64,000 nucleotides of DNA, taken from contig SUTA01000002.1 in NCBI GenBank assembly GCA_015063135.1, forward strand, positions 62,001-126,000, written 5' to 3'. The notes under the pieces were generated by a model that worked only from the letters and a program-made list of their open reading frames with translations, had not been told where the DNA came from and did not search any database. Every line of letters begins with the position of its first letter. Position 1 is the stretch's first letter. The DNA comes from Thermoplasmata archaeon. GTDB taxonomy: Archaea > Thermoplasmatota > Thermoplasmata > Methanomassiliicoccales > Methanomethylophilaceae. The translations under genes were made by a program, and so were the position numbers. This document shows, in pieces, positions 1-64,000 of the stretch.

Positions 1-2
1 AA

Positions 3-335
3 GGGTTCCTGAAGGCTCACAGGAAGGAGTCCGAAGAGCTCAAAGCCTCCCTGGAGAAGGCCCGCTCCATCCTGCCGGATGTCACATCCGATGACGGCGT
101 CCTCAGGGGCATAGTGTCCGTCACCACCAGCTTCGGCATAGACGGCCACCGCGCAGACATCACGATGATGAAGGCCGCGAAGGCCAACGCGGCCCTCGAG
201 GGGAGGAAGGCGGTCACGAAGGACGATGTCCGCAGGGTCGCCCCGCTGGTCCTCTCCCACCGCATCAGGAGGCGCCCCTTCGAGGAGGCCGCCTTCGACA
301 CCGAGGAGCTCGAGAGATGCCTCCAATCGATGTGA
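3..335 (+). CDS. ChlI-like AAA+ ATPase, C-terminal part (partial)
   Basis: The gene enters from the left edge; only the last 110 residues are seen. They match the helical lid of magnesium-chelatase subunit I-type ATPases: a segment on hydrogen-bonded helices (GIDGHRADITM, KAANAALEGR type) followed by the typical tail LSHRIRRRPFEE. It ends at TGA and overlaps the start of the ChlD-like gene by 19 bases, so the two are one operon. In this family subunit I hydrolyses ATP and drives metal insertion with a D subunit. In archaea lacking chlorophyll such pairs are usually linked to cobalt or other tetrapyrrole chelation, or remain unassigned. Family is clear; substrate is inference. Confidence 0.75.
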   Translation, partial: GFLKAHRKESEELKASLEKARSILPDVTSDDGVLRGIVSVTTSFGIDGHRADITMMKAAKANAALEGRKAVTKDDVRRVAPLVLSHRIRRRPFEEAAFDTEELERCLQSM

Positions 336-2203
336 GCTTCCCGTTCACGGCCGTCTACGGCATGGACGATGCCAAGCGCGCCATAGAGTGCGCCCTGGTG
401 AACCCCAGGATCCGCACCGTCCTCATCAGGGGAGGCCCGGGGACGGCCAAGACCGTGCTCTCCAGGGCCATGGGAGGCATCTCCGGGAGAAGGATCGTCA
501 ACATCCCGCTCAACGTGACCTATGACCAGCTCTTCGGCGGCATGGACATGGATTCCACCGTGCGCGTGGGGCGGGCGGTGGCCCAGAACGGGCTGCTTTC
601 CCGCGCCGACGGGGGGATCGTCTACGTCGATGACATCAATCTGATGGACCAGGCCATGCTATCCGAGCTCCTGGACAGCGTCGTCTCGGGGCACGTCGTC
701 CTCGAGAGGGAGGGGGTCTCGTCCGATTATTCGTTCGATTCCATCCTCGTGGCCACCATGAATCCCTCGGATTCGGACATCAGCCCGCACCTCCTGGACA
801 GGTTCGACGTGTGCGCATATGCGATCCCCCCGGACGTGGAGGGGTCCCACGAGGAGATCCTAAGAAGGAACATCGCATTCTACGAGGACCCGGAGGGTTT
901 CCGGGAGCTGTACTCCGAATCTGAGAAGGCCGAGCGTGAGAAGGTAGCTAGGGCCCGCAGGCTCCTGCCCCTGGTCCGGATATCCGACGACCTACTGGCC
1001 GTCGCGGTCGAGCTGACCGCGAAGGTCGGCGCGGATGGGTTCCGCGGGGACCTCGCCATGGTCAACGCCTCCATGGCCCTTGCCGCGCTCGACGGCAGGG
1101 ACGAGGTCGTAAAGAAGGATGTGGAGGAGGCCGCCATGATATGCCTGGCGCACCGCCGCAACCCGTTCCAGCAGCCTCCCCCCGCGCCGCCGCAGCCCCC
1201 AGAGGAGCAGGATGAGGGTGAAAGAGAGGAGCCCGACGACCCCCAGCGGGACGACGACACCCCGCAGAACGAGGACCCGCAGGATGGGGAAGACGGGGAG
1301 AGGGAACCGCCGCAGCCCCCGGACATGCAGGACTTCCAGCAGATGCTGGAGGACATGGTCTTCGAGATCGGGGAGCAGTTCAGGGTCATCGACTACCTGG
1401 CCGACGGGAATGTGAGGATCGCCCGCACGTCCAGCAGGAAGGGCCGCAGGGCCATGGCCGAGAGCTCGGACTCCACGGGCCGCTACTGCCGCAGCCGGAT
1501 CCCCGACGGGAAGACCCACGACCTGGCCTTCGATGCGACCATAAGGGCCGCGGCGCCGTATCAGCGCACCAGGGACCACGGCGGGCTGGCGATATCGATC
1601 CAGCCCCAAGACATCAGGGAGAAGGTCCGCGAGAGGCGCTCCGGATGCACCATACTGTTCCTGGTCGATGCCAGCGGGTCCCTCGGAGCGAGAAGGAGGA
1701 TGGCGGCGGTCAAGGGAGCCGTCCTCTCCATGCTCCGCGACAGCTACGTCAAGAGGGACAGGGTCGGGATGATGGCCTTCAGGAGGGACTCCGCCGAGCT
1801 CATACTCCCGCCGACCAGGTCCGTGGAGTACAGCTACAGGAAGCTGGAGGAGCTTCCGACCGGGGGGAAGACCCCGCTGTCCGACGCCCTGGTCACCGTG
1901 GGGGAGTTCATGACCTCCTACTCCCGCTCCCATCAGGGGGAGGCGTGCTACGTCGTCCTGATATCCGACGGGCGCGGGAACGTGACGTTCAGGGAGGGAT
2001 CGGACCCCAAGGAGGAGGCCCTGAGGATCGCAGAGGGGCTGAAGATACCGCAGGTTAGGTGGATCGTCATCGATGCCGGGCTCGGATACCTGAGGTTCGA
2101 CCACGCGGTCAGGCTGGCCGAGGCCCTCGAGGGGACCTACTTCAGGCTGGACGACCTCGATGCCGACAGGCTGGCCGACAGCGTGAGGGCTGCGATAAGG
2201 CGA
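317..2203 (+). CDS. ChlD-like subunit: AAA+ domain, acidic proline linker, VWA domain; ends at CGA
   Basis: A 628-residue protein with an N-terminal AAA+ domain (Walker A GGPGTAKT near residue 40, Walker B-like IVYVDDIN near 100). A proline/acid-rich linker follows (about residues 280-345), then a von Willebrand A domain with a MIDAS motif DASGSLG near residue 455 and TPLSDAL downstream. This is the layout of Mg-chelatase subunit D/CobT-like partners of ChlI. The homologous part ends with AIRR, directly followed by in-frame CGA. If CGA is read as Arg, the frame continues 61 codons antisense to the importer ATPase and ends at 2386. CGA forms the palindrome CGATCG shared with the convergent gene. 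No internal CGA codon is present. Metal substrate unknown. Confidence 0.82.
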
Positions 2204-2974
2204 TCGAACCGACCCTTCCTGCAGAATCACGTGTGGACGCCCCTCATCCTCGATGATGCGGCACTTAACGCCGTACACCTCGCTGATGTTCTCCTCTGTG
2301 AACACCTCATCGACGGGGCCTGCTGCGAATATGGTGCCATCCTTCATCATCATGATGGAATCAGCATACTTCGCTGCTATGTTTAGATCGTGGCAAATCA
2401 TGACCACCATGACGTTATCCTCATGGGCGATTTCATGCAGGAGCTTTGTCACACCGAGCTGATGTTTAACATCCAGATTGGCGGTTGGTTCGTCCAGCAA
2501 CATGATTTCCGGCTGTTGAACCAATCCACGCGCCAGCATCGCCTTCTGGTGCTGACCTGCTGAGAGCTCGTTGAACTGGCTGTCGGCCAGATCGTCGATG
2601 CCCAACCTCTTCAACATGGTGAACACTATGCGAACGTCCTCCCTGGTGGACTTCCAATTGCTATGTGGGTGTCTCCCCAGCAGGACGGCATCGACCACGC
2701 TCATGGGGAATACATCGGTGGACGCATAAGGCACATATCCGACCTTCTTCGCCATTTCCTTCATGGGATACTCTTCAGCATCCTCTCCGTCTATGAGGAC
2801 CGTTCCAGCAGTGGGCTTGAGGATACGGTCTATGCAGTGAATGAGGGTGGACTTGCCCACCCCGTTAGGGCCCAGGATGGCGATCAGCTGCGCCCCCTCA
2901 TAGCTGATTGTGATATCCTTCAGAACGTCCTTGCTCGGGTATGAGAATCCTATTCCATTCAGTTCCAACCGCAT
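2204..2974 (-). CDS. ABC importer ATP-binding protein, FecE/BtuD type; ends at CGA
   Basis: A 256-residue ATPase of iron-siderophore/cobalamin importers. Visible are Walker A GPNGVGKST (about residue 36), signature LSAGQHQK (about 137), Walker B IMLLDEPTANLD (about 157) and the switch His in ICHDLN. The C-terminus EGRPHVIL is typical of archaeal members and sits nine residues before CGA. Read as Arg, the same frame would continue 404 codons antisense across the ChlD gene to 992, which is not credible. Of two start codons two codons apart, the second (2974) is chosen because GGAGGA lies six bases before it. Last gene of a four-gene operon transcribed leftward. Confidence 0.85.
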
Positions 2975-2996
2975 GTGCATTCCTCCTGCGATGGTT

Positions 2997-4061
2997 TCAT
3001 CTCCCCCACCCTCCGGTCTTCATCTTGATGAGGAAATAAAGGAAAACCGGGCTTCCGATGACTGCGGTTATCGCACCCACAGGCAGACCGGCGCCGAACG
3101 ACCTGGACAGGACGTCGGCGATGACTAGTATCAATGCTCCGACTGCCGCGGAGCATGGTATGAGGGCCCTGGACTTAGATCCTACCAGGAGCCTGGAAAT
3201 ATGCGGGACGATGAGACCAACGAAACCTATGGACCCGCAGAAACTGACCGCAATGGCGGTACAGGCGGACACTATGACCATGCAAATCAGCCTGGTCCTC
3301 TTGGGGTCCGCTCCCAACGATATGGCCGTATTCTCCCCGGATGACATGACATCGAGCCGGCTACTGTAGAAGGCTATTCCCGTCAATAGGACCGCCAGGG
3401 AGAACAGCAAGTACGGGATGGCATCCCAATTCACTTTCGATGTGGACCCGATGCTCCATGCGATGATCTGCTCGAGGATCTCCGGCTCGGCGTTGAATTT
3501 CATCACCATGGTGAGCGCCGTGAACAGGTACATCACGCCTATTCCGATCAGGATGAGCATGGTGGGAGTGGTTTTTCTCCGTACCGATATCAATATCATG
3601 ATAGCGCAGGGGATCATCGCGAACACGAACGCGTTGACAATCAGCCCGATGTTCCCAGCACCCGGGATGAGCATTATCCCTAAAGCCAGGCTGATTGTTA
3701 CTCCGAAGAGTGCGGCCGAGGATATTCCTGTGGTGTAAGGATCGGCCAGAGGATTCCTGACGCAATACTGCATCACCGCTCCGCTGACTCCGAGAATGGC
3801 TCCGATTATCAGCGATCCCAAGGCCCTCGGCAAGGTCCCTTTGAAGATTATCTCATCCCTGATGCGGTCGTAATAGCTGTCCAGCGGCACACCCTGGAGA
3901 TGCTTAATGACGACTTCCCAGGCCTCCTGCAGCGATATGTGGAACGAAATAACGGAAATCGAACACAGCGCGATGGCCACCGAAGCCACGGTAACGCCGA
4001 CCAGAATCAGTAAACGCTTGCGCTGCCTGGAGACGTAGGCATCGGCCTCGTCGCCAAACAT
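2997..4061 (-). CDS. ABC importer permease, FecCD family (first copy)
   Basis: A 354-residue polytopic membrane protein with about nine or ten hydrophobic helices. FecCD/BtuC landmarks are GAVMQYCVRNPLADPYTTGI (about residues 93-112), the coupling segment near SLGADPKRTR, and GFVGLIVPHISR near residue 275. It would form the transmembrane channel with the second permease and the FecE-like ATPase. It ends at TGA. Its start overlaps the end of the upstream permease by 11 bases when that gene is taken to stop at CGA. Base composition is lower in GC than flanking genes, which may indicate transfer of the importer. Confidence 0.85.
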   Translation of the reverse strand: MFGDEADAYVSRQRKRLLILVGVTVASVAIALCSISVISFHISLQEAWEVVIKHLQGVPLDSYYDRIRDEIIFKGTLPRALGSLIIGAILGVSGAVMQYCVRNPLADPYTTGISSAALFGVTISLALGIMLIPGAGNIGLIVNAFVFAMIPCAIMILISVRRKTTPTMLILIGIGVMYLFTALTMVMKFNAEPEILEQIIAWSIGSTSKVNWDAIPYLLFSLAVLLTGIAFYSSRLDVMSSGENTAISLGADPKRTRLICMVIVSACTAIAVSFCGSIGFVGLIVPHISRLLVGSKSRALIPCSAAVGALILVIADVLSRSFGAGLPVGAITAVIGSPVFLYFLIKMKTGGWGR

Positions 4062-5160
4062 AGGAGTGCCTCCTCATAATCAGGTATAGGAATATTGGCG
4101 CTCCTATGAGTGAAAGTATGGCGCCTATGGGGATGTTGTCATACTCCGACAGGGCCCGGCATACAATGTCCGCCATGAGCATCATGATGGTCGCCAGGAG
4201 AGCTGATGCGGGTATCACGTAGCGATTGTCAGAACCGAGCAGCATGCGCACGATGTGCGGCGTGACCAGCCCCACGAACCCTATCACACCAGCGCATCCC
4301 ACGATGGCTCCCACTATGAAAGCTATCGCCACGAGGCAGATAATGCGGAGATTGTCCGGGTCGACCCCCAGGGATGAGGCGCTTGCGTCCCCCAGCGACA
4401 GCAGGTTCAGCTGTCTAGCCAGGTAAAGTATGACCAGCGAGCCGGCCAGAATGAAAATGAAGGCAATCGGGAGGTTCTCCCATGATATGGACCCGAGGGT
4501 TCCGGTCTGCCAGATGTATATCTTGGACAGAGTCTCGGACTCCACGGTCGCCAGGATGAGAGTGTTGAATGAATTGAAAAGATACGAGAGCGCCACTCCC
4601 GCCAAGATCAGTGTGGAGGGGGAGGCGCGTGTCTTGGGCGCGAATATGACGATCGCCGCCAGGGGGAGCAGCGAGAATAGGAACGAAACCATCAGAATGG
4701 CGACGGTGTCCCCGTAGCTCACCGAGAGCCCTACGACGACGGCCACGGCGAGACCCAGGCAGGCGCCAGAAGACACTCCTACGGTATATGGGTCTGCCAA
4801 CGGATTGTTCATCATGCTCTGCATAGAGGCCCCGGCCACGGCGAGACCCACAGCGGCCAGGACAGTGAAGAGCATCCTGGGCAGGGAATTGCCCCAGATG
4901 TAGACGTCGTTGAACCATTCCGGGGTGTATATGTCATAGGTTGCGCCACCCAGATGGGCGAATATGAGGTCGAGGACCTCTATGACGTTGAGCCCGCAGT
5001 TGTTGACCGTGAGTGAGAAGAGTGCGATGGCGACCGTGGCAATCGCCATCAGGATTATGATAAGAAGTTTGCGCCTTGCGGCGGAGATGTACCCCGCCGC
5101 AAGTGCTGCCTCCGATTCTAAGTATTTGTCTACTGCAGACTCTACTGAATCGTCGGCCAT
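4051..5160 (-). CDS. ABC importer permease, FecCD family (second copy); ends at CGA
   Basis: A 369-residue FecCD permease, paralogous to its downstream neighbour, with MMNNPLADPYTVGVSSGA (about residues 117-134), SLGVDPDNLR and GFVGLVTPHIVR. The family end (LYLIMRRHSYVW) is followed by CGA CGA. Read as Arg, it would run on 48 codons inside the next gene in another frame. With CGA as stop the two permeases overlap by only 11 bases, the compact arrangement expected. It starts at ATG five bases downstream of the binding-protein stop. Two different permeases suggest a heterodimeric channel. Confidence 0.82.
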
Positions 5161-5165
5161 CGGAC

Positions 5166-6545
5166 TTACATCCCTTCGATCTCCGACTGGCTCAGGACGA
5201 ACTTGAGGTCCTTGACGGTGTACTTCCCATCAAGGAACTTGTCAACGAACTCCTGGTGCAGCTTGTCGGCCTTGTCCATGGAAATAAGGTCGGGGTACAT
5301 GATCGCAGCAGAGTACAGAACACGCGCGACGATGGGCATATCACCGGAAGTGTGGTAGACGTTCTTGTTCTCGTACGCCTTGAATCTGTAGAAATGCGAG
5401 AGGTGTTCCTTCATGTTTTCAGTGTCCCATGTGTCGGGGTCATCGTACCAGGATGCCTTGAGGAATCCACTACCGGTCCTGTAGACGATAATGACATCTC
5501 CCTGGTACTGGTCCTCGTAGACGCGGGGATCGTATTTCGCGTTCTCAGGCTCAAAGTAGATGGTGGTCGCAGCCTGCTCCCATGTGACGACGTTTCCGCC
5601 TCCGTAAGCGGCGAAGTCCGCGTAATCGGAGTTGGTGGCGTTCAAGTAATAATAGTAGGAGGAGGTGGTGACCCTGACCTTCTCGTCGAGCTTGGAGACC
5701 TTCTCGTCGATCATCTTGTAAACATCGGTGGTCCACTCGGCGACCTCAACTGCCTGGGTGTCCTTCTGGAAGAGGAAACCGAGCAGGAGGAGCCCTGCGG
5801 CGTACTCATCGGGATTGACAGCGGAGTGCCTGATCCTGATGACATCGAGTCCGTATGTGTCCTCGAGGTCAGCCTCGGAAAGGCCCTGGGATCCGTCGAG
5901 CATGATCTTGTTGTCTCCGGTGATGACCGCGGAGACGCCGGGGTTGGCCAGGAGGCACTCCTGCAGGAGGCCCTCGGTGATGTAGTTGGTGCTGGTTCCC
6001 AGGGACTTCATGGCGGCGAACTCGGGCCAGATGACCTTGTCCGGAGGGGAGCTGGAAGAATAGTTAATTCCGACAACGTTCTCGCTGGTGAGGCCGACGA
6101 GGGCGTACATGATTAGGGGGTTTCCTCCACCGTTCCCGACGCAGTACTGGACAGGCCAGGATGTGGAGACGACATATGACCCGTCAGGGTACTTCGTCTT
6201 GTCAGTGTTGTAGTTGAGGTGGTAAACTGTTGTTTTTTCACCCTTCAAAATCTTGTCGAGGGCCGTTAGATCCTTGTCGTTAACGGTTCCATCGTAGTTT
6301 GTGTCGGCGAGGGGGTACTTCGCAAGAGTGTACCCGTCCTCTTTGGCGATAATTTTCTCAATGACTTTTCTGTCGGCACTGTCGATCTTGTAGTCGTTGT
6401 CCGCGTTTCCGTAGACCTCGAGCGCAGCGTCAATGTCCGCACTGGACTCCTTGTTGTTATTGAGCACAAAGAATACAGCGATTCCAGCCGCTACGACTAC
6501 AATCAAGATAACAACTGCCGTCAACATTTTTGTGCTGCCGTTCAT
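5166..6545 (-). CDS. Membrane-anchored ABC substrate-binding protein with dockerin-like domain
   Basis: A 459-residue FecB/periplasmic-binding-like protein. One N-terminal hydrophobic anchor (about residues 8-28) is followed by two EF-hand-like calcium repeats, GNADNDYKIDSADRKVIEKI (about 45) and ADTNYDGTVNDKDLTALDKI (about 80), that look like a type I dockerin. The binding domain follows and is rich in Tyr/Ser/Asn. It would sit outside the membrane and deliver substrate (a siderophore, corrinoid or metal complex) to the adjacent FecCD permeases. The start is placed at 6545 because a TATA box lies at 6571-6580. The longer frame to 6590 would begin upstream of the promoter. Ends at TAA. Substrate unknown. 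Confidence 0.75.
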   Translation of the reverse strand: MNGSTKMLTAVVILIVVVAAGIAVFFVLNNNKESSADIDAALEVYGNADNDYKIDSADRKVIEKIIAKEDGYTLAKYPLADTNYDGTVNDKDLTALDKILKGEKTTVYHLNYNTDKTKYPDGSYVVSTSWPVQYCVGNGGGNPLIMYALVGLTSENVVGINYSSSSPPDKVIWPEFAAMKSLGTSTNYITEGLLQECLLANPGVSAVITGDNKIMLDGSQGLSEADLEDTYGLDVIRIRHSAVNPDEYAAGLLLLGFLFQKDTQAVEVAEWTTDVYKMIDEKVSKLDEKVRVTTSSYYYYLNATNSDYADFAAYGGGNVVTWEQAATTIYFEPENAKYDPRVYEDQYQGDVIIVYRTGSGFLKASWYDDPDTWDTENMKEHLSHFYRFKAYENKNVYHTSGDMPIVARVLYSAAIMYPDLISMDKADKLHQEFVDKFLDGKYTVKDLKFVLSQSEIEGM

Positions 6546-6570
6546 TGTATCGAGTTGGACAATTAATCCA

Positions 6571-6580
6571 ATGTATAAAA
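6571..6580 (-). promoter_or_regulatory. TATA box of the importer operon
   Basis: On the minus strand TTTTATACAT is centred about 30 bases before the ATG at 6545. This predicts a leaderless or nearly leaderless transcript for the binding protein and the three downstream importer genes. The surrounding 6546-6762 is an AT-rich intergenic stretch; apart from this box and the hairpin at 6728-6751 I see no gene in it. Confidence 0.5.
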
Positions 6581-6727
6581 ACAATCCCAATCACTGAACG
6601 TTTCATAAACTACAAAAAGAAATTATCTGGAATATATGCAACACTCTGGCATTAATGGATATTTTACAAATGAAGGCTTAATATGCCAATAGGTCCCGGT
6701 TAACAGGAATCCGATTGAATTAAGTGA

Positions 6728-6751
6728 GGAGGATGCCCCTAGACATCCTCC
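6728..6751 (-). terminator. Hairpin terminator after the gene at 6763-7683
   Basis: GGAGGATG and CATCCTCC pair over 8 bases around an 8-base loop. On the minus strand the stem comes just after the TGA of the membrane-protein gene and is followed by AT-rich sequence. Confidence 0.45.
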
Positions 6752-6762
6752 AGAAATTCAGT

Positions 6763-7683
6763 TCACTCGTAGTCCTGGTTGAGGAGCCTGGCCTCGGTGG
6801 GCTCCTTCTCGGCGAGGACCCTGATGAGGCGGATGTACTCGGCCACGGCCTCCTGCTGCTCCATGATCATCTGGTGCACCAGGTAGACGTTCTTCATGGT
6901 CGGGTTGGCATCCATGAACCTGCCGTTGTCCGGCTCGTCCTTGATCATACCGACGACCATCGTCCTCATGGACCTGGTCCCGGCGCGGGCGTCCTCGTAG
7001 CCGACGACGGCCTCAAGGGCGGCCTCGCCGTAGGACGTGGCGTTGATGAACTTCATGCAGACCTCGGAGATCTCCGGGTAGTTGGTGAAGTCCACGCCCT
7101 GGACCAGGTGCTCGAAGTCCCTCTTCAGCTGCAGCTGGTAGTGGGCGTACCTGTTGATCTTGGAGATCCCCACATCGGAGACCAGCTCCGATGCGCCGTA
7201 CATGTCGCGCATGTCGCTTACCTTGAAATCTGACTGGACCTGGAACTTCCTGACGGCGGTGCCGTTGGGGGTGATGACCATGTTCTTCCTGACGAGGTAC
7301 ATGTCGATGTCTGGCTGGATGATCCTGTTGTGGCGCAGGATGGCCCTGGCCTCGTCTCTCTTCCTCCTGCCCTCGCCGTTGGATGTGACGATGGTGTCCA
7401 CGAAAGCGACGATGAACACCATGGCGAGCACGTTGCAGAACAGGTTGTTCAGATAGTCCTCGGCCGGCCATACCCTGTTCATGACTATTACCACCACGAA
7501 CATGATGACGCTTACGATGATGATCGCCAGCACCGACCTGATGAGGACGGACCTCAGGAACTCGTTCTCGACCTTCGATGCGCGCTTCTTGTTGTATCCG
7601 CTGTCCAGTACCTTCTCCTCCCTGGACAGCTTCCCGGCAACGCCGGAGTGCTTGGTTTTGCCGTTGCCGGCCTCGCTCTTCAT
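6763..7683 (-). CDS. Two-helix membrane protein of unknown function
   Basis: A 306-residue protein with a basic N-terminus and two hydrophobic helices (about residues 45-65 and 75-95). A largely hydrophilic, helical cytoplasmic part of about 200 residues follows, with no motif I recognise. The start at 7683 is favoured by the purine-rich site GGGAGGGGAGGA just before it; a longer frame to 7767 overlaps the upstream gene. The start overlaps the stop of the HprK-like gene (ATGA), so the two are translationally coupled and may work together. Ends at TGA. Confidence 0.7.
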   Translation of the reverse strand: MKSEAGNGKTKHSGVAGKLSREEKVLDSGYNKKRASKVENEFLRSVLIRSVLAIIIVSVIMFVVVIVMNRVWPAEDYLNNLFCNVLAMVFIVAFVDTIVTSNGEGRRKRDEARAILRHNRIIQPDIDMYLVRKNMVITPNGTAVRKFQVQSDFKVSDMRDMYGASELVSDVGISKINRYAHYQLQLKRDFEHLVQGVDFTNYPEISEVCMKFINATSYGEAALEAVVGYEDARAGTRSMRTMVVGMIKDEPDNGRFMDANPTMKNVYLVHQMIMEQQEAVAEYIRLIRVLAEKEPTEARLLNQDYE

Positions 7684-8627
7684 TGTCCTCCCCTCCCTAT
7701 GGCCTCGCGGATGACGGCCTGCGTCTCCTCCGCCGGGCGGATGGTGTTGATCATGTGGACTGTGCATTCCGACAGGTACCTCCTGAAGAACTCCCTGCGC
7801 CTGTCGACGCGGTTGGGGTTCCTCACCAGCTGGTGCGGGTTGCAGAAGTCGTTGGCTTCAAGGTAGGCCAATGCCTCTTCCGCTGCGAGCTCCCGCACAA
7901 CCTCCGGGTCCTTCGGATCCCTCTTGAGCAGGACGATGTGCTTCATCGAAGTGTGCTCGGCAATGGAATCCTCTCCGGCGACCCATCTGACGTTGCCTAT
8001 GCCGCGGCCCCTGTTGTCGAACCTGACCTGCTCGACCAGCTCCCTGTACTCGCTCCAAACCTCACCGATGTCTGCGTCGATGTAGCAGTTCTTCTCGGAA
8101 CCGGATACCATGGGGGCGCCCCTACCGAACGACACGAAGTACCAATCGTCGGATATCAGGCGGGTGTTGGGCAGCCTCAGCAGGCCCCAGGACTGGGTCG
8201 TCTTGCCGGTCTTGGACGGGGCTATGAGGGTCACGCCCTCCCCGTCCACGTCGAGAACGGCCCCGTGCACCGGGTGGATGCCGTGTGCGTCCTCCAGGAT
8301 ATTTCCCGCGACTCCGAGGGCTATGCTCTTGATCCAGCCGTAGTAGTCGAAGTTGAACAGGAACAGTATGGATGATTCCAGGTCGTACTCCACATGCATC
8401 GGGCAGGAATCGTCCTTGATGCAGTACAACTTCGCATGGGCCCTGACCCTGTCGGACATGTGGTAGAAGTTGTCGTTCCACATCCTGACGGTCTCGCGGT
8501 CCTCGGTGAACAGCTGGACGCATATGCCGTCGATATCGGCCTTGGCGTCGTATAGGCGCTTGCCCCCGCATAGTTCGCGGAGCTCGAGGGACCGCTCATT
8601 CCCGATGCATTCTACTGGGTACCCCAT
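7680..8627 (-). CDS. HPr kinase/PEPCK-superfamily-like ATPase
   Basis: A 315-residue protein. Near residue 135 it has a P-loop APSKTGKTT preceded by a strand VTLIAP, and farther on ISDDW near 158. This arrangement resembles HPr kinase and related PEPCK-fold ATP-binding domains. The N-terminal 110 residues contain several Cys/Trp residues and are not recognised. Archaea of this type lack a sugar PTS, so HPr phosphorylation is unlikely; related proteins occur as orphan kinases in methanogens. Coupled by a 4-base overlap to the membrane protein downstream. Fold assignment moderate, substrate unknown. Confidence 0.6.
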   Translation of the reverse strand: MGYPVECIGNERSLELRELCGGKRLYDAKADIDGICVQLFTEDRETVRMWNDNFYHMSDRVRAHAKLYCIKDDSCPMHVEYDLESSILFLFNFDYYGWIKSIALGVAGNILEDAHGIHPVHGAVLDVDGEGVTLIAPSKTGKTTQSWGLLRLPNTRLISDDWYFVSFGRGAPMVSGSEKNCYIDADIGEVWSEYRELVEQVRFDNRGRGIGNVRWVAGEDSIAEHTSMKHIVLLKRDPKDPEVVRELAAEEALAYLEANDFCNPHQLVRNPNRVDRRREFFRRYLSECTVHMINTIRPAEETQAVIREAIGRGGQ

Positions 8628-8715
8628 GCCCCAACCGTATGGTTCGATGAGTTATCTAGCTTGGGGTGGCAACGGGGAGGGGAATGTTATTATCGCCCCA
8701 TGCATACCGAGGCCC

Positions 8716-9195
8716 ATGGAAGGCATCAGGGTGGCCGTGGTAGGGCTGGGGAGCCCGATAATGTGCGATGACGCCGTTGGTCTGAGGGTGTCCGAGGAGA
8801 TCTCCAGGCTGGGGCTCGATGGAGTGGAGTGCTTCCAGGAGGCCATCGGCGGCCTGGACATCCTGCCGGTCATAGAGGGCTTCGACTACGCAGTCATCGT
8901 CGATGCCATCCAGACCATGGAATACGAGCCGGGCACCGTCCAGCTGTACACCGAGAAGGACTTCGAGGAGCAGGTGGCCGAGGCGGCGACCCATGATGTC
9001 AACCTTCCCACGGCCCTCAAGATCGGCCGCAGGATGGAGGCTCATGTGATGCCCAGGGAGGTGCGCTTCGTGGCCGTCGAGGTGGCCGACATCAAGACAA
9101 TGTCGGAGACCATGACCCCTCCGGTCGAGGAGGCGGTCCCGAGCGCGGTCGACGCGGTGCTCCACACCATCCGCTCCATGACCGGCTCTGAGCGA
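8716..9195 (+). CDS. [NiFe]-hydrogenase maturation protease, HycI/HyaD family; ends at CGA
   Basis: A 159-residue M52-type endopeptidase. The N-terminus VAVVGLGSPIMCDDAVGLRV contains the GxGxxxxxDD motif with the first metal-binding acid. VIVDAIQTME near residue 63 supplies the second Asp region and a His (THDVNLP) follows near residue 95. The family removes the C-terminal peptide of the hydrogenase large subunit after nickel insertion; here the likely client is the F420-nonreducing or membrane hydrogenase of the methanogen. It ends at CGA after TGSE; read as Arg, the frame would add 12 residues. The start ATG at 8716 opens the conserved sequence; upstream in-frame ATGs lie antisense to the HprK-like gene. 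Confidence 0.8.
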
Positions 9196-9298
9196 ATGTG
9201 CCAGACCCCGGCTTTTCATGGCAAAATATAAAATTGTTGTAGTCATTGCACCATCACACGGAGCCCATGCTCTGGGCTTCTGGATGGGAGTGATTTGA

Positions 9299-9706
9299 AT
9301 GAGCAACATAGCAGTCATCTATGCTACTGGAATGACTAAGAACACCAAGAAGCTCGCCGAATACATAGCGAAACAGACCGGCGCGGACATCTTCAACCTC
9401 AAGGAGCTCAGCACGATAGACGTCAGCGGTTTCGACACCATCGTGTTCGGTACCGGGATCCACGCCGGGAAGCCCTACGCGCCCCTGGTCGACTTCCTGG
9501 ACAAGATGAAGGACGAGCTCAACGAGAAGAGGCTGTTCCTGTTCATCTCCTGCATGTACAACGACGAGAAGGGCGACAAGCAGTGCGCCGCGGTCTCCCA
9601 GAAGCTGGGCCTCGCCGACGCGGTCTACTTCAACAAAAAGGCCCCCGAGATGAACGAGGCGGGCTTCCCCAAGGCCGTCGACGACTTCATCGCCAGGTTG
9701 AAGTGA
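9299..9706 (+). CDS. Flavodoxin-like protein
   Basis: A 135-residue flavodoxin-fold protein with the FMN phosphate loop YATGMTKNTKKLA at the N-terminus, strand VFGTGIHAGKPY near residue 55 and a short second loop FISCMYND near 80. It would carry electrons or serve as a small FMN oxidoreductase, like protoporphyrinogen-oxidase-type flavodoxins. A GGGAGTGATT site precedes the ATG. It is followed four bases later by a DUF1294 membrane protein in the same transcript. Ends at TGA. Confidence 0.8.
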   Translation: MSNIAVIYATGMTKNTKKLAEYIAKQTGADIFNLKELSTIDVSGFDTIVFGTGIHAGKPYAPLVDFLDKMKDELNEKRLFLFISCMYNDEKGDKQCAAVSQKLGLADAVYFNKKAPEMNEAGFPKAVDDFIARLK

Positions 9707-9710
9707 TCCG

Positions 9711-9995
9711 ATGGACCAGATGATAAAACTGGCCATCCTGGCCGTGTACATCATCCTGAACATCGTGGCATTCCTGATGTACGTATGGGACAAGCACAAG
9801 GCGAAGAACGACAAGTGGAGGACCCCCGAGGCCACCCTCATCGCGATCGCCTTCTTCGGCCCGTTCGGCGCCACCGCCGGGATGCAGCTCGTCAGGCACA
9901 AGACCCGCAAGCCGAAGTTCAAGCTGGTCTACCTGTTCCTGGTCCTGCACATAATCGCCATCGCGTACCTTGCGTACGCCGGCTACATCTTCTGA
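9711..9995 (+). CDS. DUF1294-family small membrane protein
   Basis: A 94-residue protein with three predicted membrane helices. Around residues 26-60 it has the DUF1294 pattern (WDKHKAKNDKWRTPE, then FFGPFGATAGM and RHKTRKPKF). Function of the family is unknown. The start codon lies four bases after the flavodoxin stop, whose TGA is part of the ribosome binding sequence AGTGATC. Confidence 0.75.
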   Translation: MDQMIKLAILAVYIILNIVAFLMYVWDKHKAKNDKWRTPEATLIAIAFFGPFGATAGMQLVRHKTRKPKFKLVYLFLVLHIIAIAYLAYAGYIF

Positions 9996-10009
9996 GGGGG
10001 GACCCCCCC

Positions 10010-10948
10010 TCACATACCGTGGAGCTTCCTGACGTCCAGCTCCATGCCTGGCCTCCCCAACAGCAGGACCCTGCTGTCGGGAGCCTCTTTCAGTATCTCC
10101 ATCCCGACCATCCCGCCCAGGCGCTGAGAGAACTCCCTTATCTCCGAGAAAGACGGCATGGAGTCGATGGTGAGCCTCTGCCTCGAGCCTCCGACGAACA
10201 CGTATCCCTTCGGCTCTATCAGGTCCGGGTCCGCGATCCTGTCCAGGGCCGCGTACTCCTTCTCCCATCCGAAGTTCGACCCCTTCACCAGTGTGTGGCG
10301 GATGACCGTCCTGGTATCCAGCGATGGGAGGAGCTCCAGAGTCTCCATGAGCTTGGACCACCCGTCGGGGGACTTGGGCCTGCACACCTTGCGGTAGACC
10401 TCCTCGTTGGGGGCGGCGACCGTGACGTACAGCTGCATCGGAAGCTCGTCCAGGGCGGCCAGCCTCTCCGGGAACGTGCCGTTGGTGACCAGGAATGTCG
10501 TCATCTTCCTGGAATGGCACTCCTTGATGAAATCCGACAGGTACGGGTACGTTATGGGCTCCCCTGCGAGGGATATAGCGACCTGGTTGGGGTTGCAGGC
10601 CTCCTCAAACATCCTGATGTCGCAGCGCGGGTCCCCCTTGAACCCCGAGACCAGCTTCCTCTGGTGGGCGATCAATGCGTCCAGCATCTCCTTGGGCTCC
10701 GCCCAGTCCTTGACCTCGAAGTCGTTCTCCTGGACCCTCCAGCAGAAGGTGCACATGTGGCTGCAGGTGTTGATCGCTGGGGTCATCTGCAGGCACCTGT
10801 GGCTGCTGATGCCGTAGAAGTCCTGCTTGTAGCAGTGGCGCTCGTGGAGCATGCTCTCCTTCATCCAGTGGCAGAGCTTCACGGCGGCATGGTCGTTGTA
10901 CAGCCTGTACTGCTGCTTCGTCAGGAGCTCGCGGTATGCCTCGTCCAT
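10010..10948 (-). CDS. taw1: 4-demethylwyosine synthase, radical SAM (Taw1/TYW1)
   Basis: A 312-residue radical SAM enzyme that converts N1-methylguanosine-37 of tRNA-Phe to the tricyclic 4-demethylwyosine. The cluster motif CSHMCTFCW is near residue 58, preceded by YGISSHRCLQM, typical of archaeal Taw1. The SAM-binding GEP motif (LAGEPITYPY) is near 125 and VTNGTFPE near 150. The start at 10948 follows GTGATCAA, eight bases after the CGA that ends RfcL; a long in-frame extension to 11188 is antisense-like filler. Ends at TGA. Confidence 0.88.
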   Translation of the reverse strand: MDEAYRELLTKQQYRLYNDHAAVKLCHWMKESMLHERHCYKQDFYGISSHRCLQMTPAINTCSHMCTFCWRVQENDFEVKDWAEPKEMLDALIAHQRKLVSGFKGDPRCDIRMFEEACNPNQVAISLAGEPITYPYLSDFIKECHSRKMTTFLVTNGTFPERLAALDELPMQLYVTVAAPNEEVYRKVCRPKSPDGWSKLMETLELLPSLDTRTVIRHTLVKGSNFGWEKEYAALDRIADPDLIEPKGYVFVGGSRQRLTIDSMPSFSEIREFSQRLGGMVGMEILKEAPDSRVLLLGRPGMELDVRKLHGM

Positions 10949-10956
10949 TTGATCAC

Positions 10957-12387
10957 TCGGAAATCGAAAAGGCTCTTCTGGCCTGTGGGCTTCTGCTTGG
11001 CGGCGGGCAGCTGCGGTTCGGGCTCCGCAGGGGCCGGGGGGACGTAATCCCCGGACGTGCGCTGGGACTCCAGGCGCCTCTGCTCCAGGACCTCTGCCAC
11101 CTCGGCGTATATCGCCTTCACCTCCTTGGAATCCGTCTTCTTGCCCAGGATGAACCCGGTGTGGTTGGGCTCGAGGCCGATGGCGCACACCAGCGGGACC
11201 CTGGACGACGGGTCGTTGATCATGGTCTGCCTCAGATAGGGCAGGACGTCCAGGGACGCCCTCCTGGTGGACGTGTGGGCGTACTGGGAGACCAGGAGGA
11301 GGGTCTCTTTCCTGTTCTGCCTCACGGCCTTGCTCCTGGCCATCTTGGACAGGTACATCGGGAACCTGATCCTGTCATGGCTGGTCTCGCCGGAGAACCG
11401 GGCGGTGGCAACCCCCATCGTCATCAGGTCGGTGGCATAGGACCAGAAGCGGAAGTACTGCCTCCTCATGACCCTGCCCAGGAAGACATCGGCGCGGGAC
11501 ATCTTCTCGTACCCGCGCATGAGGTCCCCCCTGTCCCTGTACTCGAATGGAAGGTTCTCGTCCAGCCACAGCTGGAGCTCCCCCGGCTCCGCATCCACCT
11601 CCATGTACAGCCTCCTGGCCGCCGAGGGGTCGTCCCTCCTGAAAACGGCCGACATCACGGCGTACATGTCAGTGCGGTTGTCCCTGGGGGACAGCTGGTC
11701 GGCCATCTCCTCCGTGATGGTCCCGGTGCCCAGGGACAGGGACTCCAGGTTCCTGACGGCGGCCCTCATGTCCCCGTCGGCGCTGGCGGCGATCTTCAGG
11801 GCGACCTCCTGGGGGAGGTTCACCTCCTCGTTCTCGGCGATGGCCATCAGGACCTTGGCGATCGTCGCCGCCTGCGGCTTCTTGAATGTGATCTGCAGCG
11901 TCGAGGACTTTACCGCGGAGCTCTTCCTGCTTAGCGCGTAGAAGTCGTTGACGATCAGTATGACCGGCTGCATGGTGGTCTGGATGAGCTTGTCTATCAC
12001 GGGGACCGCTCCGCGGTCGGCGTTGCCGAACAGGCTGTCCGCCTCGTCGAGGACGATCAGCTTCATCCCGCCCTCGCTGGCCTTCATGAACCTCCCGTCG
12101 TCGGAGAACGTGTTGAACAGCGAGCCCTTCCTGGCGACCTGCTCTATGTCCTTGCCGGTGCGCTGGTCGGAGGCGTTCATCTCCACGATCCCCCAGCCCA
12201 TCTCCCTGGCCAGGGCCTCGGCCGAGGTGGTCTTCCCTATCCCCGGGGGGCCCATTAGCACGACCGCCCTCATCTCGGGCACGCCGTGCTGCCATGACCT
12301 GGCCCAGGCTCTGAGCGTGTTGACGGCCGTCGGGTTCCCGAGCACGCCGTCCAGGTTCTGGGGCCTGTACTTCTCGGTCCAGTCCAT
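10957..12387 (-). CDS. rfcL: Replication factor C large subunit; ends at CGA
   Basis: A 476-residue clamp-loader large subunit. It begins MDWTEKYRPQNLDGVLGNP, with Walker A MGPPGIGKTT near residue 40, Walker B LIVLDEAD near 103 and a sensor-1 region. The C-terminus QKSLFDF is a canonical PCNA-interacting (PIP) box, which in RfcL lies at the very end. Here it is followed at once by CGA. Read as Arg, the protein would gain 12 residues and overlap taw1. The start overlaps the CGA of the upstream zinc-ribbon gene (CGATG), the equivalent of a TGATG stop-start. Confidence 0.9.
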
Positions 12388-12857
12388 CGCTTCGCCCCTG
12401 ATGAGTAGATGACGCGGTAGAGGTCGAACAGCTGGTACATGAACGCTATGATCCTGATGAACATGATGGCGAACGAGGGGGCCACGGTGTATCCGGGGTA
12501 TATCAGCCAGAGGACCCCGGAGATCACCAGGAACATCCCCCCTCTGATGTACTGCTTCATCAGGATGTGCCCCAGGCCGAATATGTTGAAGAATCCCGGC
12601 ACCAGGGCCAGCAGGAGCGCCACCATGGCCTTCTTCCTGACCTCCTCGGGCAGCCCCCTGACGAGGGGCGTGCCGCATTTCGGGCATACGTCCTCGTTGC
12701 CGGTGAGCGGCTCGCCGCACTTGTGGCAGGTCATCGCCGTGGATTCGCCGCCCCCCTCGTCGAGGGTGAGGGCCTTGTCCTTCATCGCCCCGCATGCGTA
12801 GCAGAAGTCAGAATCCGCAGGGATCTCCTTGCCGCACTGGGAGCAAATGTACCTCAT
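12387..12857 (-). CDS. Double zinc-ribbon membrane protein; ends at CGA
   Basis: A 156-residue protein with two rubredoxin-like zinc ribbons, CSQCGKEIPADSDFCYACG at the N-terminus and CHKCG...CPKCG near residue 44. Two or three hydrophobic segments follow (about residues 75-145). It ends SSGAK then CGA, which overlaps the RfcL ATG by one base. Read as Arg, it would run 39 codons into rfcL. Function unknown; such ribbons usually mediate protein contacts. Starts four bases inside the end of the upstream ABC gene. Confidence 0.72.
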
Positions 12858-13654
12858 CCGATCACCGAACCCGCGATATGCATGCGGTATATCCCGTCAT
12901 CGCATTCGACCCTTATATCTTCCCCGTACAGTTCCGACACCTCAGCATCGGTGAGAAGCTCGTCTTTGGGGCCGTCGGCGATGATCCTCCCGTCCTTCAC
13001 CATGACGATGCGGCGGATGCCGACGGGGATGTCTGTGAGGTCGTGGGTGACCATCACGATGCACACCCCGTTTTCCATCAGGATGTCGAACATCGCCCTG
13101 AAGCGGCTCTTCATCGATATGTCGAGACCGGTCATGGGCTCGTCGAGGACCAGCATCTCTGGCTCCGTCACCAGTGCCCTGGCGATGAGCGCCCTGCGCA
13201 TCTCCCCCAGGGACACCACGCCGATGGGGCTGTCCATGAGCCCTTCGATGCCCAATGTCCTGGCCGCCGATTCCGCGGCCGATTCCATGGCCGGCGTCAC
13301 GGTGCTGCAGCGGAACACGTCCAGGCTGCTGAAGAACCCGGACTCTATGACCTCCCTGACGGTGGTCTCCTCCCTGAACCTCCCCTGGAGGTCCATGGAC
13401 ACTATCCCCATCCTGGAGCGGAGCTCGAAGACGTTCCACCTCTCCAGGCCGAACAGCCTGAAGGTCGCGGGGTCGTCCTCGTCGTAGTACGGGAGCACCT
13501 CGCCGCGGATGAGCTTGACCAGGGTGGTCTTCCCTGAGCCGTTGGGCCCTATGATGGCCACGTTCTCGCCGCGCGCTATGCGCAGGTCCACGGAGCTCAG
13601 GATGTGCTTCCCTCCGCGTACCACCGAGACGTTGCCCAGCTCAACAGCATCCAT
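12854..13654 (-). CDS. ABC-type ATP-binding protein, orphan
   Basis: A 266-residue ABC ATPase with Walker A GPNGSGKTT (about residue 36), signature VSLGEMRRA (about 148), Walker B MLVLDEP (about 168) and switch region VTHDLTDIP. The insertion around residues 55-75 (EVLPYYDEDDPATFRLFG) resembles ModF/YlmA-like cytoplasmic ABC proteins. No permease is next to it, so it may pair with a distant permease or act without transport. Ends at TGA with a 4-base overlap to the zinc-ribbon gene. Confidence 0.8.
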   Translation of the reverse strand: MDAVELGNVSVVRGGKHILSSVDLRIARGENVAIIGPNGSGKTTLVKLIRGEVLPYYDEDDPATFRLFGLERWNVFELRSRMGIVSMDLQGRFREETTVREVIESGFFSSLDVFRCSTVTPAMESAAESAARTLGIEGLMDSPIGVVSLGEMRRALIARALVTEPEMLVLDEPMTGLDISMKSRFRAMFDILMENGVCIVMVTHDLTDIPVGIRRIVMVKDGRIIADGPKDELLTDAEVSELYGEDIRVECDDGIYRMHIAGSVIG

Positions 13655-13679
13655 GCCCCTTCAAACGCGCGGGCGTATT

Positions 13680-13973
13680 TTATTCTTGCACCACGGATGC
13701 GCGGAGCAGGTGCTCGCGTATGCGGAAGAGGTCCGATGCGATCTGCCTCCCGCCGCTGGTCAGGGAGTACTCGGTGCACCCGTCCCTCTCGCCGACAGAG
13801 AGTATTCCCGCCTCCGCGAGCCTAGCCAGCTTCCTTGGCATGCTCCCCACCCCCGATACCTCCTGGTAGATCCTGGTCTTCCTGCTGGGTCCGCATGCGT
13901 AGAGCATGAGGATCACGCCTATGTTGTGCTTGTCCTCCAGGAGCTCGAGCCCCCTCGAGTAATTGGTTGTCAT
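13680..13973 (-). CDS. Winged-helix transcriptional regulator
   Basis: A 97-residue single-domain regulator whose helix-turn-helix region lies about residues 28-60 (RKTRIYQEVSGVGSMPRKLARLAEAGIL) with a wing SVGERDGCTEYSLT. It resembles the regulator at 48548-48913, which shares the MPxKLxxLxExGIL recognition-helix pattern. Targets unknown; it lies between the symporter and the ABC ATPase gene. Ends at TAA. Confidence 0.7.
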   Translation of the reverse strand: MTTNYSRGLELLEDKHNIGVILMLYACGPSRKTRIYQEVSGVGSMPRKLARLAEAGILSVGERDGCTEYSLTSGGRQIASDLFRIREHLLRASVVQE

Positions 13974-13986
13974 GATGGAAAAAGCC

Positions 13987-14009
13987 GGGGGCGGTATATG
14001 AACCGCCCC
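13987..14009 (-). terminator. Hairpin terminator after the symporter gene
   Basis: GGGGCGGT pairs with ACCGCCCC around a six-base loop. On the minus strand the stem comes after the symporter stop and is followed by CCGGCTTTTT. Confidence 0.55.
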
Positions 14010-14031
14010 TTAGCGCCAGCAAATCGTTTAG

Positions 14032-15672
14032 TCACGCCGTTAACGGCTCGGGCTCCTCCGCGCGCCTGAACGCCAGGAGGGAGACCGCCATCACCACGAT
14101 GGACAGCGGCAGGGCCACGACCAGCGGGTCCAGGTAGGCGACTATGGAATCCGGGAACAGCACCGCGTTGCCGGTGATGATCTTGCAGATGGGCAGGAAC
14201 ACCGAGGTCCCCGCATTGATGAACAGCGCCATGACCATGTAAGACACGGTTCCGGCCACTATGCTGTAGATGGCGGCCTTCTTGCACGGGCGCTTCGAGT
14301 ATATCCCGTGGAAGTACGCCGGCAATAGAGCAGCCGCGGTGAGCCCCATGAACACGGACGTGGCCTTCGCGATGATGTCCTTGGGCATGAGGTAGCAGTA
14401 GACGACCACCATAACCAGGATGAGCACGATGCAGATCCTGTTGACCCTGACGTTCTGGGAGTCCCCCCTCATGTTGCCCTTCTTGTTCTGCCACAGCGTG
14501 AACAGGTCGTACCCCGCGGCTCCGCCGATGGTGTGCATCAGGGCGGAGATGGTGGAGATCGCGGCGCAGACCAGGGACAGCAGGAACAGCGAGATGAACA
14601 CGTCGCCGAAGGTGATGTCGTGGAACACCTCCAGGATGTACTGGGGGATGATGAAGTCCGTGCCCAGGCCGAGCTCGCCCATGTACTGGGCGGAGGTAAG
14701 GCCGTAGAGGTTGTCGAAGTAGACGTTGGTGAGGGGACCGACGGTGTAGGCGGCCCCGACGATGATGAACATGAACACGGATCCGATGATCAGGGACTTG
14801 TCCAGGTCCCTGTCGCTCTTGGCCGACATGTACCTGACCACCAGCTGGGGCTGCGTCAGCGCGCCGATCCCCACGCCAAGGAAGAACGTGGTGACCACCG
14901 TCATCCACTCCTTCGTCCCGAACGAAGCCGTTTCGGTCCACCCGTTGAACCCCGGCAGCACCCCCAGCCCGGACTCGCCTATCTTAGCGTCCCAAAGATT
15001 GGACAGGGACTCGTTCCCCTCGGCGACCCCTCCCATGGTGTAGAAGGTCACGAGCAGGATGACGGCCATCCCGATGAACATGACGGCTGCCTGCAGGGCA
15101 TCGTTGTACATGACCGCGATGATGCCGCCATAGACGACGTAGAAGGCCACGATGATGGACAGCGCAATCAGGATGTAGTTGTAGAACTCGTTCAGGCCCA
15201 TGACGGTCGCCAGGGAGTTCACGCCACCCTTCAGGACGGCGGCGGCGTAAATGGGCATCATGACGATGATGAGAATGGCGGTGAATGCGCGGATGCCCCT
15301 GGAGGCGTAGATCTTGCCCATGAGGTCCGCGAAGGTGGATGCGCCGTGCTTGAGGCCGGCGCGCCTGGTCCTCTTCCCGAAGATCAGGAATGCGACGACC
15401 AGGCCGATGAAAAGGTTCAGGAAACAGAGCCACATCAGCGACATCCCGTGGACGGCCGCCTGGCCACCGAAGCCTATGACCGCGGAGGCGCTCAGGAACG
15501 TGGCCCCGTAGGAAAGGGCGATGATGATGGGGCTGGTCTTGCTCCTCCCCAGCAGGAAGTCCTGGTTGTGGCGGGTGTTCTTGTAACCGTACCATCCGAG
15601 GAAGATGGTGGCGGCGGTGAACACCGCTATCATCACGCCGAACACGATCAGATTGACGCCCTCGGTTGCCAC
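14032..15672 (-). CDS. Sodium:solute symporter family transporter
   Basis: A 546-residue transporter of the SSS family with 13 or 14 membrane helices. A FLLGRS motif lies after helix 1 and the SLSYGATFLSASAVIGFGG-type sodium-site region is near residues 53-70. The central signature LGVGIGALTQPQLVVRYM is near 265. It would import an anion, organic acid or amino acid with Na+. It starts with GTG at 15672 behind GGAGGGAG, overlapping the end of its small partner by 11 bases. Substrate is not predictable. Ends at TGA. Confidence 0.82.
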   Translation of the reverse strand: MATEGVNLIVFGVMIAVFTAATIFLGWYGYKNTRHNQDFLLGRSKTSPIIIALSYGATFLSASAVIGFGGQAAVHGMSLMWLCFLNLFIGLVVAFLIFGKRTRRAGLKHGASTFADLMGKIYASRGIRAFTAILIIVMMPIYAAAVLKGGVNSLATVMGLNEFYNYILIALSIIVAFYVVYGGIIAVMYNDALQAAVMFIGMAVILLVTFYTMGGVAEGNESLSNLWDAKIGESGLGVLPGFNGWTETASFGTKEWMTVVTTFFLGVGIGALTQPQLVVRYMSAKSDRDLDKSLIIGSVFMFIIVGAAYTVGPLTNVYFDNLYGLTSAQYMGELGLGTDFIIPQYILEVFHDITFGDVFISLFLLSLVCAAISTISALMHTIGGAAGYDLFTLWQNKKGNMRGDSQNVRVNRICIVLILVMVVVYCYLMPKDIIAKATSVFMGLTAAALLPAYFHGIYSKRPCKKAAIYSIVAGTVSYMVMALFINAGTSVFLPICKIITGNAVLFPDSIVAYLDPLVVALPLSIVVMAVSLLAFRRAEEPEPLTA

Positions 15673-15811
15673 CCTCTCCCTCCTCGGTATCCTCGGGCTC
15701 CTCGGGTTCGCGGCCCTTTATCCATCCGTAAACAACGCAGAACACCACGCAGATCATGCATCCGGCGTATGCCGCTATGGTCCACGGGTCGGTCAATCCT
15801 AGAAATGCCAT
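15662..15811 (-). CDS. Symporter small accessory membrane protein (49 aa); ends at CGA
   Basis: A 49-residue protein with one membrane helix (TIAAYAGCMICVVFCVVYGW, residues 11-30) and a short acidic tail. Small one-helix proteins of this type are encoded directly before SSS transporters in methanogens and are thought to be subunits. The end is set by CGA after EGGN. With the standard code the frame would run a further 226 codons antiparallel in register inside the symporter, which hides this gene. GTGA precedes the ATG at 15811. Confidence 0.72.
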
Positions 15812-15821
15812 TCGCTTCACC

Positions 15822-15838
15822 GTGCTAAATGTTAGCAC
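15822..15838 (-). promoter_or_regulatory. Palindrome between promoter and start of the symporter operon
   Basis: A perfect inverted repeat, GTGCTAA-ATG-TTAGCAC, lies 11 bases before the ATG of the small protein. A TATA-like TTTAAGTA sits about 25 bases farther upstream (around 15858-15868), so the palindrome coincides with the predicted transcription start. That is a classical repressor position. The cognate regulator is unknown. Confidence 0.5.
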
Positions 15839-16020
15839 TACTCACTATGCTGATTTGATACTTAAAGGTGACGTACATCAATGGACAAAAATGACCATAT
15901 TACGAACCATAGATTCGTATTAAAAAATGGAACCGCATCTGATTGACTTTTCCCACAATTAATAATGTCTGGCTATAATTTTAGGGGCCATTAAAAAAAT
16001 GACAAGGTTAATATTGGAAA

Positions 16021-16038
16021 TATACCTAGGGGGGTATA
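16021..16038 (+). promoter_or_regulatory. Metal-responsive operator-like inverted repeat
   Basis: TATACC-TAGGGG-GGTATA is a symmetrical site with a G-rich centre, ten bases before the ATG of the HMA protein and near the predicted transcription start. It resembles CsoR-type operators (TACC...GGGGTA) that control copper or related metal efflux genes. No csoR gene is present in the window. Confidence 0.5.
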
Positions 16039-16047
16039 GGTAATACT

Positions 16048-16272
16048 ATGAAGACTGTACTCAAAATAGAGGGCCTCGACTGCGCCAACTGCGCCGCGAA
16101 GATCGAAGACGGAGTGAAGAAGATCCCCGGCGTCGAGAGCGCAAAGCTCTCCTTCATGACTCAGAAGCTCACCATCGAGGCCCCCGAGGACAAGATGGAT
16201 GCCATCATCGAGGAGGCGACCAGGATCGCCAAGAAGATAGAGGGCGACGTCACGGTCTGCAAGCTCAAGTGA
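16048..16272 (+). CDS. Heavy-metal-associated (HMA) domain protein, CopZ-like
   Basis: A 74-residue ferredoxin-fold metal chaperone with the metal-binding motif GLDCANCAAKIE at residues 9-20. It is encoded directly before a P1B-ATPase that lacks its own N-terminal HMA domain, so it probably hands metal to that pump or acts as its detached domain. Ends at TGA, which also forms part of the ribosome binding site AGTGATC for the ATPase. Confidence 0.85.
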   Translation: MKTVLKIEGLDCANCAAKIEDGVKKIPGVESAKLSFMTQKLTIEAPEDKMDAIIEEATRIAKKIEGDVTVCKLK

Positions 16273-16277
16273 TCCCC

Positions 16278-18158
16278 ATGGATAACTTCGAGAAGAGGAT
16301 GGTCATCGGCGGGATCATCTTCGCCATAGGCATGGTGTGCCACTATGCCTTGGAGGTGGATGACTACATCCAGCTCGCCATCTTCGCCGCCGGCTACCTG
16401 GTGGTGGGCTACGACGTACTCATCAAGACCGCCAAGAACCTCAGCCACGGGCAGGTTTTCGACGAGCATTTCCTCATGACCGTCGCCACGGTTGGCGCGT
16501 TCGTCATCGGAGAGTACCCCGAGGGAATGGCGGTCATGCTGTTCTTCCAGGTCGGCGAATGGTTCGAGAAGACCGCCGTCAGGAGGACACGCGGGTCCAT
16601 CTCCGAGCTGGTGGACCTCCAGCCCGAGTATGCCAACGTCCTCAGGGACGGGGAGATCGAGAAGGTCGACCCCGACGAGGTCGAGGTCGGGGACACCATC
16701 GTGGTAATGCCCGGGGAGAAGATCCCGCTCGACGGCAGGATAACCAGCGGATCCACATCCCTGGATACCAAGTCCCTCACCGGAGAATCCGTGCCCCGCG
16801 ACGTGTCCGTCGGAGACGAGGTCATCAGCGGGACCGTCAACATCTCCTCCAAGATAGAGGTGGAGGTCACCAAGGACTACGATGACTCCACCGTCACCAA
16901 GGTGCTGGAGCTCATCGAGGATTCGGCCACGAACAAAGCCCCCACGGAGCGCTTCATCACCAAGTTCGCCAGGTACTACACCCCCGCGGTCGTCCTCGCG
17001 GCCGTCATCGTCGCCGTCGTGCCGATACTGCTGGGCTACGATGCAGAGACATGGGTCTACAGGGCACTAACCTTCCTGGTCGTCTCATGCCCCTGCGCCC
17101 TGGTCATCTCCGTCCCGCTCGGGTACTTCTGCGGCATCGGGGCAGCATCCAAGGAGGGCATACTGATCAAGGGAGGCAACTACCTCGAAGCCCTGGCATC
17201 CGCGGAGACCGTCGTCATGGACAAGACCGGGACCCTCACAGAGGGCAGGTTCGAGGTCAGCCACATGCACGCCATAGGCTGCACCGAGGAGGAGCTCCTG
17301 AAGCACGCGGCCATAGCCGAGACCTTCAGCAACCACCCCGTGGCCATATCCATCAAGGATGCGCACGAGGGGGACGTAGATGCCTCCGAGGTCAGCGAGT
17401 CCGACGAACTGCCCGGCAAAGGTGTCCGCGTGGTCCACAGGGGAAGGGAGATCCACGCCGGCAACATCAGGCTCATGCAGGACCTCGGCTACGAGTACTG
17501 CGACGAGCCCGTGGCCGGCACGAGCGTCCACGTCGCGGTCGACGGCGAGTACAAGGGGCACATCACCTGCTCCGACGTCGTCAAGGCCGATACCAAGGAA
17601 GTCATCGCAAGGATGAAAGCCGAGGGCATCAAGAAGACGGTCATGCTCTCCGGCGACGCGAAGATCGTCGCCGAGGACGTGGCCGGCACGCTTGGGATCG
17701 ACGAGGTCCACGCAGAGCTGCTCCCCGCCGACAAGACCGAGCACCTGAAGCAGATAATGGCCGAGAACAGCGGTAAGACCGTCTACGTGGGCGACGGGAT
17801 AAACGACGCCCCGTCGCTCGCCCTGGCCGACGTGGGCATCGCCATGGGGGCCATGGGGTCCGACGCCGCCATAGAGGCGGCCGACCTGGTCATCATGGAC
17901 GATGACATCGGCAAGATACCGGACGCCATAGCCCTCTCCCATAAAGTCAACAGGATCGTCATGGAGAACATCGTGTTCGCCCTGGCAATCAAGTTCCTGC
18001 TCCTGGGCCTGGCCACATTCGGCATCGCCAACATGTGGGTCGCCGTCTTCGGGGATGTCGGCGTGTCAGTCATCGCCATCCTCAACGCCATGAGGTGCAT
18101 GAAGATGGCAAGGCAGAAGAGCCCCAAGTCCTCGGATAAGCCCGCATCTGCCGAATAA
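16278..18158 (+). CDS. P1B-type heavy-metal-transporting ATPase
   Basis: A 626-residue efflux pump. It shows the CPC membrane motif (VSCPCALVIS near residue 270), phosphorylation motif DKTGTLT near 315, an SNHP motif near 354, and GDGINDAPSL near 508. The last helices contain a Lys (AIKFLLLG) and an Asp-x-Gly (FGDVG). In the family these mark Zn/Cd/Pb pumps (P1B-2) rather than Cu pumps, although the upstream operator looks CsoR-like; the metal is therefore uncertain. ATG 16278 is preferred over GTG 16269 because AGTGATC lies just before it. Ends at TAA. Confidence 0.85.
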   Translation: MDNFEKRMVIGGIIFAIGMVCHYALEVDDYIQLAIFAAGYLVVGYDVLIKTAKNLSHGQVFDEHFLMTVATVGAFVIGEYPEGMAVMLFFQVGEWFEKTAVRRTRGSISELVDLQPEYANVLRDGEIEKVDPDEVEVGDTIVVMPGEKIPLDGRITSGSTSLDTKSLTGESVPRDVSVGDEVISGTVNISSKIEVEVTKDYDDSTVTKVLELIEDSATNKAPTERFITKFARYYTPAVVLAAVIVAVVPILLGYDAETWVYRALTFLVVSCPCALVISVPLGYFCGIGAASKEGILIKGGNYLEALASAETVVMDKTGTLTEGRFEVSHMHAIGCTEEELLKHAAIAETFSNHPVAISIKDAHEGDVDASEVSESDELPGKGVRVVHRGREIHAGNIRLMQDLGYEYCDEPVAGTSVHVAVDGEYKGHITCSDVVKADTKEVIARMKAEGIKKTVMLSGDAKIVAEDVAGTLGIDEVHAELLPADKTEHLKQIMAENSGKTVYVGDGINDAPSLALADVGIAMGAMGSDAAIEAADLVIMDDDIGKIPDAIALSHKVNRIVMENIVFALAIKFLLLGLATFGIANMWVAVFGDVGVSVIAILNAMRCMKMARQKSPKSSDKPASAE

Positions 18159-18167
18159 ACCGAAAAC

Positions 18168-18210
18168 CGTGCCCTCCTGAAGGGCACGGCGACTTCCTCT
18201 TTCTTCTTTT
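18168..18210 (+). terminator. Hairpin terminator after the P1B-ATPase
   Basis: CGTGCCCT pairs perfectly with AGGGCACG around a five-base loop, followed by a pyrimidine-rich run ending in TTCTTTT. Confidence 0.65.
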
Positions 18211-18361
18211 ATCGTCCTTTTGATTTCAAGGATCTGGGTAATCTCCCGCCTGCTACAATGCAAGATTGTCGGCGGATACCTCCAACTAGCCTTGGCACAG
18301 ATCATCGGAAATCCCGAGGAAGCCATGGAAAGGTATTTTATCAAGTCCATTAATCACGTCG

Positions 18362-18672
18362 TTGTCTGGCTTGACCGGGGCGCTAGGCGTGCCCTCTTCC
18401 TGAAATCGTCTACACGCAGGGGTGACAGCAGGGGACGGCTCCTCTGAACATTCAAGCCCACCTAGTGACAATGAAATCTTGTCCTGCAGAGTCGGAGTTT
18501 GCGACGAAAGCGGCCGGAGGGTCGCGGTTCACGCATCAATCGGGGGAACCGGGTCAGGTCCTGACGGGAGCAGCCTCACTTCGAACCACTGACGTTTGCG
18601 GGGTAGCAGGGTCGAGAAGCGAAGTGGCAAACTTGGATTGGGATGGGGTGTCAACCCCTGTGGCCAGGCACT
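18362..18672 (+). ncRNA. ffs: Signal recognition particle 7S RNA
   Basis: About 310 bases without a credible protein frame. The helix-8 core GTCAGGTCCTGACGGGAGCAGCC (18553-18575) carries the SRP54-binding elements GTCAGG and GGAGCAGCC. A 5' GGGGCGCTAGGCGTGCCC block (about 18377-18394) fits the archaeal helix 3/4 region. The 5' TCTGGC can pair with the 3' GCCAGG to close the ends. A TATA-like TATTTTAT (about 18333-18340) lies at the right distance upstream. Exact ends are estimated. It would form the scaffold for SRP19 and SRP54 in membrane-protein targeting. The stretch 18211-18361 otherwise shows nothing. Confidence 0.8.
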
Positions 18673-18678
18673 TATGCA

Positions 18679-19662
18679 TCATTTCTTCGGGCGGATGCCC
18701 GTGATTACGTCCTTGGAGAAGTCGAAGACGATGCTGGACTCCCCATCTGCCTCCAGCTTCATGACGCCTGTGCCATCGACCTTCCCGACAACGGCTCCGG
18801 AGCATGAGACGGCCTCGAAGATGGAGATGACCTCCTCCGAGTGCTCTGGGCTGCAGGAGAACACGAACCCGCATCCCTGATAGGTGTTGATCCACTTGAT
18901 CTCGTCCACACCCTCCGGCCTGGGGATCCTGTCCAGATCGACGGTGCAGCCGGTCCCGGAGCACTCCATCATCATCCCGAGGGTGCCTATGCTACCGGGA
19001 TTGCTGATGTCCTTGCAGGCATGGGCCAAATGCTTCTCCGCCACCGTGGCGGCGGCCTCCATCTGCGCCCTCACGACATCATCGGAGCGGTGCTCCGTCG
19101 ACACGTAGGCATAGGGCAGAGCGTCGGGGTAATGCCCTACCAGGTCGATGACGATGACGATGTCGTCGCCTGGGCGCGCGGTGCTGCTGAGCATCACGTC
19201 CCCCTTCGCGACCTTCCCGACCACGGAGACGTCCAGGGCGCTGTAGGTACAGTCCGGATGCGTGTGGCCCCCTACGAACGGGACCCCGAACTGCCTGACG
19301 CCCTCGACCATGCCGCGGAGGACCTCGTCCCTCAATGCATCGTCGGCCACGGCGAGCACGTCGGTCATGCCCATGGCGCGGCCTCCCATGGCGGCGATGT
19401 CGTTGACGTTGACCAGCACTCCGAAGTACCCGGCATAGTACGGGGCATCCCTCACAAGGGACTCCATTATCCCATCGGCGGCGAAGAGTACGCAGAACTC
19501 CCCGTAATCCAGGACCGCCGCGTCCTCGCCCTCCGCCGCGATGACGTGGGCGAACCCATCCGTGGGGAACTTGGATGTCACCCCCGATATGGAGGACTTG
19601 CGGGCGACGCCCGGATAGGAACGGATGGCCTCGGCCACCTCGGAAGCGCGGCTCAGCGCCAC
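18679..19662 (-). CDS. Methanogenesis marker protein 2, PurM/SelD-fold
   Basis: A 327-residue member of the AIR synthase/selenophosphate synthetase fold. EDAAVLDYG near residue 48 resembles the ATP-binding GDDAA strand, followed by NVNDIAAMGGRAMG near 92 and GGHTHPDC near 140. The N-terminal YPGVARKSSISGV and overall length match methanogenesis marker protein 2, a protein of unknown role found in methanogens. Its GTG start at 19662 follows GGGGGAT and overlaps the CorA stop by ten bases. Ends at TGA. Confidence 0.75.
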   Translation of the reverse strand: MALSRASEVAEAIRSYPGVARKSSISGVTSKFPTDGFAHVIAAEGEDAAVLDYGEFCVLFAADGIMESLVRDAPYYAGYFGVLVNVNDIAAMGGRAMGMTDVLAVADDALRDEVLRGMVEGVRQFGVPFVGGHTHPDCTYSALDVSVVGKVAKGDVMLSSTARPGDDIVIVIDLVGHYPDALPYAYVSTEHRSDDVVRAQMEAAATVAEKHLAHACKDISNPGSIGTLGMMMECSGTGCTVDLDRIPRPEGVDEIKWINTYQGCGFVFSCSPEHSEEVISIFEAVSCSGAVVGKVDGTGVMKLEADGESSIVFDFSKDVITGIRPKK

Positions 19663-20597
19663 ATCCCCCTTCTGCGCAGAATGTAGATGGATATGAGGCA
19701 CAGGACGCCCATCAGCGCCAGCAGGAAGTAGGGCATGTACTCGTGGTTCGCTCCGGGGAGCGGCACGTTCATGCCGTAGAAGCTGGCGATCATCGTGGGT
19801 ATCGCGATGATCAGAGTGATCGACGTCAGGAACTTCATGACGTTGGAGAGCGAGTGGTTGAGGTCGGCCTCGACCAGCTGGCGGGTACCCTTGATGATCT
19901 GGCTGTAGGTGGTGGTCATCTCGAGGGCCTGGTTGGTCTCGATCACCACGTCGTCCAGGAGGTCCCTGTCCTCGGGGGAGGACACGAAGCGCGACTGCTT
20001 CCCCATCCTGTCGATGATGGAGGCGTTCACGCTGAGGCTGGTCTTGAAGTAGACCAGGTTGGACTCCAGCTCGTGGAGCTCGAACAGGTCCTCCCTGCGG
20101 GTGGTCTTGCGGATGGACTCCTCGATGGCCATCCTCTTGACCTCGATGTACTTGAGGTCCGCCTGGTAGTTCACGGCGATGCGGAACAGGATCTGGAGCA
20201 CGAACCTGGGCCTGTTGGCCACGTTCACCGCGTTGATATTCCTGTTCCTGCTGGCCACGATGTTGGTGATCGCGAAGAGCTCCTGCAGGCAGACTGTGAC
20301 GACAGCCCTGTCGGTGACGGCTATGGAGATGGGGTAGGTGGTGAACTCCTCCCTCCCGTTCCTCCACTCGCGGGTAGGGGCGTCGACCAGGATGAGAGTG
20401 TAGTCGGGGGTGACCTCGACCCTGGATCCCTCCTCGTCATCCAGAGCGGCGGTGATGGCCTCGCGGTCGATGCCGAGCGCCTTGTGGACGTACTCGATCT
20501 CCTCGGGCGTAGGATTGGTGAGGTTGATCCAGACATCGTCGGTTATCTCCTCGGTCTTGCAAGGCCTGCCATCCTTCATCTCGTAGATATCGATCAA
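19653..20597 (-). CDS. CorA-family divalent cation channel
   Basis: A 314-residue CorA protein. A cytoplasmic funnel (residues 1-250, long helices rich in Arg/Glu) is followed by two C-terminal membrane helices. The signature GMN in YGMNVPLPG near residue 274 forms the selectivity loop. It mediates Mg2+ (or Co2+/Ni2+) influx as a pentamer. Ends at TGA; lies between the site-2 protease and marker-2 genes. Confidence 0.88.
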   Translation of the reverse strand: MIDIYEMKDGRPCKTEEITDDVWINLTNPTPEEIEYVHKALGIDREAITAALDDEEGSRVEVTPDYTLILVDAPTREWRNGREEFTTYPISIAVTDRAVVTVCLQELFAITNIVASRNRNINAVNVANRPRFVLQILFRIAVNYQADLKYIEVKRMAIEESIRKTTRREDLFELHELESNLVYFKTSLSVNASIIDRMGKQSRFVSSPEDRDLLDDVVIETNQALEMTTTYSQIIKGTRQLVEADLNHSLSNVMKFLTSITLIIAIPTMIASFYGMNVPLPGANHEYMPYFLLALMGVLCLISIYILRRRGMWR

Positions 20598-20611
20598 CTC
20601 CGCTCACCTCC

Positions 20612-22204
20612 TCATATAATAACGGCCACGAAAACCAGAATGAACATAAATAAGGCTATGGTCGAGACGCTGCGCGCGATGCTCTCGGTCATCGCCTTCC
20701 TGCGCTCCTCGTCACCGATCCTCAGCTTCTCCAGGAGCCAGCTGGTGCCGCCGGCGAAGATGTATCCGCCGTCGAAGGGGTACGCGGGCAGGGCGTTGGT
20801 GATCGCCAGGAGAAGGTCCAGCCAGAATATCCAGTACAGGCAGCTCATGATTACCCAGAACACGGACCCGAGCGGGACGTCGTACCACCACTCGGTGGCG
20901 TTGGGCATGGGATCCATGCCGTTGAACGGGCCGGACAGGTAGCTGAACAGGCCCTTGACGTAGTCGATGGGGGCCTCGCAGTTGTAGAACGGGTTGACCG
21001 CCATCTCCTTCAGCACGTTGGGGGTCATCATCCTGAGGCCGCTGTCGTCGGTGCTGATCCCGAGGTATCCGATGTCGCCCTTCTGGCCCAGGACCACCTC
21101 GTAGGAGTTGCGGACGGCGGGATAGCCTTCCTTGGCGACGGTGGCCGTGGTGACGGTGACCGCCTCTCCCGGCACGGTGCCCTCCATGAACCTGTTGAAA
21201 TCATCCCAGGTCCCGATCCTGTACTCGCCCTCCGACGTGGTCAGGGAGTACAGCAGCTCCCCCGCCTTCATTCCAGCGGAATGGGCCGGGCCGTCCTTGA
21301 CGACGGCCTGTATGAACGCGCCCAGCTGGACGCCCGTAATCGTCTCTGTCGTATCGTGATAGAGGTACTCCACGGTGTAGGTGGACATCGGATCGAACGT
21401 CCTGTCGTGATCCGCGATCACGAAGAACACCGATGTGGACACGCTCCTCGTCGTGTAATCGATGGGGTTGCCGTCCTCGTCGTAGATGGCCGTGATGAGC
21501 GACGAAACCGGGATTCCGGCCTCGTACATCGGGGAGCCGCCGTCGACGGAGAACACCCCGACGTCGTCGCCGTGCTCGGTGGACACGGCGGAGAACGAGA
21601 ACACCATCAGCGCCATGCAGATGACAGCCAAGACGGTGTTCACCGATATTCCCGCGGTGTACATGTCCATCTGGACCCTGCGGGGCTGCTTCTTCATCTC
21701 CTCCTCGTTGGGCTCCACGAAAGCGCCCACGGGCACCACCGCGTACAGCAGGCCGGTGGAATCGACCTTGGCGCCGTTGGCGCGGGTCTGTATACCGTGG
21801 CCCATCTCGTGGACGACCATGGCGACGCACAGCGCCAGGACCCCGTAGCTGAGCGGGAGCATGGGGTTGAACCCGGGGATCGCCAGGGCGTACCTGATGC
21901 CGATCGAGGAGGAGGATGCGAGCGCTGCCGGGAGGTTCATGATGGCGATTATGAGCATGTACAGCATGAGGCACAGGAGGACCAGAGAGAGCACCTTGGA
22001 AAGGAGCCCGAAGGCCCTCCAGAAGCGCTTGTAGCGGGCCAGCCTGTCCATGGCCTTCATGCCCAGGTGGGTCCTGATCATGATGGCCGGGCCGTACTTG
22101 TTGAGGTGGTAGCGCTCCGCCTTCTCGGGATTGCGCCACACCCAGAACCATAGCGGGACGAAGACTATGCACAACGCTATCAGCACGATGTATGCAGTAT
22201 CCAC
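20612..22204 (-). CDS. Site-2 protease family (M50) membrane metalloprotease with PDZ-like insert
   Basis: A 530-residue intramembrane zinc protease. The catalytic motif HEMGH is in VVHEMGHGIQTRANGAK (about residue 132), and the second metal-ligand motif, an NxxPxxxxDGG type, is in NALPAYPFDGGYIF near 485. About six membrane helices flank two PDZ-like regions around residues 215-400 (GSPMYEAGIP, GPAHSAGMKAGELL). It would cleave transmembrane regulators or signal-peptide remnants. Ends at TGA. Confidence 0.85.
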   Translation of the reverse strand: MDTAYIVLIALCIVFVPLWFWVWRNPEKAERYHLNKYGPAIMIRTHLGMKAMDRLARYKRFWRAFGLLSKVLSLVLLCLMLYMLIIAIMNLPAALASSSSIGIRYALAIPGFNPMLPLSYGVLALCVAMVVHEMGHGIQTRANGAKVDSTGLLYAVVPVGAFVEPNEEEMKKQPRRVQMDMYTAGISVNTVLAVICMALMVFSFSAVSTEHGDDVGVFSVDGGSPMYEAGIPVSSLITAIYDEDGNPIDYTTRSVSTSVFFVIADHDRTFDPMSTYTVEYLYHDTTETITGVQLGAFIQAVVKDGPAHSAGMKAGELLYSLTTSEGEYRIGTWDDFNRFMEGTVPGEAVTVTTATVAKEGYPAVRNSYEVVLGQKGDIGYLGISTDDSGLRMMTPNVLKEMAVNPFYNCEAPIDYVKGLFSYLSGPFNGMDPMPNATEWWYDVPLGSVFWVIMSCLYWIFWLDLLLAITNALPAYPFDGGYIFAGGTSWLLEKLRIGDEERRKAMTESIARSVSTIALFMFILVFVAVII

Positions 22205-22210
22205 GCCCCC

Positions 22211-22891
22211 TCACCTAAGCCACGGATGCCCTTTTCCTATAAAGGGTAGTCGGAGAACGCTGTGGATTATCTCCTCGGCCCAGCGGAGCTTCCTGGCCTT
22301 GATGGCGGGGTCCGATCCGGGCTTGAGGTGCGGTTCTGAGAAGTCGAACCCCAGGAGCCTGACCCTGGAGCCGAAGTGGCGCGCCATGCACACCGCCCTG
22401 TCCCCGTCCGTGAAGCCCCCGAAGTTGTAGACCGTGTTGCATGGGGCCGACTGCGTGGTCAAGACCACCGGGCCCCTGAACTCCGGCGCGTACCGGGTGA
22501 CGAGGTCCGTGTTGTCGCCGTGGGCGTGGATCAGCGTTACAGTGCCCCTGGAGCTCATCTCGATCTGCGGCCCTATCTCCCCGTCGAGGTCGGTCACGAG
22601 GATGTCTGGCACTATTCCGAGGGGCAGCACCCTGGAGGCCGCCGAGCCGGCCACTATCGAGGTGCCCTTGATGCCGTCGGACGCGATATCGCCCTCCAGG
22701 CGGTCGGCGGCACCCATGACTGTGCAGACAGGGCCGATCATCTCTCCGAGATCGTCGTCCGATATCAGGTCAAGGTTCACCGTGACTGCTTTGAGGACGC
22801 GGACCGCCGTCTCGTCCGAGGCCGGGTCGATGCCCATGTCCTCGCATATGCGACGGTAGGTCGGCTCCCACTCGGGATAATTCGTCCACAT
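22211..22891 (-). CDS. mptE: MptE-like 6-hydroxymethyl-7,8-dihydropterin pyrophosphokinase
   Basis: A 226-residue DUF115 protein. VAGSAASRVL near residue 80, VTDLDGE near 99 and HAHGDN near 120 match archaeal MptE, which attaches pyrophosphate to hydroxymethyl-dihydropterin during tetrahydromethanopterin/sarcinapterin synthesis. The C-terminal LGFDFSEPHLKPG and KARKLRWAEEII are typical. Its start overlaps the DUF373 gene by 20 bases if that gene ends at CGA. Ends at TGA. Confidence 0.82.
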   Translation of the reverse strand: MWTNYPEWEPTYRRICEDMGIDPASDETAVRVLKAVTVNLDLISDDDLGEMIGPVCTVMGAADRLEGDIASDGIKGTSIVAGSAASRVLPLGIVPDILVTDLDGEIGPQIEMSSRGTVTLIHAHGDNTDLVTRYAPEFRGPVVLTTQSAPCNTVYNFGGFTDGDRAVCMARHFGSRVRLLGFDFSEPHLKPGSDPAIKARKLRWAEEIIHSVLRLPFIGKGHPWLR

Positions 22892-23999
22892 CGCCCCCCT
22901 GGCTCTGCGTCTTCAGCCTGTTGGTGAAGAAGGCTATGACCAACGAGGCGGCGACTCCCGCCGCTATCTCCAGGATGCCCAGGGTGATGTTGTCGCCGGA
23001 CGAAGTGTACTGTATGACGATGTCCAGGATCCCCGAGGCCACCAGCGATATGCAGACCAGGTTGAGGAACGACACGATGGTGTTGCCGCTTACCGTCCTG
23101 TCGCTGCCCAGGTTCTGTATGACTATGCCCATGAGGTAGACGAATATGGACAGCGTCACCGGCCAGACCAGGCTGGAGACGATGTACAGCACCAGGTGCA
23201 CTAGGTCGACCGAGTACGTGTTCTCCAGATCGTAGTAGGTGACCAGCATGCACAGCAGGAACACCATGGCGGCGATGATCGTGAAGATGAACTTGATGCT
23301 CTGGCTCGTCATGACGCCCCTGACGTAGGACCTGAACCGCGATACCTTGTCCAGCGCGTTGTAGGCGTACAGGATTATCGATATGCCGATCACCAGAACC
23401 GTCAGGTTGCCGGTGAGCGATGCATAGGATCTCGCATCGCCTCCCTCCGACCAGGCCACATAGAACCCGGGGAGCAGGAAGATGAGGGCTATGACCGTTA
23501 TGATGAGGCCGATGGGCAGGAGGAACCTCTTCCTCTTGTTGGGCTCCGACATCATCCTCGACAGGATGTAGAACGTGCCCTCCATCCCGGGGGCCTGCTT
23601 GACGTAGACCTTCCTGACGGAATCCACGTTGGCCCTGGAGGAGATGATCGGGTAGATGTACTCGTCCTCCGCCCCGTCGCCCACGAGGACGACGCTGTCG
23701 GGCTGGACCTCGTCCATGACCTCCTCCAGCTGCGATACGAGCGCAAGGTCGGAGCGGTATCCCACCTTCTCGTCCCCGCAGATGAGGGCCACATTGGCGT
23801 CCTGCCCGGCCTCCTGGAGCTCCAGGCAGGTGCTGACCGCTGCATACAGCGCGTTCAGGTCGGAGTCCTCGGGATCGGCTATCCCGAAGGCCGTGGCAGC
23901 GTCGAGGCAGTTCTGGACGCCGATGACGGGGGTGTTGACCTTACCCTTCACTCCGAAATCGTCGTCCCTGTCCACGACAAGGACCAGAGTCCTCTTCAT
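22872..23999 (-). CDS. DUF373 family membrane protein; ends at CGA
   Basis: A 375-residue protein. Its N-terminal soluble domain starts VLVVDRDDDFGVKG and includes ICGDEKVGYRSD and VVLVGDGAEDEY, the DUF373 signature. About six membrane helices follow (residues 165-355). Widely conserved in archaea, function unknown. It ends at CGA after DVDELS; read as Arg, it would add 34 residues across mptE. Starts next to a divergent promoter with TTTATAC-like sequence near 24020. Confidence 0.75.
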
Positions 24000-24085
24000 A
24001 GGCTGGGTATCGGCTCGAGGAGTATAAATAGATAGGATGGGCCCGCGTCAAAGGTTTTATCAGTCCGTCCACGGCTTATCGGGGC

Positions 24086-24727
24086 ATGCGCATCAGGTGG
24101 CACGGGCATTCCTGCTTCGAGTTCGAGGATTCCCGCAACAGGGTCGTCATCGATCCCCACGACGGGAAATCCATCGGCATCAAGCCCCCGTCAGTCACCG
24201 CCGACATAGTTCTGATGACGCATGACCACTACGACCACAACGTCAGCCGCATCGTCAGGGGCATCCACAAGGACTTCCTCGGCAAGGCCGGAAAGTTCAC
24301 GGTCAACGGATTGGAGATCGAGGGGCTCGCGACCTTCCACGACGAGGAGGGGGGCGCCGCCAGGGGGCAGGACACCATGTACCTGTTCAAGATGGACGGC
24401 ATGAGGGTGTGCCACTGCGGAGACCTGGGATGCATCCCCTCCGACGACATCATCGCCAAGATCCGCGGGGTCGACTTCCTTTTCGTGCCGGTGGGCGAGG
24501 TCTTCACCATGCCCCTGCCTAAGGTCAGGGAGCTCATAGAGAGGGTGAACCCGACCATCGTCGTGCCCATGCACTACAGGGTGGGCGGCCTCACGATCCC
24601 GATATCCAGCATCGACGGGTTCCTGGGCATGATCCCCCAGGACGCGGTTGATTACATCGGGAACGAGATAGACGTCTCCCGCGAGGACATCGGCGAGAAC
24701 AAGGAATGCTGGGTCTTCGAGCGCCGA
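24086..24727 (+). CDS. Metallo-beta-lactamase fold hydrolase; ends at CGA
   Basis: A 213-residue zinc hydrolase of the UlaG/YtkL (UPF0173-like) group. It begins RIRWHGHSCFEFE, has the metal-binding THDHYDHN near residue 49, the ligand Asp/Cys region HCGDLG near 111, and a late His in PMHYRVGG near 160. Substrate unknown. It ends VFER then CGA, which with the convergent aIF6 gene forms CGAGCTCG, a palindrome carrying both stops. Read as Arg, it adds three residues to a TAG. Confidence 0.78.
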
Positions 24728-24729
24728 GC

Positions 24730-25389
24730 TCGGTAGAGGACGAGGCCTTCCTCGACCCTGCCCATCTCGATGGGCGTCGTCTCGTCTCCGAGGATCGCGC
24801 CCTTGGAATTGGCGAGCAACCCGGCGCCGACCATCCTGGAGCCATGGTTGACGGTGCTCCTGACGACCTCCACCTTGAGGACGTCCTTCAGGAGCGCGAC
24901 GTCGTCGTCGGACGCGTCCACGTGGCATACGCATCCCTTGTTGGTGGCACAGCACACGGAACCGACGGTGGCGCATCCCGCGATGTCCGACTGGACGCAC
25001 TCGACGCCCAGGGCATCGGCTATCGCATCGACTGCCGCCTTCTCATAATATCTGCTGACGATTGCGCCCCTGTCGTTGCAGAGGATGTTGTTCCCCGCAG
25101 CGTTGAGGGGGTCGTCCAGGGCGGTGCACGGGAGGCATTCGGACACCAGGGATACCTCCCTGGGGTCCGCCAGTCCCGATGCGACCGCCCCGTTGGAATT
25201 TAAGGCGATGAGCGAGCCGATCACGAACGAACCGGCGATCGTCATCGTTTTGACCTCGACGTCGAGGCCGCGCTCCAAGGCGTTCACGAACTCCTCGGTC
25301 GCGTCCGCGGCGACGAACGCCACGCTCTCGTTGACTGCTGCGTACACCCCGACGTTGGGGTTTCCGGCGTAACGGGCGCGGCGCATCAT
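24730..25389 (-). CDS. eif6: Translation initiation factor 6; ends at CGA
   Basis: A 219-residue aIF6, the usual archaeal length (about 220), binding the 50S subunit and preventing premature joining. The repeated beta-alpha units are visible: NPNVGVYAAVNE at the N-terminus, NILCNDRGAIVS near 95, GCATVGSVCCATNKGC near 132 and GLLANSKGAILGDET near 190. It ends GLVLY then CGA; as Arg, it would run 26 codons antisense into the MBL gene. The start follows GGAGTGATCCCC. Last gene of the ribosomal operon. Confidence 0.88.
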
Positions 25390-25394
25390 GGGGA

Positions 25395-25658
25395 TCACTC
25401 CGCCAGGGAGACCTCGACGAGGCCGTCGTCGAATTTTACGGCCTTCACCGTGATCTTGTTGGGGGGGTTGCGGATTCCGTTCTCCCAAATCTTGTCGTTG
25501 ACACTGGCGTCGATCCAGACGTGCTCCGCATCGACCTTCATGTGCCTCATGATGTTCTCCCTGACCTCCTTGACCGCGCGGTTGGACCTCCTGGTGCGGG
25601 GGGCCTGCTTGGTCTTCCTGAGCGGGATGACTATGATTCTCTCGATCTCGTCTGCCAT
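25395..25658 (-). CDS. rpl31e: 50S ribosomal protein L31e
   Basis: An 87-residue L31e: IERIIVIPLRKTKQAPRTRR at the N-terminus, then a HMKVDAEHVWIDASVN core and IRNPPNKITVKAVK. It ends at TGA within GGAGTGATC, the ribosome binding site for aIF6. The start at 25658 is preceded by GGAGTGATTCC, itself overlapping the stop of L39e. The order L39e-L31e-aIF6 is the common archaeal arrangement. Confidence 0.92.
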   Translation of the reverse strand: MADEIERIIVIPLRKTKQAPRTRRSNRAVKEVRENIMRHMKVDAEHVWIDASVNDKIWENGIRNPPNKITVKAVKFDDGLVEVSLAE

Positions 25659-25663
25659 TGGAA

Positions 25664-25819
25664 TCACTCCTTGATCTTGCTCATGCGCCACGACCTTCTC
25701 TTGGGGTGGCGGAGGAACTGCCTGTTGGTCCTCATCATGACCCATGCGGGGACACGGCGGTTCTGGTTGGTCTTCTTGTTGAGCCTGGTTTTCATGGCCG
25801 GGGCCTTTGTGCTTGACAT
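25664..25819 (-). CDS. rpl39e: 50S ribosomal protein L39e
   Basis: A 51-residue, very basic protein with [20 protein letters not shown] and a C-terminal [11 protein letters not shown], the whole of L39e, which lies in the exit tunnel wall of the large subunit. Start at 25819, two bases after the preceding TAA; ends at TGA five bases before L31e. Confidence 0.92.
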
Positions 25820-25821
25820 GA

Positions 25822-26151
25822 TTATCTCCTCTGAATCTTGATCTCCCTCTGCTGAGGAAGGATCTGAGAAAGGATGCTCTTCAGCATGTTGTCGTCGATC
25901 ATGCCCTGGAGCCTTCCGCTCTGGGCCAGCTGTATGAGCTGCATCTCGACGTTCTCCGCCAGCTGGGGGTTTGCCAGCTTGATGTTGGCGAGCCTGTCGC
26001 GGGCCTCTGGCGTGAGTATCTGCCTGAGGACGGACTGCTTCTGGGCCTCGAACTGTTTGGCCTGCTCTTCCTGAGCAGCCTGGTTCTGAGCCTGCTGCTG
26101 GAGCTCCGCCATCCTCTTCTGCCTCAGTGCCGCCAATTCCGGATCGTCCAT
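25822..26151 (-). CDS. DNA-binding protein of the PDCD5/TFAR19 family
   Basis: A 109-residue helical protein. A Gln/Glu/Ala-rich N-terminal helix (residues 5-40) precedes the conserved core [19 protein letters not shown] and a C-terminal [13 protein letters not shown]. Archaeal members bind DNA non-specifically and are encoded next to S19e and L39e, as here. Ends at TAA. Confidence 0.88.
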
Positions 26152-26164
26152 GCTGAATCACCCC

Positions 26165-26593
26165 TCAGGCGTTCATCTCGTCGTAGACCTCTTTCGCCGT
26201 GTTGTCCAGGAGGGACTGACCGGCGGGGCTGATTGCACGGCCCTGCTTGTCCTTGGAGACCAGGTACCCGGCGGCCTCGAGCTGCATCATGCACTTGCGG
26301 GCGATGTTGCGGCTTCCCTTGACTGCCTTGTTGGGCATGGATCCCTTGTCGGCGAATCCGCCGTACTCGGCGGCGAGCCTGGAGGATCCCATGGGTCCTT
26401 TCACGTAGATCTTCCTCAGGATGGCGGCGGCCCTAGTGTACCACCAGTCGTCCTGGGAAGGAGCTCTCTCAGTGTGCCTTCCGGTCTTCACATACTCGGC
26501 CCACTCGGGGGGAACGATGTTGGGGTTCTCCTTGAGCTTCTGGGCCGTCTTGAGTATGAGCTTCTCGGCTGGAACGTCGTAGACGGTTACCAT
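26165..26593 (-). CDS. rps19e: 30S ribosomal protein S19e
   Basis: A 142-residue S19e: TVYDVPAEKLILKTAQKLKE, then the hallmark WWYTRAAAILRKIYVKGPMG near residue 52 and a winged C-terminal half (CMMQLEAAGYLV). It starts the S19e-PDCD5-L39e-L31e-aIF6 operon. A minus-strand TATA (CTTATATACT, about 26652-26661) gives a transcript start near 26630. Start 26593 (MVTVYDV) is preferred to 26608. Ends at TGA. Confidence 0.92.
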   Translation of the reverse strand: MVTVYDVPAEKLILKTAQKLKENPNIVPPEWAEYVKTGRHTERAPSQDDWWYTRAAAILRKIYVKGPMGSSRLAAEYGGFADKGSMPNKAVKGSRNIARKCMMQLEAAGYLVSKDKQGRAISPAGQSLLDNTAKEVYDEMNA

Positions 26594-26660
26594 TTCAATA
26601 CCTCGCAATGACCGCTATAGCGATCACTAACGGACGTGTGTAATATGGATTAGTATATAA

Positions 26661-26778
26661 GCATTGCTAGAACCCAGTGCAATGCTCAATCGGACTCCGC
26701 ACGTTCGGCACCTCGCCCCCGTACGGCCTGAGGGTGAAAAACCCTCCACGGCAGGTTCCTTTCGGAATCTGATCTCCG
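26661..26778 (-). ncRNA. Structured intergenic element, possible small RNA
   Basis: Three stem-loops lie in the gap between two divergent operons: GCATTGC/GCAATGC (26661-26685), GAGGGT/ACCCTC around GAAAA (about 26722-26738), and CAGGTTCC/GGAATCTG (about 26747-26766) inside an outer CACGG/CCGTG stem. All lie upstream of the transcription starts predicted for both flanking genes. The TATATATA at 26802-26809 could also fire leftward and start a minus-strand transcript near 26775. Not matched to a known family. Confidence 0.3.
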
Positions 26779-26801
26779 TGATTGGGTGGATGGAGTCATG
26801 G

Positions 26802-26809
26802 TATATATA
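26802..26809 (+). promoter_or_regulatory. TATA box for the zinc-ribbon gene at 26855
   Basis: TATATATA lies 46-53 bases before the ATG, predicting a start near 26832 and a leader of about 23 bases. The sequence is nearly symmetrical and could also work leftward. Confidence 0.5.
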
Positions 26810-26854
26810 GACTGAACCTCGGAACGTAAATACATCGACGCATATCGCCGTCCC

Positions 26855-27373
26855 ATGGCAGATAAGTTCTGCGTATACTGCGGCGCCACCCTCGAGGAGG
26901 GCGCCGGATTCTGCCCTCAATGCGGGGCGACGGTCGCCAAGGAGGGGGAGCAGCAGCCCTACCAGCCGCAGCACGTCCAGCAGGAAGCGGACAAGCTGGG
27001 GTCGCTGGGCACCCTCATATTGATCTACGGTTTCCTCGCGATAGTCCTGGGCGTCATATGCCTCGCCATCTGGGGGGCGTTCGACACCATATGGGACATG
27101 ATGCTCGATGACGAGGCCAGCAGGAAGCTCATCGAGGGCTACGACAAGGACCTCATGGCCACGTCGATGCTCGTCGGCGGTGCGACCATGCTCGCCAGCG
27201 GGGCATGCGCCATCATCTCCGGCATTAAGGTCAACGCCAGGGAGAACTACAACCTCGCCCTGGTCACCTGCATCCTTGCCACCGCGCTGTCCTTCTCATT
27301 CCTGATAACCGTGATCGTAGGAATCATCGTTATCGTCAAGCTCGTGTCCGGCAAGAACTCGTTCAAGAGCCGA
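26855..27373 (+). CDS. Zinc-ribbon membrane protein; ends at CGA
   Basis: A 172-residue protein. The N-terminal ribbon CVYCGATLEEGAGFCPQCG is followed by a Gln-rich linker and four hydrophobic segments (about residues 50-70, 105-125, 130-150, 150-168). It ends at CGA after NSFKS; read as Arg, it adds 15 residues that run through the terminator hairpin. Function unknown; one of several zinc-ribbon membrane proteins in the window. Confidence 0.75.
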
Positions 27374-27389
27374 ATCACAAGTAAACCAT

Positions 27390-27417
27390 CACCGTGGCAT
27401 CTTCCGGTGCCACGGTG
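27390..27417. terminator. Bidirectional hairpin between convergent genes
   Basis: CACCGTGGCA pairs perfectly with TGCCACGGTG over 10 bases, between the zinc-ribbon gene and the convergent kinase-like gene. It is placed to end both transcripts. The standard-code reading of the zinc-ribbon gene would place coding sequence through it. Confidence 0.5.
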
Positions 27418-27466
27418 AATTCTAAATCGTTTGGTCAGGGATTGTCTGCGATTGCTGCCGACGGTC

Positions 27467-28344
27467 TCATCCCTTGAGCTTGTCCAGCATCGCGGGCAGG
27501 TCCTTCGACTCGGGACGGTCCCCGGCTTTCGGGGCCATCATCTTCTCCAGGAGGGCGAGGAACTTTCCATACCCGGATGCGGCGCTGACATCGAGGTCCC
27601 CGAAATTGGCCTGGTAGGGATAGTCATACGCGGTGTCCTTCTTCGGGAGCAGCTGCTTGCCGGTCTGATAGAGGTAGAACAGGAGGGCCACGGAATACAC
27701 GTCCGATGCGGAGGAGATCCCCGAACCGATGGCAGGATCCTTCTCAGAGAGGTATGCTGCGACCTCAGGCGAGTTGTACTCCGGGGTCGGCTGGATGTTC
27801 TCGGGCGCCGGCGGGCGGCCGGGATAGAAGCTCCCATCGAACCCTACGATCATCGGCCTGAACCTCCCGTCCTTCTTGACCAGGAGGACGTTGGACGGGG
27901 TGATGCTCCCATGCACGACACCTGCGGATTCCAGTGCGGCCAGCGCCTCGCCAGGTCCCTCATGATGGCGCAGCGGTCGGCCTGGGAGAGGTTGCAGACG
28001 TCCCCGGGGGCGAGGCTCTCGCCCTCCACGGCCTCGGTCACGTAGTAGTAGGTCTGCTTCGCGCGCATGAGTTCCATCGGGGGGACCAGGGTCCCGCATT
28101 TGTCGTTGGCGGCCTTGATGGCGGCGGCCTTCTCCTTGAAGACCTTCTCGAACTCCTCGCAGCAGGCCTTCATCTTGACCGTGGTCTCGCTCTCCGGCGG
28201 ATGTGTCTCGGGGTTCTCGGGATACTTGGGATAGCCGAGCTTCTTGAAGAAGAAGATCTTGCCGTTCTTCTTGGCCATGGCCCATGAACCTGTTGGAACT
28301 ATAATCCATTCAGTCTTGACTTCGTATCCGTTTATAGCTGTCAT
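27467..28344 (-). pseudogene. Ser/Thr protein-kinase-like gene with an internal frameshift
   Basis: Two frames together give one kinase-fold protein of about 290 residues. The first (from ATG 28344) holds the small lobe with a candidate VAIK-type lysine (GKIFFFKKL) and runs to IMRDLA. The second continues ALAALESAGVVHGSITPSNVLL, GFDGSF, YNSPEVAAYL and SDVYSVALLFYL. The switch, near 27940-27950, needs one extra base. The catalytic HRD loop is HGS and the metal-binding DFG is FDG, so it resembles a pseudokinase even if full length. The in-frame CGA at codon -5 rules out the longer start at 28413 if CGA is a stop. Ends at TGA. Confidence 0.6.
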
Positions 28345-28629
28345 AGAATCAGCTCGGTACGAAAAAACGACATTTTTACCATTTATAATTGCCGAATGGT
28401 GCTTTTTTCCCACCCGTTTCCACTCATTCTACTTGTAAATTATATACAATTTTTGATAATATATAATACATAATATTGATTGCCAGAGATGGAGGGTGGG
28501 CTTGCCCGTACAGAACATGTATGGCATTGCGACCGATACTCGCGGCCTTCCCATCCCATATCCAACGCCATCCTGCTGGCAGGATCCGCTGGGGCGGTGT
28601 TTTTATCCTTAGTCCTCATCCCTATAGCC

Positions 28630-29172
28630 GTGAGGTACGTCATCGCCATGACGGGCGCTTCCGGCGCCATATACGGCATCAGGCTCCTTCAGGAGCTTGA
28701 AGGGGAGAAGTACCTGGTGGTCTCCGAGACCGCCAAGAGGATAATCCCCGAGGAGACGTCCTACAGCTACGAGGAGGTATGCGGGATGGCGGACCACGTC
28801 CTCGAGGATTCCGACCTCTTCGCATGCATAGCGTCCGGCAGCTTCCGCTATGATGCTATGATCGTGGTGCCCTGCTCCGAGTCCAACGTGGCGAAGTTCG
28901 CATGCGGCATGGCGGACACCCTGATCTCCCGCTCCGTATCCGTCTGCCTGAAGGAGGGCAGGAGACTTGTCCTCGTGGTGAGGGAGACCCCCAAGAGCGC
29001 CATAATGCTGGAGAACGAGCTAAAGCTCGCCAGGCTGGGCGTGTGCATATTGGACGCCAACCCCGGGTTCTACCCTAAGCCGTCCACCGTGGACGACCTC
29101 GTAGGCATCGTGGTGGGCAGGTGCATGGACCAGATCGGCGCCGAACACTCGCTTTACAAGAGATGGGAGCGA
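28630..29172 (+). CDS. ubiX: Flavin prenyltransferase UbiX; ends at CGA
   Basis: A 180-residue UbiX/Pad1-type enzyme that prenylates FMN for UbiD decarboxylases. The FMN loop TGASGAIYGIRLL is at the N-terminus, VVPCSESNVAKFACGM near residue 78, and RETPKSAIMLENELKLARLG near 117. The GTG start at 28630 sits about 30 bases after a GTTTTTATCC TATA-like box. It ends YKRWE then CGA (within CGATCG), close to the usual UbiX length. As Arg, the frame would run 183 codons antisense through the nitroreductase. Confidence 0.85.
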
Positions 29173-29630
29173 TCGGGCCTGCCGAACGCTATTATCGAGA
29201 GGACGTCGAAGCCCTCGCCCATGAACATCTTGTCGCGGAATATCTGCTCGGACGGGATGCCGTTATTGTCCCTCAGACGGAGCTGGATCCAGCATGAGCC
29301 TATGCCGAGGTCCTCGGCCTCCAGCTGCATCATGATGGATGCGATGGAGCAGTCCTCGATCCAGACGTCGGAGATCCTGGCATCAGCGGTGACGGCCACG
29401 GCGAACGTCGCGGTCTCCAGGGCCTTGGCGCCGCTGGCCTTGCAGCCGACCAGTGAGCGGATCTCGGCTATGTCGTCCACCCTGACGAGGCACACCGGCC
29501 TAATGCCGCGGGAGGAGGGGGCGAGGTCGCCCGCCTCCATTATGAGGTTCTTCTCCTCGTCGGTCAGCATGGCCGAAGGGTCGAACACCCTGGTGGTCCT
29601 GCGGGACCTGGCGATGTCTATGAAGTTCAT
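29154..29630 (-). CDS. Nitroreductase family FMN protein
   Basis: A 158-residue nitroreductase: DIARSRRTTRVFDPSAMLTDEE at the N-terminus (FMN-phosphate-binding Arg/Ser), LAPSSRGIRPVCLVRV near residue 37, SIASIMMQLEAEDLGIGSCWIQ near 92 and IIAFGRP at the end. Reduces unknown substrates with NAD(P)H or reduced F420/ferredoxin. It starts four bases inside the end of leuS and ends at TAA, overlapping UbiX by 19 bases tail to tail. Confidence 0.8.
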   Translation of the reverse strand: MNFIDIARSRRTTRVFDPSAMLTDEEKNLIMEAGDLAPSSRGIRPVCLVRVDDIAEIRSLVGCKASGAKALETATFAVAVTADARISDVWIEDCSIASIMMQLEAEDLGIGSCWIQLRLRDNNGIPSEQIFRDKMFMGEGFDVLSIIAFGRPDRSHLL

Positions 29631-32512
29631 TCCAGCGAGATGGCCGGCCTTCCGGGGGCGGCCTGCCTGGCTTTGTTGTTCGGATCGGGGATGCCCTCCG
29701 CATCGGCGGAGTAGACCCTGACCTCGAGCCCCGTCTCTTCCGACAGGAACTGCTCTGCAGAATGCAGGAGCGCGTACTCGTCGGTGGAGAGCACGGCATC
29801 CTTAGACCCGGGCGCGGACCTGCTGAAGTCGACAGCGACCTTCTTCGCCATCTCGGATGCCGCCTTGCCGTTGGACTTGATGGCGTCGTCCGCCATGCAG
29901 GCCTTGATCAGGTCGGGCACGGTGAGGGTGCCCGCGGACTGCATGTCCCTGGCCTTCTCCATGACCGCCCTCTTCCAGGCGGGGGTCGTGAACACGGCGA
30001 CCTTGGTGGGCTCGATGTCCACGATCTTCCTGACCTCGGCGATGTCGGACATCAGGTCCCTGATGAGCCCCTCCCCGTACTCGGCCTCGGCGCTTATCAG
30101 CGAGGCATCGGCCTCGGGCAGCTGCCCGGCGGACACGAGGCCCTCGAACCCGGCCTGCTCCCACAGCTCCTCGGCGATGTGGGGGGTGACGGGCATCATG
30201 GCCTGGATCCAGATGCGCATGGCGCTGCGCACGGAGTCCTTCCCCCTGCCGCCGCGCCTGGCGTACCACTTCAGGTCGTTGAGCATGTCGAAGTACACGA
30301 TGGTGCACATGGACCTGAGGTCGTTGGTCTCCATGGCCTCTCTGATGCGGACCAGGTGGTTGTTGAACCTGGACAGGAGCCATGCGTCGATGGCCTCCCC
30401 GCCGGGGCCGTCGGCCGCTGCGATCATCTCAGGGATGGTGGAGACGATCCTGTCCAGCCTCTGGCGGTACATCATGACCTTGTCCTCGCTCCACTCGACG
30501 TCCACGAACATGGATGCCACGTGGGCGTAGTACAGCCTCATGGCGTCGACGCCGAACTTGGCCGCCGCGCCGGGGATGGGCTGGGCGCCTCCCTTGGACT
30601 TGGAGATCTTGTCGCTGTTCTTGCCGGTGACGTACCAGTTGACGGTGATGCCGCGGGGCCACATCTCCTTGGGGAGGATGCCCACGTGGTTGAACAGGAA
30701 CCCAGGGAAGTGCACGGTCATGTGCTCCTTTCCGCCAAGGTTCATGTCAAGGGGGTACCAGTACAGGATGTCCTTCCTGATGTCCTCCAGCAGGCCCTCG
30801 CCGATGCCGGTGGATGCGGAGACGGACTTGGCGTCCCCCCTGCCGAGTATGACGTAGTCGAAGAACTCCTCCGTCATCTGCTCCGCCTTGATGGAGCCGT
30901 CGTTGGCCCTGATGCTGATGATGTAGTAGACGGGATAGAGCGTGGAGTCCGAGATGGCCTCGATGATCCACTTCTCGTCGAATGGGAACCTGGTCCCGAG
31001 CCAGTTGCCCAGGCGGGCGCAGGCCCTCTCCCTGAACCAGTTCAGGACGGCATGGACGTTGGTCTCGTACTCCTCGGGGTAGATGGACATGGTCTTGCAG
31101 TGCTCGGAGGTCCTGTCGGTAAGCTCCTGGTCGGCGTAGTTGATGAACCACTGGTCGTCGATCCTCTTGATGTGGACCCTGCCGCCGCACCTGCAGATGA
31201 CCTCCTCGGTGAGGTCGTAGAAGGGCTCCGCCTCCCCGGAGTCGATCATGGCCTGGCGCATCTTGTCCTTGGCCTCCTCGACCCTCATGCCGGCGAACTC
31301 GCCGCAGATGTCCTTCATGCGGCCCATGTGGTAGCCGTCCTTGTAGACCTGCTTCTTTGCATCCACGAGCTTGGGATCCCCGGGCTGGGTGATGCCCATC
31401 TTGTCGATCATGTCCTTCGCGGGGAAGTCGCCGTAGCCCTTCATCTGGATGATAGAGATGGGCACGACGCTGTCGATGAGCTCCTGGCTGAGCCCGTACT
31501 CGGACTTCATCCTGGGGTCCTTCTTGACGACCTCCAGCGAGATCCAGTCGTCGGGGGCGTCGGACGGGACGGATGTGACCAGCCCGGTTCCGACGTCGGG
31601 GTCGCAGAAGGTCGCCGGGAACACCGGGATCTCCCTGTGGATCATGGGGGCGACGGCCATCCATCCGATCATGTCCTTCCCGGGCACGGTGCCGACCTCC
31701 TCGACGCCGTCCTTCTGGAGCTCCAGCTTCTCGGCGGCCTGGGGCGAGACGATCCAGGTCTCCCCTCCCTTCTTGATCTTCTTGTACTCCACCTCGGGGT
31801 TGACCCAGAAGCAGACCTGGCCGTAGACGGTCTCGGGCCTGAGGGTAGCCGCCACGAGGTACTCGTCTCCATGCTTGAACTTCAGCAGGGTGTACTCCTG
31901 CGTCTCGGCCTTCCCGCCCTTGGAGATGTCCGTTTCGGAAGCGTCCACGGCGACGGGGCCGCAGTTGGGGCAGACGGATGCGTAGTAGGGCTTCTGGATG
32001 AGCAGCCCGTTCTCCATCAGCTTGCGGAACTGCCATTGGATGAACTTCCCGTAGTCGGGGTACAGGGTGCAGGTGAACCTCCTCCAGTCGGCGAGGAACC
32101 CGAACCTCTTCCAGTACTCGTTCTGGTAGACGTCGTTGAAGAACTCGATGACGGCCATGGGCTCGCCGAGCTCCTTCACCTTCTCCGGGGGGCACCCGTT
32201 CCTGATGAGGTAGTCGATGGTCTTCTCGTCGCCGTTGGCGATCTTCTTGGCCAGGCTGATGCCGCCGTTCCCGGTCGCGTGGGTCCCCACGGGGAACATG
32301 ACGTTGTAGCCGGTCATGCGCTTGTAGCGGCCGATGGCGTCCACGTAGGTGTATCCGCGGAGGTGGCCGACGTGCAGGTACCCGGTGACCCCAGGGTACG
32401 CGAAGATTCCCATGAACTTCGGCTTGCTCTCGTCCCTCTCAGCCCTGTTCAGGCCCGCTTCGAGCCATTTGGACTGCCATTTCCTCTCAATCTCGCCGTA
32501 ATCTATTGCCAT
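29627..32512 (-). CDS. leuS: Leucyl-tRNA synthetase
   Basis: A 961-residue archaeal-type LeuRS. The class I HIGH motif is HVGHLRGYT near residue 48, with the editing (CP1) domain about 170-500. The KMSKS motif appears as KISKSKG near residue 640 and the anticodon-binding helical domain follows. It charges tRNA-Leu, one copy of which (UAG anticodon) lies at 40828. Starts MAIDYGEIERKWQ; ends at TGA. Confidence 0.93.
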   Translation of the reverse strand: MAIDYGEIERKWQSKWLEAGLNRAERDESKPKFMGIFAYPGVTGYLHVGHLRGYTYVDAIGRYKRMTGYNVMFPVGTHATGNGGISLAKKIANGDEKTIDYLIRNGCPPEKVKELGEPMAVIEFFNDVYQNEYWKRFGFLADWRRFTCTLYPDYGKFIQWQFRKLMENGLLIQKPYYASVCPNCGPVAVDASETDISKGGKAETQEYTLLKFKHGDEYLVAATLRPETVYGQVCFWVNPEVEYKKIKKGGETWIVSPQAAEKLELQKDGVEEVGTVPGKDMIGWMAVAPMIHREIPVFPATFCDPDVGTGLVTSVPSDAPDDWISLEVVKKDPRMKSEYGLSQELIDSVVPISIIQMKGYGDFPAKDMIDKMGITQPGDPKLVDAKKQVYKDGYHMGRMKDICGEFAGMRVEEAKDKMRQAMIDSGEAEPFYDLTEEVICRCGGRVHIKRIDDQWFINYADQELTDRTSEHCKTMSIYPEEYETNVHAVLNWFRERACARLGNWLGTRFPFDEKWIIEAISDSTLYPVYYIISIRANDGSIKAEQMTEEFFDYVILGRGDAKSVSASTGIGEGLLEDIRKDILYWYPLDMNLGGKEHMTVHFPGFLFNHVGILPKEMWPRGITVNWYVTGKNSDKISKSKGGAQPIPGAAAKFGVDAMRLYYAHVASMFVDVEWSEDKVMMYRQRLDRIVSTIPEMIAAADGPGGEAIDAWLLSRFNNHLVRIREAMETNDLRSMCTIVYFDMLNDLKWYARRGGRGKDSVRSAMRIWIQAMMPVTPHIAEELWEQAGFEGLVSAGQLPEADASLISAEAEYGEGLIRDLMSDIAEVRKIVDIEPTKVAVFTTPAWKRAVMEKARDMQSAGTLTVPDLIKACMADDAIKSNGKAASEMAKKVAVDFSRSAPGSKDAVLSTDEYALLHSAEQFLSEETGLEVRVYSADAEGIPDPNNKARQAAPGRPAISLE

Positions 32513-32887
32513 CGTTGCTACCCTTCGGTGACGTTATACCTGCGCGTATATGGGGGATTGTTAAAAACGTATGGATAGTGGGGCCTGGTATGACGGCGTC
32601 ACATCCCGGCCCGGGCGAGCATCTGTGGCGCCTTTCGTATGACGGTTCATGTCCCATCCTGTCACACCGCGATTTTCGTCTGTATTGCCATAAAAATGGA
32701 TATTTTATATAGTAAAAACGTGTTCATAAGTCTGCTTATGGGGGATATTACGCCTCTATTTTTTTCATACATTTTTGTTGTCAGACACCGTAAGACAACC
32801 TTTAAATACATGTCCTACGATGATGATAATGCAAGTCGAAGGGATGGGAACTCTGCGGTACTTGCAAGCGAAAAGAAGGCGAACGAA
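32513..32887. other. Intergenic region with promoter of the RHH-ftsZ genes
   Basis: No gene seen. It contains TTTAAATA (32801-32808), a TATA box giving a start near 32830; an AT-rich block with TATTTTATATAG near 32701-32712; and a small hairpin CATAAG-TCTG-CTTATG (32725-32740). An in-frame CGA at about 32839-32841 separates an upstream ATG frame from the real start of the RHH gene. Confidence 0.5.
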
Positions 32888-33247
32888 ATGTCGGATGACG
32901 GAACAAGGATCACGATCAGGATGGGACTTGAGGAGATCCAGATGATGGAGGACTTCATGAGCGATCATGAAATCGAGAACCGCTCCGACTTCGTTCGCGA
33001 CGCTGTCCGTGCCTACATCGACCTCGTGAGGTCGGGAAGGCCCGTGCAGCAGGAGAGCGGGATCTTCGTCCGCTTCAGCGAACTGCAGCTCAGCGCGCTG
33101 TCCGGACTCGTCTCCCTGGGCGTAAGCCTGGACGAGGAGGAGTTCGTCAGGAAGTGCGTCCTCGACAAGATACTGCCCAAGGCGGTTGAGGAAGAGGCGT
33201 ACGAAAACGCGTTCAGGGCGGCGCAGAGGAACGCTGCACTAAAGCGA
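32888..33247 (+). CDS. Ribbon-helix-helix transcriptional regulator; ends at CGA
   Basis: A 119-residue protein with an N-terminal RHH domain (TRITIRMGLEEIQMMEDFMSDHEIENRSDFVRDAVRAYI split over residues 6-45) and a helical C-terminal domain. It lies directly before a short FtsZ-like gene. In haloarchaea an RHH regulator (CdrS) is similarly joined to ftsZ2 and controls division, so a similar role is plausible. It ends at CGA after AALK; read as Arg, it would add 57 residues of low-complexity sequence spanning the intergenic gap and the ftsZ promoter. Confidence 0.7.
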
Positions 33248-33363
33248 AGAAAAAAGGGATGGGATAATAGGCGACTTCCCGGTCGGATGGGAACGGCGAA
33301 AGCCGAGACCGGGGAGTGCGCCACTTGGAAACCATTTAAAAAAGACCTGTGGGGATGCAAGAG

Positions 33364-34056
33364 ATGGCATACAACAACGGATCGGAGGATGCGAACCTCC
33401 CGAAGATCGCGGTCGTAGGAGTAGGCGGAGCAGGATGCAACGTCATCACCTCCATTCACGACTGCGGGATCAACGTAAGGACCATTGCCATCAACACCGA
33501 CAAGTCCGCCCTCCACGAGGGGACCCGTGCGGATCAGAAGATCTACATCTGCAGGGAGGTCCTGAAGGGAGAGGGCGCCAAGGGCGATGCGACCCTCGGA
33601 AAGACCTGCGCGGACATCCACAAGGACGAGATCAGGGACGCTGTGGCTGGATACAGCCTCGTGTTCGTGATCGGCGGCCTCGGGGGCGGCACCGGAACCG
33701 GCGCCATGCCCGTAGTGATCGAGGCTGCGCAGTCCCAGAACATCAAGACATTCGCGGTGGCCATTCAGCCCTTCGCCTTCGAGGGAAGGTCCGAGGTCGC
33801 CAAGACCGGATACCAGCACATAAGGGGAGTCTGCGAGAACTCCGCGCTGGTGTCCAACGACGTAGCCATGGAGCTCATGCCCGACCTGACCATGAACCAG
33901 ATGTTCAGGGTCGTCAACATGAGCATCCTCAGGTACGTCATCGAGATCGCCGGCGAGACCGAGCTCGAGTACACCAGAAGGATGGCGGAGCCCGGGTACG
34001 ACGCCGAATGCCCCATGGAGTACGCGCTTAGCCAGCTCTCCGTGGCGGAATCCTGA
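33364..34056 (+). CDS. Short FtsZ-like GTPase
   Basis: A 230-residue tubulin/FtsZ GTPase domain: VVGVGGAGCNVI near residue 13, NTDKSAL near 40 and the GTP signature GGLGGGTGTGAMP near 100. FtsZ usually has 350-400 residues; the C-terminal activation domain with the T7 catalytic loop is mostly missing, and the protein ends soon after the central helix. It may be a non-canonical FtsZ paralogue or a regulator of polymerisation. A TTTAAAAAA box at about 33335 favours ATG 33364 over 33349 or 33355. Ends at TGA. Confidence 0.75.
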   Translation: MAYNNGSEDANLPKIAVVGVGGAGCNVITSIHDCGINVRTIAINTDKSALHEGTRADQKIYICREVLKGEGAKGDATLGKTCADIHKDEIRDAVAGYSLVFVIGGLGGGTGTGAMPVVIEAAQSQNIKTFAVAIQPFAFEGRSEVAKTGYQHIRGVCENSALVSNDVAMELMPDLTMNQMFRVVNMSILRYVIEIAGETELEYTRRMAEPGYDAECPMEYALSQLSVAES

Positions 34057-34121
34057 AATCACGCTTTCTCCCCAACCCGGTCCGTCGCCGACGGGCCGGA
34101 AATCTGCTCTTTCCTCCTTTC

Positions 34122-34139
34122 CGGGGGCACAAGCCCCCG
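34122..34139 (+). terminator. Hairpin terminator downstream of the FtsZ-like gene
   Basis: CGGGGGC-ACAA-GCCCCCG, followed by AACCTTTCTTCT. Lies between two convergent genes. Confidence 0.5.
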
Positions 34140-34200
34140 AACCTTTCTTCTACGATCTCTCCGGCTAGGAGTCCGTTATTAATCAAAGATAAAAGCGGGG

Positions 34201-34218
34201 GAGGGGCCATCGCCCCTC
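34201..34218 (-). terminator. Hairpin terminator of the ior operon
   Basis: GAGGGGC and GCCCCTC pair around a four-base loop. On the minus strand the stem follows the iorB stop and precedes CCCCCGCTTTTATCTTTG. Confidence 0.5.
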
Positions 34219-34222
34219 GCCC

Positions 34223-34816
34223 TCACTGGTTTGCGATATGGGCGTATCCCATCTCGAAGGCCTTGCCGTTCAGGTCCCTGAACTTCTCGGGCACCTGCTC
34301 CTTGAGGGTCTCCAGGAGGATATCCTTCTCCAGGGGGAATCCCCTCATGGCAGCGACTGCACCGATCATGACCGCGTTGGCAGCGACGGCCTTCCCCGCC
34401 TCGATGGCGAGGCTGGTGGCCTCTATCGTCACCACGTTGGGGTTCACCGCCTTCACCGAATCCACCAGGGAGGAAATCTCGGGATACTCCTCGAATCCGG
34501 CGGCGACCATCGAGGGCAGCACCGGGTCTAGGTTCATCAGTATGACGGAGTCCCTGTTGGCGAGCTGAAGGTTCCTGCAGGTCTCCGAGGGCTCGAACCC
34601 CATGATCATATCGGCGTTCCCGAGGGCCTCGAGGGGGCTGATTACGTCGTCACCGAACCTGAGGGTGGAGAGCACGCTGCCTCCCCTCTGAGCCATCCCG
34701 TGGACCTCGCTCATGGCGACCTTGTATCCGGCCTTCATGGCGGCATTGCCTAGGACCATTGACGCCAGGAGGACTCCCTGACCTCCAACTCCGACTATCT
34801 GGACCGTGTACTTCAC
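34223..34816 (-). CDS. iorB: Indolepyruvate:ferredoxin oxidoreductase, beta subunit
   Basis: A 197-residue gamma/pyruvate-oxidoreductase-type subunit: VQIVGVGGQGVLLASMVLGNAA at the N-terminus, EVHGMAQRGGSV near residue 37 and GFEPSETCR near 73. With IorA it oxidatively decarboxylates aryl-pyruvates to aryl-acetyl-CoA with ferredoxin, or runs in reverse to make aromatic amino acids. It overlaps iorA by four bases. Ends at TGA. Confidence 0.88.
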   Translation of the reverse strand: MKYTVQIVGVGGQGVLLASMVLGNAAMKAGYKVAMSEVHGMAQRGGSVLSTLRFGDDVISPLEALGNADMIMGFEPSETCRNLQLANRDSVILMNLDPVLPSMVAAGFEEYPEISSLVDSVKAVNPNVVTIEATSLAIEAGKAVAANAVMIGAVAAMRGFPLEKDILLETLKEQVPEKFRDLNGKAFEMGYAHIANQ

Positions 34817-36630
34817 TGTTTCACCTCTATGGCCTTCTTAGGGCAGACGTCCGCGCACATGCCGCACCCGATGCACTGCGTCGGGTCGGTGGAGACGCTC
34901 CCGTCCTTGCCCTTGATCAATGCCGGGCAGGCGATGGTCTTCAGGCACATGTGGCACCTGACGCACCTCTCCTGGTCGACCTCGCACATCCTGGGGACCA
35001 GCGCCTTGCGCTTCTTGAGCTCCAGGGGGCAAGGGCACTTGGAGATAACCACAGCGACGCCGTCGTACTCGATGGCGTCCTTCATGACCTGCACGGCCTC
35101 CTTCACGTTGTAGGGGTTGACCGTCCTGACGAACTTGGCGCCCACGCCCCTGACGAGCTGCTCGATGTCCAGGGCGTCGGTGGTCACTCCGCCGAAGTCC
35201 CTGCCGGTACCGGGGTTGGGCTGGTGCCCGGTCATGGCCGTCGTCCTGTTATCCAGGATGACCTGGACGATCTTGTGGTTGTTGAACAGGGCGTTGACCA
35301 GAGGGGGCACTCCGGAATGGAAGAATGTGGAGTCGCCCATGAAAGCGATGGCCTTCTGATTGGTGGAGGCGTCGAATCCTCCCGCCGCCCCGGCGCCTCC
35401 TCCCATGCAGATGATGAAATCGGCGCAGTTGAACGGGGGCTGGACGCCCAGGGTGTAGCACCCGATGTCCGAGCAAAATATGACGTCCTTGCCGACGCTC
35501 GCCTTCTTCGTGGCGGCGAAGAGCCCCCTGTGGGGGCATCCGGCGCAAAGGGTTGGCGGCCTGCTGGGCAGCTTGACCTCGGTACGCGGCATGGGCTCCT
35601 TGAGTTCCGCCACCTTCACGAGATCCCTGATTCCCGCCAGGGAATCGGGGGAGAACTCCCAGGCCCTGGGGAGGTGGCCGGTGCGCTTGCCGTAAACGGG
35701 CACGCTCAGACCGTTCTGGCCGCAGATCCTGAGGATCTGGTCCTCAAGGAAGGGCTCCAGCTCCTCCACGATGATGATGGCCTTCTTGGACCTGATGAAA
35801 TCCGCCAGCCTCTTCTCGGGCAGCGGGTTGGTGAAACCGAGCTTGAAGATCGACACGCCGGAGACGAACTCCCTGACGTACGTGTAGGAGACCCCGGATG
35901 TGATGATGCCGATGTCGCCCTCCCCCTCGACGAAGTTCAGGGGCGAGGCCTCGGACATCTCCTGGGCCTTCCTGTACTGCTCCAGGAGCCTGTTCCTGTT
36001 GACCCTGGCGTGTGCGGGGATGTTGACGAACCTGACCACGTCCCTGTCGAAGTGGCCGGTGCCCTTGGGCATGGTCCTCGCGCCGAGCTCGACGACGCCG
36101 CGGGCATGGTTCACCCTGGTGGTGGTCCTGTAAAGCACCGGGAGCTGCAGGGACTCGGACACCCTGTATGCCTCGGCCACCATGTCCTTGCCCTCCTGGG
36201 GCGTTGACGGCTCGATCATCGGGATCAGCGCCAGGGTGGAGTAGTATCTGTTGTCCTGCTCGTTCTGGGAGCTGTGGGCGGACGGGTCGTCCGCGGAGAG
36301 TATTAGCATGCCCCCCGTGACCCCGGCGTAGGCGAGGGTCATCATGGGGTCGGCGGCCACGTTAAGGCCGACGTGCTTCATGAAAGTGAACGAGCGGAGG
36401 CCGGCGGAGGCCGCTGCCGCGGAGACCTCGAAGGCCACCTTCTCGTTGACGGAGAACTCGAAGTACATCCCCGCCTGCTCTGAAATCTTCTCCAGGATGT
36501 TCCCGATCTCTGACGACGGGGTCCCTGGATACGTGGAGGCGAAGTCGGCCCCGGACTCGATGAGGCCGCGAACGATGGCCTCGTTGCCCAGGAGCAGCTG
36601 CTTCCCTCCTTCGGCGAAAAGATCTGACAT
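34813..36630 (-). CDS. iorA: Indolepyruvate:ferredoxin oxidoreductase, alpha subunit
   Basis: A 605-residue TPP enzyme. The N-terminal pyrimidine-binding domain begins LLLGNEAIVRGLIESG and the TPP pyrophosphate-binding region includes CSDIGCYTLG near 390 and GGGAGAAGG near 410. Two C-terminal [4Fe-4S] clusters are present, CVRCHMCLKTIACP and CIGCGMCADVCP near 560-600. Starts at MSDLFAEGG; ends at TGA. I scanned this gene for in-frame CGA and found none. The arylacetate ligases at 48.9 and 52 kb suggest aryl-acid use for amino acid synthesis. Confidence 0.92.
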   Translation of the reverse strand: MSDLFAEGGKQLLLGNEAIVRGLIESGADFASTYPGTPSSEIGNILEKISEQAGMYFEFSVNEKVAFEVSAAAASAGLRSFTFMKHVGLNVAADPMMTLAYAGVTGGMLILSADDPSAHSSQNEQDNRYYSTLALIPMIEPSTPQEGKDMVAEAYRVSESLQLPVLYRTTTRVNHARGVVELGARTMPKGTGHFDRDVVRFVNIPAHARVNRNRLLEQYRKAQEMSEASPLNFVEGEGDIGIITSGVSYTYVREFVSGVSIFKLGFTNPLPEKRLADFIRSKKAIIIVEELEPFLEDQILRICGQNGLSVPVYGKRTGHLPRAWEFSPDSLAGIRDLVKVAELKEPMPRTEVKLPSRPPTLCAGCPHRGLFAATKKASVGKDVIFCSDIGCYTLGVQPPFNCADFIICMGGGAGAAGGFDASTNQKAIAFMGDSTFFHSGVPPLVNALFNNHKIVQVILDNRTTAMTGHQPNPGTGRDFGGVTTDALDIEQLVRGVGAKFVRTVNPYNVKEAVQVMKDAIEYDGVAVVISKCPCPLELKKRKALVPRMCEVDQERCVRCHMCLKTIACPALIKGKDGSVSTDPTQCIGCGMCADVCPKKAIEVKQ

Positions 36631-36706
36631 TTGGTTACCTCTGACCACGCGGATGCGTGGAACCGCTATAAATATAGCGTGCGCGCGCCGTGGCCTGGGT
36701 CGGCGA

Positions 36707-38218
36707 TCGGTCGCCGTAAGGTATGCCGAAGGCGTTCAGGATCCTGGCCTGCGTGTCCGTGATGAACGTGCTCTGGGGCTTCTTCAGGCCGGGGATGTTG
36801 ACCGTCTTGATGTTATCCAGCTCGCGCACGACCTCCTTGTACGTCATGCTCCTGTTGAGCTTCCTCAAATCCATGATCCCCTCGACCTGCAGCCTTATGG
36901 CCAGCGCCAGGAACTGCAGGAATATCCTGCTGAGGTAGTTGTTCTCGGTGAAGAGGTTCAGCGCGGTGCTGTCGTACTCGTTCCTCATGGACTCGAACCT
37001 CCTGGCCACCTTGCCCCTCTGCAGGAACGGAGTGATCGCCGTCGCCGCGCTGCGGGTGCCGTTCGATATCAGGACGGTGTACCCCAGGTACTTGTTGTGA
37101 TGCATGATCGCCTCGCTGTTCAGCTCCACGGTGCGGTCCCCCCGCTCATCCTCCTTGATGATGAGATACCTCTCGTAGAGGCTGGCGTGCTCCTCGACCA
37201 TGCGGTCCATCTCCACCTCGTACCTGCAGAGGTTGATCATGGAGATGAAGGTTGAGAGGTCCTCAGCGGACTTGTTCGGGTCATAGAAGATGTGGATGAA
37301 GAACCTCCGGCCGTTGATGTGCTGCATGAAAGTCTCCGAGAACAGGGGTGTGCCCAGGTATATCCTGTAGTTCTCCGGGTTGGTGATCGTGGCCGAGGCC
37401 CTCTCCAGGAGGCCGGATATGAAATCGTTGTCGGGGCGGACACGGACGGTGAGATTGCTGTCGGCATACGCCACCAGGGACGGGTCGAGCGGGTTTCCCG
37501 TGATCTCGTCCATGAAGAACGACAGCCTGCTGAAGCTCCCGGCCGACACGTCGTAGTCGCCCAGCCTGCGGCCGGTGGACTTGTCTGAGAGCTTGTAGCA
37601 TATAGGGATGTTGCCCTTGGTCGAGAAGAAGATCTCCATCTTCACCTTGTCGGTCAGGGCGCCGAGATCTATCCCGAGGTCTCTGGAATATTCGGACGTG
37701 CTCGACCTCGCCTCCCCGAAACCGATGGTGGTCAGGTACGTCTCCTCTGGCTGGAGGCGGATCCTCCAGAGGGTGAAGAACAGGGAGATGGAGTTGCTGT
37801 TAATATCGGACAGGAGCTCGTTCATCGCGGTCGGGGTGATCACCTGCCCGTATGGTGTCCTGTGATGCTCGGACCACTGCTTGCAGAAAACCATCTCGCC
37901 TCCCGTGGCGGCCAGGTAGTAGACGATCCCCATGATCTCCTTCCAATCATCGGGGAAGGAGAGCTTCAGGGCCTCCGTCAGCTTCATGCCCTCCGCGACG
38001 GAGTCGTAGACATCGCAGAGGTACCTGGACTTCACGACGGGGTACTCGCGGGTCCTGCCCCCTCTGTTGGGGACAATCTCGCCCGTCTCCGGGTCCACGT
38101 GGCCGATGCACCTCCTCTTGTAGACGTTCCTCCCCTTGGACTCGTCCCAGACGGGCTCGTTCAGATAAGCATATATAGTATTGGACTTGCGATTCCGCAG
38201 GTAGACGATGGAGGACAT
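36707..38218 (-). CDS. IS1634/IS4-like transposase-related protein; ends at CGA
   Basis: A 503-residue protein. Its N-terminus (SIVYLRNRKSNTIYAYLNEP, then KGRNVYKRRCIGHVDPETGE) matches transposases of the IS1634-like group common in methanogens. The central region carries scattered acids such as VAYADSNL and MDEITGNPLDPS that could be part of an RNase H-fold catalytic centre. The end is set by CGA after GIPYGD; as Arg, 24 residues are added through the region before iorA. I see no terminal inverted repeats, so it may be a single immobile copy. Its promoter carries a large AT-rich palindrome. Confidence 0.65.
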
Positions 38219-38224
38219 CGTTTG

Positions 38225-38249
38225 TTTGTATAATTATAGATTATACAAA
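38225..38249 (-). promoter_or_regulatory. AT-rich palindrome upstream of the transposase-like gene
   Basis: TTTGTATAAT-TATAG-ATTATACAAA is a perfect 10-base inverted repeat seven bases upstream of the start codon. A further AATTATACAA copy follows at about 38258-38267. It may be an operator for self-repression, a transposon-end remnant, or overlapping TATA elements. The wider region 38219-38489 is AT-rich and otherwise holds only the mtaC promoter. Confidence 0.45.
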
Positions 38250-38398
38250 TAGATATCCAATTATACAACTGATTATATGGATGCCTCAATATAATATCAG
38301 ACCCAAATGCACCTTAGTCAGATTGATTTCTGATGATTGATATTGTTGTTGGATATGAAGCTAGGAGAATATGCATGAAAAAAACAAAGTTTTATAAA

Positions 38399-38444
38399 CG
38401 TTATAACACAAAATCCAATTTTTGATTTTGAGACCCGTTATAAA
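38399..38444 (+). promoter_or_regulatory. mtaC promoter region with repeated CGTTATAA
   Basis: CGTTATAA occurs at 38399-38406 and 38436-38443. The second copy overlaps the likely TATA box (TTATAAA, 38438-38444), about 50 bases before the mtaC start. This gives a leader of about 25 bases with the ribosome binding site GAGGTG. The duplicate may be a second start site or a regulator site. Confidence 0.45.
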
Positions 38445-38489
38445 CCCCTGTGGAGATGATATATCCATCAAATTGCGAGGTGCAGAAAA

Positions 38490-39272
38490 ATGCTGAGCAG
38501 AGAAGGAGCCGACTTCACGGTCGTGCTGAGGCGCTACGACATAGAACACCAGGTATCAATGACGCCTGAAGAGATGGCGAAGAAACTCCTCCCCAAGGAC
38601 GAGGTTTTCAAGAAAGTGGCTGAAGAGGTCCTCTATATGAGGTTCAAGACCGTCGGGCCCGTCGTCATGGAGGCCCTGAAGGTCAGGGATCCCCTCGACG
38701 TCATCAACCAGGGCCTGGTCACCGGGATGGAGGCCGTCGCCAAGCTGTACGCCGAGCACGTCTACTTCCTTCCCGAGATCATGATGGCGGCCAAGGTCAT
38801 GGAGATCGGAATCGCCATCGCCGAGAAGCAGGTCCCCGGCGGAAGGGAGACCAAGGGAACCATCATCATGCACGCCGTCGAGGGAGACCCCCACGACATC
38901 GGCAAGAACATCGCCGCCGTCATGGTCAGGTCCTCCGGGTACAACGTCATCGACATGGGCAGGGATGTACCGATCAAGGACTTCATCGCCAAGGTCGAGG
39001 AGGTCAGGCCCATGATGGTCAGCGGAACCGCGCTCATGACCACCACCATGGCCGTCTTCCCCCAGGAGGCCAAGATCCTCCAGGAGAAGGGCATCGAGAT
39101 CCCCTTGATGGGATGCGGCGGAGCGGTCAACAGGGAGTACGCCAACTCGTACGACCTCGGCATCTACTCCGAGAAGGCGCCCCAGACGCCCCTGATCGCG
39201 GACAAGGTCCGCGAGGGATACACGTGGAAGCAGGTCAGAGAGGAGTGGGACTCCATCGTAGGAGGGAACTGA
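38490..39272 (+). CDS. mtaC: Methanol corrinoid protein
   Basis: A 260-residue corrinoid protein that carries the methyl group from methanol to the coenzyme M methyltransferase. An N-terminal helical cap (residues 20-110, with a DPLDVINQGLVTGMEAVAK motif) is followed by a B12-binding Rossmann domain. The cobalt-ligand motif is EGDPHDIGKN near residue 131, with SGTALMTTTM near 175 and GCGGAVNREYA near 210. GCGAGGTG precedes the ATG. Ends at TGA two bases before mtaB. Confidence 0.93.
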   Translation: MLSREGADFTVVLRRYDIEHQVSMTPEEMAKKLLPKDEVFKKVAEEVLYMRFKTVGPVVMEALKVRDPLDVINQGLVTGMEAVAKLYAEHVYFLPEIMMAAKVMEIGIAIAEKQVPGGRETKGTIIMHAVEGDPHDIGKNIAAVMVRSSGYNVIDMGRDVPIKDFIAKVEEVRPMMVSGTALMTTTMAVFPQEAKILQEKGIEIPLMGCGGAVNREYANSYDLGIYSEKAPQTPLIADKVREGYTWKQVREEWDSIVGGN

Positions 39273-39273
39273 A

Positions 39274-40673
39274 ATGTCCGTTACAAGATACACCAAGATG
39301 GCATACGATTGCGCAGACGACATGGTCTTCGGGACCGCCAAGAGCCCTGTGGCCTACGGCTTCGGACTGAAGATCGGAGCCGGGCACGTCATCCCCGAGA
39401 TCAACTACGCCCCCAGGCCCGGCACCGAGAAGGACCCCGAGAAGCTCAGGAAGGAGTACGTGGACTTCATCACCAAGGACATCCTTGACAGGGCCATCAC
39501 CGCCGGATTCCCCGACGTCCAGCTGGAGACCGAGTGGGTCTCCCAGATGAACCAGGCCAAGCTCTCCGCCCCTGTAGTCGCAGGGCAGCAGGAGATGTGC
39601 GAGAAGTACCACGAGGAGTACGGCCTCAACTGCGGAACCAGGCAGACCGTCCCCGACCAGCGCGAGGCCGACCACGGCCTGAGGTCCGGCATGGACTCCG
39701 TCCACGGATACCCCGAGAAGCTGTTCGAGTGCTGCGACATCGCATGCGAGAACGGATGCAACAACCTCTCCATCGAGTCCGTCGGAGGGAAGGAGTTCGC
39801 CGACTACGCCGTCACCAACGGTGACATCGTCGCGTTCCTGTTCGGTGTCGGATACCTCGGATCCATCGACATGACCTGGCTCTGGCAGCAGATGTCCGAT
39901 ATCGCCAGGAAGAACAAGTGCGTCGCCGGAGGGGACACCAACTGCTCCGGTGCGAACGTCTCCATGTTCATGGCGGGCGGAATGATGGACCAGGACGTCC
40001 AGAGGACCTTCTCCGCCGTCACCCGTGCCATCTCCGCGGCCAGGACCCTGTGCGCCTGGGAGGCCGGAGCCATCGGCCCCGACAAGGACTGCGGATACGA
40101 GGGAGTCATCGTCAAGGCCATCGCCGGAAAGCCCACCACCCAAGAGGGGAAGAACTGCCAGTGCGCCCACTGCGACCTCCAGGGCAACCTAATCGCCCAG
40201 TGCTGCGACCTCTGGTCCAACGAGTCCGTAGAGTACCACCCCGAGTTCGGTGGAACCTCCGTCCAGTGCTGGCTCGGAACCATCGGATACGAGGCCTCCT
40301 CATGAACACGGCCATCCAGCTGAAGCAGGAGAAGACCCTCAGGGACCTGTACATGTACTCCGACAGGTACAGAGGCCCCGAGGCCTACATCCTCGCATAC
40401 GACAACGCCTGGCAGATCGGAAAGGCCATCGCCGAATACGGCGACGACCTGTACATGAGAGCCAAGGCCGCCGGAATGAAGGCCGTCGAAATCCTCCTGA
40501 AGGGATACGAGTCCAAGGAGATCGGGCTGACCGTCAAGCAGCTCGAGACCCTCCAGGACATCAACAAGAAGATCTCCGCCCTGCCCGACGACGAGGACAA
40601 GTTCTTCGACTGGGCCGTCAAGGAGTACAAGGACACCGTCCCCAACTTCAACATGAAGAACTACGGCCTCTGA
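39274..40673 (+). CDS. mtaB: Methanol:corrinoid methyltransferase, interrupted by a frameshift
   Basis: MtaB activates methanol at a zinc site and methylates MtaC. The sequence splits into a 343-residue part (39274-40305) ending GYEASS at TGA and a 123-residue part beginning at ATG 40302 (MNTAIQLKQEKTLRDLYMYS). The two overlap by ATGA. Together they match the roughly 460-residue single MtaB chain, with the join inside the zinc-binding C-terminal region (QCWLGT before, the helical end after). One additional base in GCCTCCTCATGAAC, for example GCCTCCCTCATG, would restore a single frame. It is either a sequence error, a real mutation, or two coupled polypeptides. Ends at TGA. Confidence 0.85.
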
Positions 40674-40697
40674 AACGAAGCTAAAGAAATACCTCTG

Positions 40698-40725
40698 CCG
40701 GCGGGACGCTGTCCCGCCGGTACCC
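40698..40725 (+). terminator. Hairpin terminator of the mtaCB operon
   Basis: CCGGCGGGAC-GCT-GTCCCGCCGG, a perfect 10-base stem, followed by TACCCTTTC. Located 25 bases after the mtaB stop. Confidence 0.65.
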
Positions 40726-40827
40726 TTTCATTTCCTTCCTCCGCATCGCATTCCCACGATGCCAGAATGTCGGCCCTGCCTGGCAGGGCGCGACATTTTT
40801 AACGATGAATTCTATCGCCCAGCCGCA

Positions 40828-40913
40828 GCCGGGGTTGCCGAGTCTGGAAAAGGCGCAGGATTTAGGATCCTGTCCTTAGTGGTTCGAGGGTTCAAATCCC
40901 TTCCCCGGCACCA
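40828..40913 (+). tRNA. tRNA-Leu (UAG anticodon)
   Basis: A class II tRNA. The acceptor stem GCCGGGG/CCCCGGC (40828-40834 with 40903-40909) closes it, and the D-arm region contains GGTTGCCGAG. The anticodon stem CAGGA/TCCTG holds the loop TTTAGGA (anticodon TAG). A long variable arm follows, then the T-arm GAGGGTTCAAATCCC. The discriminator A is followed by an encoded CCA (40911-40913). Confidence 0.95.
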
Positions 40914-40983
40914 ATTGCTTGGATTAACAATAGTTTTTTTAGTCTTTACCGCCATTTTACCACACGGAAAGTGAAATCGGCCC

Positions 40984-41607
40984 ATGTCCAATTCCATTGA
41001 GACGGACAGCGCCCACGACTTCATGGCCCTGGGCGATTCGTACTACTACGGAGTGGCGAAGTCTCAGTCGTACGAGAAGGCCTCCAGGTGGTATTCTGAG
41101 GCTGCCAAACGCGGCCATGCCGCTTCCCAGACCCGTCTTGCCTATTGCTATCTCAAAGGGATAGGCGTTCAGCAGTCGTATGCAGAGGCCGCCATGTGGT
41201 TCAGGAGAGCGGCCGACCAGGGCGTGGCCGTCGCCCAGTACAACCTGGGCCTGCTCTACGAGCACGGACTGGGCCTGCCTAAGTCCGAGGGCTACGCGGT
41301 CAGCTGGTTCAGGAAGGCCGCGGAGCAGGGGTACAGCGTCGCCCAGCACCGCCTCGGGAGATGCTACTACGTCGGCACTGGGATCGGCGTGTCGAAGGAA
41401 GAGGCCGTCCGGTGGTTCAGGAAGGCGGCGGAACAGGGCTTCGTGGATTCCCAGTACTGCCTCGGCCACTGCTGCGAATACGGGATCGGCACCGAGGTCT
41501 CCTTGGACGAGGCCGTCAAGTGGTACGTGAGGGCGGCGGACGGCGGCTGCGAGAAAGCCGACTCCGCCTTGAGGAGCATGGGCCTCAGGAAGTCCCCCGG
41601 CTTGTAA
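40984..41607 (+). CDS. Sel1-like repeat (TPR) protein
   Basis: A 207-residue protein composed of about five Sel1 repeats of 36 residues, each with the pattern A..WFRKAAEQG...AQY.LG..Y..G.G (for example near residues 24, 60, 96, 132 and 168). It has no signal peptide. Such proteins are scaffolds for protein-protein contacts. It stands alone between tRNA-Leu and the carBA operon. Ends at TAA. Confidence 0.82.
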   Translation: MSNSIETDSAHDFMALGDSYYYGVAKSQSYEKASRWYSEAAKRGHAASQTRLAYCYLKGIGVQQSYAEAAMWFRRAADQGVAVAQYNLGLLYEHGLGLPKSEGYAVSWFRKAAEQGYSVAQHRLGRCYYVGTGIGVSKEEAVRWFRKAAEQGFVDSQYCLGHCCEYGIGTEVSLDEAVKWYVRAADGGCEKADSALRSMGLRKSPGL

Positions 41608-41620
41608 GATAAAGGAAGAA

Positions 41621-41643
41621 AAGGCGCCCGGGGGCGCCTTTGT
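41621..41643. terminator. Bidirectional terminator between Sel1 gene and carB
   Basis: AAGGCGCCC-GG-GGGCGCCTT, a perfect 9-base stem with AAAGGAAGA on the left and TGTTTC on the right, so it can act in both directions between convergent genes. Confidence 0.6.
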
Positions 41644-41644
41644 T

Positions 41645-44600
41645 TCACTGGAGGGTGTGGAAGTCCGCGGTGGACCTCACGCCGAGCTCGCCGCGCCTGG
41701 CCACCTTGATGGACGCCACGGCGATCTGCGCTCCCTGGACGGTGGTCATGAACGGGATCTCCAGCTCGACGGCCAGCCTGCGCAGGGTGTACCCGTCGCG
41801 CACGGCTCCGGACTTCAGCGAGGGGGTGTTGATGACCAGGTTGATCTTGCCGTCCCTCATCAGCCCGATGGCGTTGGGCCTCTGGTTCTCGCTGAGCTTG
41901 AACACGGTGGTGACGTCGACCCCGTGCTCCCTCAGATACGTCGAGGTGCCCTTGGTGGCGTAGATGGTGAATCCCATCTCGCTGAGCTCCTTGGCGGGCC
42001 CCAGGATCCTCTCCTTGTCAGTGTCGTTGACTGTGATGTAGACTCCGCCGCCGTTCACGGGCAGCTTGTTGCCCGCGGCGATGAGCGCCTTGTAGCAGGC
42101 CTTGTCGAAGTCCTCGTCGATACCCATGACCTCTCCGGTGGACTTCATCTCGGGGGTGAGGATGGAGTCGACCCCGGGCAGCTTGAGGAAGGGGAACACG
42201 GATGCCTTGATGGCGTAGTGGTCGATCTTCCTGTATCCCTTGAGGCCGAATTCCTTCAGCTTCTTGCCGAGCATGATCTTGGTGCCGATCTTGGCCAGGG
42301 GCACGCCGGTGGCCTTGGAGATGAAGGGCACGGTCCTTGAGGCCCTGGGGTTGGCCTCGATCATGTAGACCTTTCCGTCCTTGACAGCCAGCTGGAGGTT
42401 CATCAGTCCCTTGATGTGCAGGGCCAGGGCGACGCGTGTTGTGATGTCGACCATCTCGTCGATGATCTCCTGCTTGAGGGTGAACGGGGGCAGGACCATA
42501 GTGGCGTCCCCGGAGTGGCATCCGGCATACTCGACGTGCTCCATGATGCCTCCGATGTAGACGTCCTCGCCGTCGCAGACGGCGTCGATGTCGATCTCGA
42601 TGGCCTCGGTGAGGTACTTGTCGACGAGGATGGGGTGGTTCCTGGACACCTTGACCGCGGTCTCGACGTAGGTCTTCAGCTCCTCCGTGGAGTAGACGAT
42701 CTCCATCGCCCTCCCGCCCAGCACGTACGAGGGGCGGACCAGGACGGGGTACCCGATGGACTCGGCGATGCTCTTGACCTCGTCGAAGGAGTAGCCGGTC
42801 CCGGATGCAGGCTGGTTGATCTTCAGGTCGTCCATCAGCTTGGAGAACCTGCGCCTGTCCTCGGCGACGTCCATGTCGTCGGGGGCGGTCCCCAGGACCT
42901 TGGTCTTGGTCCCCTCGAGGGCCTTCTCCAGGTCCACGGCGAGGTTGACGGAGGTCTGTCCGCCGTACTGGACAATGACGCCGTCGGCGTCCTCCTCGCG
43001 GATCACGTGGAGCACGTCCTCAAGGGTCAGGGGCTCGAAGTAGAGCCTGTCGGATATGTCGTAGTCGGTGGACACGGTCTCGGGGTTGTTGTTGATGATG
43101 ACCGCATCGACGCCCTCCTCCTGTAGCGCCATGACTCCGTGGACGCAGCAGTAGTCGAACTCGATACCCTGTCCGATCCTGATGGGGCCGCCGCCTATGA
43201 TGACGACCTTCTTGTTGTCGCCGGGCTGGGCCTCGGATGACCTGCCGTAGGTGGAGTAGTAGTAGGGGGTCTGGGCCGCGAACTCGGCGGCGCAGGTGTC
43301 GACCATCTTGTAGACGGGGACGATGCCCTCCTTCATCCTCTGGGCGCGGATGTCTGCGGCGGGCTTCCCGACCAGGTCCGAGATGGTGTCGTCGGAGAAT
43401 CCCATCTCCTTGGCCTGCTTCAGGAGCTCGGGGGTCATGCCCTTGGCGAGCTTCGCCTCCATGTCCACGACGTTCTTGATCTTCTTTATGAAGAATGGAT
43501 CCCACTTGGCCAGGTCGGCGATCCTCTCGACGGACCAGCCCATCCTGAGGGCCTCGGCCATGACGAAGATGCGCTTGTCGGTGGCGTGGGTGAGCTCCTC
43601 GATGATGTCCTGCTCGTTGACCTGGACCCTGTCCAGGCCCTTGACGCCGATCTCCAGGGACCTGAGCCCCTTGAGCAGCGCCTCCTCGAAGGTCCTGCCG
43701 ATGGCCATGACCTCCCCGGTGGACTTCATCTGGGTGCCCAGGTGCCTGTCCACGGTGCGGAACTTGTCGAAGGGCCATCTCGGGATCTTCAGCACGACGT
43801 AGTCCACGGACGGCTCGAACGCCGCGTAGGTGGTGCCGGTGATCCTGTTGGGTATCTCGTCGAGGGTGAATCCCGCGGCGATCTTGGTGGAGACCCTGGC
43901 GATGGGGTATCCGGTCGCCTTGGAGGCGAGCGCGGATGACCTGGACACACGGGGGTTGACCTCGATGAGCCTGTAGTCCCCGTTCTCGGGGTTGAATGCG
44001 AACTGGACGTTGCAGCCTCCTGCGATGTTCAGCTCCCTGATGACCTTGAGTGAGGCGTTCCTGAGGCGCTGGTGGTCCCTGTCGGAGAGGGTCAGGCACG
44101 GGGCGCAGACGATGGACTCCCCGGTGTGGATCCCCATGGCGTCCAGGTTCTCCATGTTGCATATGATGATGCAGTTGTCGTTGGAGTCCCTCATTACCTC
44201 GTACTCGTACTCCTTCCAACCGAGGACGCTCTCCTCGATGAGGACCTGGTGGATCCTGGAGTAGGCGAGACCGCGTGCGCAGATCTCCTCCAGCTCCCTC
44301 TCGTTGTATGCGATGCCTCCGCCGGTCCCTCCGAGGGTGAACGCGGGCCTGATCAGCACGGGGTACCTGCCGATCGTCTTTACGGCCTCCTTGGCCTCCT
44401 CGATGCTCTCGACGGACCTGGACAGCGGGATGGGCTCGCCGATGCGCTCCATGGCCTCCTTGAACAGCTCCCTGTCCTCGGACATGTCGATCGCGTCGGG
44501 CTGGGTCCCGACGAGCTTGCAGTGGAGCCTCTCGAGCTCGCCGGACTCGGCCAGCTCGGAGCAGATGTTCAGAGCGGTCTGGCCGCCCATTCCGGAGAGG

Positions 44601-44851
44601 ACGCCGTCGACGCCCTCCTTCTCGATGATCTTGGCGACGTTCTCCGCGGTCAGCGGCTCGATGTAGACCGCATCCGCGGTGTCGGCGTCGGTCTGGATGG
44701 TGGCGGGGTTGGAATTGACCAGGACGGTCTTGTAGCCCTCCTCCCTCAGGGACCTGCAGGCCTGCGTTCCGGAGAAGTCGAACTCCGCGGCCTGGCCGAT
44801 GACGATCGGTCCGGATCCGATGACCATGAGCTTCTTGTAATCGTTCCTCAT
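41645..44851 (-). CDS. carB: Carbamoyl-phosphate synthase large subunit
   Basis: A 1068-residue CarB with two homologous ATP-grasp halves. The N-terminal carboxyphosphate half begins KKLMVIGSGPIVIGQAAEFD and the C-terminal carbamate half begins KVVIIGGGPIRIGQGIEFDY (about residue 555). The C-terminal MGS-like allosteric domain starts near residue 935 (GPAKELSEMGFTIYATKGTS). It makes carbamoyl phosphate for arginine and pyrimidines with CarA. It overlaps carA by four bases. Ends at TGA. Confidence 0.95.
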   Translation of the reverse strand: MRNDYKKLMVIGSGPIVIGQAAEFDFSGTQACRSLREEGYKTVLVNSNPATIQTDADTADAVYIEPLTAENVAKIIEKEGVDGVLSGMGGQTALNICSELAESGELERLHCKLVGTQPDAIDMSEDRELFKEAMERIGEPIPLSRSVESIEEAKEAVKTIGRYPVLIRPAFTLGGTGGGIAYNERELEEICARGLAYSRIHQVLIEESVLGWKEYEYEVMRDSNDNCIIICNMENLDAMGIHTGESIVCAPCLTLSDRDHQRLRNASLKVIRELNIAGGCNVQFAFNPENGDYRLIEVNPRVSRSSALASKATGYPIARVSTKIAAGFTLDEIPNRITGTTYAAFEPSVDYVVLKIPRWPFDKFRTVDRHLGTQMKSTGEVMAIGRTFEEALLKGLRSLEIGVKGLDRVQVNEQDIIEELTHATDKRIFVMAEALRMGWSVERIADLAKWDPFFIKKIKNVVDMEAKLAKGMTPELLKQAKEMGFSDDTISDLVGKPAADIRAQRMKEGIVPVYKMVDTCAAEFAAQTPYYYSTYGRSSEAQPGDNKKVVIIGGGPIRIGQGIEFDYCCVHGVMALQEEGVDAVIINNNPETVSTDYDISDRLYFEPLTLEDVLHVIREEDADGVIVQYGGQTSVNLAVDLEKALEGTKTKVLGTAPDDMDVAEDRRRFSKLMDDLKINQPASGTGYSFDEVKSIAESIGYPVLVRPSYVLGGRAMEIVYSTEELKTYVETAVKVSRNHPILVDKYLTEAIEIDIDAVCDGEDVYIGGIMEHVEYAGCHSGDATMVLPPFTLKQEIIDEMVDITTRVALALHIKGLMNLQLAVKDGKVYMIEANPRASRTVPFISKATGVPLAKIGTKIMLGKKLKEFGLKGYRKIDHYAIKASVFPFLKLPGVDSILTPEMKSTGEVMGIDEDFDKACYKALIAAGNKLPVNGGGVYITVNDTDKERILGPAKELSEMGFTIYATKGTSTYLREHGVDVTTVFKLSENQRPNAIGLMRDGKINLVINTPSLKSGAVRDGYTLRRLAVELEIPFMTTVQGAQIAVASIKVARRGELGVRSTADFHTLQ

Positions 44852-45933
44852 TGTTTCGCCTCCTTGATCATCTTGGCGAACCTGTCGAACAGGAACGCGG
44901 TGTCGTTGGGGCCCGGTGCGGACTCCGGGTGGTACTGGGTGGTGAAGATGGGGAGATCCCTGTGGCAGACGCCCTCCACGGACCCGTCATTGACGTTGGT
45001 CTGGTTGGCGATGAGCCCGGTGCCGTCGAGGCTGGCCTCGTCCACGGCGAACCCGTGGTTCTGCGATGTGATGTACACGCGGCCCTCCAGCTTGACCGGC
45101 TGGTTGCATCCCCTGTGCCCGAACTTCATCTTGTAGGTGGTGGCGCCCATCGCCCTTGCGATGATCTGGCTGCCGTAGCAGATGCCGAACATGGGCATCT
45201 GCGTGGAGAGGTCGGAGACGGTCCTCTGGGTGGTGGCGACGATGTCCTTCTGGGCGGGGTCACCAGGGCCGTTGGAGATCAGGACCCCCTGGACCCCGGA
45301 GTCGACGATGACATCCGCGGGCGTGTCGTAGGGGAACCTGACGATGTTGAACCTCTCCATGAGGCACTTGGGTATCTCCGCCTTGGCGCCGCAGTCGATC
45401 ATCCCGACGGTGATGTCGTGGCCCGTGTACATGCGGGAGACCTCCTTGCAGGAGACCTCGGCCACGAGGTTGCTCTCGGAGGGGTAGGGCATCTTCTGGA
45501 GCGATTTCACGGTGGCCTCTATGTCGGCCCCCTCGCGCACTATGGCCCCTTTGATCGTTCCCTCGGTCCTCAGCTTGATGACCAGGTCGCGGGTGTCGAT
45601 CCCGGAGATCCCGGGCACGCCGTAGAATTTGAGGAACTCGTCGATGGTGCGCCCGCCGTACATGGGCGAGGGCTCCCTGCAGTACTCCCTGACGACCAGG
45701 CCGCGGGTGTGGACGGCGCAGGACTGGTAGAAGTCCTCCGTTATCCCGTAGTTCCCGACCAGCGGGTAGGTCATGACCAGGATCTCGCCCCTGTACGAGG
45801 GGTCCGTAAGGCTCTCCTGGTAGCCGTCCATACCGGTCTCGAAGACGACCTCCCCAGTCGCCTCGGTCTCCTTTCCGAAAAGCTCTCCTTTATAAACGGT
45901 CCCGTCTTCCAGGACCAGGTATCCGCATGACAT
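44848..45933 (-). CDS. carA: Carbamoyl-phosphate synthase small (glutaminase) subunit
   Basis: A 361-residue class I glutamine amidotransferase subunit. The N-terminal CarA domain begins YLVLEDGTVYKGELFG; the nucleophile Cys is in FGICYGSQIIARAMGA near residue 247 and the His-Glu pair is in QYHPESAPGP near 330. A TATA box TTATATAC (about 45957-45966) lies just before the start at 45933, indicating a leaderless transcript. A longer frame to 46020 contains CGA and lies upstream of the promoter. Ends at TGA. Confidence 0.93.
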   Translation of the reverse strand: MSCGYLVLEDGTVYKGELFGKETEATGEVVFETGMDGYQESLTDPSYRGEILVMTYPLVGNYGITEDFYQSCAVHTRGLVVREYCREPSPMYGGRTIDEFLKFYGVPGISGIDTRDLVIKLRTEGTIKGAIVREGADIEATVKSLQKMPYPSESNLVAEVSCKEVSRMYTGHDITVGMIDCGAKAEIPKCLMERFNIVRFPYDTPADVIVDSGVQGVLISNGPGDPAQKDIVATTQRTVSDLSTQMPMFGICYGSQIIARAMGATTYKMKFGHRGCNQPVKLEGRVYITSQNHGFAVDEASLDGTGLIANQTNVNDGSVEGVCHRDLPIFTTQYHPESAPGPNDTAFLFDRFAKMIKEAKQ

Positions 45934-46090
45934 CGGAGAATTATCAGATTTAGGTACCGTATATAATGACATTGGTATCGGCCTGACAGGTTTCCGAATC
46001 GGTTGTCGGATAGCAGACATAACCGTACCCTGCGGACTACGTCCCCCTACGGGGGAAAGGTATTATCCGCGGTCGCACAATGGGTGTCGC

Positions 46091-47131
46091 ATGCGCATAC
46101 TCGGCAGGGACCCCTCGGACAACTCGGTGAAGGTCTACATCGAGACAGACGAGGACATCTGGCATCTCTACAACGTGATCGAGGAGGGCGACCTGGTCAC
46201 CGCCTCCACCACCCGCAGGGAGGAGAAGTCCGCCGACAAGATCAGGGCCGAGAGGGCCGAGAAGAAGCGCATGACCCTGGGGATCCGCATCGAGAAGATG
46301 GAGTTCTCCGAGGACGACCTCAGGCTTAAGCTCCTAGGGACCATCGAGACCGGCCCCCAGGACATCGGCCAGCACCACACCCTTATCCTGGAGGTCGGGG
46401 ACCAGCTGTCCATCGGGAAGCCCCACTGGAGGCAGACGCACAGGGATAGGCTGGAGAGGGCCGTCAGCGACTCCAAGAAGCCTAGGATCGTGTTCGTGTC
46501 CCTCGACCAGGACGAGGCCACCATCGCAGTGCTGAGGCAGTACGGGCTGAAGGAGGTCGTGACCATGAGGTCCGGCAGGTCCGGGAAGCAGTACGCCGAG
46601 AAGCCGCAGGCCGACAACTACCACAGGGAGATCATGGACAAGCTGCTGCCGCTGATGGAGCCGGGCATGCCCCTGGTGCTCCTAGGGCCGGGCTTCGAGA
46701 AGGAGGCCCTGTCCGAGTCCCTGAAGAAATCCGGGGAGCCCCTGTTCTCGAGGCAGTTCGTGTACCATACGGGGCAGACGGGGATGGCCGGGGTGAACGA
46801 GCTCCTGAAGGCCGGGATGGGAGCGGATGTCCTCAGGGAGTCCTCCGTGGGGACGGAGATAGAGGCCGTGGAGAGCCTCATGGCCGAGATAGGGAAGAAC
46901 GGCCCCGCCACGTACGGCGATATGCAGATCAGAGCCGCCGCGGACGCGGGGGCCATAGAGAAGCTCCTCATCCTCGACTCCAGGATAAGGGAGCAGGACC
47001 TCGACGACCTCGTCAGGGCCGTGGAGGCCCAGAAGGGGACCGTGCTGGTGGTGTCCTCCCAGCATGACGGCGGGAAGCAGCTCGCCGCCCTAGGCGGGAT
47101 GGGGGCCATCCTGAGGTACAGGATGGAGCGA
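46091..47131 (+). CDS. pelA: Ribosome rescue factor Pelota; ends at CGA
   Basis: A 346-residue archaeal Pelota (Dom34), a paralogue of release factor aRF1 that, with aABCE1, frees stalled ribosomes. It starts MRILGRDPSDNSVKVYIETDEDIWHLYNVI, the N-terminal Sm-like domain; PGFEKEALSES near residue 200 opens the eRF1-like central domain and ATYGDMQIRAAADAGAIEKLLI near 278 the third domain. The family end GAILRYRME is followed by CGA; as Arg, 24 residues are added across the next promoter. Archaeal Pelota is normally about 345-350 residues. Confidence 0.92.
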
Positions 47132-47225
47132 CCTCGGCCTTATATACGATTCTTATCTTACAGTTACAAGGATGCACCCGCAGGAACGATTATTCCAGCG
47201 TAGCGTGCGCTCGGATGGGATTCAC

Positions 47226-48404
47226 ATGAAGGACAAGAACCAGTTGATGGAAGCGTTCAAGGACAAGAAGCTGTGCATCTGCGACTGCACCCTCGCCAAC
47301 GGCGAGCAGGCCCCGGGGGTCGTGTTCTCCAACATCGAGAAGTACAGGATCGCGCAGCTCCTCGACGAGGCCGGCATCCCCCAGATCGTGGCCGGCATCC
47401 CCATGATGGGGGATGATGAGAAGAAGTCCGTGAAGCACATCGCCCGCATGGGCCTGGGAGCGTCCGTCATGGCCTGGAACCGCGCGGACATCAACGACAT
47501 CAACACCAGCATCGAGTGCGACGTCGACTCCGTCGTGATCGCCATCGGCGCTTCCGAGCACCAGTACAAGGACGTCTACGGCCAGGACCAGCAGTGGGTC
47601 ATCGATATGATCTGCAGCGCGGTCTCCTACGCGGCCGAGCACGGGCTGTACGTGTCCTGCGTGGCGCAGGACGCCCCCAACGCCGACCTCGGGTTCCTCA
47701 TCGACTTCGCCAAGGCAGCCAAGGCCGCCGGCGCCAACCGCTTCGGATACGCCGACATCCTCGGGAACGAGGACCCCTTCTCCTGCTACGAGAGGCTCAA
47801 GACCCTCAACCAGATAGTCGGGATGGACATCGAGGTCATCGCCAGCAACGACCTCGGCATGGCCACGGCCAACTCCCTGGCCGGCCTCAGGGCTGGCGCG
47901 AAGTTCGTCAGCACCACCTCCATGGGGATCGGGAAGAGGGGAGGCTGCGCAGCTCTCGAGGAGGTCTGCCTCGGTGCGAAGCACATCATGGACGTCACTT
48001 GCGACGTTGACTTCACCATGTTCAAGGGCATCGCCGAGGCTGTGGCCATGGCATCCGGACGCCCCATTCCCGACGGAAAGCCCATCATAGGCGACAAGGT
48101 ATTCGTCCAGGAGGACGGAGTCGCCGCGGACGGAGTGGTGCGCGACGAGAACGGCGAGGCGTTCGACCCCGCAGAGATCGGCGCCACAAGGACGGTCGCC
48201 ATCGGGAAGCACTCCAGCAGGAACACCATCATCGCCGAGATGGCGCAGATGGGCATGCAGATAGAGAAGGGCGCCGCCGAGGAGCTCCTCAAGCTGGTCA
48301 GGCAGGCCTGCAACCAGATGCACCGCGGCATCAGCCGCAGGGAGCTGTTCCTCCTCTGCGAGGACATGATGAACGGCGCCGACGTCTTCGACAACGAAGA
48401 GTGA
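47226..48404 (+). CDS. Homocitrate/isopropylmalate-synthase-like (DRE-TIM) protein with altered active site
   Basis: A 392-residue NifV/LeuA-like TIM-barrel protein. Synthases of this family have LRDGEQ near the start and an HxHND metal motif. Here these read LANGEQ (residues 17-22) and IASNDLG (near 203), so the catalytic Arg, the metal Asp and both metal His are replaced. The surrounding fold is well kept (TANSLAGLRAGA, TTSMGIGKRGG). It may be a non-catalytic or repurposed homologue. A TATATA box at about 47140 gives a leader; an upstream ATG in frame is cut off by CGA after five codons. Start MKDKNQ; ends at TGA. Confidence 0.75.
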   Translation: MKDKNQLMEAFKDKKLCICDCTLANGEQAPGVVFSNIEKYRIAQLLDEAGIPQIVAGIPMMGDDEKKSVKHIARMGLGASVMAWNRADINDINTSIECDVDSVVIAIGASEHQYKDVYGQDQQWVIDMICSAVSYAAEHGLYVSCVAQDAPNADLGFLIDFAKAAKAAGANRFGYADILGNEDPFSCYERLKTLNQIVGMDIEVIASNDLGMATANSLAGLRAGAKFVSTTSMGIGKRGGCAALEEVCLGAKHIMDVTCDVDFTMFKGIAEAVAMASGRPIPDGKPIIGDKVFVQEDGVAADGVVRDENGEAFDPAEIGATRTVAIGKHSSRNTIIAEMAQMGMQIEKGAAEELLKLVRQACNQMHRGISRRELFLLCEDMMNGADVFDNEE

Positions 48405-48412
48405 ATTCAACA

Positions 48413-48445
48413 GGGGGAGGGGGCGCCCCCTCCCCCGCCTTATTT
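48413..48445 (+). terminator. Strong hairpin terminator after the DRE-TIM gene
   Basis: GGGGGAGGGGGC followed directly by GCCCCCTCCCCC, a perfect 12-base palindrome, then GCCTTATTTT. Confidence 0.65.
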
Positions 48446-48547
48446 TCCGCCATCTGGCACATACATTTTTGAAGTTTTTTGTTAACAGCGTTCATCAACA
48501 ATTTGCCATGGATAAATTATCCTTTATATCCATCAAGCAAAGTAGAC

Positions 48548-48913
48548 ATGGGCATGACAAAGCTCAGAACCAGCCAGCTATTCGGCCAGAAGCATGTGAT
48601 CGATATCATGATGCTTCTATACTTCTTCGGGGACAAGACCCGCGGAGAGATCTATAAGGCCGTCTCTGCCTGCAACACCATGCCCGAGAAGCTGGAGCAA
48701 CTGGAGGAGTACGGCATCCTCGAGACGAAGAAAGGGCACCGCTACGGAAGCAAAGTGACCTGCCTGACCAAAGACGGTCGCAAACTCGCTGAGGACTTCC
48801 TTTCGATGGAGATATTCCTCAACGGCGACCTGGAGGAGTACCGTGTCGACACCGCGTGCCGCATGTACAGCGACCATCTCGAGATAACCGAGGACGGGAT
48901 GAGATGGAACCGA
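48548..48913 (+). CDS. Winged-helix regulator; ends at CGA
   Basis: A 121-residue single-domain winged-helix protein: IMMLLYFFGDKTRGEIYKAVS, recognition-helix region MPEKLEQLEEYGIL and wing ETKKGHRYGSKVTCLT. It resembles the regulator at 13680-13973. It ends MRWN then CGA; with the convergent ligase gene this forms CGATCG (48911-48916). As Arg, the frame runs 91 codons antisense to the ligase. Start 48548 is preferred to 48479, which lies in the AT-rich promoter. Confidence 0.72.
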
Positions 48914-50215
48914 TCGCTCGTAGGACCTGTTGTCGGTGACGTGCGACGCCTTGCCCTCGAACCTCGGCAGGGTGCCCGGCAGCACCAGCCTCACATCGGC
49001 CTTGATGTTCAGGATGCTCTTCATCCTGTCAGCGGTCAAGCGGGTCATGCGCGAGAGCTCCACCATGTCCTCGGTCAGATGGTCCTCGTCCAGTTCGACC
49101 TCCACCACCATGCTGTCCATGTAGTTGGCGTTGTTGAGCGTGATGTGGTAGAACGGGGACAGGAACGGCATCTCGCCGATGACTGATTCGATCTGCGACG
49201 GGAACACGTTGACACCGCGGACCACGAGCATGTCGTCGGTCCTGCCGGAGATCCTCATCAGGCGGGGGTGGGTCCTGCCGCACTTGCATGGGGACCAGTC
49301 CAGGGCGGAGATGTCGCCGATCTTGTAGCGGATCAGGGGGAACGCCTCCTTCTGGAGCATCGTGACCACTATCTCTCCCCTCTCGCCGTCCTTGCAGGGC
49401 TCGCCGTTCTCGTCGAGGATCTCCATGTAGCAGAGGTCTGCCCAGACGTGGAGCCCGCACTGCTCGCTACACTCCAGGAACATGGGGCCGTAGAACTCGC
49501 TGGCGCCGTAGCAGTTGTGGACACGGACGCCGGTGCGGTCCTGGAGCTTCTGCCTCATGCTCTCGGACCAGGGCTCCCCGCCGGCGATGGCCAACCGGAC
49601 CTTGGTGTCCTTCCTGATATCGATTCCCTTCTGGTCGCAGACATCAGCGATATGGAACATGTAGGAGGGCGTGCCCGCCCAGACGGTGACTGGGAGGTCC
49701 TGCATCAGCTGGATCTGCCTCTCGGTATTGCCGGTTCCTATGGGGAGCACGGTAGCTCCGACCTTCTCGGCACCGTAGTGGACGCCGAGTCCGCCGGTGA
49801 ACAGCCCATAGCCGTGGAAGTTCTGGAACATGTCCTTGCTGCTCATACCGAACGAGGTCATCCCCCTGGCCAGGGACTCTGTCCAGTTCTCAAGATCCTT
49901 CCTGGTGTAACCGACTACGGTGGGCTTGCCGGTGGTCCCGGAGGACACGTGCACCCTCACAAGCTCATCGTATGGCCTGACGAACAACTTGTCCGGATAG
50001 TTGTCGCGGAGGTCGGACTTCCTCATGAACGGGACCTTGCGGAACGCCTCGAAGCTCGTGATGTCCTCGGGCTTGACGCCGGCCTCGTCCATCCTGCCGC
50101 GGAAGAACGGCGAGATCTCGTACATCTCCTCGACCTTGGCACGGAGCAGCCTGAGCTGCATCTCCTCGAGCTTCTCGCGGGGCATCGTCTCGATCTCTTC
50201 GTTCCAGAAAGCCAT
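48914..50215 (-). CDS. Phenylacetate-CoA ligase family enzyme (copy 1); ends at CGA
   Basis: A 433-residue PaaK-type AMP-forming ligase of the usual family length. The ATP-binding P-loop VSSGTTGKPTVVGYT is near residue 92, YGASEFYGPMF near 230, DENGEPCKDGERGEIVVT near 275 and a PGTLPRFEGKA end. It would activate phenylacetate or indoleacetate to the CoA ester, which IorBA can reductively carboxylate. It ends VTDNRSYE then CGA. As Arg, it continues 98 codons antisense to the regulator gene. Start 50215 has GGAAGGA six bases before it. Confidence 0.87.
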
Positions 50216-50329
50216 GGTCATTCCTTCCGCCCTTCCAGGGCACTGTGCTATGTTATGGCATACCACATATAACCATATCGGTCGGGGCTTTCATCAATGT
50301 AATTATACGAGCGATTGGATTCATCATCC

Positions 50330-50632
50330 ATGAGAACGAAGGACATGGCCCGCTGGGGCATCGCCATAATGGTCGTCCTGATGGCCCTGATCATCGCCGT
50401 GGTGATACTGACTGGGGGTTCCGACGTGAGGACCCAGGTTATCGCATCCGGGGCGGCGTCCATGGTCATGATGACGTTCGTCCTCGTCTTCGCGGTTTTA
50501 TACACGCGCCAGATGAGGGTGGAGGCCGCGGAGGCGGAGCTGACCGGGCAGTGCCCCCGCTGCAAGGTCCCGCTGGGAGCCGACGGCGCCTGCCCCCAGT
50601 GCGGGACCCGGTGGTCCCGCGACAAGAACCGA
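50330..50632 (+). CDS. Small membrane protein with C-terminal zinc ribbon; ends at CGA
   Basis: A 100-residue protein with two N-terminal membrane helices (about residues 8-30 and 40-62). A ribbon CPRCKVPLGADGACPQCG lies near residues 77-94. It ends WSRDKN then CGA (50630-50632); as Arg, it would run 151 codons antisense to the convergent aSelBL gene. Function unknown. Confidence 0.7.
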
Positions 50633-50634
50633 GG

Positions 50635-51597
50635 TCGCGGGAGGATTATCGACCCGAGGACGCGAAGCTTCCCGCCCTCGAGGTACATCAGTATGGCGCG
50701 GTCGCCGGGCTTGTGGATCATATCGGAGTCCATCTCCAACGCGACCTGCGCCTGGCGGAAGTCTGAACCGTCATCGACCGCGGTGACCCTGCAGGGCACC
50801 ATCTGCATCCAGTGGCCGAGGTGCAGGACCATGCCCTCCTTGAGGGGGGTGGGCCAGTACTTGACCAGGGACGACTTGCCGGAGACGGACCTGGACATCT
50901 TGACCGACGCGTCGGTGGTGAGGACGTATCCCCTGTCGAGCTCGTCGGACTCGATGCCCCTGAGGGCCAGCCCGACGTGGTCGCCCTTGACGCCGTCATC
51001 GGCATCTATGTCGTGCTTCTGGATGCTCTTGAGGATGACCTCCCTGTTGATGGGGAAGACCTTCATCTTGTCGTGCTTCCTGAAATAGCCGTCGATGACG
51101 GAGCCCAGGACCACGGTCCCGACGCCCTTGACGTTGAAGTGGCTGTCCACGGGGCAGGAGCCGCATGAGCCCTCGCCGGGCTGCTTGGCGGCCGCCTTGG
51201 CCATGGCGATGAGCTCCTCCCTCATCTTGATGGGGTCCTCCTCGCGGTACTCGTAATGCTCCAGGCAGGTCCCCGCCAGGATGGGGGCCAGCTGCTCGGG
51301 CTGGATGTAGTTCCTGAGGATGATGAACCCCTTGTCGATGCCCAGGGAGTCCACCATGACGATGGTCTCCCCCAGGAAGGAGTCGATCTTGTCCACTACT
51401 AGGATGCAGAACTCCGACATGGCGACGGAGTAGAACAGCGATGACAGCTTCTCGGGGTACTTGGAGGGCTCGATAAGGGTGAAGGAGTCGGTGCCCGCCT
51501 TGTGGTCGTAGAAGGTCATGTCTGTGACGGTGCCCTTCTTGCCTACGGTCCCCGCATACCCCGGGGTGCCGACCACCGCGATGTTCAGGTTGCCCAT
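50635..51597 (-). CDS. SelB-like elongation factor homologue (aSelBL type); ends at CGA
   Basis: A 320-residue EF-Tu/SelB-related protein with a degenerate GTPase domain. The G1 loop GHVDHGKT is replaced by GTPGYAGTVGKKGT, the G3 region by LIEPSKYP, and the G4 NKxD by VDKID. EF-Tu-type beta-barrels follow (VKGVGTVVLGSVIDG near residue 165, then KGDHVGLALRGIE). These features match the archaeal aSelBL family of unknown function, once suggested to serve pyrrolysine decoding. It ends LGSIILP then CGA; as Arg, the frame would add 129 codons antisense to the neighbour. Starts four bases upstream of the ACT gene stop region, in an operon with it. Confidence 0.72.
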
Positions 51598-51601
51598 CTG
51601 C

Positions 51602-52024
51602 TCAGATCTCCTGGTCTGTTATCAGTTCGATGCCCGCGCACTCGAGCTCGCGGACGGCCTTGGCGGCGTCGTCGACCCTGAGGAAGAACGCGGCCTTGTT
51701 CCTGCCTGTGTAGGCGTAGCCGTACTCGATGTTGATGCCCGCCCTGCCGAGGAGGTCCGCGGCCTTGAAGATCGATCCGGGCTCGTCGGCGATGACTACG
51801 CCGATGACATCGGTCTTCCTGACTATGACGTCCTTGGCCTTCAATCTGGAATAGGCGTCCTCAGGGTCTTCGACGATGGCCCTGAGGATCCCGAACTCCG
51901 CGGACTCCGCGAGGTTGAACGCCTTCATGTTGACGCCGCAGTCCCTCAGGACACCCACGATATGGGCCAGGCGGCCGGGCTCGTTGTTCACGAAAATTGA
52001 CAGCTGTGTGATGATCTTCGACAT
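51602..52024 (-). CDS. ACT-domain regulatory protein
   Basis: A 140-residue protein with two ACT domains (ITQLSIFVNNEPGRLAHIVGVLRDCGVNM at the start and DVIGVVIADEPGSIFKAADLLGRAGINI in the second half). Such proteins accompany PaaK genes in prokaryotes and probably sense aromatic amino acids. It lies between the second PaaK gene upstream and the aSelBL gene downstream. GGTGAGAACA precedes the ATG. Ends at TGA. Confidence 0.85.
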   Translation of the reverse strand: MSKIITQLSIFVNNEPGRLAHIVGVLRDCGVNMKAFNLAESAEFGILRAIVEDPEDAYSRLKAKDVIVRKTDVIGVVIADEPGSIFKAADLLGRAGINIEYGYAYTGRNKAAFFLRVDDAAKAVRELECAGIELITDQEI

Positions 52025-52035
52025 TTGTTCTCACC

Positions 52036-53334
52036 TCGTAACTTCCTGGTATCGATAACGCGTTTTGCCTTGCCCTCGAACCTGGGCAGTTCTCCGGGGG
52101 CCTTGAGCTCCACGGTGACGGCGATGTTGAGGTACTTCTTGAGCTCCGACTCGATGTGTGACCTGAGGCGGATCATGTCCTCCAGCTTGTCGGTGAACGC
52201 CTCCTCCTTGATCTCCACCTGCAGCACCATGTTGTCCAGGGCGCCCTCCCTGCTGACGTATATCATGTACTGGTTCCCGACCTGGGGGATCTGCAGCAGG
52301 GTGTATTCGATCTGGGACGGGAACACGTTGATACCGCGGATGATCAGCATGTCGTCGGACCTGCCGGTGATCCTGCTGATCCTGGGGGAGGTCCTCCCGC
52401 ACTCGCACTCGTCCTCGTTGAGCGTGGTGATGTCCCTGATCTTGTAGCGGATCATGGGCATGGCCTCCTTCTTCAGCATAGTGACCACCATCTCTCCCTT
52501 CTGGCCGGGCTCCAGGGACTCCCCCGTGTCCGGGTCCAGGATCTCGACGTACATGATGTCGCCGGCGATGTGGATGCCCTTGCGCTCCTCGCACTCGGTG
52601 AACATCGGGCCGGCCTGCTCGGAGGTCCCGTATATGTCGTAGGCCTTGATCCCCATGTCCTGCTCGATGTGCTGGCGCATGCTCTCGGACCAGGGCTCCG
52701 CTCCCAGGACCGCCTTCCTCAGCTTGGTGTCCCTCCTGAAGTCGACGCCCATCTTCTTGGCGACGTCCCCCATATGGACGAGGTAGGAAGGGGTGCACGC
52801 GATAGCGGTGACCCCGAGGTCCTGGATGAGCTCGATCTGCCTCTCGGTGCCGCCGGTCCCGGTGGGAAGGACGGTCGCACCGACCCTCTCGGCCCCGTAG
52901 TGGAGTCCGAGGCCGCCGGTGAACAGTCCGTAGCCGTAGGAGATCTGCATGGTGTCGTCCGGGCCGATGCCCACTGAGGTCAGGGACCTGGCCAGGGCCT
53001 CGGTCCAGTACTCGAGGTCGTTCTTGGTGTAGCCCACGAGGGTGGGCTTGCCGGTGGTCCCGGAGGACACGTGGTACCTGACGACCTCGTTGTTCGGGAC
53101 GGTGAACATGTTGGTGGGGTAGTAGTCACGCAGGTCCTGCTTGTACATGAACGGCAGCTTGGTGATGTCGGCCAGGCCGGTGATGTCGTCAGGATGGACG
53201 CCCTGGACCTTCATCCTGTCGTGGTAGAACTTGTTGAATGAGTAGAGGTTGTTAACGAGTGCTTTCAGCTCGCGGTACTGCAGCTGTTTCAGCTGCTCCT
53301 TCGGCATGCACTCAATCTTAGGGTTCCAGTACAT
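52036..53334 (-). CDS. Phenylacetate-CoA ligase family enzyme (copy 2); ends at CGA
   Basis: A 432-residue PaaK homologue: P-loop VSSGTTGKPTLVGYT near residue 92, YGTSEQAGPMF near 230, PRISRITGRSDDML near 325 and a C-terminal GELPRFEGKAKRVIDTRKL. It ends there at CGA, followed by GGTGAG, the ribosome binding site of the ACT gene. Read as Arg, it would add 15 residues and overlap that gene. Paralogue of the ligase at 48914-50215; the pair may act on different aryl acids (phenylacetate, indoleacetate, hydroxyphenylacetate). Confidence 0.88.
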
Positions 53335-53421
53335 AAAATCCCCTTTATGCTTCGACCTAACACCGCGCTCGTAGATAAACATTGCACGCGCGTTTTTATG
53401 CATCGGCCGCATTCGGCATCC

Positions 53422-54003
53422 ATGGGCCGTGGCCAGGAAGACGTCTGGGATTCGCTGTACGCCTCCAATCCGGGGGCATGGAGGGGCAATGCCAGGATAC
53501 CCGTCCCCTGCGTCGGCAGGGCCCTGGACGTGGGCTGCGGGAACGGAAAGACCGTGGCCTCGCTGATCGATGCCGGATTCGAGGTCTCCGCGGTCGATTT
53601 CTCCGCCGAGGCCGTGAGGCTGGTGAGGGAGAGGTTCGGAGACAGGGTGAATGCGGCGGTCTCCGATGCGGGGTCAATCCCATTCGGAGACGGCTCCTTC
53701 GAGTACATCACCGCGGTCCACCTGTGCGAGCACCTCACCGATGACGAGATGGAGGGGTTCGCCTCCGAGGTCGCACGGCTCCTCGTCCCCGGGGGGCTCG
53801 TTTTCATCAGGTCCTTCGGCGCCTCGGACTTCCGCTCGGCCAAGAGGGCATCCTCGGACATCACCTACATATACCGCTCCCATGACTATCTGGCACATTT
53901 CTTCGTAGGGTTCGAGGCAGTTTCCTCCAGGACCGTCGAGGAGAGGACCCGCTTCGGGGAGGTCCGCTCCAGGGAGGAGTGCCTCCTGAGGCGCACGTAT
54001 TAA
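53422..54003 (+). CDS. Class I SAM-dependent methyltransferase
   Basis: A 193-residue Rossmann methyltransferase. Motif I ALDVGCGNGKTVASLI is near residue 35, followed by VSAVDFSAEAVRLV and a motif near 100, ITAVHLCEHLTDDEM, and VPGGLVFIRSFG. Substrate unknown; the type is broad (UbiE/Methyltransf_11-like). A GTTTTTATGC box near 53392 favours the leaderless start at 53422. Ends at TAA. Confidence 0.78.
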   Translation: MGRGQEDVWDSLYASNPGAWRGNARIPVPCVGRALDVGCGNGKTVASLIDAGFEVSAVDFSAEAVRLVRERFGDRVNAAVSDAGSIPFGDGSFEYITAVHLCEHLTDDEMEGFASEVARLLVPGGLVFIRSFGASDFRSAKRASSDITYIYRSHDYLAHFFVGFEAVSSRTVEERTRFGEVRSREECLLRRTY

Positions 54004-54026
54004 ATCGTGAAGGCGTTCCCAGGGTC

Positions 54027-54377
54027 ATGAAATGCCCCAAGTGCAGGGCCGAGAACCCTGATGACGAGATCTTCTGCCAGCAGTGCGACTGGAGGCTGGA
54101 CCAGAAGTACGTCCCCGAGAAGAAGACGAAGACCCGCAGCCCGCTGAACGTTTCGTCGACAGCGGCATTGGGCGGAATCCTCTCCCTCATCATGTACTTC
54201 GCCGAATTCAAATACGCGCCGATCGTCCTCGGAGCCGTCGGCCTCTTCATGGGAGGATACGCGATCACATATGCCAGGCTCGTTGAGTGCAACAAGAACC
54301 TCTGCATGGCCCTGGCCGCGATCGGTCTCCTCACCGGCATCATCGGACTGATGTTCGGAATCAAGCAGGTAATCTGA
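54027..54377 (+). CDS. Zinc-ribbon membrane protein
   Basis: A 116-residue protein starting with a zinc ribbon, CPKCRAENPDDEIFCQQCDWRL split as CxxC...CxxC. A charged linker follows, then three membrane helices (about residues 45-110). Overlaps the next gene by one base (TGATG). Function unknown; related in design to the other ribbon-membrane proteins in this window. Ends at TGA. Confidence 0.75.
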   Translation: MKCPKCRAENPDDEIFCQQCDWRLDQKYVPEKKTKTRSPLNVSSTAALGGILSLIMYFAEFKYAPIVLGAVGLFMGGYAITYARLVECNKNLCMALAAIGLLTGIIGLMFGIKQVI

Positions 54378-54904
54378 TGGCCGTCTACCGCGGCAAGTAC
54401 GTGCTCCAGGGCCTGGGAACCATCGATGCGACGATGGAGCACAACCTGGACATTGCCTACGACATCTGCATGTCGTACCGCCCGGACTTTCCGTGTGAGA
54501 TGTGCGGCAGATGCTGCCACCAACCCCATATCATCATCCGCCCGGAGGAGGTCGAGAGGATCTCCTCCGCCGCGGACATCCCCTTATTCCAATTCATGAC
54601 AGAGTACCTTGTCCCCATAGGGGACGGGAACTTCCACTTCAGGAAAACGGATCCCTGCGCGTTCCTGGGCCCGGACAACAGGTGCACCATCTGGAAATCC
54701 CGTCCCGGGATCTGCGACGACTTCCCCTACGCGGTCTCGATGTTCATGAGCCGCGTGTACCTCGCCCTCACCAATCCCGATGCCGACATCATGGAGCTCA
54801 TCGCCTACATGGACGACGAATGGCCCTGCACCAGGGTCATAAAGGGCAGCATCAGGGGAAAGATCGAGGAGCGCAGGAAGGACGTCATCGACTCTAGCGC
54901 GTAA
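54377..54904 (+). CDS. YkgJ-type cysteine cluster protein
   Basis: A 175-residue protein of the CxxCxxCC family. FPCEMCGRCCHQPHI is near residue 38 and a second Cys set, CAFLGPDNRCTIWKSRPGICDDFP, is near residues 95-118. The family probably binds a metal or iron-sulfur cluster; role unknown. Ends at TAA, 25 bases before apgM. Confidence 0.8.
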   Translation: MAVYRGKYVLQGLGTIDATMEHNLDIAYDICMSYRPDFPCEMCGRCCHQPHIIIRPEEVERISSAADIPLFQFMTEYLVPIGDGNFHFRKTDPCAFLGPDNRCTIWKSRPGICDDFPYAVSMFMSRVYLALTNPDADIMELIAYMDDEWPCTRVIKGSIRGKIEERRKDVIDSSA

Positions 54905-54929
54905 ATACCTGCATCGCGATGCACACCCG

Positions 54930-56150
54930 ATGGCCCCCAAGAAGATCCTTCTGGTCGTATTGGACGGAATGTCCGACCGCGCATGCCCCGAGCTCAGGGG
55001 ATCCAGCCCGCTCCAGTACGTGCGCAAGCCCAACCTCGACTGGTTCGTGGACCACGGGATCGCGGGGCTGTGCGACCCCATCGCCCCGGGCATCCGCTGC
55101 GAGACCCTGCAGACGTACCTGTCCCTGCTCGGTTACGACCCCATGGATTCGACCTACGGCCAGGGTACGTTCGACGCCCTCGGCAAAGGCCTAGACCTCC
55201 AGCCCGGCGATGTCGCAATCAGATGCAGCTTCGCCACGGTGGACGAGACGGGCCAGATCGTGGACCCGTCCGCCGGGGGCCTGACCAACGGGGAGACAGC
55301 CAGGTTCGTGAAGGCCCTGGACGGCATCGAGGCGGGCGGGGCGGAATGCACCCTGTCCCCGGGCACCGGCCACCGCGCCATACTGGTCATCAGGGGCGAC
55401 GGCCTGGGATCCAACATCTCCTGCCCCTACGGGGAGCCCGTGGCCGCCCTGGACGACGAGTCCTGCGAGACGGCCGACATAGTCAACTCGCTCATGGAGC
55501 AGTATGCCGAGGCCCTCGCCGACCATCCGCTCAACAGCGAGCGCATCGCCGAGGGGAAGCCCCCTGCGAACATCCTGATCCCCAGCGGGGCCGGGGGGTA
55601 CCCGGAGATGGAGAGCTTCTCCGAGACGCACGGCCTGAGCTCGTGCTGCGTCGCGGGTTACGACCTCATCAAGGGGATATGCAAGGCCATGGACATGGAC
55701 ATCTACCCTCTGGCCGAAGCCTGCGACGGCACCGTCCACACCAACTTCGGGGCCAAGATGGACTGCGCCATGATCGCCCTGCAGGACTACGACTTCGTCA
55801 TCATCAGCTACAAGGCCGCGGACGTGGCCGGTCACATGGGGGATCCGAAGGCCAAGTGCGATGTGATCAAGATGCTGGACACCACCATGGGCTACCTCAG
55901 GGCCAACATCAGCGACGACCTGCTCATCGCCATTACCTGCGGCCAGTGCACCCCCTGCGGGCTCGGCCTCCACGCCGGGGACCCGGTCCCCGTGGCCATC
56001 TACACCAAGAACTGCATCAGGGACGATGCCACTGAGTTCAGCGAGACCGGCTGCTCCCACGGCTCCATAGGCAGGATACGCGGGTCCGACTTCCTGAGGA
56101 TCTGCATGGACATGGCGGACCGCAGCCCCACGCCGCAGTCGCGCATACGA
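54930..56150 (+). CDS. apgM: 2,3-bisphosphoglycerate-independent phosphoglycerate mutase, archaeal type; ends at CGA
   Basis: A 406-residue ApgM of the alkaline-phosphatase superfamily, converting 3- and 2-phosphoglycerate in glycolysis/gluconeogenesis. It begins KKILLVVLDGMSDRACPELRGSSPL with the first metal Asp. SPGTGHRAILVIRG is near residue 146, FVIISYKAADVAGHMGDP near 290, and the late His cluster lies near 350. The family end SRI is followed by CGA at 56148-56150. As Arg, it would continue 218 codons antisense through both pilin-like genes. Overlaps the convergent gene by 12 bases. Confidence 0.92.
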
Positions 56151-56576
56151 TTCCGCCTTTATCGTCACCGTCCCCCCTGCCGTCACCTCGACCTCCTTCC
56201 TCATGGAGTCAGACATCCGCCCGTGGCCGTCGCCTATGCTTATCCCCACGCCGCCGTACTCGGCGGTTATCCTGTACATCCCCTCCCCGAAGTAGATGTC
56301 CCCAAGCTCCGCCATGTATCCCATAGCCGAGCCGTCACCGGAGGCGATGCCGTAGGCCACCATGTCCGTCAAGGAGACCAGGGAGTCGTCCTCCCCTCCC
56401 AGGTCGGACATCCTGACCTCCACGCCCATGACCGCATCCATGAACTCAGACGTACGGGTCGTGTGGTCCTGCGAGGGCTCGGAGTACCCCGCCGTTATCG
56501 TGAAGGCCACCAGGAGTATCGCCATGCAGACCATGGCATCCGCCATCGCAAGGAACCCACGGTCGCTCAGGCGCAT
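56139..56576 (-). CDS. Pilin-like membrane-anchored protein (second of pair); ends at CGA
   Basis: A 145-residue protein. A short basic start (MRLSDRGF) and one N-terminal hydrophobic helix (LAMADAMVCMAILLVAFTITAGY split at residues 9-31) precede a hydrophilic, beta-rich domain, as in archaeal type IV pilin-like proteins. It ends IKAESYA then CGA; as Arg, it would run 316 codons antisense through apgM. Its start overlaps the first pilin gene by ten bases. It lies near the secretion ATPase and membrane-core genes at 59.5-62.7 kb. Confidence 0.65.
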
Positions 56577-56965
56577 ACCGTCACCCCGAAAACCGTGGCC
56601 AACCAGCGCCCGGAGGCGCATTCGGTCAGCCCGATCCACCTCGCCGACGACCTGGGCCCTTCCACGTCCCCGTACTGGAACGCCATCTCGCCCATGCCGG
56701 TGCCCGGCATGGACACCACTACCACAACCCCGGAAGCGGAGCCCCCTGCGATGAACCCCGCGATGTACTCCTCCGCGCGGTCGTCCAGACGGCCCTCGGG
56801 GTAATCGAACCCCAGGGCATCCATGTCGAACCCGGCCATCGGATCGTCCCCGGCCATGAGGACCGAGCCCGTCGACGAGAGGTACACCAGCAGAGCCGTG
56901 ACCACAACCATCATGGCGACCATGGCTTCCATGAAGCCCGCGTCGCCCCTATCATCCCGTTCCAT
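56567..56965 (-). CDS. Pilin-like membrane-anchored protein (first of pair)
   Basis: A 132-residue protein. A charged leader MERDDRGDAGF is followed by a hydrophobic helix MEAMVAMMVVVTALLVYL and an extracellular-type domain. The D/G-F-M-E pattern before the helix resembles archaeal prepilin processing sites. Paired with the following gene; probably minor components of a filament or secretion machine. Ends at TGA. Confidence 0.65.
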   Translation of the reverse strand: MERDDRGDAGFMEAMVAMMVVVTALLVYLSSTGSVLMAGDDPMAGFDMDALGFDYPEGRLDDRAEEYIAGFIAGGSASGVVVVVSMPGTGMGEMAFQYGDVEGPRSSARWIGLTECASGRWLATVFGVTVCA

Positions 56966-57010
56966 AGGGACGGTTTCGCGGTGGCCCCGTATAAAGGGCC
57001 ACCCGTGCGG

Positions 57011-58909
57011 TCACACTCCGCGCTGGTAGAGCCCGCGGGTCACGGCGCCGCCGCACATGGCGATGATCTTGTCCTTGGCCTTCTGGTCGCCGGTGGTGCA
57101 GAACTCGCCCACGGCCTGCGCCAGCTCAGGCGGGCGCTTCCTGAGGTCCAGACCCACCGATACCGCCCCCGAGTTTCCGAGCTCCTCCAGGCTATCCAAG
57201 AGGAACAGGTCGACGGAGTTCAGTACCCTGGTGAACCCCCTGGAATCGGTGTACACGGGGAATTGGGCGCCCATGCCGTCTGTGAGGACCTTGTCCCCCG
57301 CCCCGGGATCGCGGGAGTACATGAGCTCCGCCCTTCCGAAGGCCATGACCTCGCAGCGGCCCGGATAGTGGGATATCAGATTGGATACCTCGTTACGTGC
57401 CAGCTCAACGGAAATGGTGGTCTGGTAGACGTCCATCGGGAAGTGCGAGTTGAACACGTTCATTACGCTGCTGGCATATATGCGGGGAGCCTTCCTGCAG
57501 GCCCTGTACTGCCCGGCGCCGTTGACCATGACGGGCATTTCCACTGGAACTACCTCGTCGAGGGCATCGAACCTCGGGAGCATGAACACGACCTCCTTGC
57601 CGTCGGCGGTGTCCACGGCCTTGTCGAGCTTGTCGGGGTCATCGAAGTATATCCTGTCGGCGTACGGCAGGGCGGCCTTCAGGGACTTTATCGTGTTGAC
57701 GTAGAAGGACAGCTCCGGCTTGTAATGGCGCACCGGCTGCTTGTCCAGCTTCACCTTCGCCGGCTTGCGCTGGGTCTCACCCTTGAGCAGGGGTATCTCG
57801 GAGAATCCGGCGGCTATGCCGTCGAACCTGCGGTCGTAGGTCTTGCGGACCTCGTACTTCCCGTTGGGGACCTTGAACGGCAGCAGCAGATGGGCGGGGT
57901 CCTTGACCTTGAATCCCCCCACCTTCTCGTAGCCGCGGTACAGCGAGAGCCCGTCGCCCGCCGACACCCCTCCAATGGAAACGATGGTGTTGTTCCTGAC
58001 CTCGGCCTCCCCGAGCGGCTCCCCGCGGTTGTCCGCGAAGTCGGGCTGCACGATGGTGTGCACGCCGTCCAGGTACACCGGGGCCGATCCCCTGTTGAAG
58101 GCCACCTCCATGAGCTCCAGCGTCTCTTCGAGCTCGGGACCGACGAGGCCGTCCCTGGCCATCCTGTACGCCTTGGCGGTGAGGTAGCCGTACACCGGGG
58201 ATTTCATCCTGCCCTCGATCTTGAACGAATCCACGCCCAGGGCCTTCAGGCGCTGGATGTGGTCTATGCCGTAGATGTCGGCGCTGCTCAGAAGGAATCC
58301 GGAGTGCTGGTCCCCCTCGTAGAACTTCCTGCAGGGCTGGGCGCACTCGCCCCTATTGCCGCTCCTGCCGCCGATGAACGCGGACATGTAGCATCCGCCC
58401 GACATGCAGTGGCAGAGCCCGCCGTGGACGAAGACCTCGGTTTCCACTGGAGACTCCGGGATTATGCGGGAGAGCTCATCCATCGTGAGCTCCCTGGCGA
58501 GGACCGCCCTGTCGAGGCCGTTCTCGGCGCACCACTCCAATCCCTCCAGCGAGTGGATCTGCATCTGGGTGGAGGCGTGCTTGGGGATGTCGACCCTCGT
58601 GAGGTTCTTCAATAGCCCGAAGTCCTGAACCAGGACCGCGTCCGCGCCTATGTCGGCCAGGAACCTGACCATCGAGACGGCGTCCGCCATCTCCTCGTTC
58701 CTTATCAGGGTGTTGACCGTCACGTAGACCTTCACGCCCCTGTCGTGGGCGTAGTTCACGGCCCCCTCCAGCTGCTTGTCGGTGAAGTTCTTGGCCATGG
58801 CCCTGGCGCCGAAGCTCTTGCCTGCCAGGTATACCGCGTCGCATCCGCCGTCCATGGGGGCGGAGAGGCCCTCGGGCGTGCCGACGGGCGAGAGGATCTC
58901 CGGATTCAT
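57011..58909 (-). CDS. Peptidase U32 family protein
   Basis: A 632-residue U32 protein. It starts NPEILSPVGTPEGL and has DAVYLAGKSFGARAMAKNF, the conserved FVHGGLCHCMSGGCYMSAFIGGRSGNRGECAQPCR cluster near residues 160-195 (four-Cys iron-sulfur type), and DSFKIEGRMKSPVYG near 230. Members act in tRNA or ubiquinone hydroxylation or collagen-like peptide breakdown; the archaeal role is unknown. Start 58909 opens the conserved sequence. Ends at TGA. Confidence 0.85.
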   Translation of the reverse strand: MNPEILSPVGTPEGLSAPMDGGCDAVYLAGKSFGARAMAKNFTDKQLEGAVNYAHDRGVKVYVTVNTLIRNEEMADAVSMVRFLADIGADAVLVQDFGLLKNLTRVDIPKHASTQMQIHSLEGLEWCAENGLDRAVLARELTMDELSRIIPESPVETEVFVHGGLCHCMSGGCYMSAFIGGRSGNRGECAQPCRKFYEGDQHSGFLLSSADIYGIDHIQRLKALGVDSFKIEGRMKSPVYGYLTAKAYRMARDGLVGPELEETLELMEVAFNRGSAPVYLDGVHTIVQPDFADNRGEPLGEAEVRNNTIVSIGGVSAGDGLSLYRGYEKVGGFKVKDPAHLLLPFKVPNGKYEVRKTYDRRFDGIAAGFSEIPLLKGETQRKPAKVKLDKQPVRHYKPELSFYVNTIKSLKAALPYADRIYFDDPDKLDKAVDTADGKEVVFMLPRFDALDEVVPVEMPVMVNGAGQYRACRKAPRIYASSVMNVFNSHFPMDVYQTTISVELARNEVSNLISHYPGRCEVMAFGRAELMYSRDPGAGDKVLTDGMGAQFPVYTDSRGFTRVLNSVDLFLLDSLEELGNSGAVSVGLDLRKRPPELAQAVGEFCTTGDQKAKDKIIAMCGGAVTRGLYQRGV

Positions 58910-58998
58910 GCCTGGGGGACCGTGGCGCGGATAGATAAACAGTTGGCTAGCTGACCGCACGGTCCCTGCTTTATAAGCTGCCGATGCGAGGACGTGGC

Positions 58999-59508
58999 AT
59001 GGAACTCAGGGATATGCTGGGAGCCTTGCTCCCGGGCAAGGACAGGAACGCCCCGGCCGCCGAGATGGACGGAGGGACGCTGGTTATCGACTGCCGCGCA
59101 TGCGAGGAGCCGCCGGACCCGGCCTCGGAGCGCTGCATAGGGTGCATGGTCAGGAGGCTGGCGGAATCCGGGCCGGCCTCGGAGGTCGTGCTCAGGAACG
59201 GCAACGACCTGGACGTCTGCGGAGCCTCGGGCAGGAGCCTGGGGGAGGCCGCATCGCTGATGAGGTGGTCCGTGCCGGATCCCCCGTCCGACAGGAGGTG
59301 CGCCGGATGCAGCCTTTCGCCCGACAAGGTGATGGGGAGGGCATGGGAGGACTTCCCCCGGGAATCCATCGGATACGCCAGGGACATGCTCGACTGGGAA
59401 TGCCCGGGCGGGGACGACTGCGACAGGTGCAGGGATTCTACCAGGAGGTCGCTCGATTCCCTGGAATCGGACCTGAGGGAGCTTTCCGCGAGGATGGTGG
59501 TGCCATGA
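58999..59508 (+). CDS. Small cysteine-rich protein preceding the secretion ATPase
   Basis: A 169-residue protein not recognised as a known family. It has Cys pairs CRACEEPP...RCIGCM (about residues 32-50), RRCAGCS near 100 and CPGGDDCDRCRDS near 136, suggesting a metal or Fe-S centre. The stop overlaps the start of the GspE-like ATPase (ATGATA), so it is coupled to the secretion genes. A TTATAA box at 58971-58976 favours the start at 58999 over 58984. Ends at TGA. Confidence 0.65.
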   Translation: MELRDMLGALLPGKDRNAPAAEMDGGTLVIDCRACEEPPDPASERCIGCMVRRLAESGPASEVVLRNGNDLDVCGASGRSLGEAASLMRWSVPDPPSDRRCAGCSLSPDKVMGRAWEDFPRESIGYARDMLDWECPGGDDCDRCRDSTRRSLDSLESDLRELSARMVVP

Positions 59509-61280
59509 TAGGGAGGATCCGCTCCGGCGGCCTGATAATCCGCCCCGAGCCCGAGGACAGGCCCAGGCCGAGGAGAGCCTCCTGCAGGAGCCCCGCTCCG
59601 GAACCGCCGCCCGGGCCAGGGCCCGTGTCCATAGACGTCCGCCGCGCCAGGCCCTCGAGGGTCGGGGTGCCCAGGAAGTTCGGGCCGCTCCTGTCCTCGT
59701 CCATCGCCGATGACATTAGGAGGAGGCCCTCCTATGCGGACACATGGATGCTGCCCCCAACGCCTGGCACGGAGCCCATAGCATCCTACGAATCGGACGG
59801 CTGGTCCGCATCCGTGGGGACGGCCCCCGACGGGGAGTACGAGTACACGCTCATCCCCCTGGAGTACTCCCTGCCCGATGCGGCCAACAGGCTGGTGTCG
59901 GAGGCCGTGGAGGCCGTCAGGGGGAGGTACATGGACGAGGGCGGGCCCACGGACAGGGACTCGGTCCGCGCGGCCGCCCGGAGCTTCCTCTGGGGGCGCA
60001 TGGACGAGCTGGAGGACGCGCTGGGAGATGGGGCGGCCGCCAAGGTGGATGCCATCTGCGGAGCGGTCCACAGGCACGCCTTCGGGGCCGGCATCCTGGA
60101 GTCCGTCCTGTCCGACCCCCATATCGAGGACGTCTACATCGACGCCCCGTGCTGGGAGAACAGGATCTACGTCACCATGAACGGGATCGAGGGAGTCAAC
60201 TCCCACATGAGGTGCAGGACCAACCTCCTGGCCGGGCCGGGGGAGGTCTCCAACCTCATCAACATACTGAAGCGCGAGAGCGGGCTGAGGTACTGCCAGT
60301 CCTCGCCGGTGCTGGAGACGGACCTCCCCGGCTTCGATGCGAGGGCGACCATCGTGGGCTATCCCATGAGCCCCAACGGCGATGCCGTCGCCATAAGGAA
60401 GCGCTCCGACCGCCCGTGGACGCTGCCCAGGCTGATCATGAACGGGACCATGGACGCCGGCACGGCGGGGCTGCTCTCGTTCATGGTGGACAACAGGTGC
60501 ACCATGCTGGTGTGCGGGGCCAGGGGATCGGGCAAGAGCTCCCTGCTTTCCGCCCTGATGTTCGAGCACTCACCCAAGAACAGGATCATCACCATAGAGG
60601 ACACGATCGAGCTGCCGGGAGAGACCATGAGGAAGCTCGGCTACAAGGTGCAGACGATCCTCGTCGACGACAGGATGAACGGCGACCAGCTTTCCAGGTC
60701 CAACGAGGCCCTGAGGCTCTCGCTGAGGCTGGGGGAGTCGGCCATTGTGCTGGGGGAGGTGAGGGGCGAGGAGGCCAGGACCCTCTACCAGAGCATGAGG
60801 ACCGGCAGGGCCGGGAGCTCCATCATGGGGACCGTCCACGGTGACTCGGCGAGGACCGTGTACGACAGGATGGTCCACGACCTGGGGATCTCCGCGGAAT
60901 CGTTCATGGCTACCGATGTGATCGTCACCCTGGGCACCCGCAAGGACAGGACGACTGGGAACCTGGTCAGGAGGGTGGAGGAGGTCGCCTCCACCACCTC
61001 CCGCCCGGGCGAGTTCTCGGACATCACCGAACCGTCCCGCATGCTCTCCTCCAACGTGATCCGCCGCGCCATGACATCCGGCTCCATGGCAGAGTCGGAT
61101 GTGTCCGCTGAGATAGCCGCTCGCGGGACCATGCGCAGCATGCTGGCCGACGGGGGGAGGAAGGACGAGCGCTACCTCAGGCCCGAATGGGTGATGGCGG
61201 CCAACGAGGAGCTGTCCAAGGGCGTCCGCGGATCCCCGGAGCGCCTGAGGGCCAGGATGCGCGAGGGGGCGATGCCTTGA
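59505..61280 (+). CDS. Type II/IV secretion system ATPase, GspE/TadA/FlaI-like
   Basis: A 591-residue secretion ATPase. An N-terminal Pro/Arg-rich segment (residues 1-60) precedes the N1/N2 domain ([12 protein letters not shown] near 205) and the catalytic domain. Walker A is [11 protein letters not shown] near 340, the Asp box [11 protein letters not shown] near 362, Walker [14 protein letters not shown] near 410 and the His box GTVHGDSA near 440. It drives pilus assembly or secretion with the adjacent membrane protein. Ends at TGA overlapping the next start. Confidence 0.88.
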
Positions 61281-62659
61281 ACGCCAGGAAGCTCGTGGGC
61301 GAGTGCCCGACGGTGGTCGGCATGATCACGGCGTCCCTCGAAGCGGGCGGGTCCTTCGACTCCGCCGCCCGGTACGTGGCGGAGGAGGGGCCTCCACTCT
61401 CCGCCGAGCTGTTCTCCAGAGCGGTGCGCATGGCCGACGCGAAGGCGTCCCCGGGCGTTCGCCGGGCCCTGTCGGAGGTCCTGGACGGCGTTCCCGAGGG
61501 TGCAGGCGGCTACAGGCAGGCGGTGTCCATGTGCATGGCCGCATCCGAGTCCTCGGACCGCGAGGGCATGGACTCCATGCTGAGGGAGGCGTCCGACGCA
61601 TCCCTGGAGGCCGTCAGGGGCATGGGGGAATCGTACAGCGCATCCCTCAACTTCCCATGCATGGCCGTGTTCGCCATCGGGATAATGGTGCCGATGATCC
61701 TCATGTCGCTCATGCCCATGATGGACATAGGCGGGATGTTCGGGGCCGCGGCCCTGGACAGGGGGACCGTCATGGCGATAACGCTGGTGGCCATCCCCGC
61801 AGGCATACTCCTGCTGACGGCGAACGTCCGCGCCAAGAACCCGTTCCTGGTCAGCGGCGGTGGCAGCGACGCCCTGAGGCTCTGCGCGCCACTCGTGATC
61901 GCAGTGCCATGCGGGCTGGCGTACTGGGCCTTGGTGGGGGGAGAGTCCCTACTGCTGGCCGCAGCCGTGCCAGCATGCTCTGCGGCGCTGGCGCTGTCAT
62001 ATGGCCGCTACTCCGCGGAGAAGCGCAGAGCATCCTGCGATTCCGGCATGAGGGACTGCGTCTACGAGATCGGGAACAGGATGTCCTCCGGAGAGAACTT
62101 CGAGTCAGCGGCGGTGGGGTCCCTGTCCGGGAGAGCCGAGTGCAGGGAGGCTTCCGAATCCCTGTCCCGGTCCCTCCGCCTGTGCCGCGGCGATGCGGAG
62201 AGGGCCGTGAGGGCCGCCGTAGACCCCGTATCGCAGGAAATGGGGTCCGCCCTGGCGGAGATAGAGAGGTGCTCCCGCATCGACCTGAGGGACGCCGGCG
62301 GCCTCGCCATCGCCCTGGGCCGGCAGTTCCAGAACCGCAGGGCCGCACTCGCCTCCCTGGAAGCCGGGATGAAGTCCATGACGGACATGATGGTGGGCAC
62401 GGCCATGGTGTTCGCCCCGCTGGTCCTGGGGCTGAGCGTCGCGATGATGCGCCCCCTGTCGCGGATATCGGGCTTCGAGGGCGTGGACGGGGCCTGGTGG
62501 ATCCTCGGGGCCTACCTGATCGAGCTCTGCGCCCTGATAGCCCTGCTCACATCGAGCCTGGGCAGGGAGGAGAGGTTCGTCACCGGCCTGTGGAGGTTCT
62601 GCCTGATGTGCCCGGTCTCCCTGTTGGTGTTCACGGTATCCTGCGGCATACAGCTACGA
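61277..62659 (+). CDS. Type II secretion membrane core protein, GspF/TadC/FlaJ-like; ends at CGA
   Basis: A 460-residue polytopic protein. Two GspF-type repeats appear: a helical domain [25 protein letters not shown] near residue 15 and its second copy [24 protein letters not shown] near 257. Each is followed by membrane helices. It forms the inner-membrane platform for the ATPase upstream. The TTG start at 61277 overlaps the ATPase stop. It ends VSCGIQL then CGA; as Arg, the frame continues in register into the rubredoxin gene and gives a false fusion. Confidence 0.82.
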
Positions 62660-62698
62660 CAAGTGTTTAGAGCCCGCAGGACGTACGGGAGCGTTACC

Positions 62699-62959
62699 AT
62701 GCTCAAACTGTTCAAGAAGAAGGACGCCCCCGCCCAGGAGAAGAATGCAGACTCGGAACCCGCGGAGGAGCACGACCCGTTCCCCAAGGCGAAGCCCGCG
62801 AAATGGAAATGCACCACGTGCGGCTATGTGTACGATCCCGAGATAGGCGACCCCGACAGCGGTATCGCCCCGGGCACGAGGTTCGAGGACATACCCGACG
62901 ACTGGGTGTGCCCCACCTGCAAGGTCGGGAAGGACAGCTTCAAGAAGCTCGATTTCTGA
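62699..62959 (+). CDS. Rubredoxin
   Basis: An 86-residue protein. An N-terminal charged extension of about 30 residues ([24 protein letters not shown] part) precedes a standard rubredoxin: [36 protein letters not shown], with the four iron-binding Cys. Electron carrier, often for oxygen or peroxide defence in anaerobes. The start at 62699 is an ATG after the CGA that ends the FlaJ-like gene. Ends at TGA. Confidence 0.88.
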
Positions 62960-62968
62960 AACGAAGAA

Positions 62969-62997
62969 GCGGGGGCCGAGGCCCCCGCATTTTATCC
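62969..62997. terminator. Bidirectional hairpin between rubredoxin and cbiK
   Basis: GCGGGGGCC-GA-GGCCCCCGC, a perfect 9-base stem followed by ATTTTATCCTTTT on the right. The convergent cbiK gene ends eight bases beyond. Confidence 0.6.
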
Positions 62998-63005
62998 TTT
63001 TACGT

Positions 63006-63815
63006 TCGGAGCTCTTCCATCGCGGCCTTGACATGGCCCAGGAAGAGGTCCCTGAACGCCTTGAACTCACCGAGGCCCTTGATCACGCAGTGAACGTCGT
63101 AGCCTTCGGCGGCCAGGACCGACTTGAGCGAATCCTCGTCGTCCCCGGCGATGTCGTTGTTGGCGTGATCGCCGGCGACGACCATGAACGGGAACAGGAC
63201 GACCTTCGTGGCGGCGCCCTCCATGAGCACGATGGTGTCGTCGTACTCGGGGAAGCCCTCCACCGTGGTCACGAAGATGTCGTTGGGCCCGGTCGTCATC
63301 AGCATGAGCTGGAGCTGGCTGTACGTCGCGTTCGCGAAATGCTCGGATCCGTGTCCCGCCAGGACGATGGAGCATCCCTTGCCCGCTATCGCCTCCGCGG
63401 CCGGGACGAGCTCGGACTCGATGGCCGCTATTACGTCCTCGTAGTCCTCCAGGGTGGTGAGCAGGGGCTTGCCCACTACAATCTTGTCGAACCTGGACCT
63501 GTATCTCCCCACGACCTCCACGATGTCGTCGTACTCCTCGCCGTTCATGATGTGGGTGGGCTGCACGACAACGGTCCTGGCGCCGTCCGCGGCGAGCCTC
63601 TCCAGGGCATCGGTGACGTAGTCGACCTTCTTCCCGTCGCGCTCCGCCAGCTTCTTGATGATCATCCTGCTGGTGAAGGCGCGCCTGACCTCCCAGGAAT
63701 CGCCGTAGGCCTCGCATATGGCCCTCTCTATCGCACCTATGGTCTTCGAGCGGTTCTCGTTGTAGCTCGTTCCGAAGCTCACCACCAGTATCGCACGGTC
63801 GTTCTTGCATGCCAT
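63006..63815 (-). CDS. cbiK: Sirohydrochlorin cobaltochelatase, CbiK type; ends at CGA
   Basis: A 269-residue class II chelatase. ILVVSFGTSYNENR is at the start, VQPTHIMNGEEYDDI near residue 85 supplies the first metal His, and VLAGHGSEHFANATYSQLQ near 150 the second His. VTTVEGFPEYDD is near 183. It inserts cobalt into sirohydrochlorin for corrinoids (needed by MtaC) or nickel for F430. CGA follows MEEL; as Arg, only one further residue precedes TAA, so this case alone is weak evidence for the CGA stop. Confidence 0.88.
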
Positions 63816-63874
63816 GCACTGGAGAATACATCCATCGTTTTTAACGTCTCAGCACGGCAGGAGTGTCCGACGCG

Positions 63875-64000
63875 TCAGACCGGGATCACGCCGAGGATGA
63901 AGGCCAGCAAACCGAAGAGCATGCCGAACTTGGCGAACTTCTGGGCCTTGTGCGGGTCCTTGAACACGATGACGGCGCAGTAGATGAAGATGGCCAGGGC
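63875..64000 (-). CDS. Membrane protein, C-terminal part (partial)
   Basis: The last 41 residues of a gene entering from the right edge. They contain two hydrophobic segments, ALAIFIYCAVIVF and FGMLFGLLAFILGVIPV, joined by a charged loop KDPHKAQKFAK. Ends at TGA. Not recognised. Confidence 0.5.
   Translation of the reverse strand, partial: ALAIFIYCAVIVFKDPHKAQKFAKFGMLFGLLAFILGVIPV

Follow-up and report, generated by a model that had tools for sequence, protein, structure and literature searches.

In the genome of a Thermoplasmata archaeon (Methanomethylophilaceae; GCA_015063135.1), CGA, which stands for arginine in almost all other life, appears to act as a stop codon. This observation was confirmed both in the window, a 64,000-nt stretch of contig SUTA01000002.1 (positions 62,001-126,000), and beyond it, and codon-level use of CGA as a stop is supported across the sampled sequence, which comprises the window and 20 further stretches (418.5 kb, about a quarter of the genome). 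The reading that very probably applies is a joint one: CGA is a codon-level stop about as frequent as TGA, the cognate tRNA is gone, the release factor aRF1 would recognise the codon, and in related genomes a feedback loop would act on aRF1 itself.

The host is a gut methanogen. Its genome is 1.86 Mb in size with about 60% GC, and the assembly is a draft of 40 contigs that is 87% complete.

CGA at gene ends and inside genes

When CGA is read as a stop, the ORF map of the window falls into abutting genes. Fifty-three ORFs, chosen by eye and hence with zero internal CGA by construction, end in TGA (26), CGA (21), TAA (6) or TAG (0). A ChlD-like gene (317-2203, plus strand) ends at CGA 2201..2203, where coding fades and the transition was classed as unclear; the TCG right after it is the CGA (2204..2206) of a convergent FecE-like ATPase gene (2204-2980, minus). 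The ORF map places this last end, and also that of a FecCD-like permease gene (4051-5160, minus; CGA 4051..4053). A protease-like gene (8470-9195, plus; CGA 9193..9195) is a probable but weak case with a poor homologue match, the two relatives matched having standard stops 6 codons further on. The gene for RfcL (10957-12387, minus) ends at CGA 10957..10959, right after the PIP box (...QKSLFDF), and its homologues stop at exactly this codon in 14 of 14 relatives (13 TGA and 1 TAG). The neighboring gene (12387-12857, minus), whose coding signal switches off at its CGA (12387..12389), overlaps the RfcL ATG in the sequence CGATG.

Further along, gene 22250-22891 (minus; CGA 22250..22252) is identified by its transition and by homologue ends, with TGA exactly at the CGA in 3 of 13 relatives and ends at other offsets in the rest, and for gene 22872-23999 (minus; CGA 22872..22874) 10 relatives have TGA at offsets of -7 to 1. 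Homologue ends also mark a metal-hydrolase-like gene (24086-24727, plus; CGA 24725..24727), where 10 relatives have 8 TGA, 1 TAA and 1 CGA (in genome G001) at the same codon, and the gene for aIF6 (24730-25398, minus; CGA 24730..24732), where 9 of 9 relatives have TGA there. Gene 26855-27373 (plus; CGA 27371..27373) rests on the ORF map and the transition, UbiX (28597-29172, plus; CGA 29170..29172) on the map and 17 relatives, with the same codon being TGA in 8 and CGA in one (G021), and gene 32888-33247 (plus; CGA 33245..33247), CopG-like by eye, on 20 relatives with 19 TGA and 1 TAA at that codon. Pelota (46091-47131, plus; CGA 47129..47131) shows the transition, and the one relative compared has TGA. 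Gene 48479-48913 (plus; CGA 48911..48913) shares CGATCG with a convergent PaaK gene (48914-50266, minus; CGA 48914..48916); both show the transition, the latter with homologue ends in addition. Gene 50635-51597 (minus; CGA 50635..50637) combines a transition with TGA at the same codon in 3 of 3 relatives, and a second PaaK gene (52036-53412, minus; CGA 52036..52038) combines map and homologue ends. ApgM (54930-56150, plus; CGA 56148..56150) is placed by the map, and a CbiK-like gene (63006-63815, minus; CGA 63006..63008) by map and transition. A FlaJ-like gene (61277-62659, plus) precedes rubredoxin (62663-62959), and its CGA at 62657..62659 separates the two, as the sequence-only reading had held in calling their fusion false. 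That reading had also placed CGA ends in RfcL after the PIP box, at the CGATG overlap, and in Pelota, aIF6, both PaaK genes, ApgM, the FecE-like ATPase, ChlD and UbiX, and all of them were seen at these positions.

A direct count of CGA by homology to relatives gave 81 in the window and 13 in other host stretches. These numbers were discarded, because shadow frames and out-of-frame upstream extensions had spoiled them, most of the CGA coming, to judge by position, from such extensions. The count was replaced by frame scoring with a codon-usage model that leaves CGA and the three standard stops unscored and is independent of the choice of ORFs by eye. In the 418.5 kb, the 82,289 codons lying in clear coding frames include 9 CGA, 8 TGA, 2 TAG and 0 TAA, against 88 CGG, 59 CGT, 136 AGA, 1337 CGC and 2955 AGG. 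By context, four of the nine CGA are gene ends (window 2201, L038:19990, L044:12922 and L052:3389), one (window 2210) lies just beyond a gene end, one (L036:18254) stands immediately before TAG, two (L038:19297 and L047:18644) are followed directly by what seems to be the start of a same-frame gene, and one (L052:188) lies in sequence that the model does not rate as coding. No genuine internal CGA was seen in these coding frames, nor one whose aligned position holds a different conserved amino acid, as a reassignment from arginine to that amino acid would give.

At the codon itself, coding gives way to non-coding sequence at 115 of 123 CGA, 142 of 146 TGA, 17 of 17 TAA and 4 of 8 TAG; among sense codons TTA comes next (9 of 19), and the others pooled stand at 6.4%. 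The 314 gene ends in the sampled sequence divide into 148 CGA, 146 TGA, 19 TAA and 1 TAG, and the genes ending in CGA include those for RfcL, aIF6 and aRF1. A simple rule, that the downstream sequence be non-coding and the next standard stop no closer than 6 codons away, yields 131 CGA ends in the host and 16 to 39 for each of eight control codons. Read-through past CGA would add a median of 28 codons (3 or fewer in 10 of 146 cases) of mostly non-coding composition. Almost no credence is given to the notion that CGA still encodes arginine, only very rarely, and that the C-terminal extensions are genuine: CGA is indeed rare within genes in relatives retaining tRNA-Arg(UCG), but such a codon would not be absent inside genes and common at their ends, with extensions that do not look like coding sequence and relatives that end at the CGA position.

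The comparison with relatives covered 47 CGA-ended host genes, 12 of them in the window, in 246 gene-genome pairs. A standard stop lies within 5 codons of the CGA in 221 pairs and exactly there in 161, control genes ending in TGA giving 226 of 235 pairs; at the exact position the first of the four codons is TGA in 148 pairs, CGA in 10, TAA in 10 and TAG in 1. In relatives the shared genes stop at the matching codon, for the most part with TGA, and three relatives (G001, G021 and G027) also have CGA at homologous ends. That TGA was miscalled as CGA through an error of assembly or sequencing or through alteration in silico is extremely improbable. The assembly is a draft, but miscalled stops cannot clear CGA from gene interiors, TGA is kept at 146 ends, CGA transitions occur on 15 of 17 sampled contigs (of the remaining two, just 1.5 and 4.5 kb were sampled), and neither the CGA ends in the three relatives nor the empty tRNA locus described below fits such an error.

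The sequence-only reading had noted no shared flanking context, and this was borne out: within 30 bases on either side of CGA ends there is no strong sequence signal, the information content being about that of TGA ends. The only departures from TGA-end flanks are G or C in the wobble position just before the CGA and, after it, a slight excess of TCG, the latter because convergent genes overlap. The base least used after real ends is C, at CGA (22 of 148) as at TGA (19 of 146). These flanks bear on C-to-U RNA editing, by which terminal CGA would become UGA with the code unchanged. Stop codons created from CGA by editing are known from plant mitochondria, papers on which contain the words "CGA stop codon", and CGA in the host stands where relatives have TGA. 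However, editing lacks a strong local signal here and by itself requires neither the vanishing of internal CGA nor the loss of a tRNA, and it is judged very unlikely; a search for DYW deaminases gave no match, but its control search was equally silent, so that little follows from it.

The arginine tRNA and the release factor

The arginine anticodons found in the host genome are TCT, CCT, GCG and CCG. No tRNA-Arg(UCG) was found by pattern, model or syntenic-locus searches of the draft assembly, on which its absence is judged. The best host match to a model built on tRNA-Arg(TCG) is only the GCG tRNA; a search with RF00005 was lossy, missing a tRNA that the tRNA-Arg model found at C32:12251. Synteny breaks around the Arg(GCG) gene, and the locus question was settled by the HypE neighborhood: HypE and its neighbors are in place in the host without the tRNA, which is there in 7 of 7 compared relatives. 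Two of the observations named beforehand as counting against reassignment, frequent internal CGA and a normal tRNA-Arg(UCG), did not appear.

In the relatives the tRNA persists in altered form. All 23 same-genus genomes examined carry an abnormal version, with a 31:39 mismatch or C33, and all 13 outgroups one that is normal in these respects. Among other tRNAs, 42 of 42 in the host and 18 and 35 non-TCG tRNAs of relatives, two sets with at least one tRNA in common, have U33 and pair position 31 with 39. In G013 the fetched copy was a GCG tRNA, and in G016 and G017 an Arg GCG copy lies near a contig edge; these were counted neither way. Pattern scans and model scores had suggested that G003, G007, G009, G012 and G019 lack tRNA-Arg(UCG), but ARAGORN found it, and loss by a whole subclade was dropped with these finds.

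A missing tRNA could also mean that CGA is merely unassigned, with ribosomes stalling there until they fall off or are rescued, and aRF1 bringing about no true release. Pelota, which the host encodes, agrees with that idea, but stalling at about half of all genes, RfcL, aIF6 and aRF1 among them, would be very costly, and the idea is considered very unlikely. Under the favored reading, by contrast, the single aRF1 would accept CGA, a near-cognate of TGA, for want of an efficient competing tRNA, and the host's CGA stops would mostly be one T-to-C change away from TGA.

Changes in the stop-recognition region of aRF1 had been proposed as a place to look. The NIKS motif is intact, and residues 69-70 just after it are unique to the host genome. 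Residue 68 is Met in the host, as elsewhere in the family, and K63R occurs in G001 and G006. Simulations of eRF1 point to Lys63 and Arg68 as excluding C at the first position, R68A nearly abolishing the exclusion (PMC5681627). Loss of Arg68 was rejected as a specific cause, since other genera of the family with Met68 have in-frame CGA in aRF1, as do outgroups with Asn or Gln at 68 (in a survey where 10 of 20 fetched loci matched the motif and were read); it is at most permissive.

The same check gave an unexpected result. Of 30 same-genus genomes, the 26 with a readable site all encode Arg81 of aRF1 by an in-frame CGA with C as the next base, the base rarest after real ends in the host; the context is (G/T)CT CGA CTN AAR in 24 of 24 aligned. 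The host has CGC at this codon, and five further genera of the family have AGA, AGG, AGG, CGC and CGC. Bacterial prfB, the RF2 gene, is autoregulated through an internal in-frame UGA that precedes a C. Both arrangements would set a leaky termination codon within a release-factor gene, conserved across relatives. Unlike in prfB, the CGA of the relatives is read in frame as Arg81, the frame running on unchanged with no frameshift, and the competitor would be a weakened sense tRNA. In the genus, aRF1 and the weakened tRNA-Arg(UCG) may thus compete at this one leaky codon, so that aRF1 would limit its own synthesis, as the conservation of the site suggests. This proposal concerns the relatives only, since the host has CGC; there, with the tRNA gone, CGA would be an unconditional stop.

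Possible intermediate states in the genus

Outside Arg81 of aRF1, no genuine internal CGA was seen in the sampled sequence of same-genus relatives. Pooled over 26 genomes, transitions, unclear cases and continuing frames number 48, 3 and 6 at CGA versus 18, 17 and 123 at CGG. The frame model trained poorly on several relatives (such as G018, G016 and G047), and relatives were recounted otherwise. By the rule for CGA ends, G001 has 9, G027 has 6, G021 has 4, G014, G007, G026 and G029 have 3 each, G009 has 1, and the other 12 genomes listed have none; the rule alone proves nothing for relatives, because sense codons gave similar counts (in G001, 7 for CGG and 10 for ATA). CGA in the relatives is set apart by its few continuing occurrences together with some exact homologous ends. 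CGA also lies near gene ends in the outgroups G031, G047 and G049, where it is probably ordinary arginine.

In a FastTree phylogeny the host groups with G001, G018, G026, G027 and G029 (local support 0.905), in a tree that misplaces an outgroup family inside the genus; IQ-TREE places it as the sister lineage of all other members of the genus (54). The host lineage may either have lost the aRF1 loop or have split off before the loop arose. On balance, the genus seems to show, in free-living cells, stages in which CGA is withdrawn except at the leaky aRF1 codon with its loop, then spreads as a minor stop in several species, and in the host, with loop and tRNA lost, becomes a full fourth stop.

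Known code changes and implications

To our knowledge, code changes in cellular genomes turn a stop into an amino acid or one amino acid into another, and changes from sense to stop are confined to organelles, where AGR and UUR cases are established. As in those cases, the codon in the host is gone from inside genes and present at their ends, at the standard stops of homologues, and the cognate tRNA is absent. Unlike them, the change affects a whole archaeal genome of high GC content, the codon is CGA, UGA is kept, and relatives show what look like intermediate states. Searches limited to open-licence papers found no sense-to-stop change outside organelles, in agreement with the prior statement that none involving CGA is known in a cellular genome.

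In green-algal mitochondria, UCA and UCG became stops and mtRF1a changed (PMC6821328). The Codetta study reports CGA and CGG reassigned to Trp or Gln in low-GC bacteria (PMC8629427). Those cases resemble the host in the codons affected and, in some, in the loss of tRNA(UCG), and differ from its change of arginine to stop in a GC-rich archaeon. The study also states that Codetta chooses among 20 amino acids and that some kinds of change may be missed (PMC8629427). In tRNAs with shortened anticodon stems, the stem lacks its uppermost pair, which enlarges decoding (PMC13092985). The relatives' tRNA-Arg(UCG) shares with them odd anticodon-stem pairing tied to code changes; unlike those tRNAs, it is the cognate tRNA and has C33 or mismatched positions 31 and 39, any effect of which is putative.

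On this reading, standard gene calls for the host contain spurious C-terminal tails and fused genes, and codon screens limited to amino-acid meanings can miss such cases. An added CGA stop in a cellular genome, together with relatives that look intermediate, opens the course of such changes to testing, including whether weakening of the tRNA, disappearance of the codon or recognition by the release factor came first. If true, an archaeal release-factor feedback loop acting on a sense codon would be a further new regulatory device.

CGA marks gene ends in this genome

In this genome CGA marks the ends of genes, is absent from their interiors and aligns with TGA in relatives; searches of open-licence papers, judged by titles and abstract starts, brought up no recognisable cellular case of such a sense-to-stop change. 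The assembly (1.86 Mb, 40 contigs, GC about 60%) is 87.5% complete and 0.05% contaminated. The closest named matches to its RfcL, at identities of up to 62%, are assigned to Methanomethylophilaceae, Methanomassiliicoccaceae or Thermoplasmata, and several come from guts (roe deer, water deer, horse). Reading the window with CGA as a fourth stop yields abutting genes, and 53 window ORFs picked by eye end in CGA (21), TGA (26) or TAA (6). Codons were counted over 418.5 kb, the window plus 20 stretches drawn from 17 contigs, wherever a trained codon-usage model found one frame clearly coding, with CGA, TAA, TAG and TGA left unscored because the answer should not be built in by choice. Among the 82,289 codons of these frames are 9 CGA, 8 TGA, 2 TAG and no TAA, alongside 88 CGG, 59 CGT, 136 AGA, 1337 CGC and 2955 AGG. 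Judged by context, the nine CGA lie at gene ends, at same-frame stop-start junctions, adjoining a stop or, once, in non-coding sequence. The claim of the sequence-only reading that CGA acts as a stop codon is supported by both gene-end use and the near-zero count within coding frames.

A transition test over 449 kb considered codons with a coding upstream part, and asked whether coding ceases there. It does so at 115 of 123 CGA, 142 of 146 TGA, 17 of 17 TAA and 4 of 8 TAG codons; among sense codons TTA ranks next (9 of 19), with the remainder pooled at 6.4%, and two further frame-transition counts gave similar results. The 314 ends whose last part is coding, in the sampled 418.5 kb, comprise 148 CGA, 146 TGA, 19 TAA and a single TAG, and the median distance from a CGA end to the following standard stop is 28 codons. 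The near-absence of TAG might be expected if the codon encodes pyrrolysine, as it does in related methanogens.

Two side observations concern the same stretches. The palindrome CGATCG is common to convergent gene pairs that both end in CGA (window 2201-2206 and 48911-48916, and other stretches of the genome), and TCG directly follows 20 of the 148 CGA ends. The window genes at 38490-40305 resemble a corrinoid protein and a methyltransferase.

Comparison with homologues in the sampled sequence of relatives supports the placing of gene ends at CGA. For 47 CGA-ended genes, a standard stop lies within 5 codons of the CGA in 221 of 246 gene-genome pairs and exactly on it in 161, as against 226 of 235 within 5 codons for TGA-ended controls; the median offset exceeds 5 in five of the 47 genes. 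The codon at the exact CGA position is TGA in 148 cases, CGA in 10, TAA in 10 and TAG in one, so most CGA ends correspond to TGA ends one T-to-C step apart.

The missing tRNA-Arg(UCG)

Loss of the tRNA with a UCG anticodon, raised by the sequence-only reading, agrees with what was found. ARAGORN assigned the arginine anticodons TCT, CCT, GCG and CCG, and none with TCG, among the tRNA loci of this genome, and the best match to a covariance model of tRNA-Arg(TCG) is only the GCG tRNA, at 69 bits. The same model scores 93 to 101 in 14 of 22 same-genus genomes; of the other eight, five carry a diverged TCG tRNA scoring about 68 to 70 and three have no assignment. In relatives with a high-scoring tRNA its gene adjoins HypE, and the order tRNA-Thr(GGT), HypE, tRNA-Arg(TCG) is conserved (loci L342, L325, L266 and others). 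A mere gap in the draft is unlikely, because this genome retains HypE, the gene after it and an APRT-like gene but not the tRNA, which occupies this locus in 7 of 7 relatives compared.

Within the genus, this tRNA is abnormal in all 23 genomes examined. A 31:39 mismatch, C-A or A-A, occurs in 18 same-genus genomes, and in five C33 replaces U33 together with a 27:43 mismatch. None of these changes is seen in the 13 outgroup copies, and U33 with a paired 31:39 is found in all 42 tRNAs of this genome and in two sets of non-TCG tRNAs of relatives (18 and 35, overlapping by at least one). From general tRNA knowledge, the changes in tRNA-Arg(TCG) would weaken decoding. In six relatives (loci L303, L309, L316, L318, L321, L328) the tRNA-Arg(GCG) likewise lacks the 27:43 pair, the topmost of its anticodon stem.

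The release factor

One aRF1, the archaeal release factor, and one Pelota were found in the draft genome. In the stop-recognition region of aRF1 the NIKS motif is intact, and the Asn and His at residues 69-70 occur in none of 28 other aligned family members. In two relatives, G001 (L060) and G006 (L344), residue 63 is Arg, and the resulting NIRS alters the lysine contacting the first stop-codon base. A simulation study of eRF1 gives a penalty of about 6 kcal/mol against CGA, largely from Lys63, which drops to 1-2 kcal/mol when Arg68 is replaced by Ala (PMC5681627). Residue 68 in nine readable outgroup loci outside the family is Arg, Asn or Gln, and eight of the nine genes contain CGA. In our alignment it is Met in the family of this genome, and the release factors in structures 4af1, 3agk and 3j5y, which we take to be haloarchaeal, Aeropyrum and eukaryotic, respectively, carry Arg. 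Relaxed reading of the first position may therefore be old and permissive at most, and does not, on these alignments, explain this genome alone, because Met68 is family-wide and outgroup aRF1 genes contain CGA.

CGA within the aRF1 gene of relatives

One aRF1 codon, at what we take from alignments and human residue numbering to be Arg81 of human eRF1, is an in-frame CGA in all 26 readable same-genus genomes (30 in total). It is the only conserved aRF1 arginine position with CGA, the remaining arginine codons, summed over 24 genomes, being AGG (355), CGC (69), AGA (54), CGT (35) and CGG (2). The context (G/T)CT CGA CTN AAR is found in 24 of 24 aligned relatives; this genome has GCC CGC CTC AAG, and in five other genera of the same family the codon is AGA, AGG, AGG, CGC and CGC. 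Across the pooled sequence of 26 relatives (1.12 Mb, 192,866 codons), coding ceases at 48 CGA codons, is unclear at 3 and continues past 6; of these six, five are the aRF1 site and the last is a CGA-ATG junction within one frame (G002). In some genes of relatives the exact homologous end is likewise CGA: a metal hydrolase (G001), UbiX (G021) and an amino-acid-kinase-like gene (G001, G027). Use of CGA ends in relatives is far below that in this genome, the counts for relatives being uncertain.

We infer that aRF1 reads CGA as a stop in this genome. In the relatives, conservation of the Arg81 codon suggests that aRF1 would compete there with the weakened tRNA, such that much aRF1 would lead to less aRF1. 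Such a loop would resemble the bacterial RF2 gene, in that a release factor limits its own synthesis, but would differ in having no frameshift. Absence of both the tRNA and the Arg81 CGA from this genome fits the proposal, because the site would be lethal once CGA became an unconditional stop. Either the loop would have been lost in this genome, or it would have arisen in the relatives after this lineage split off.
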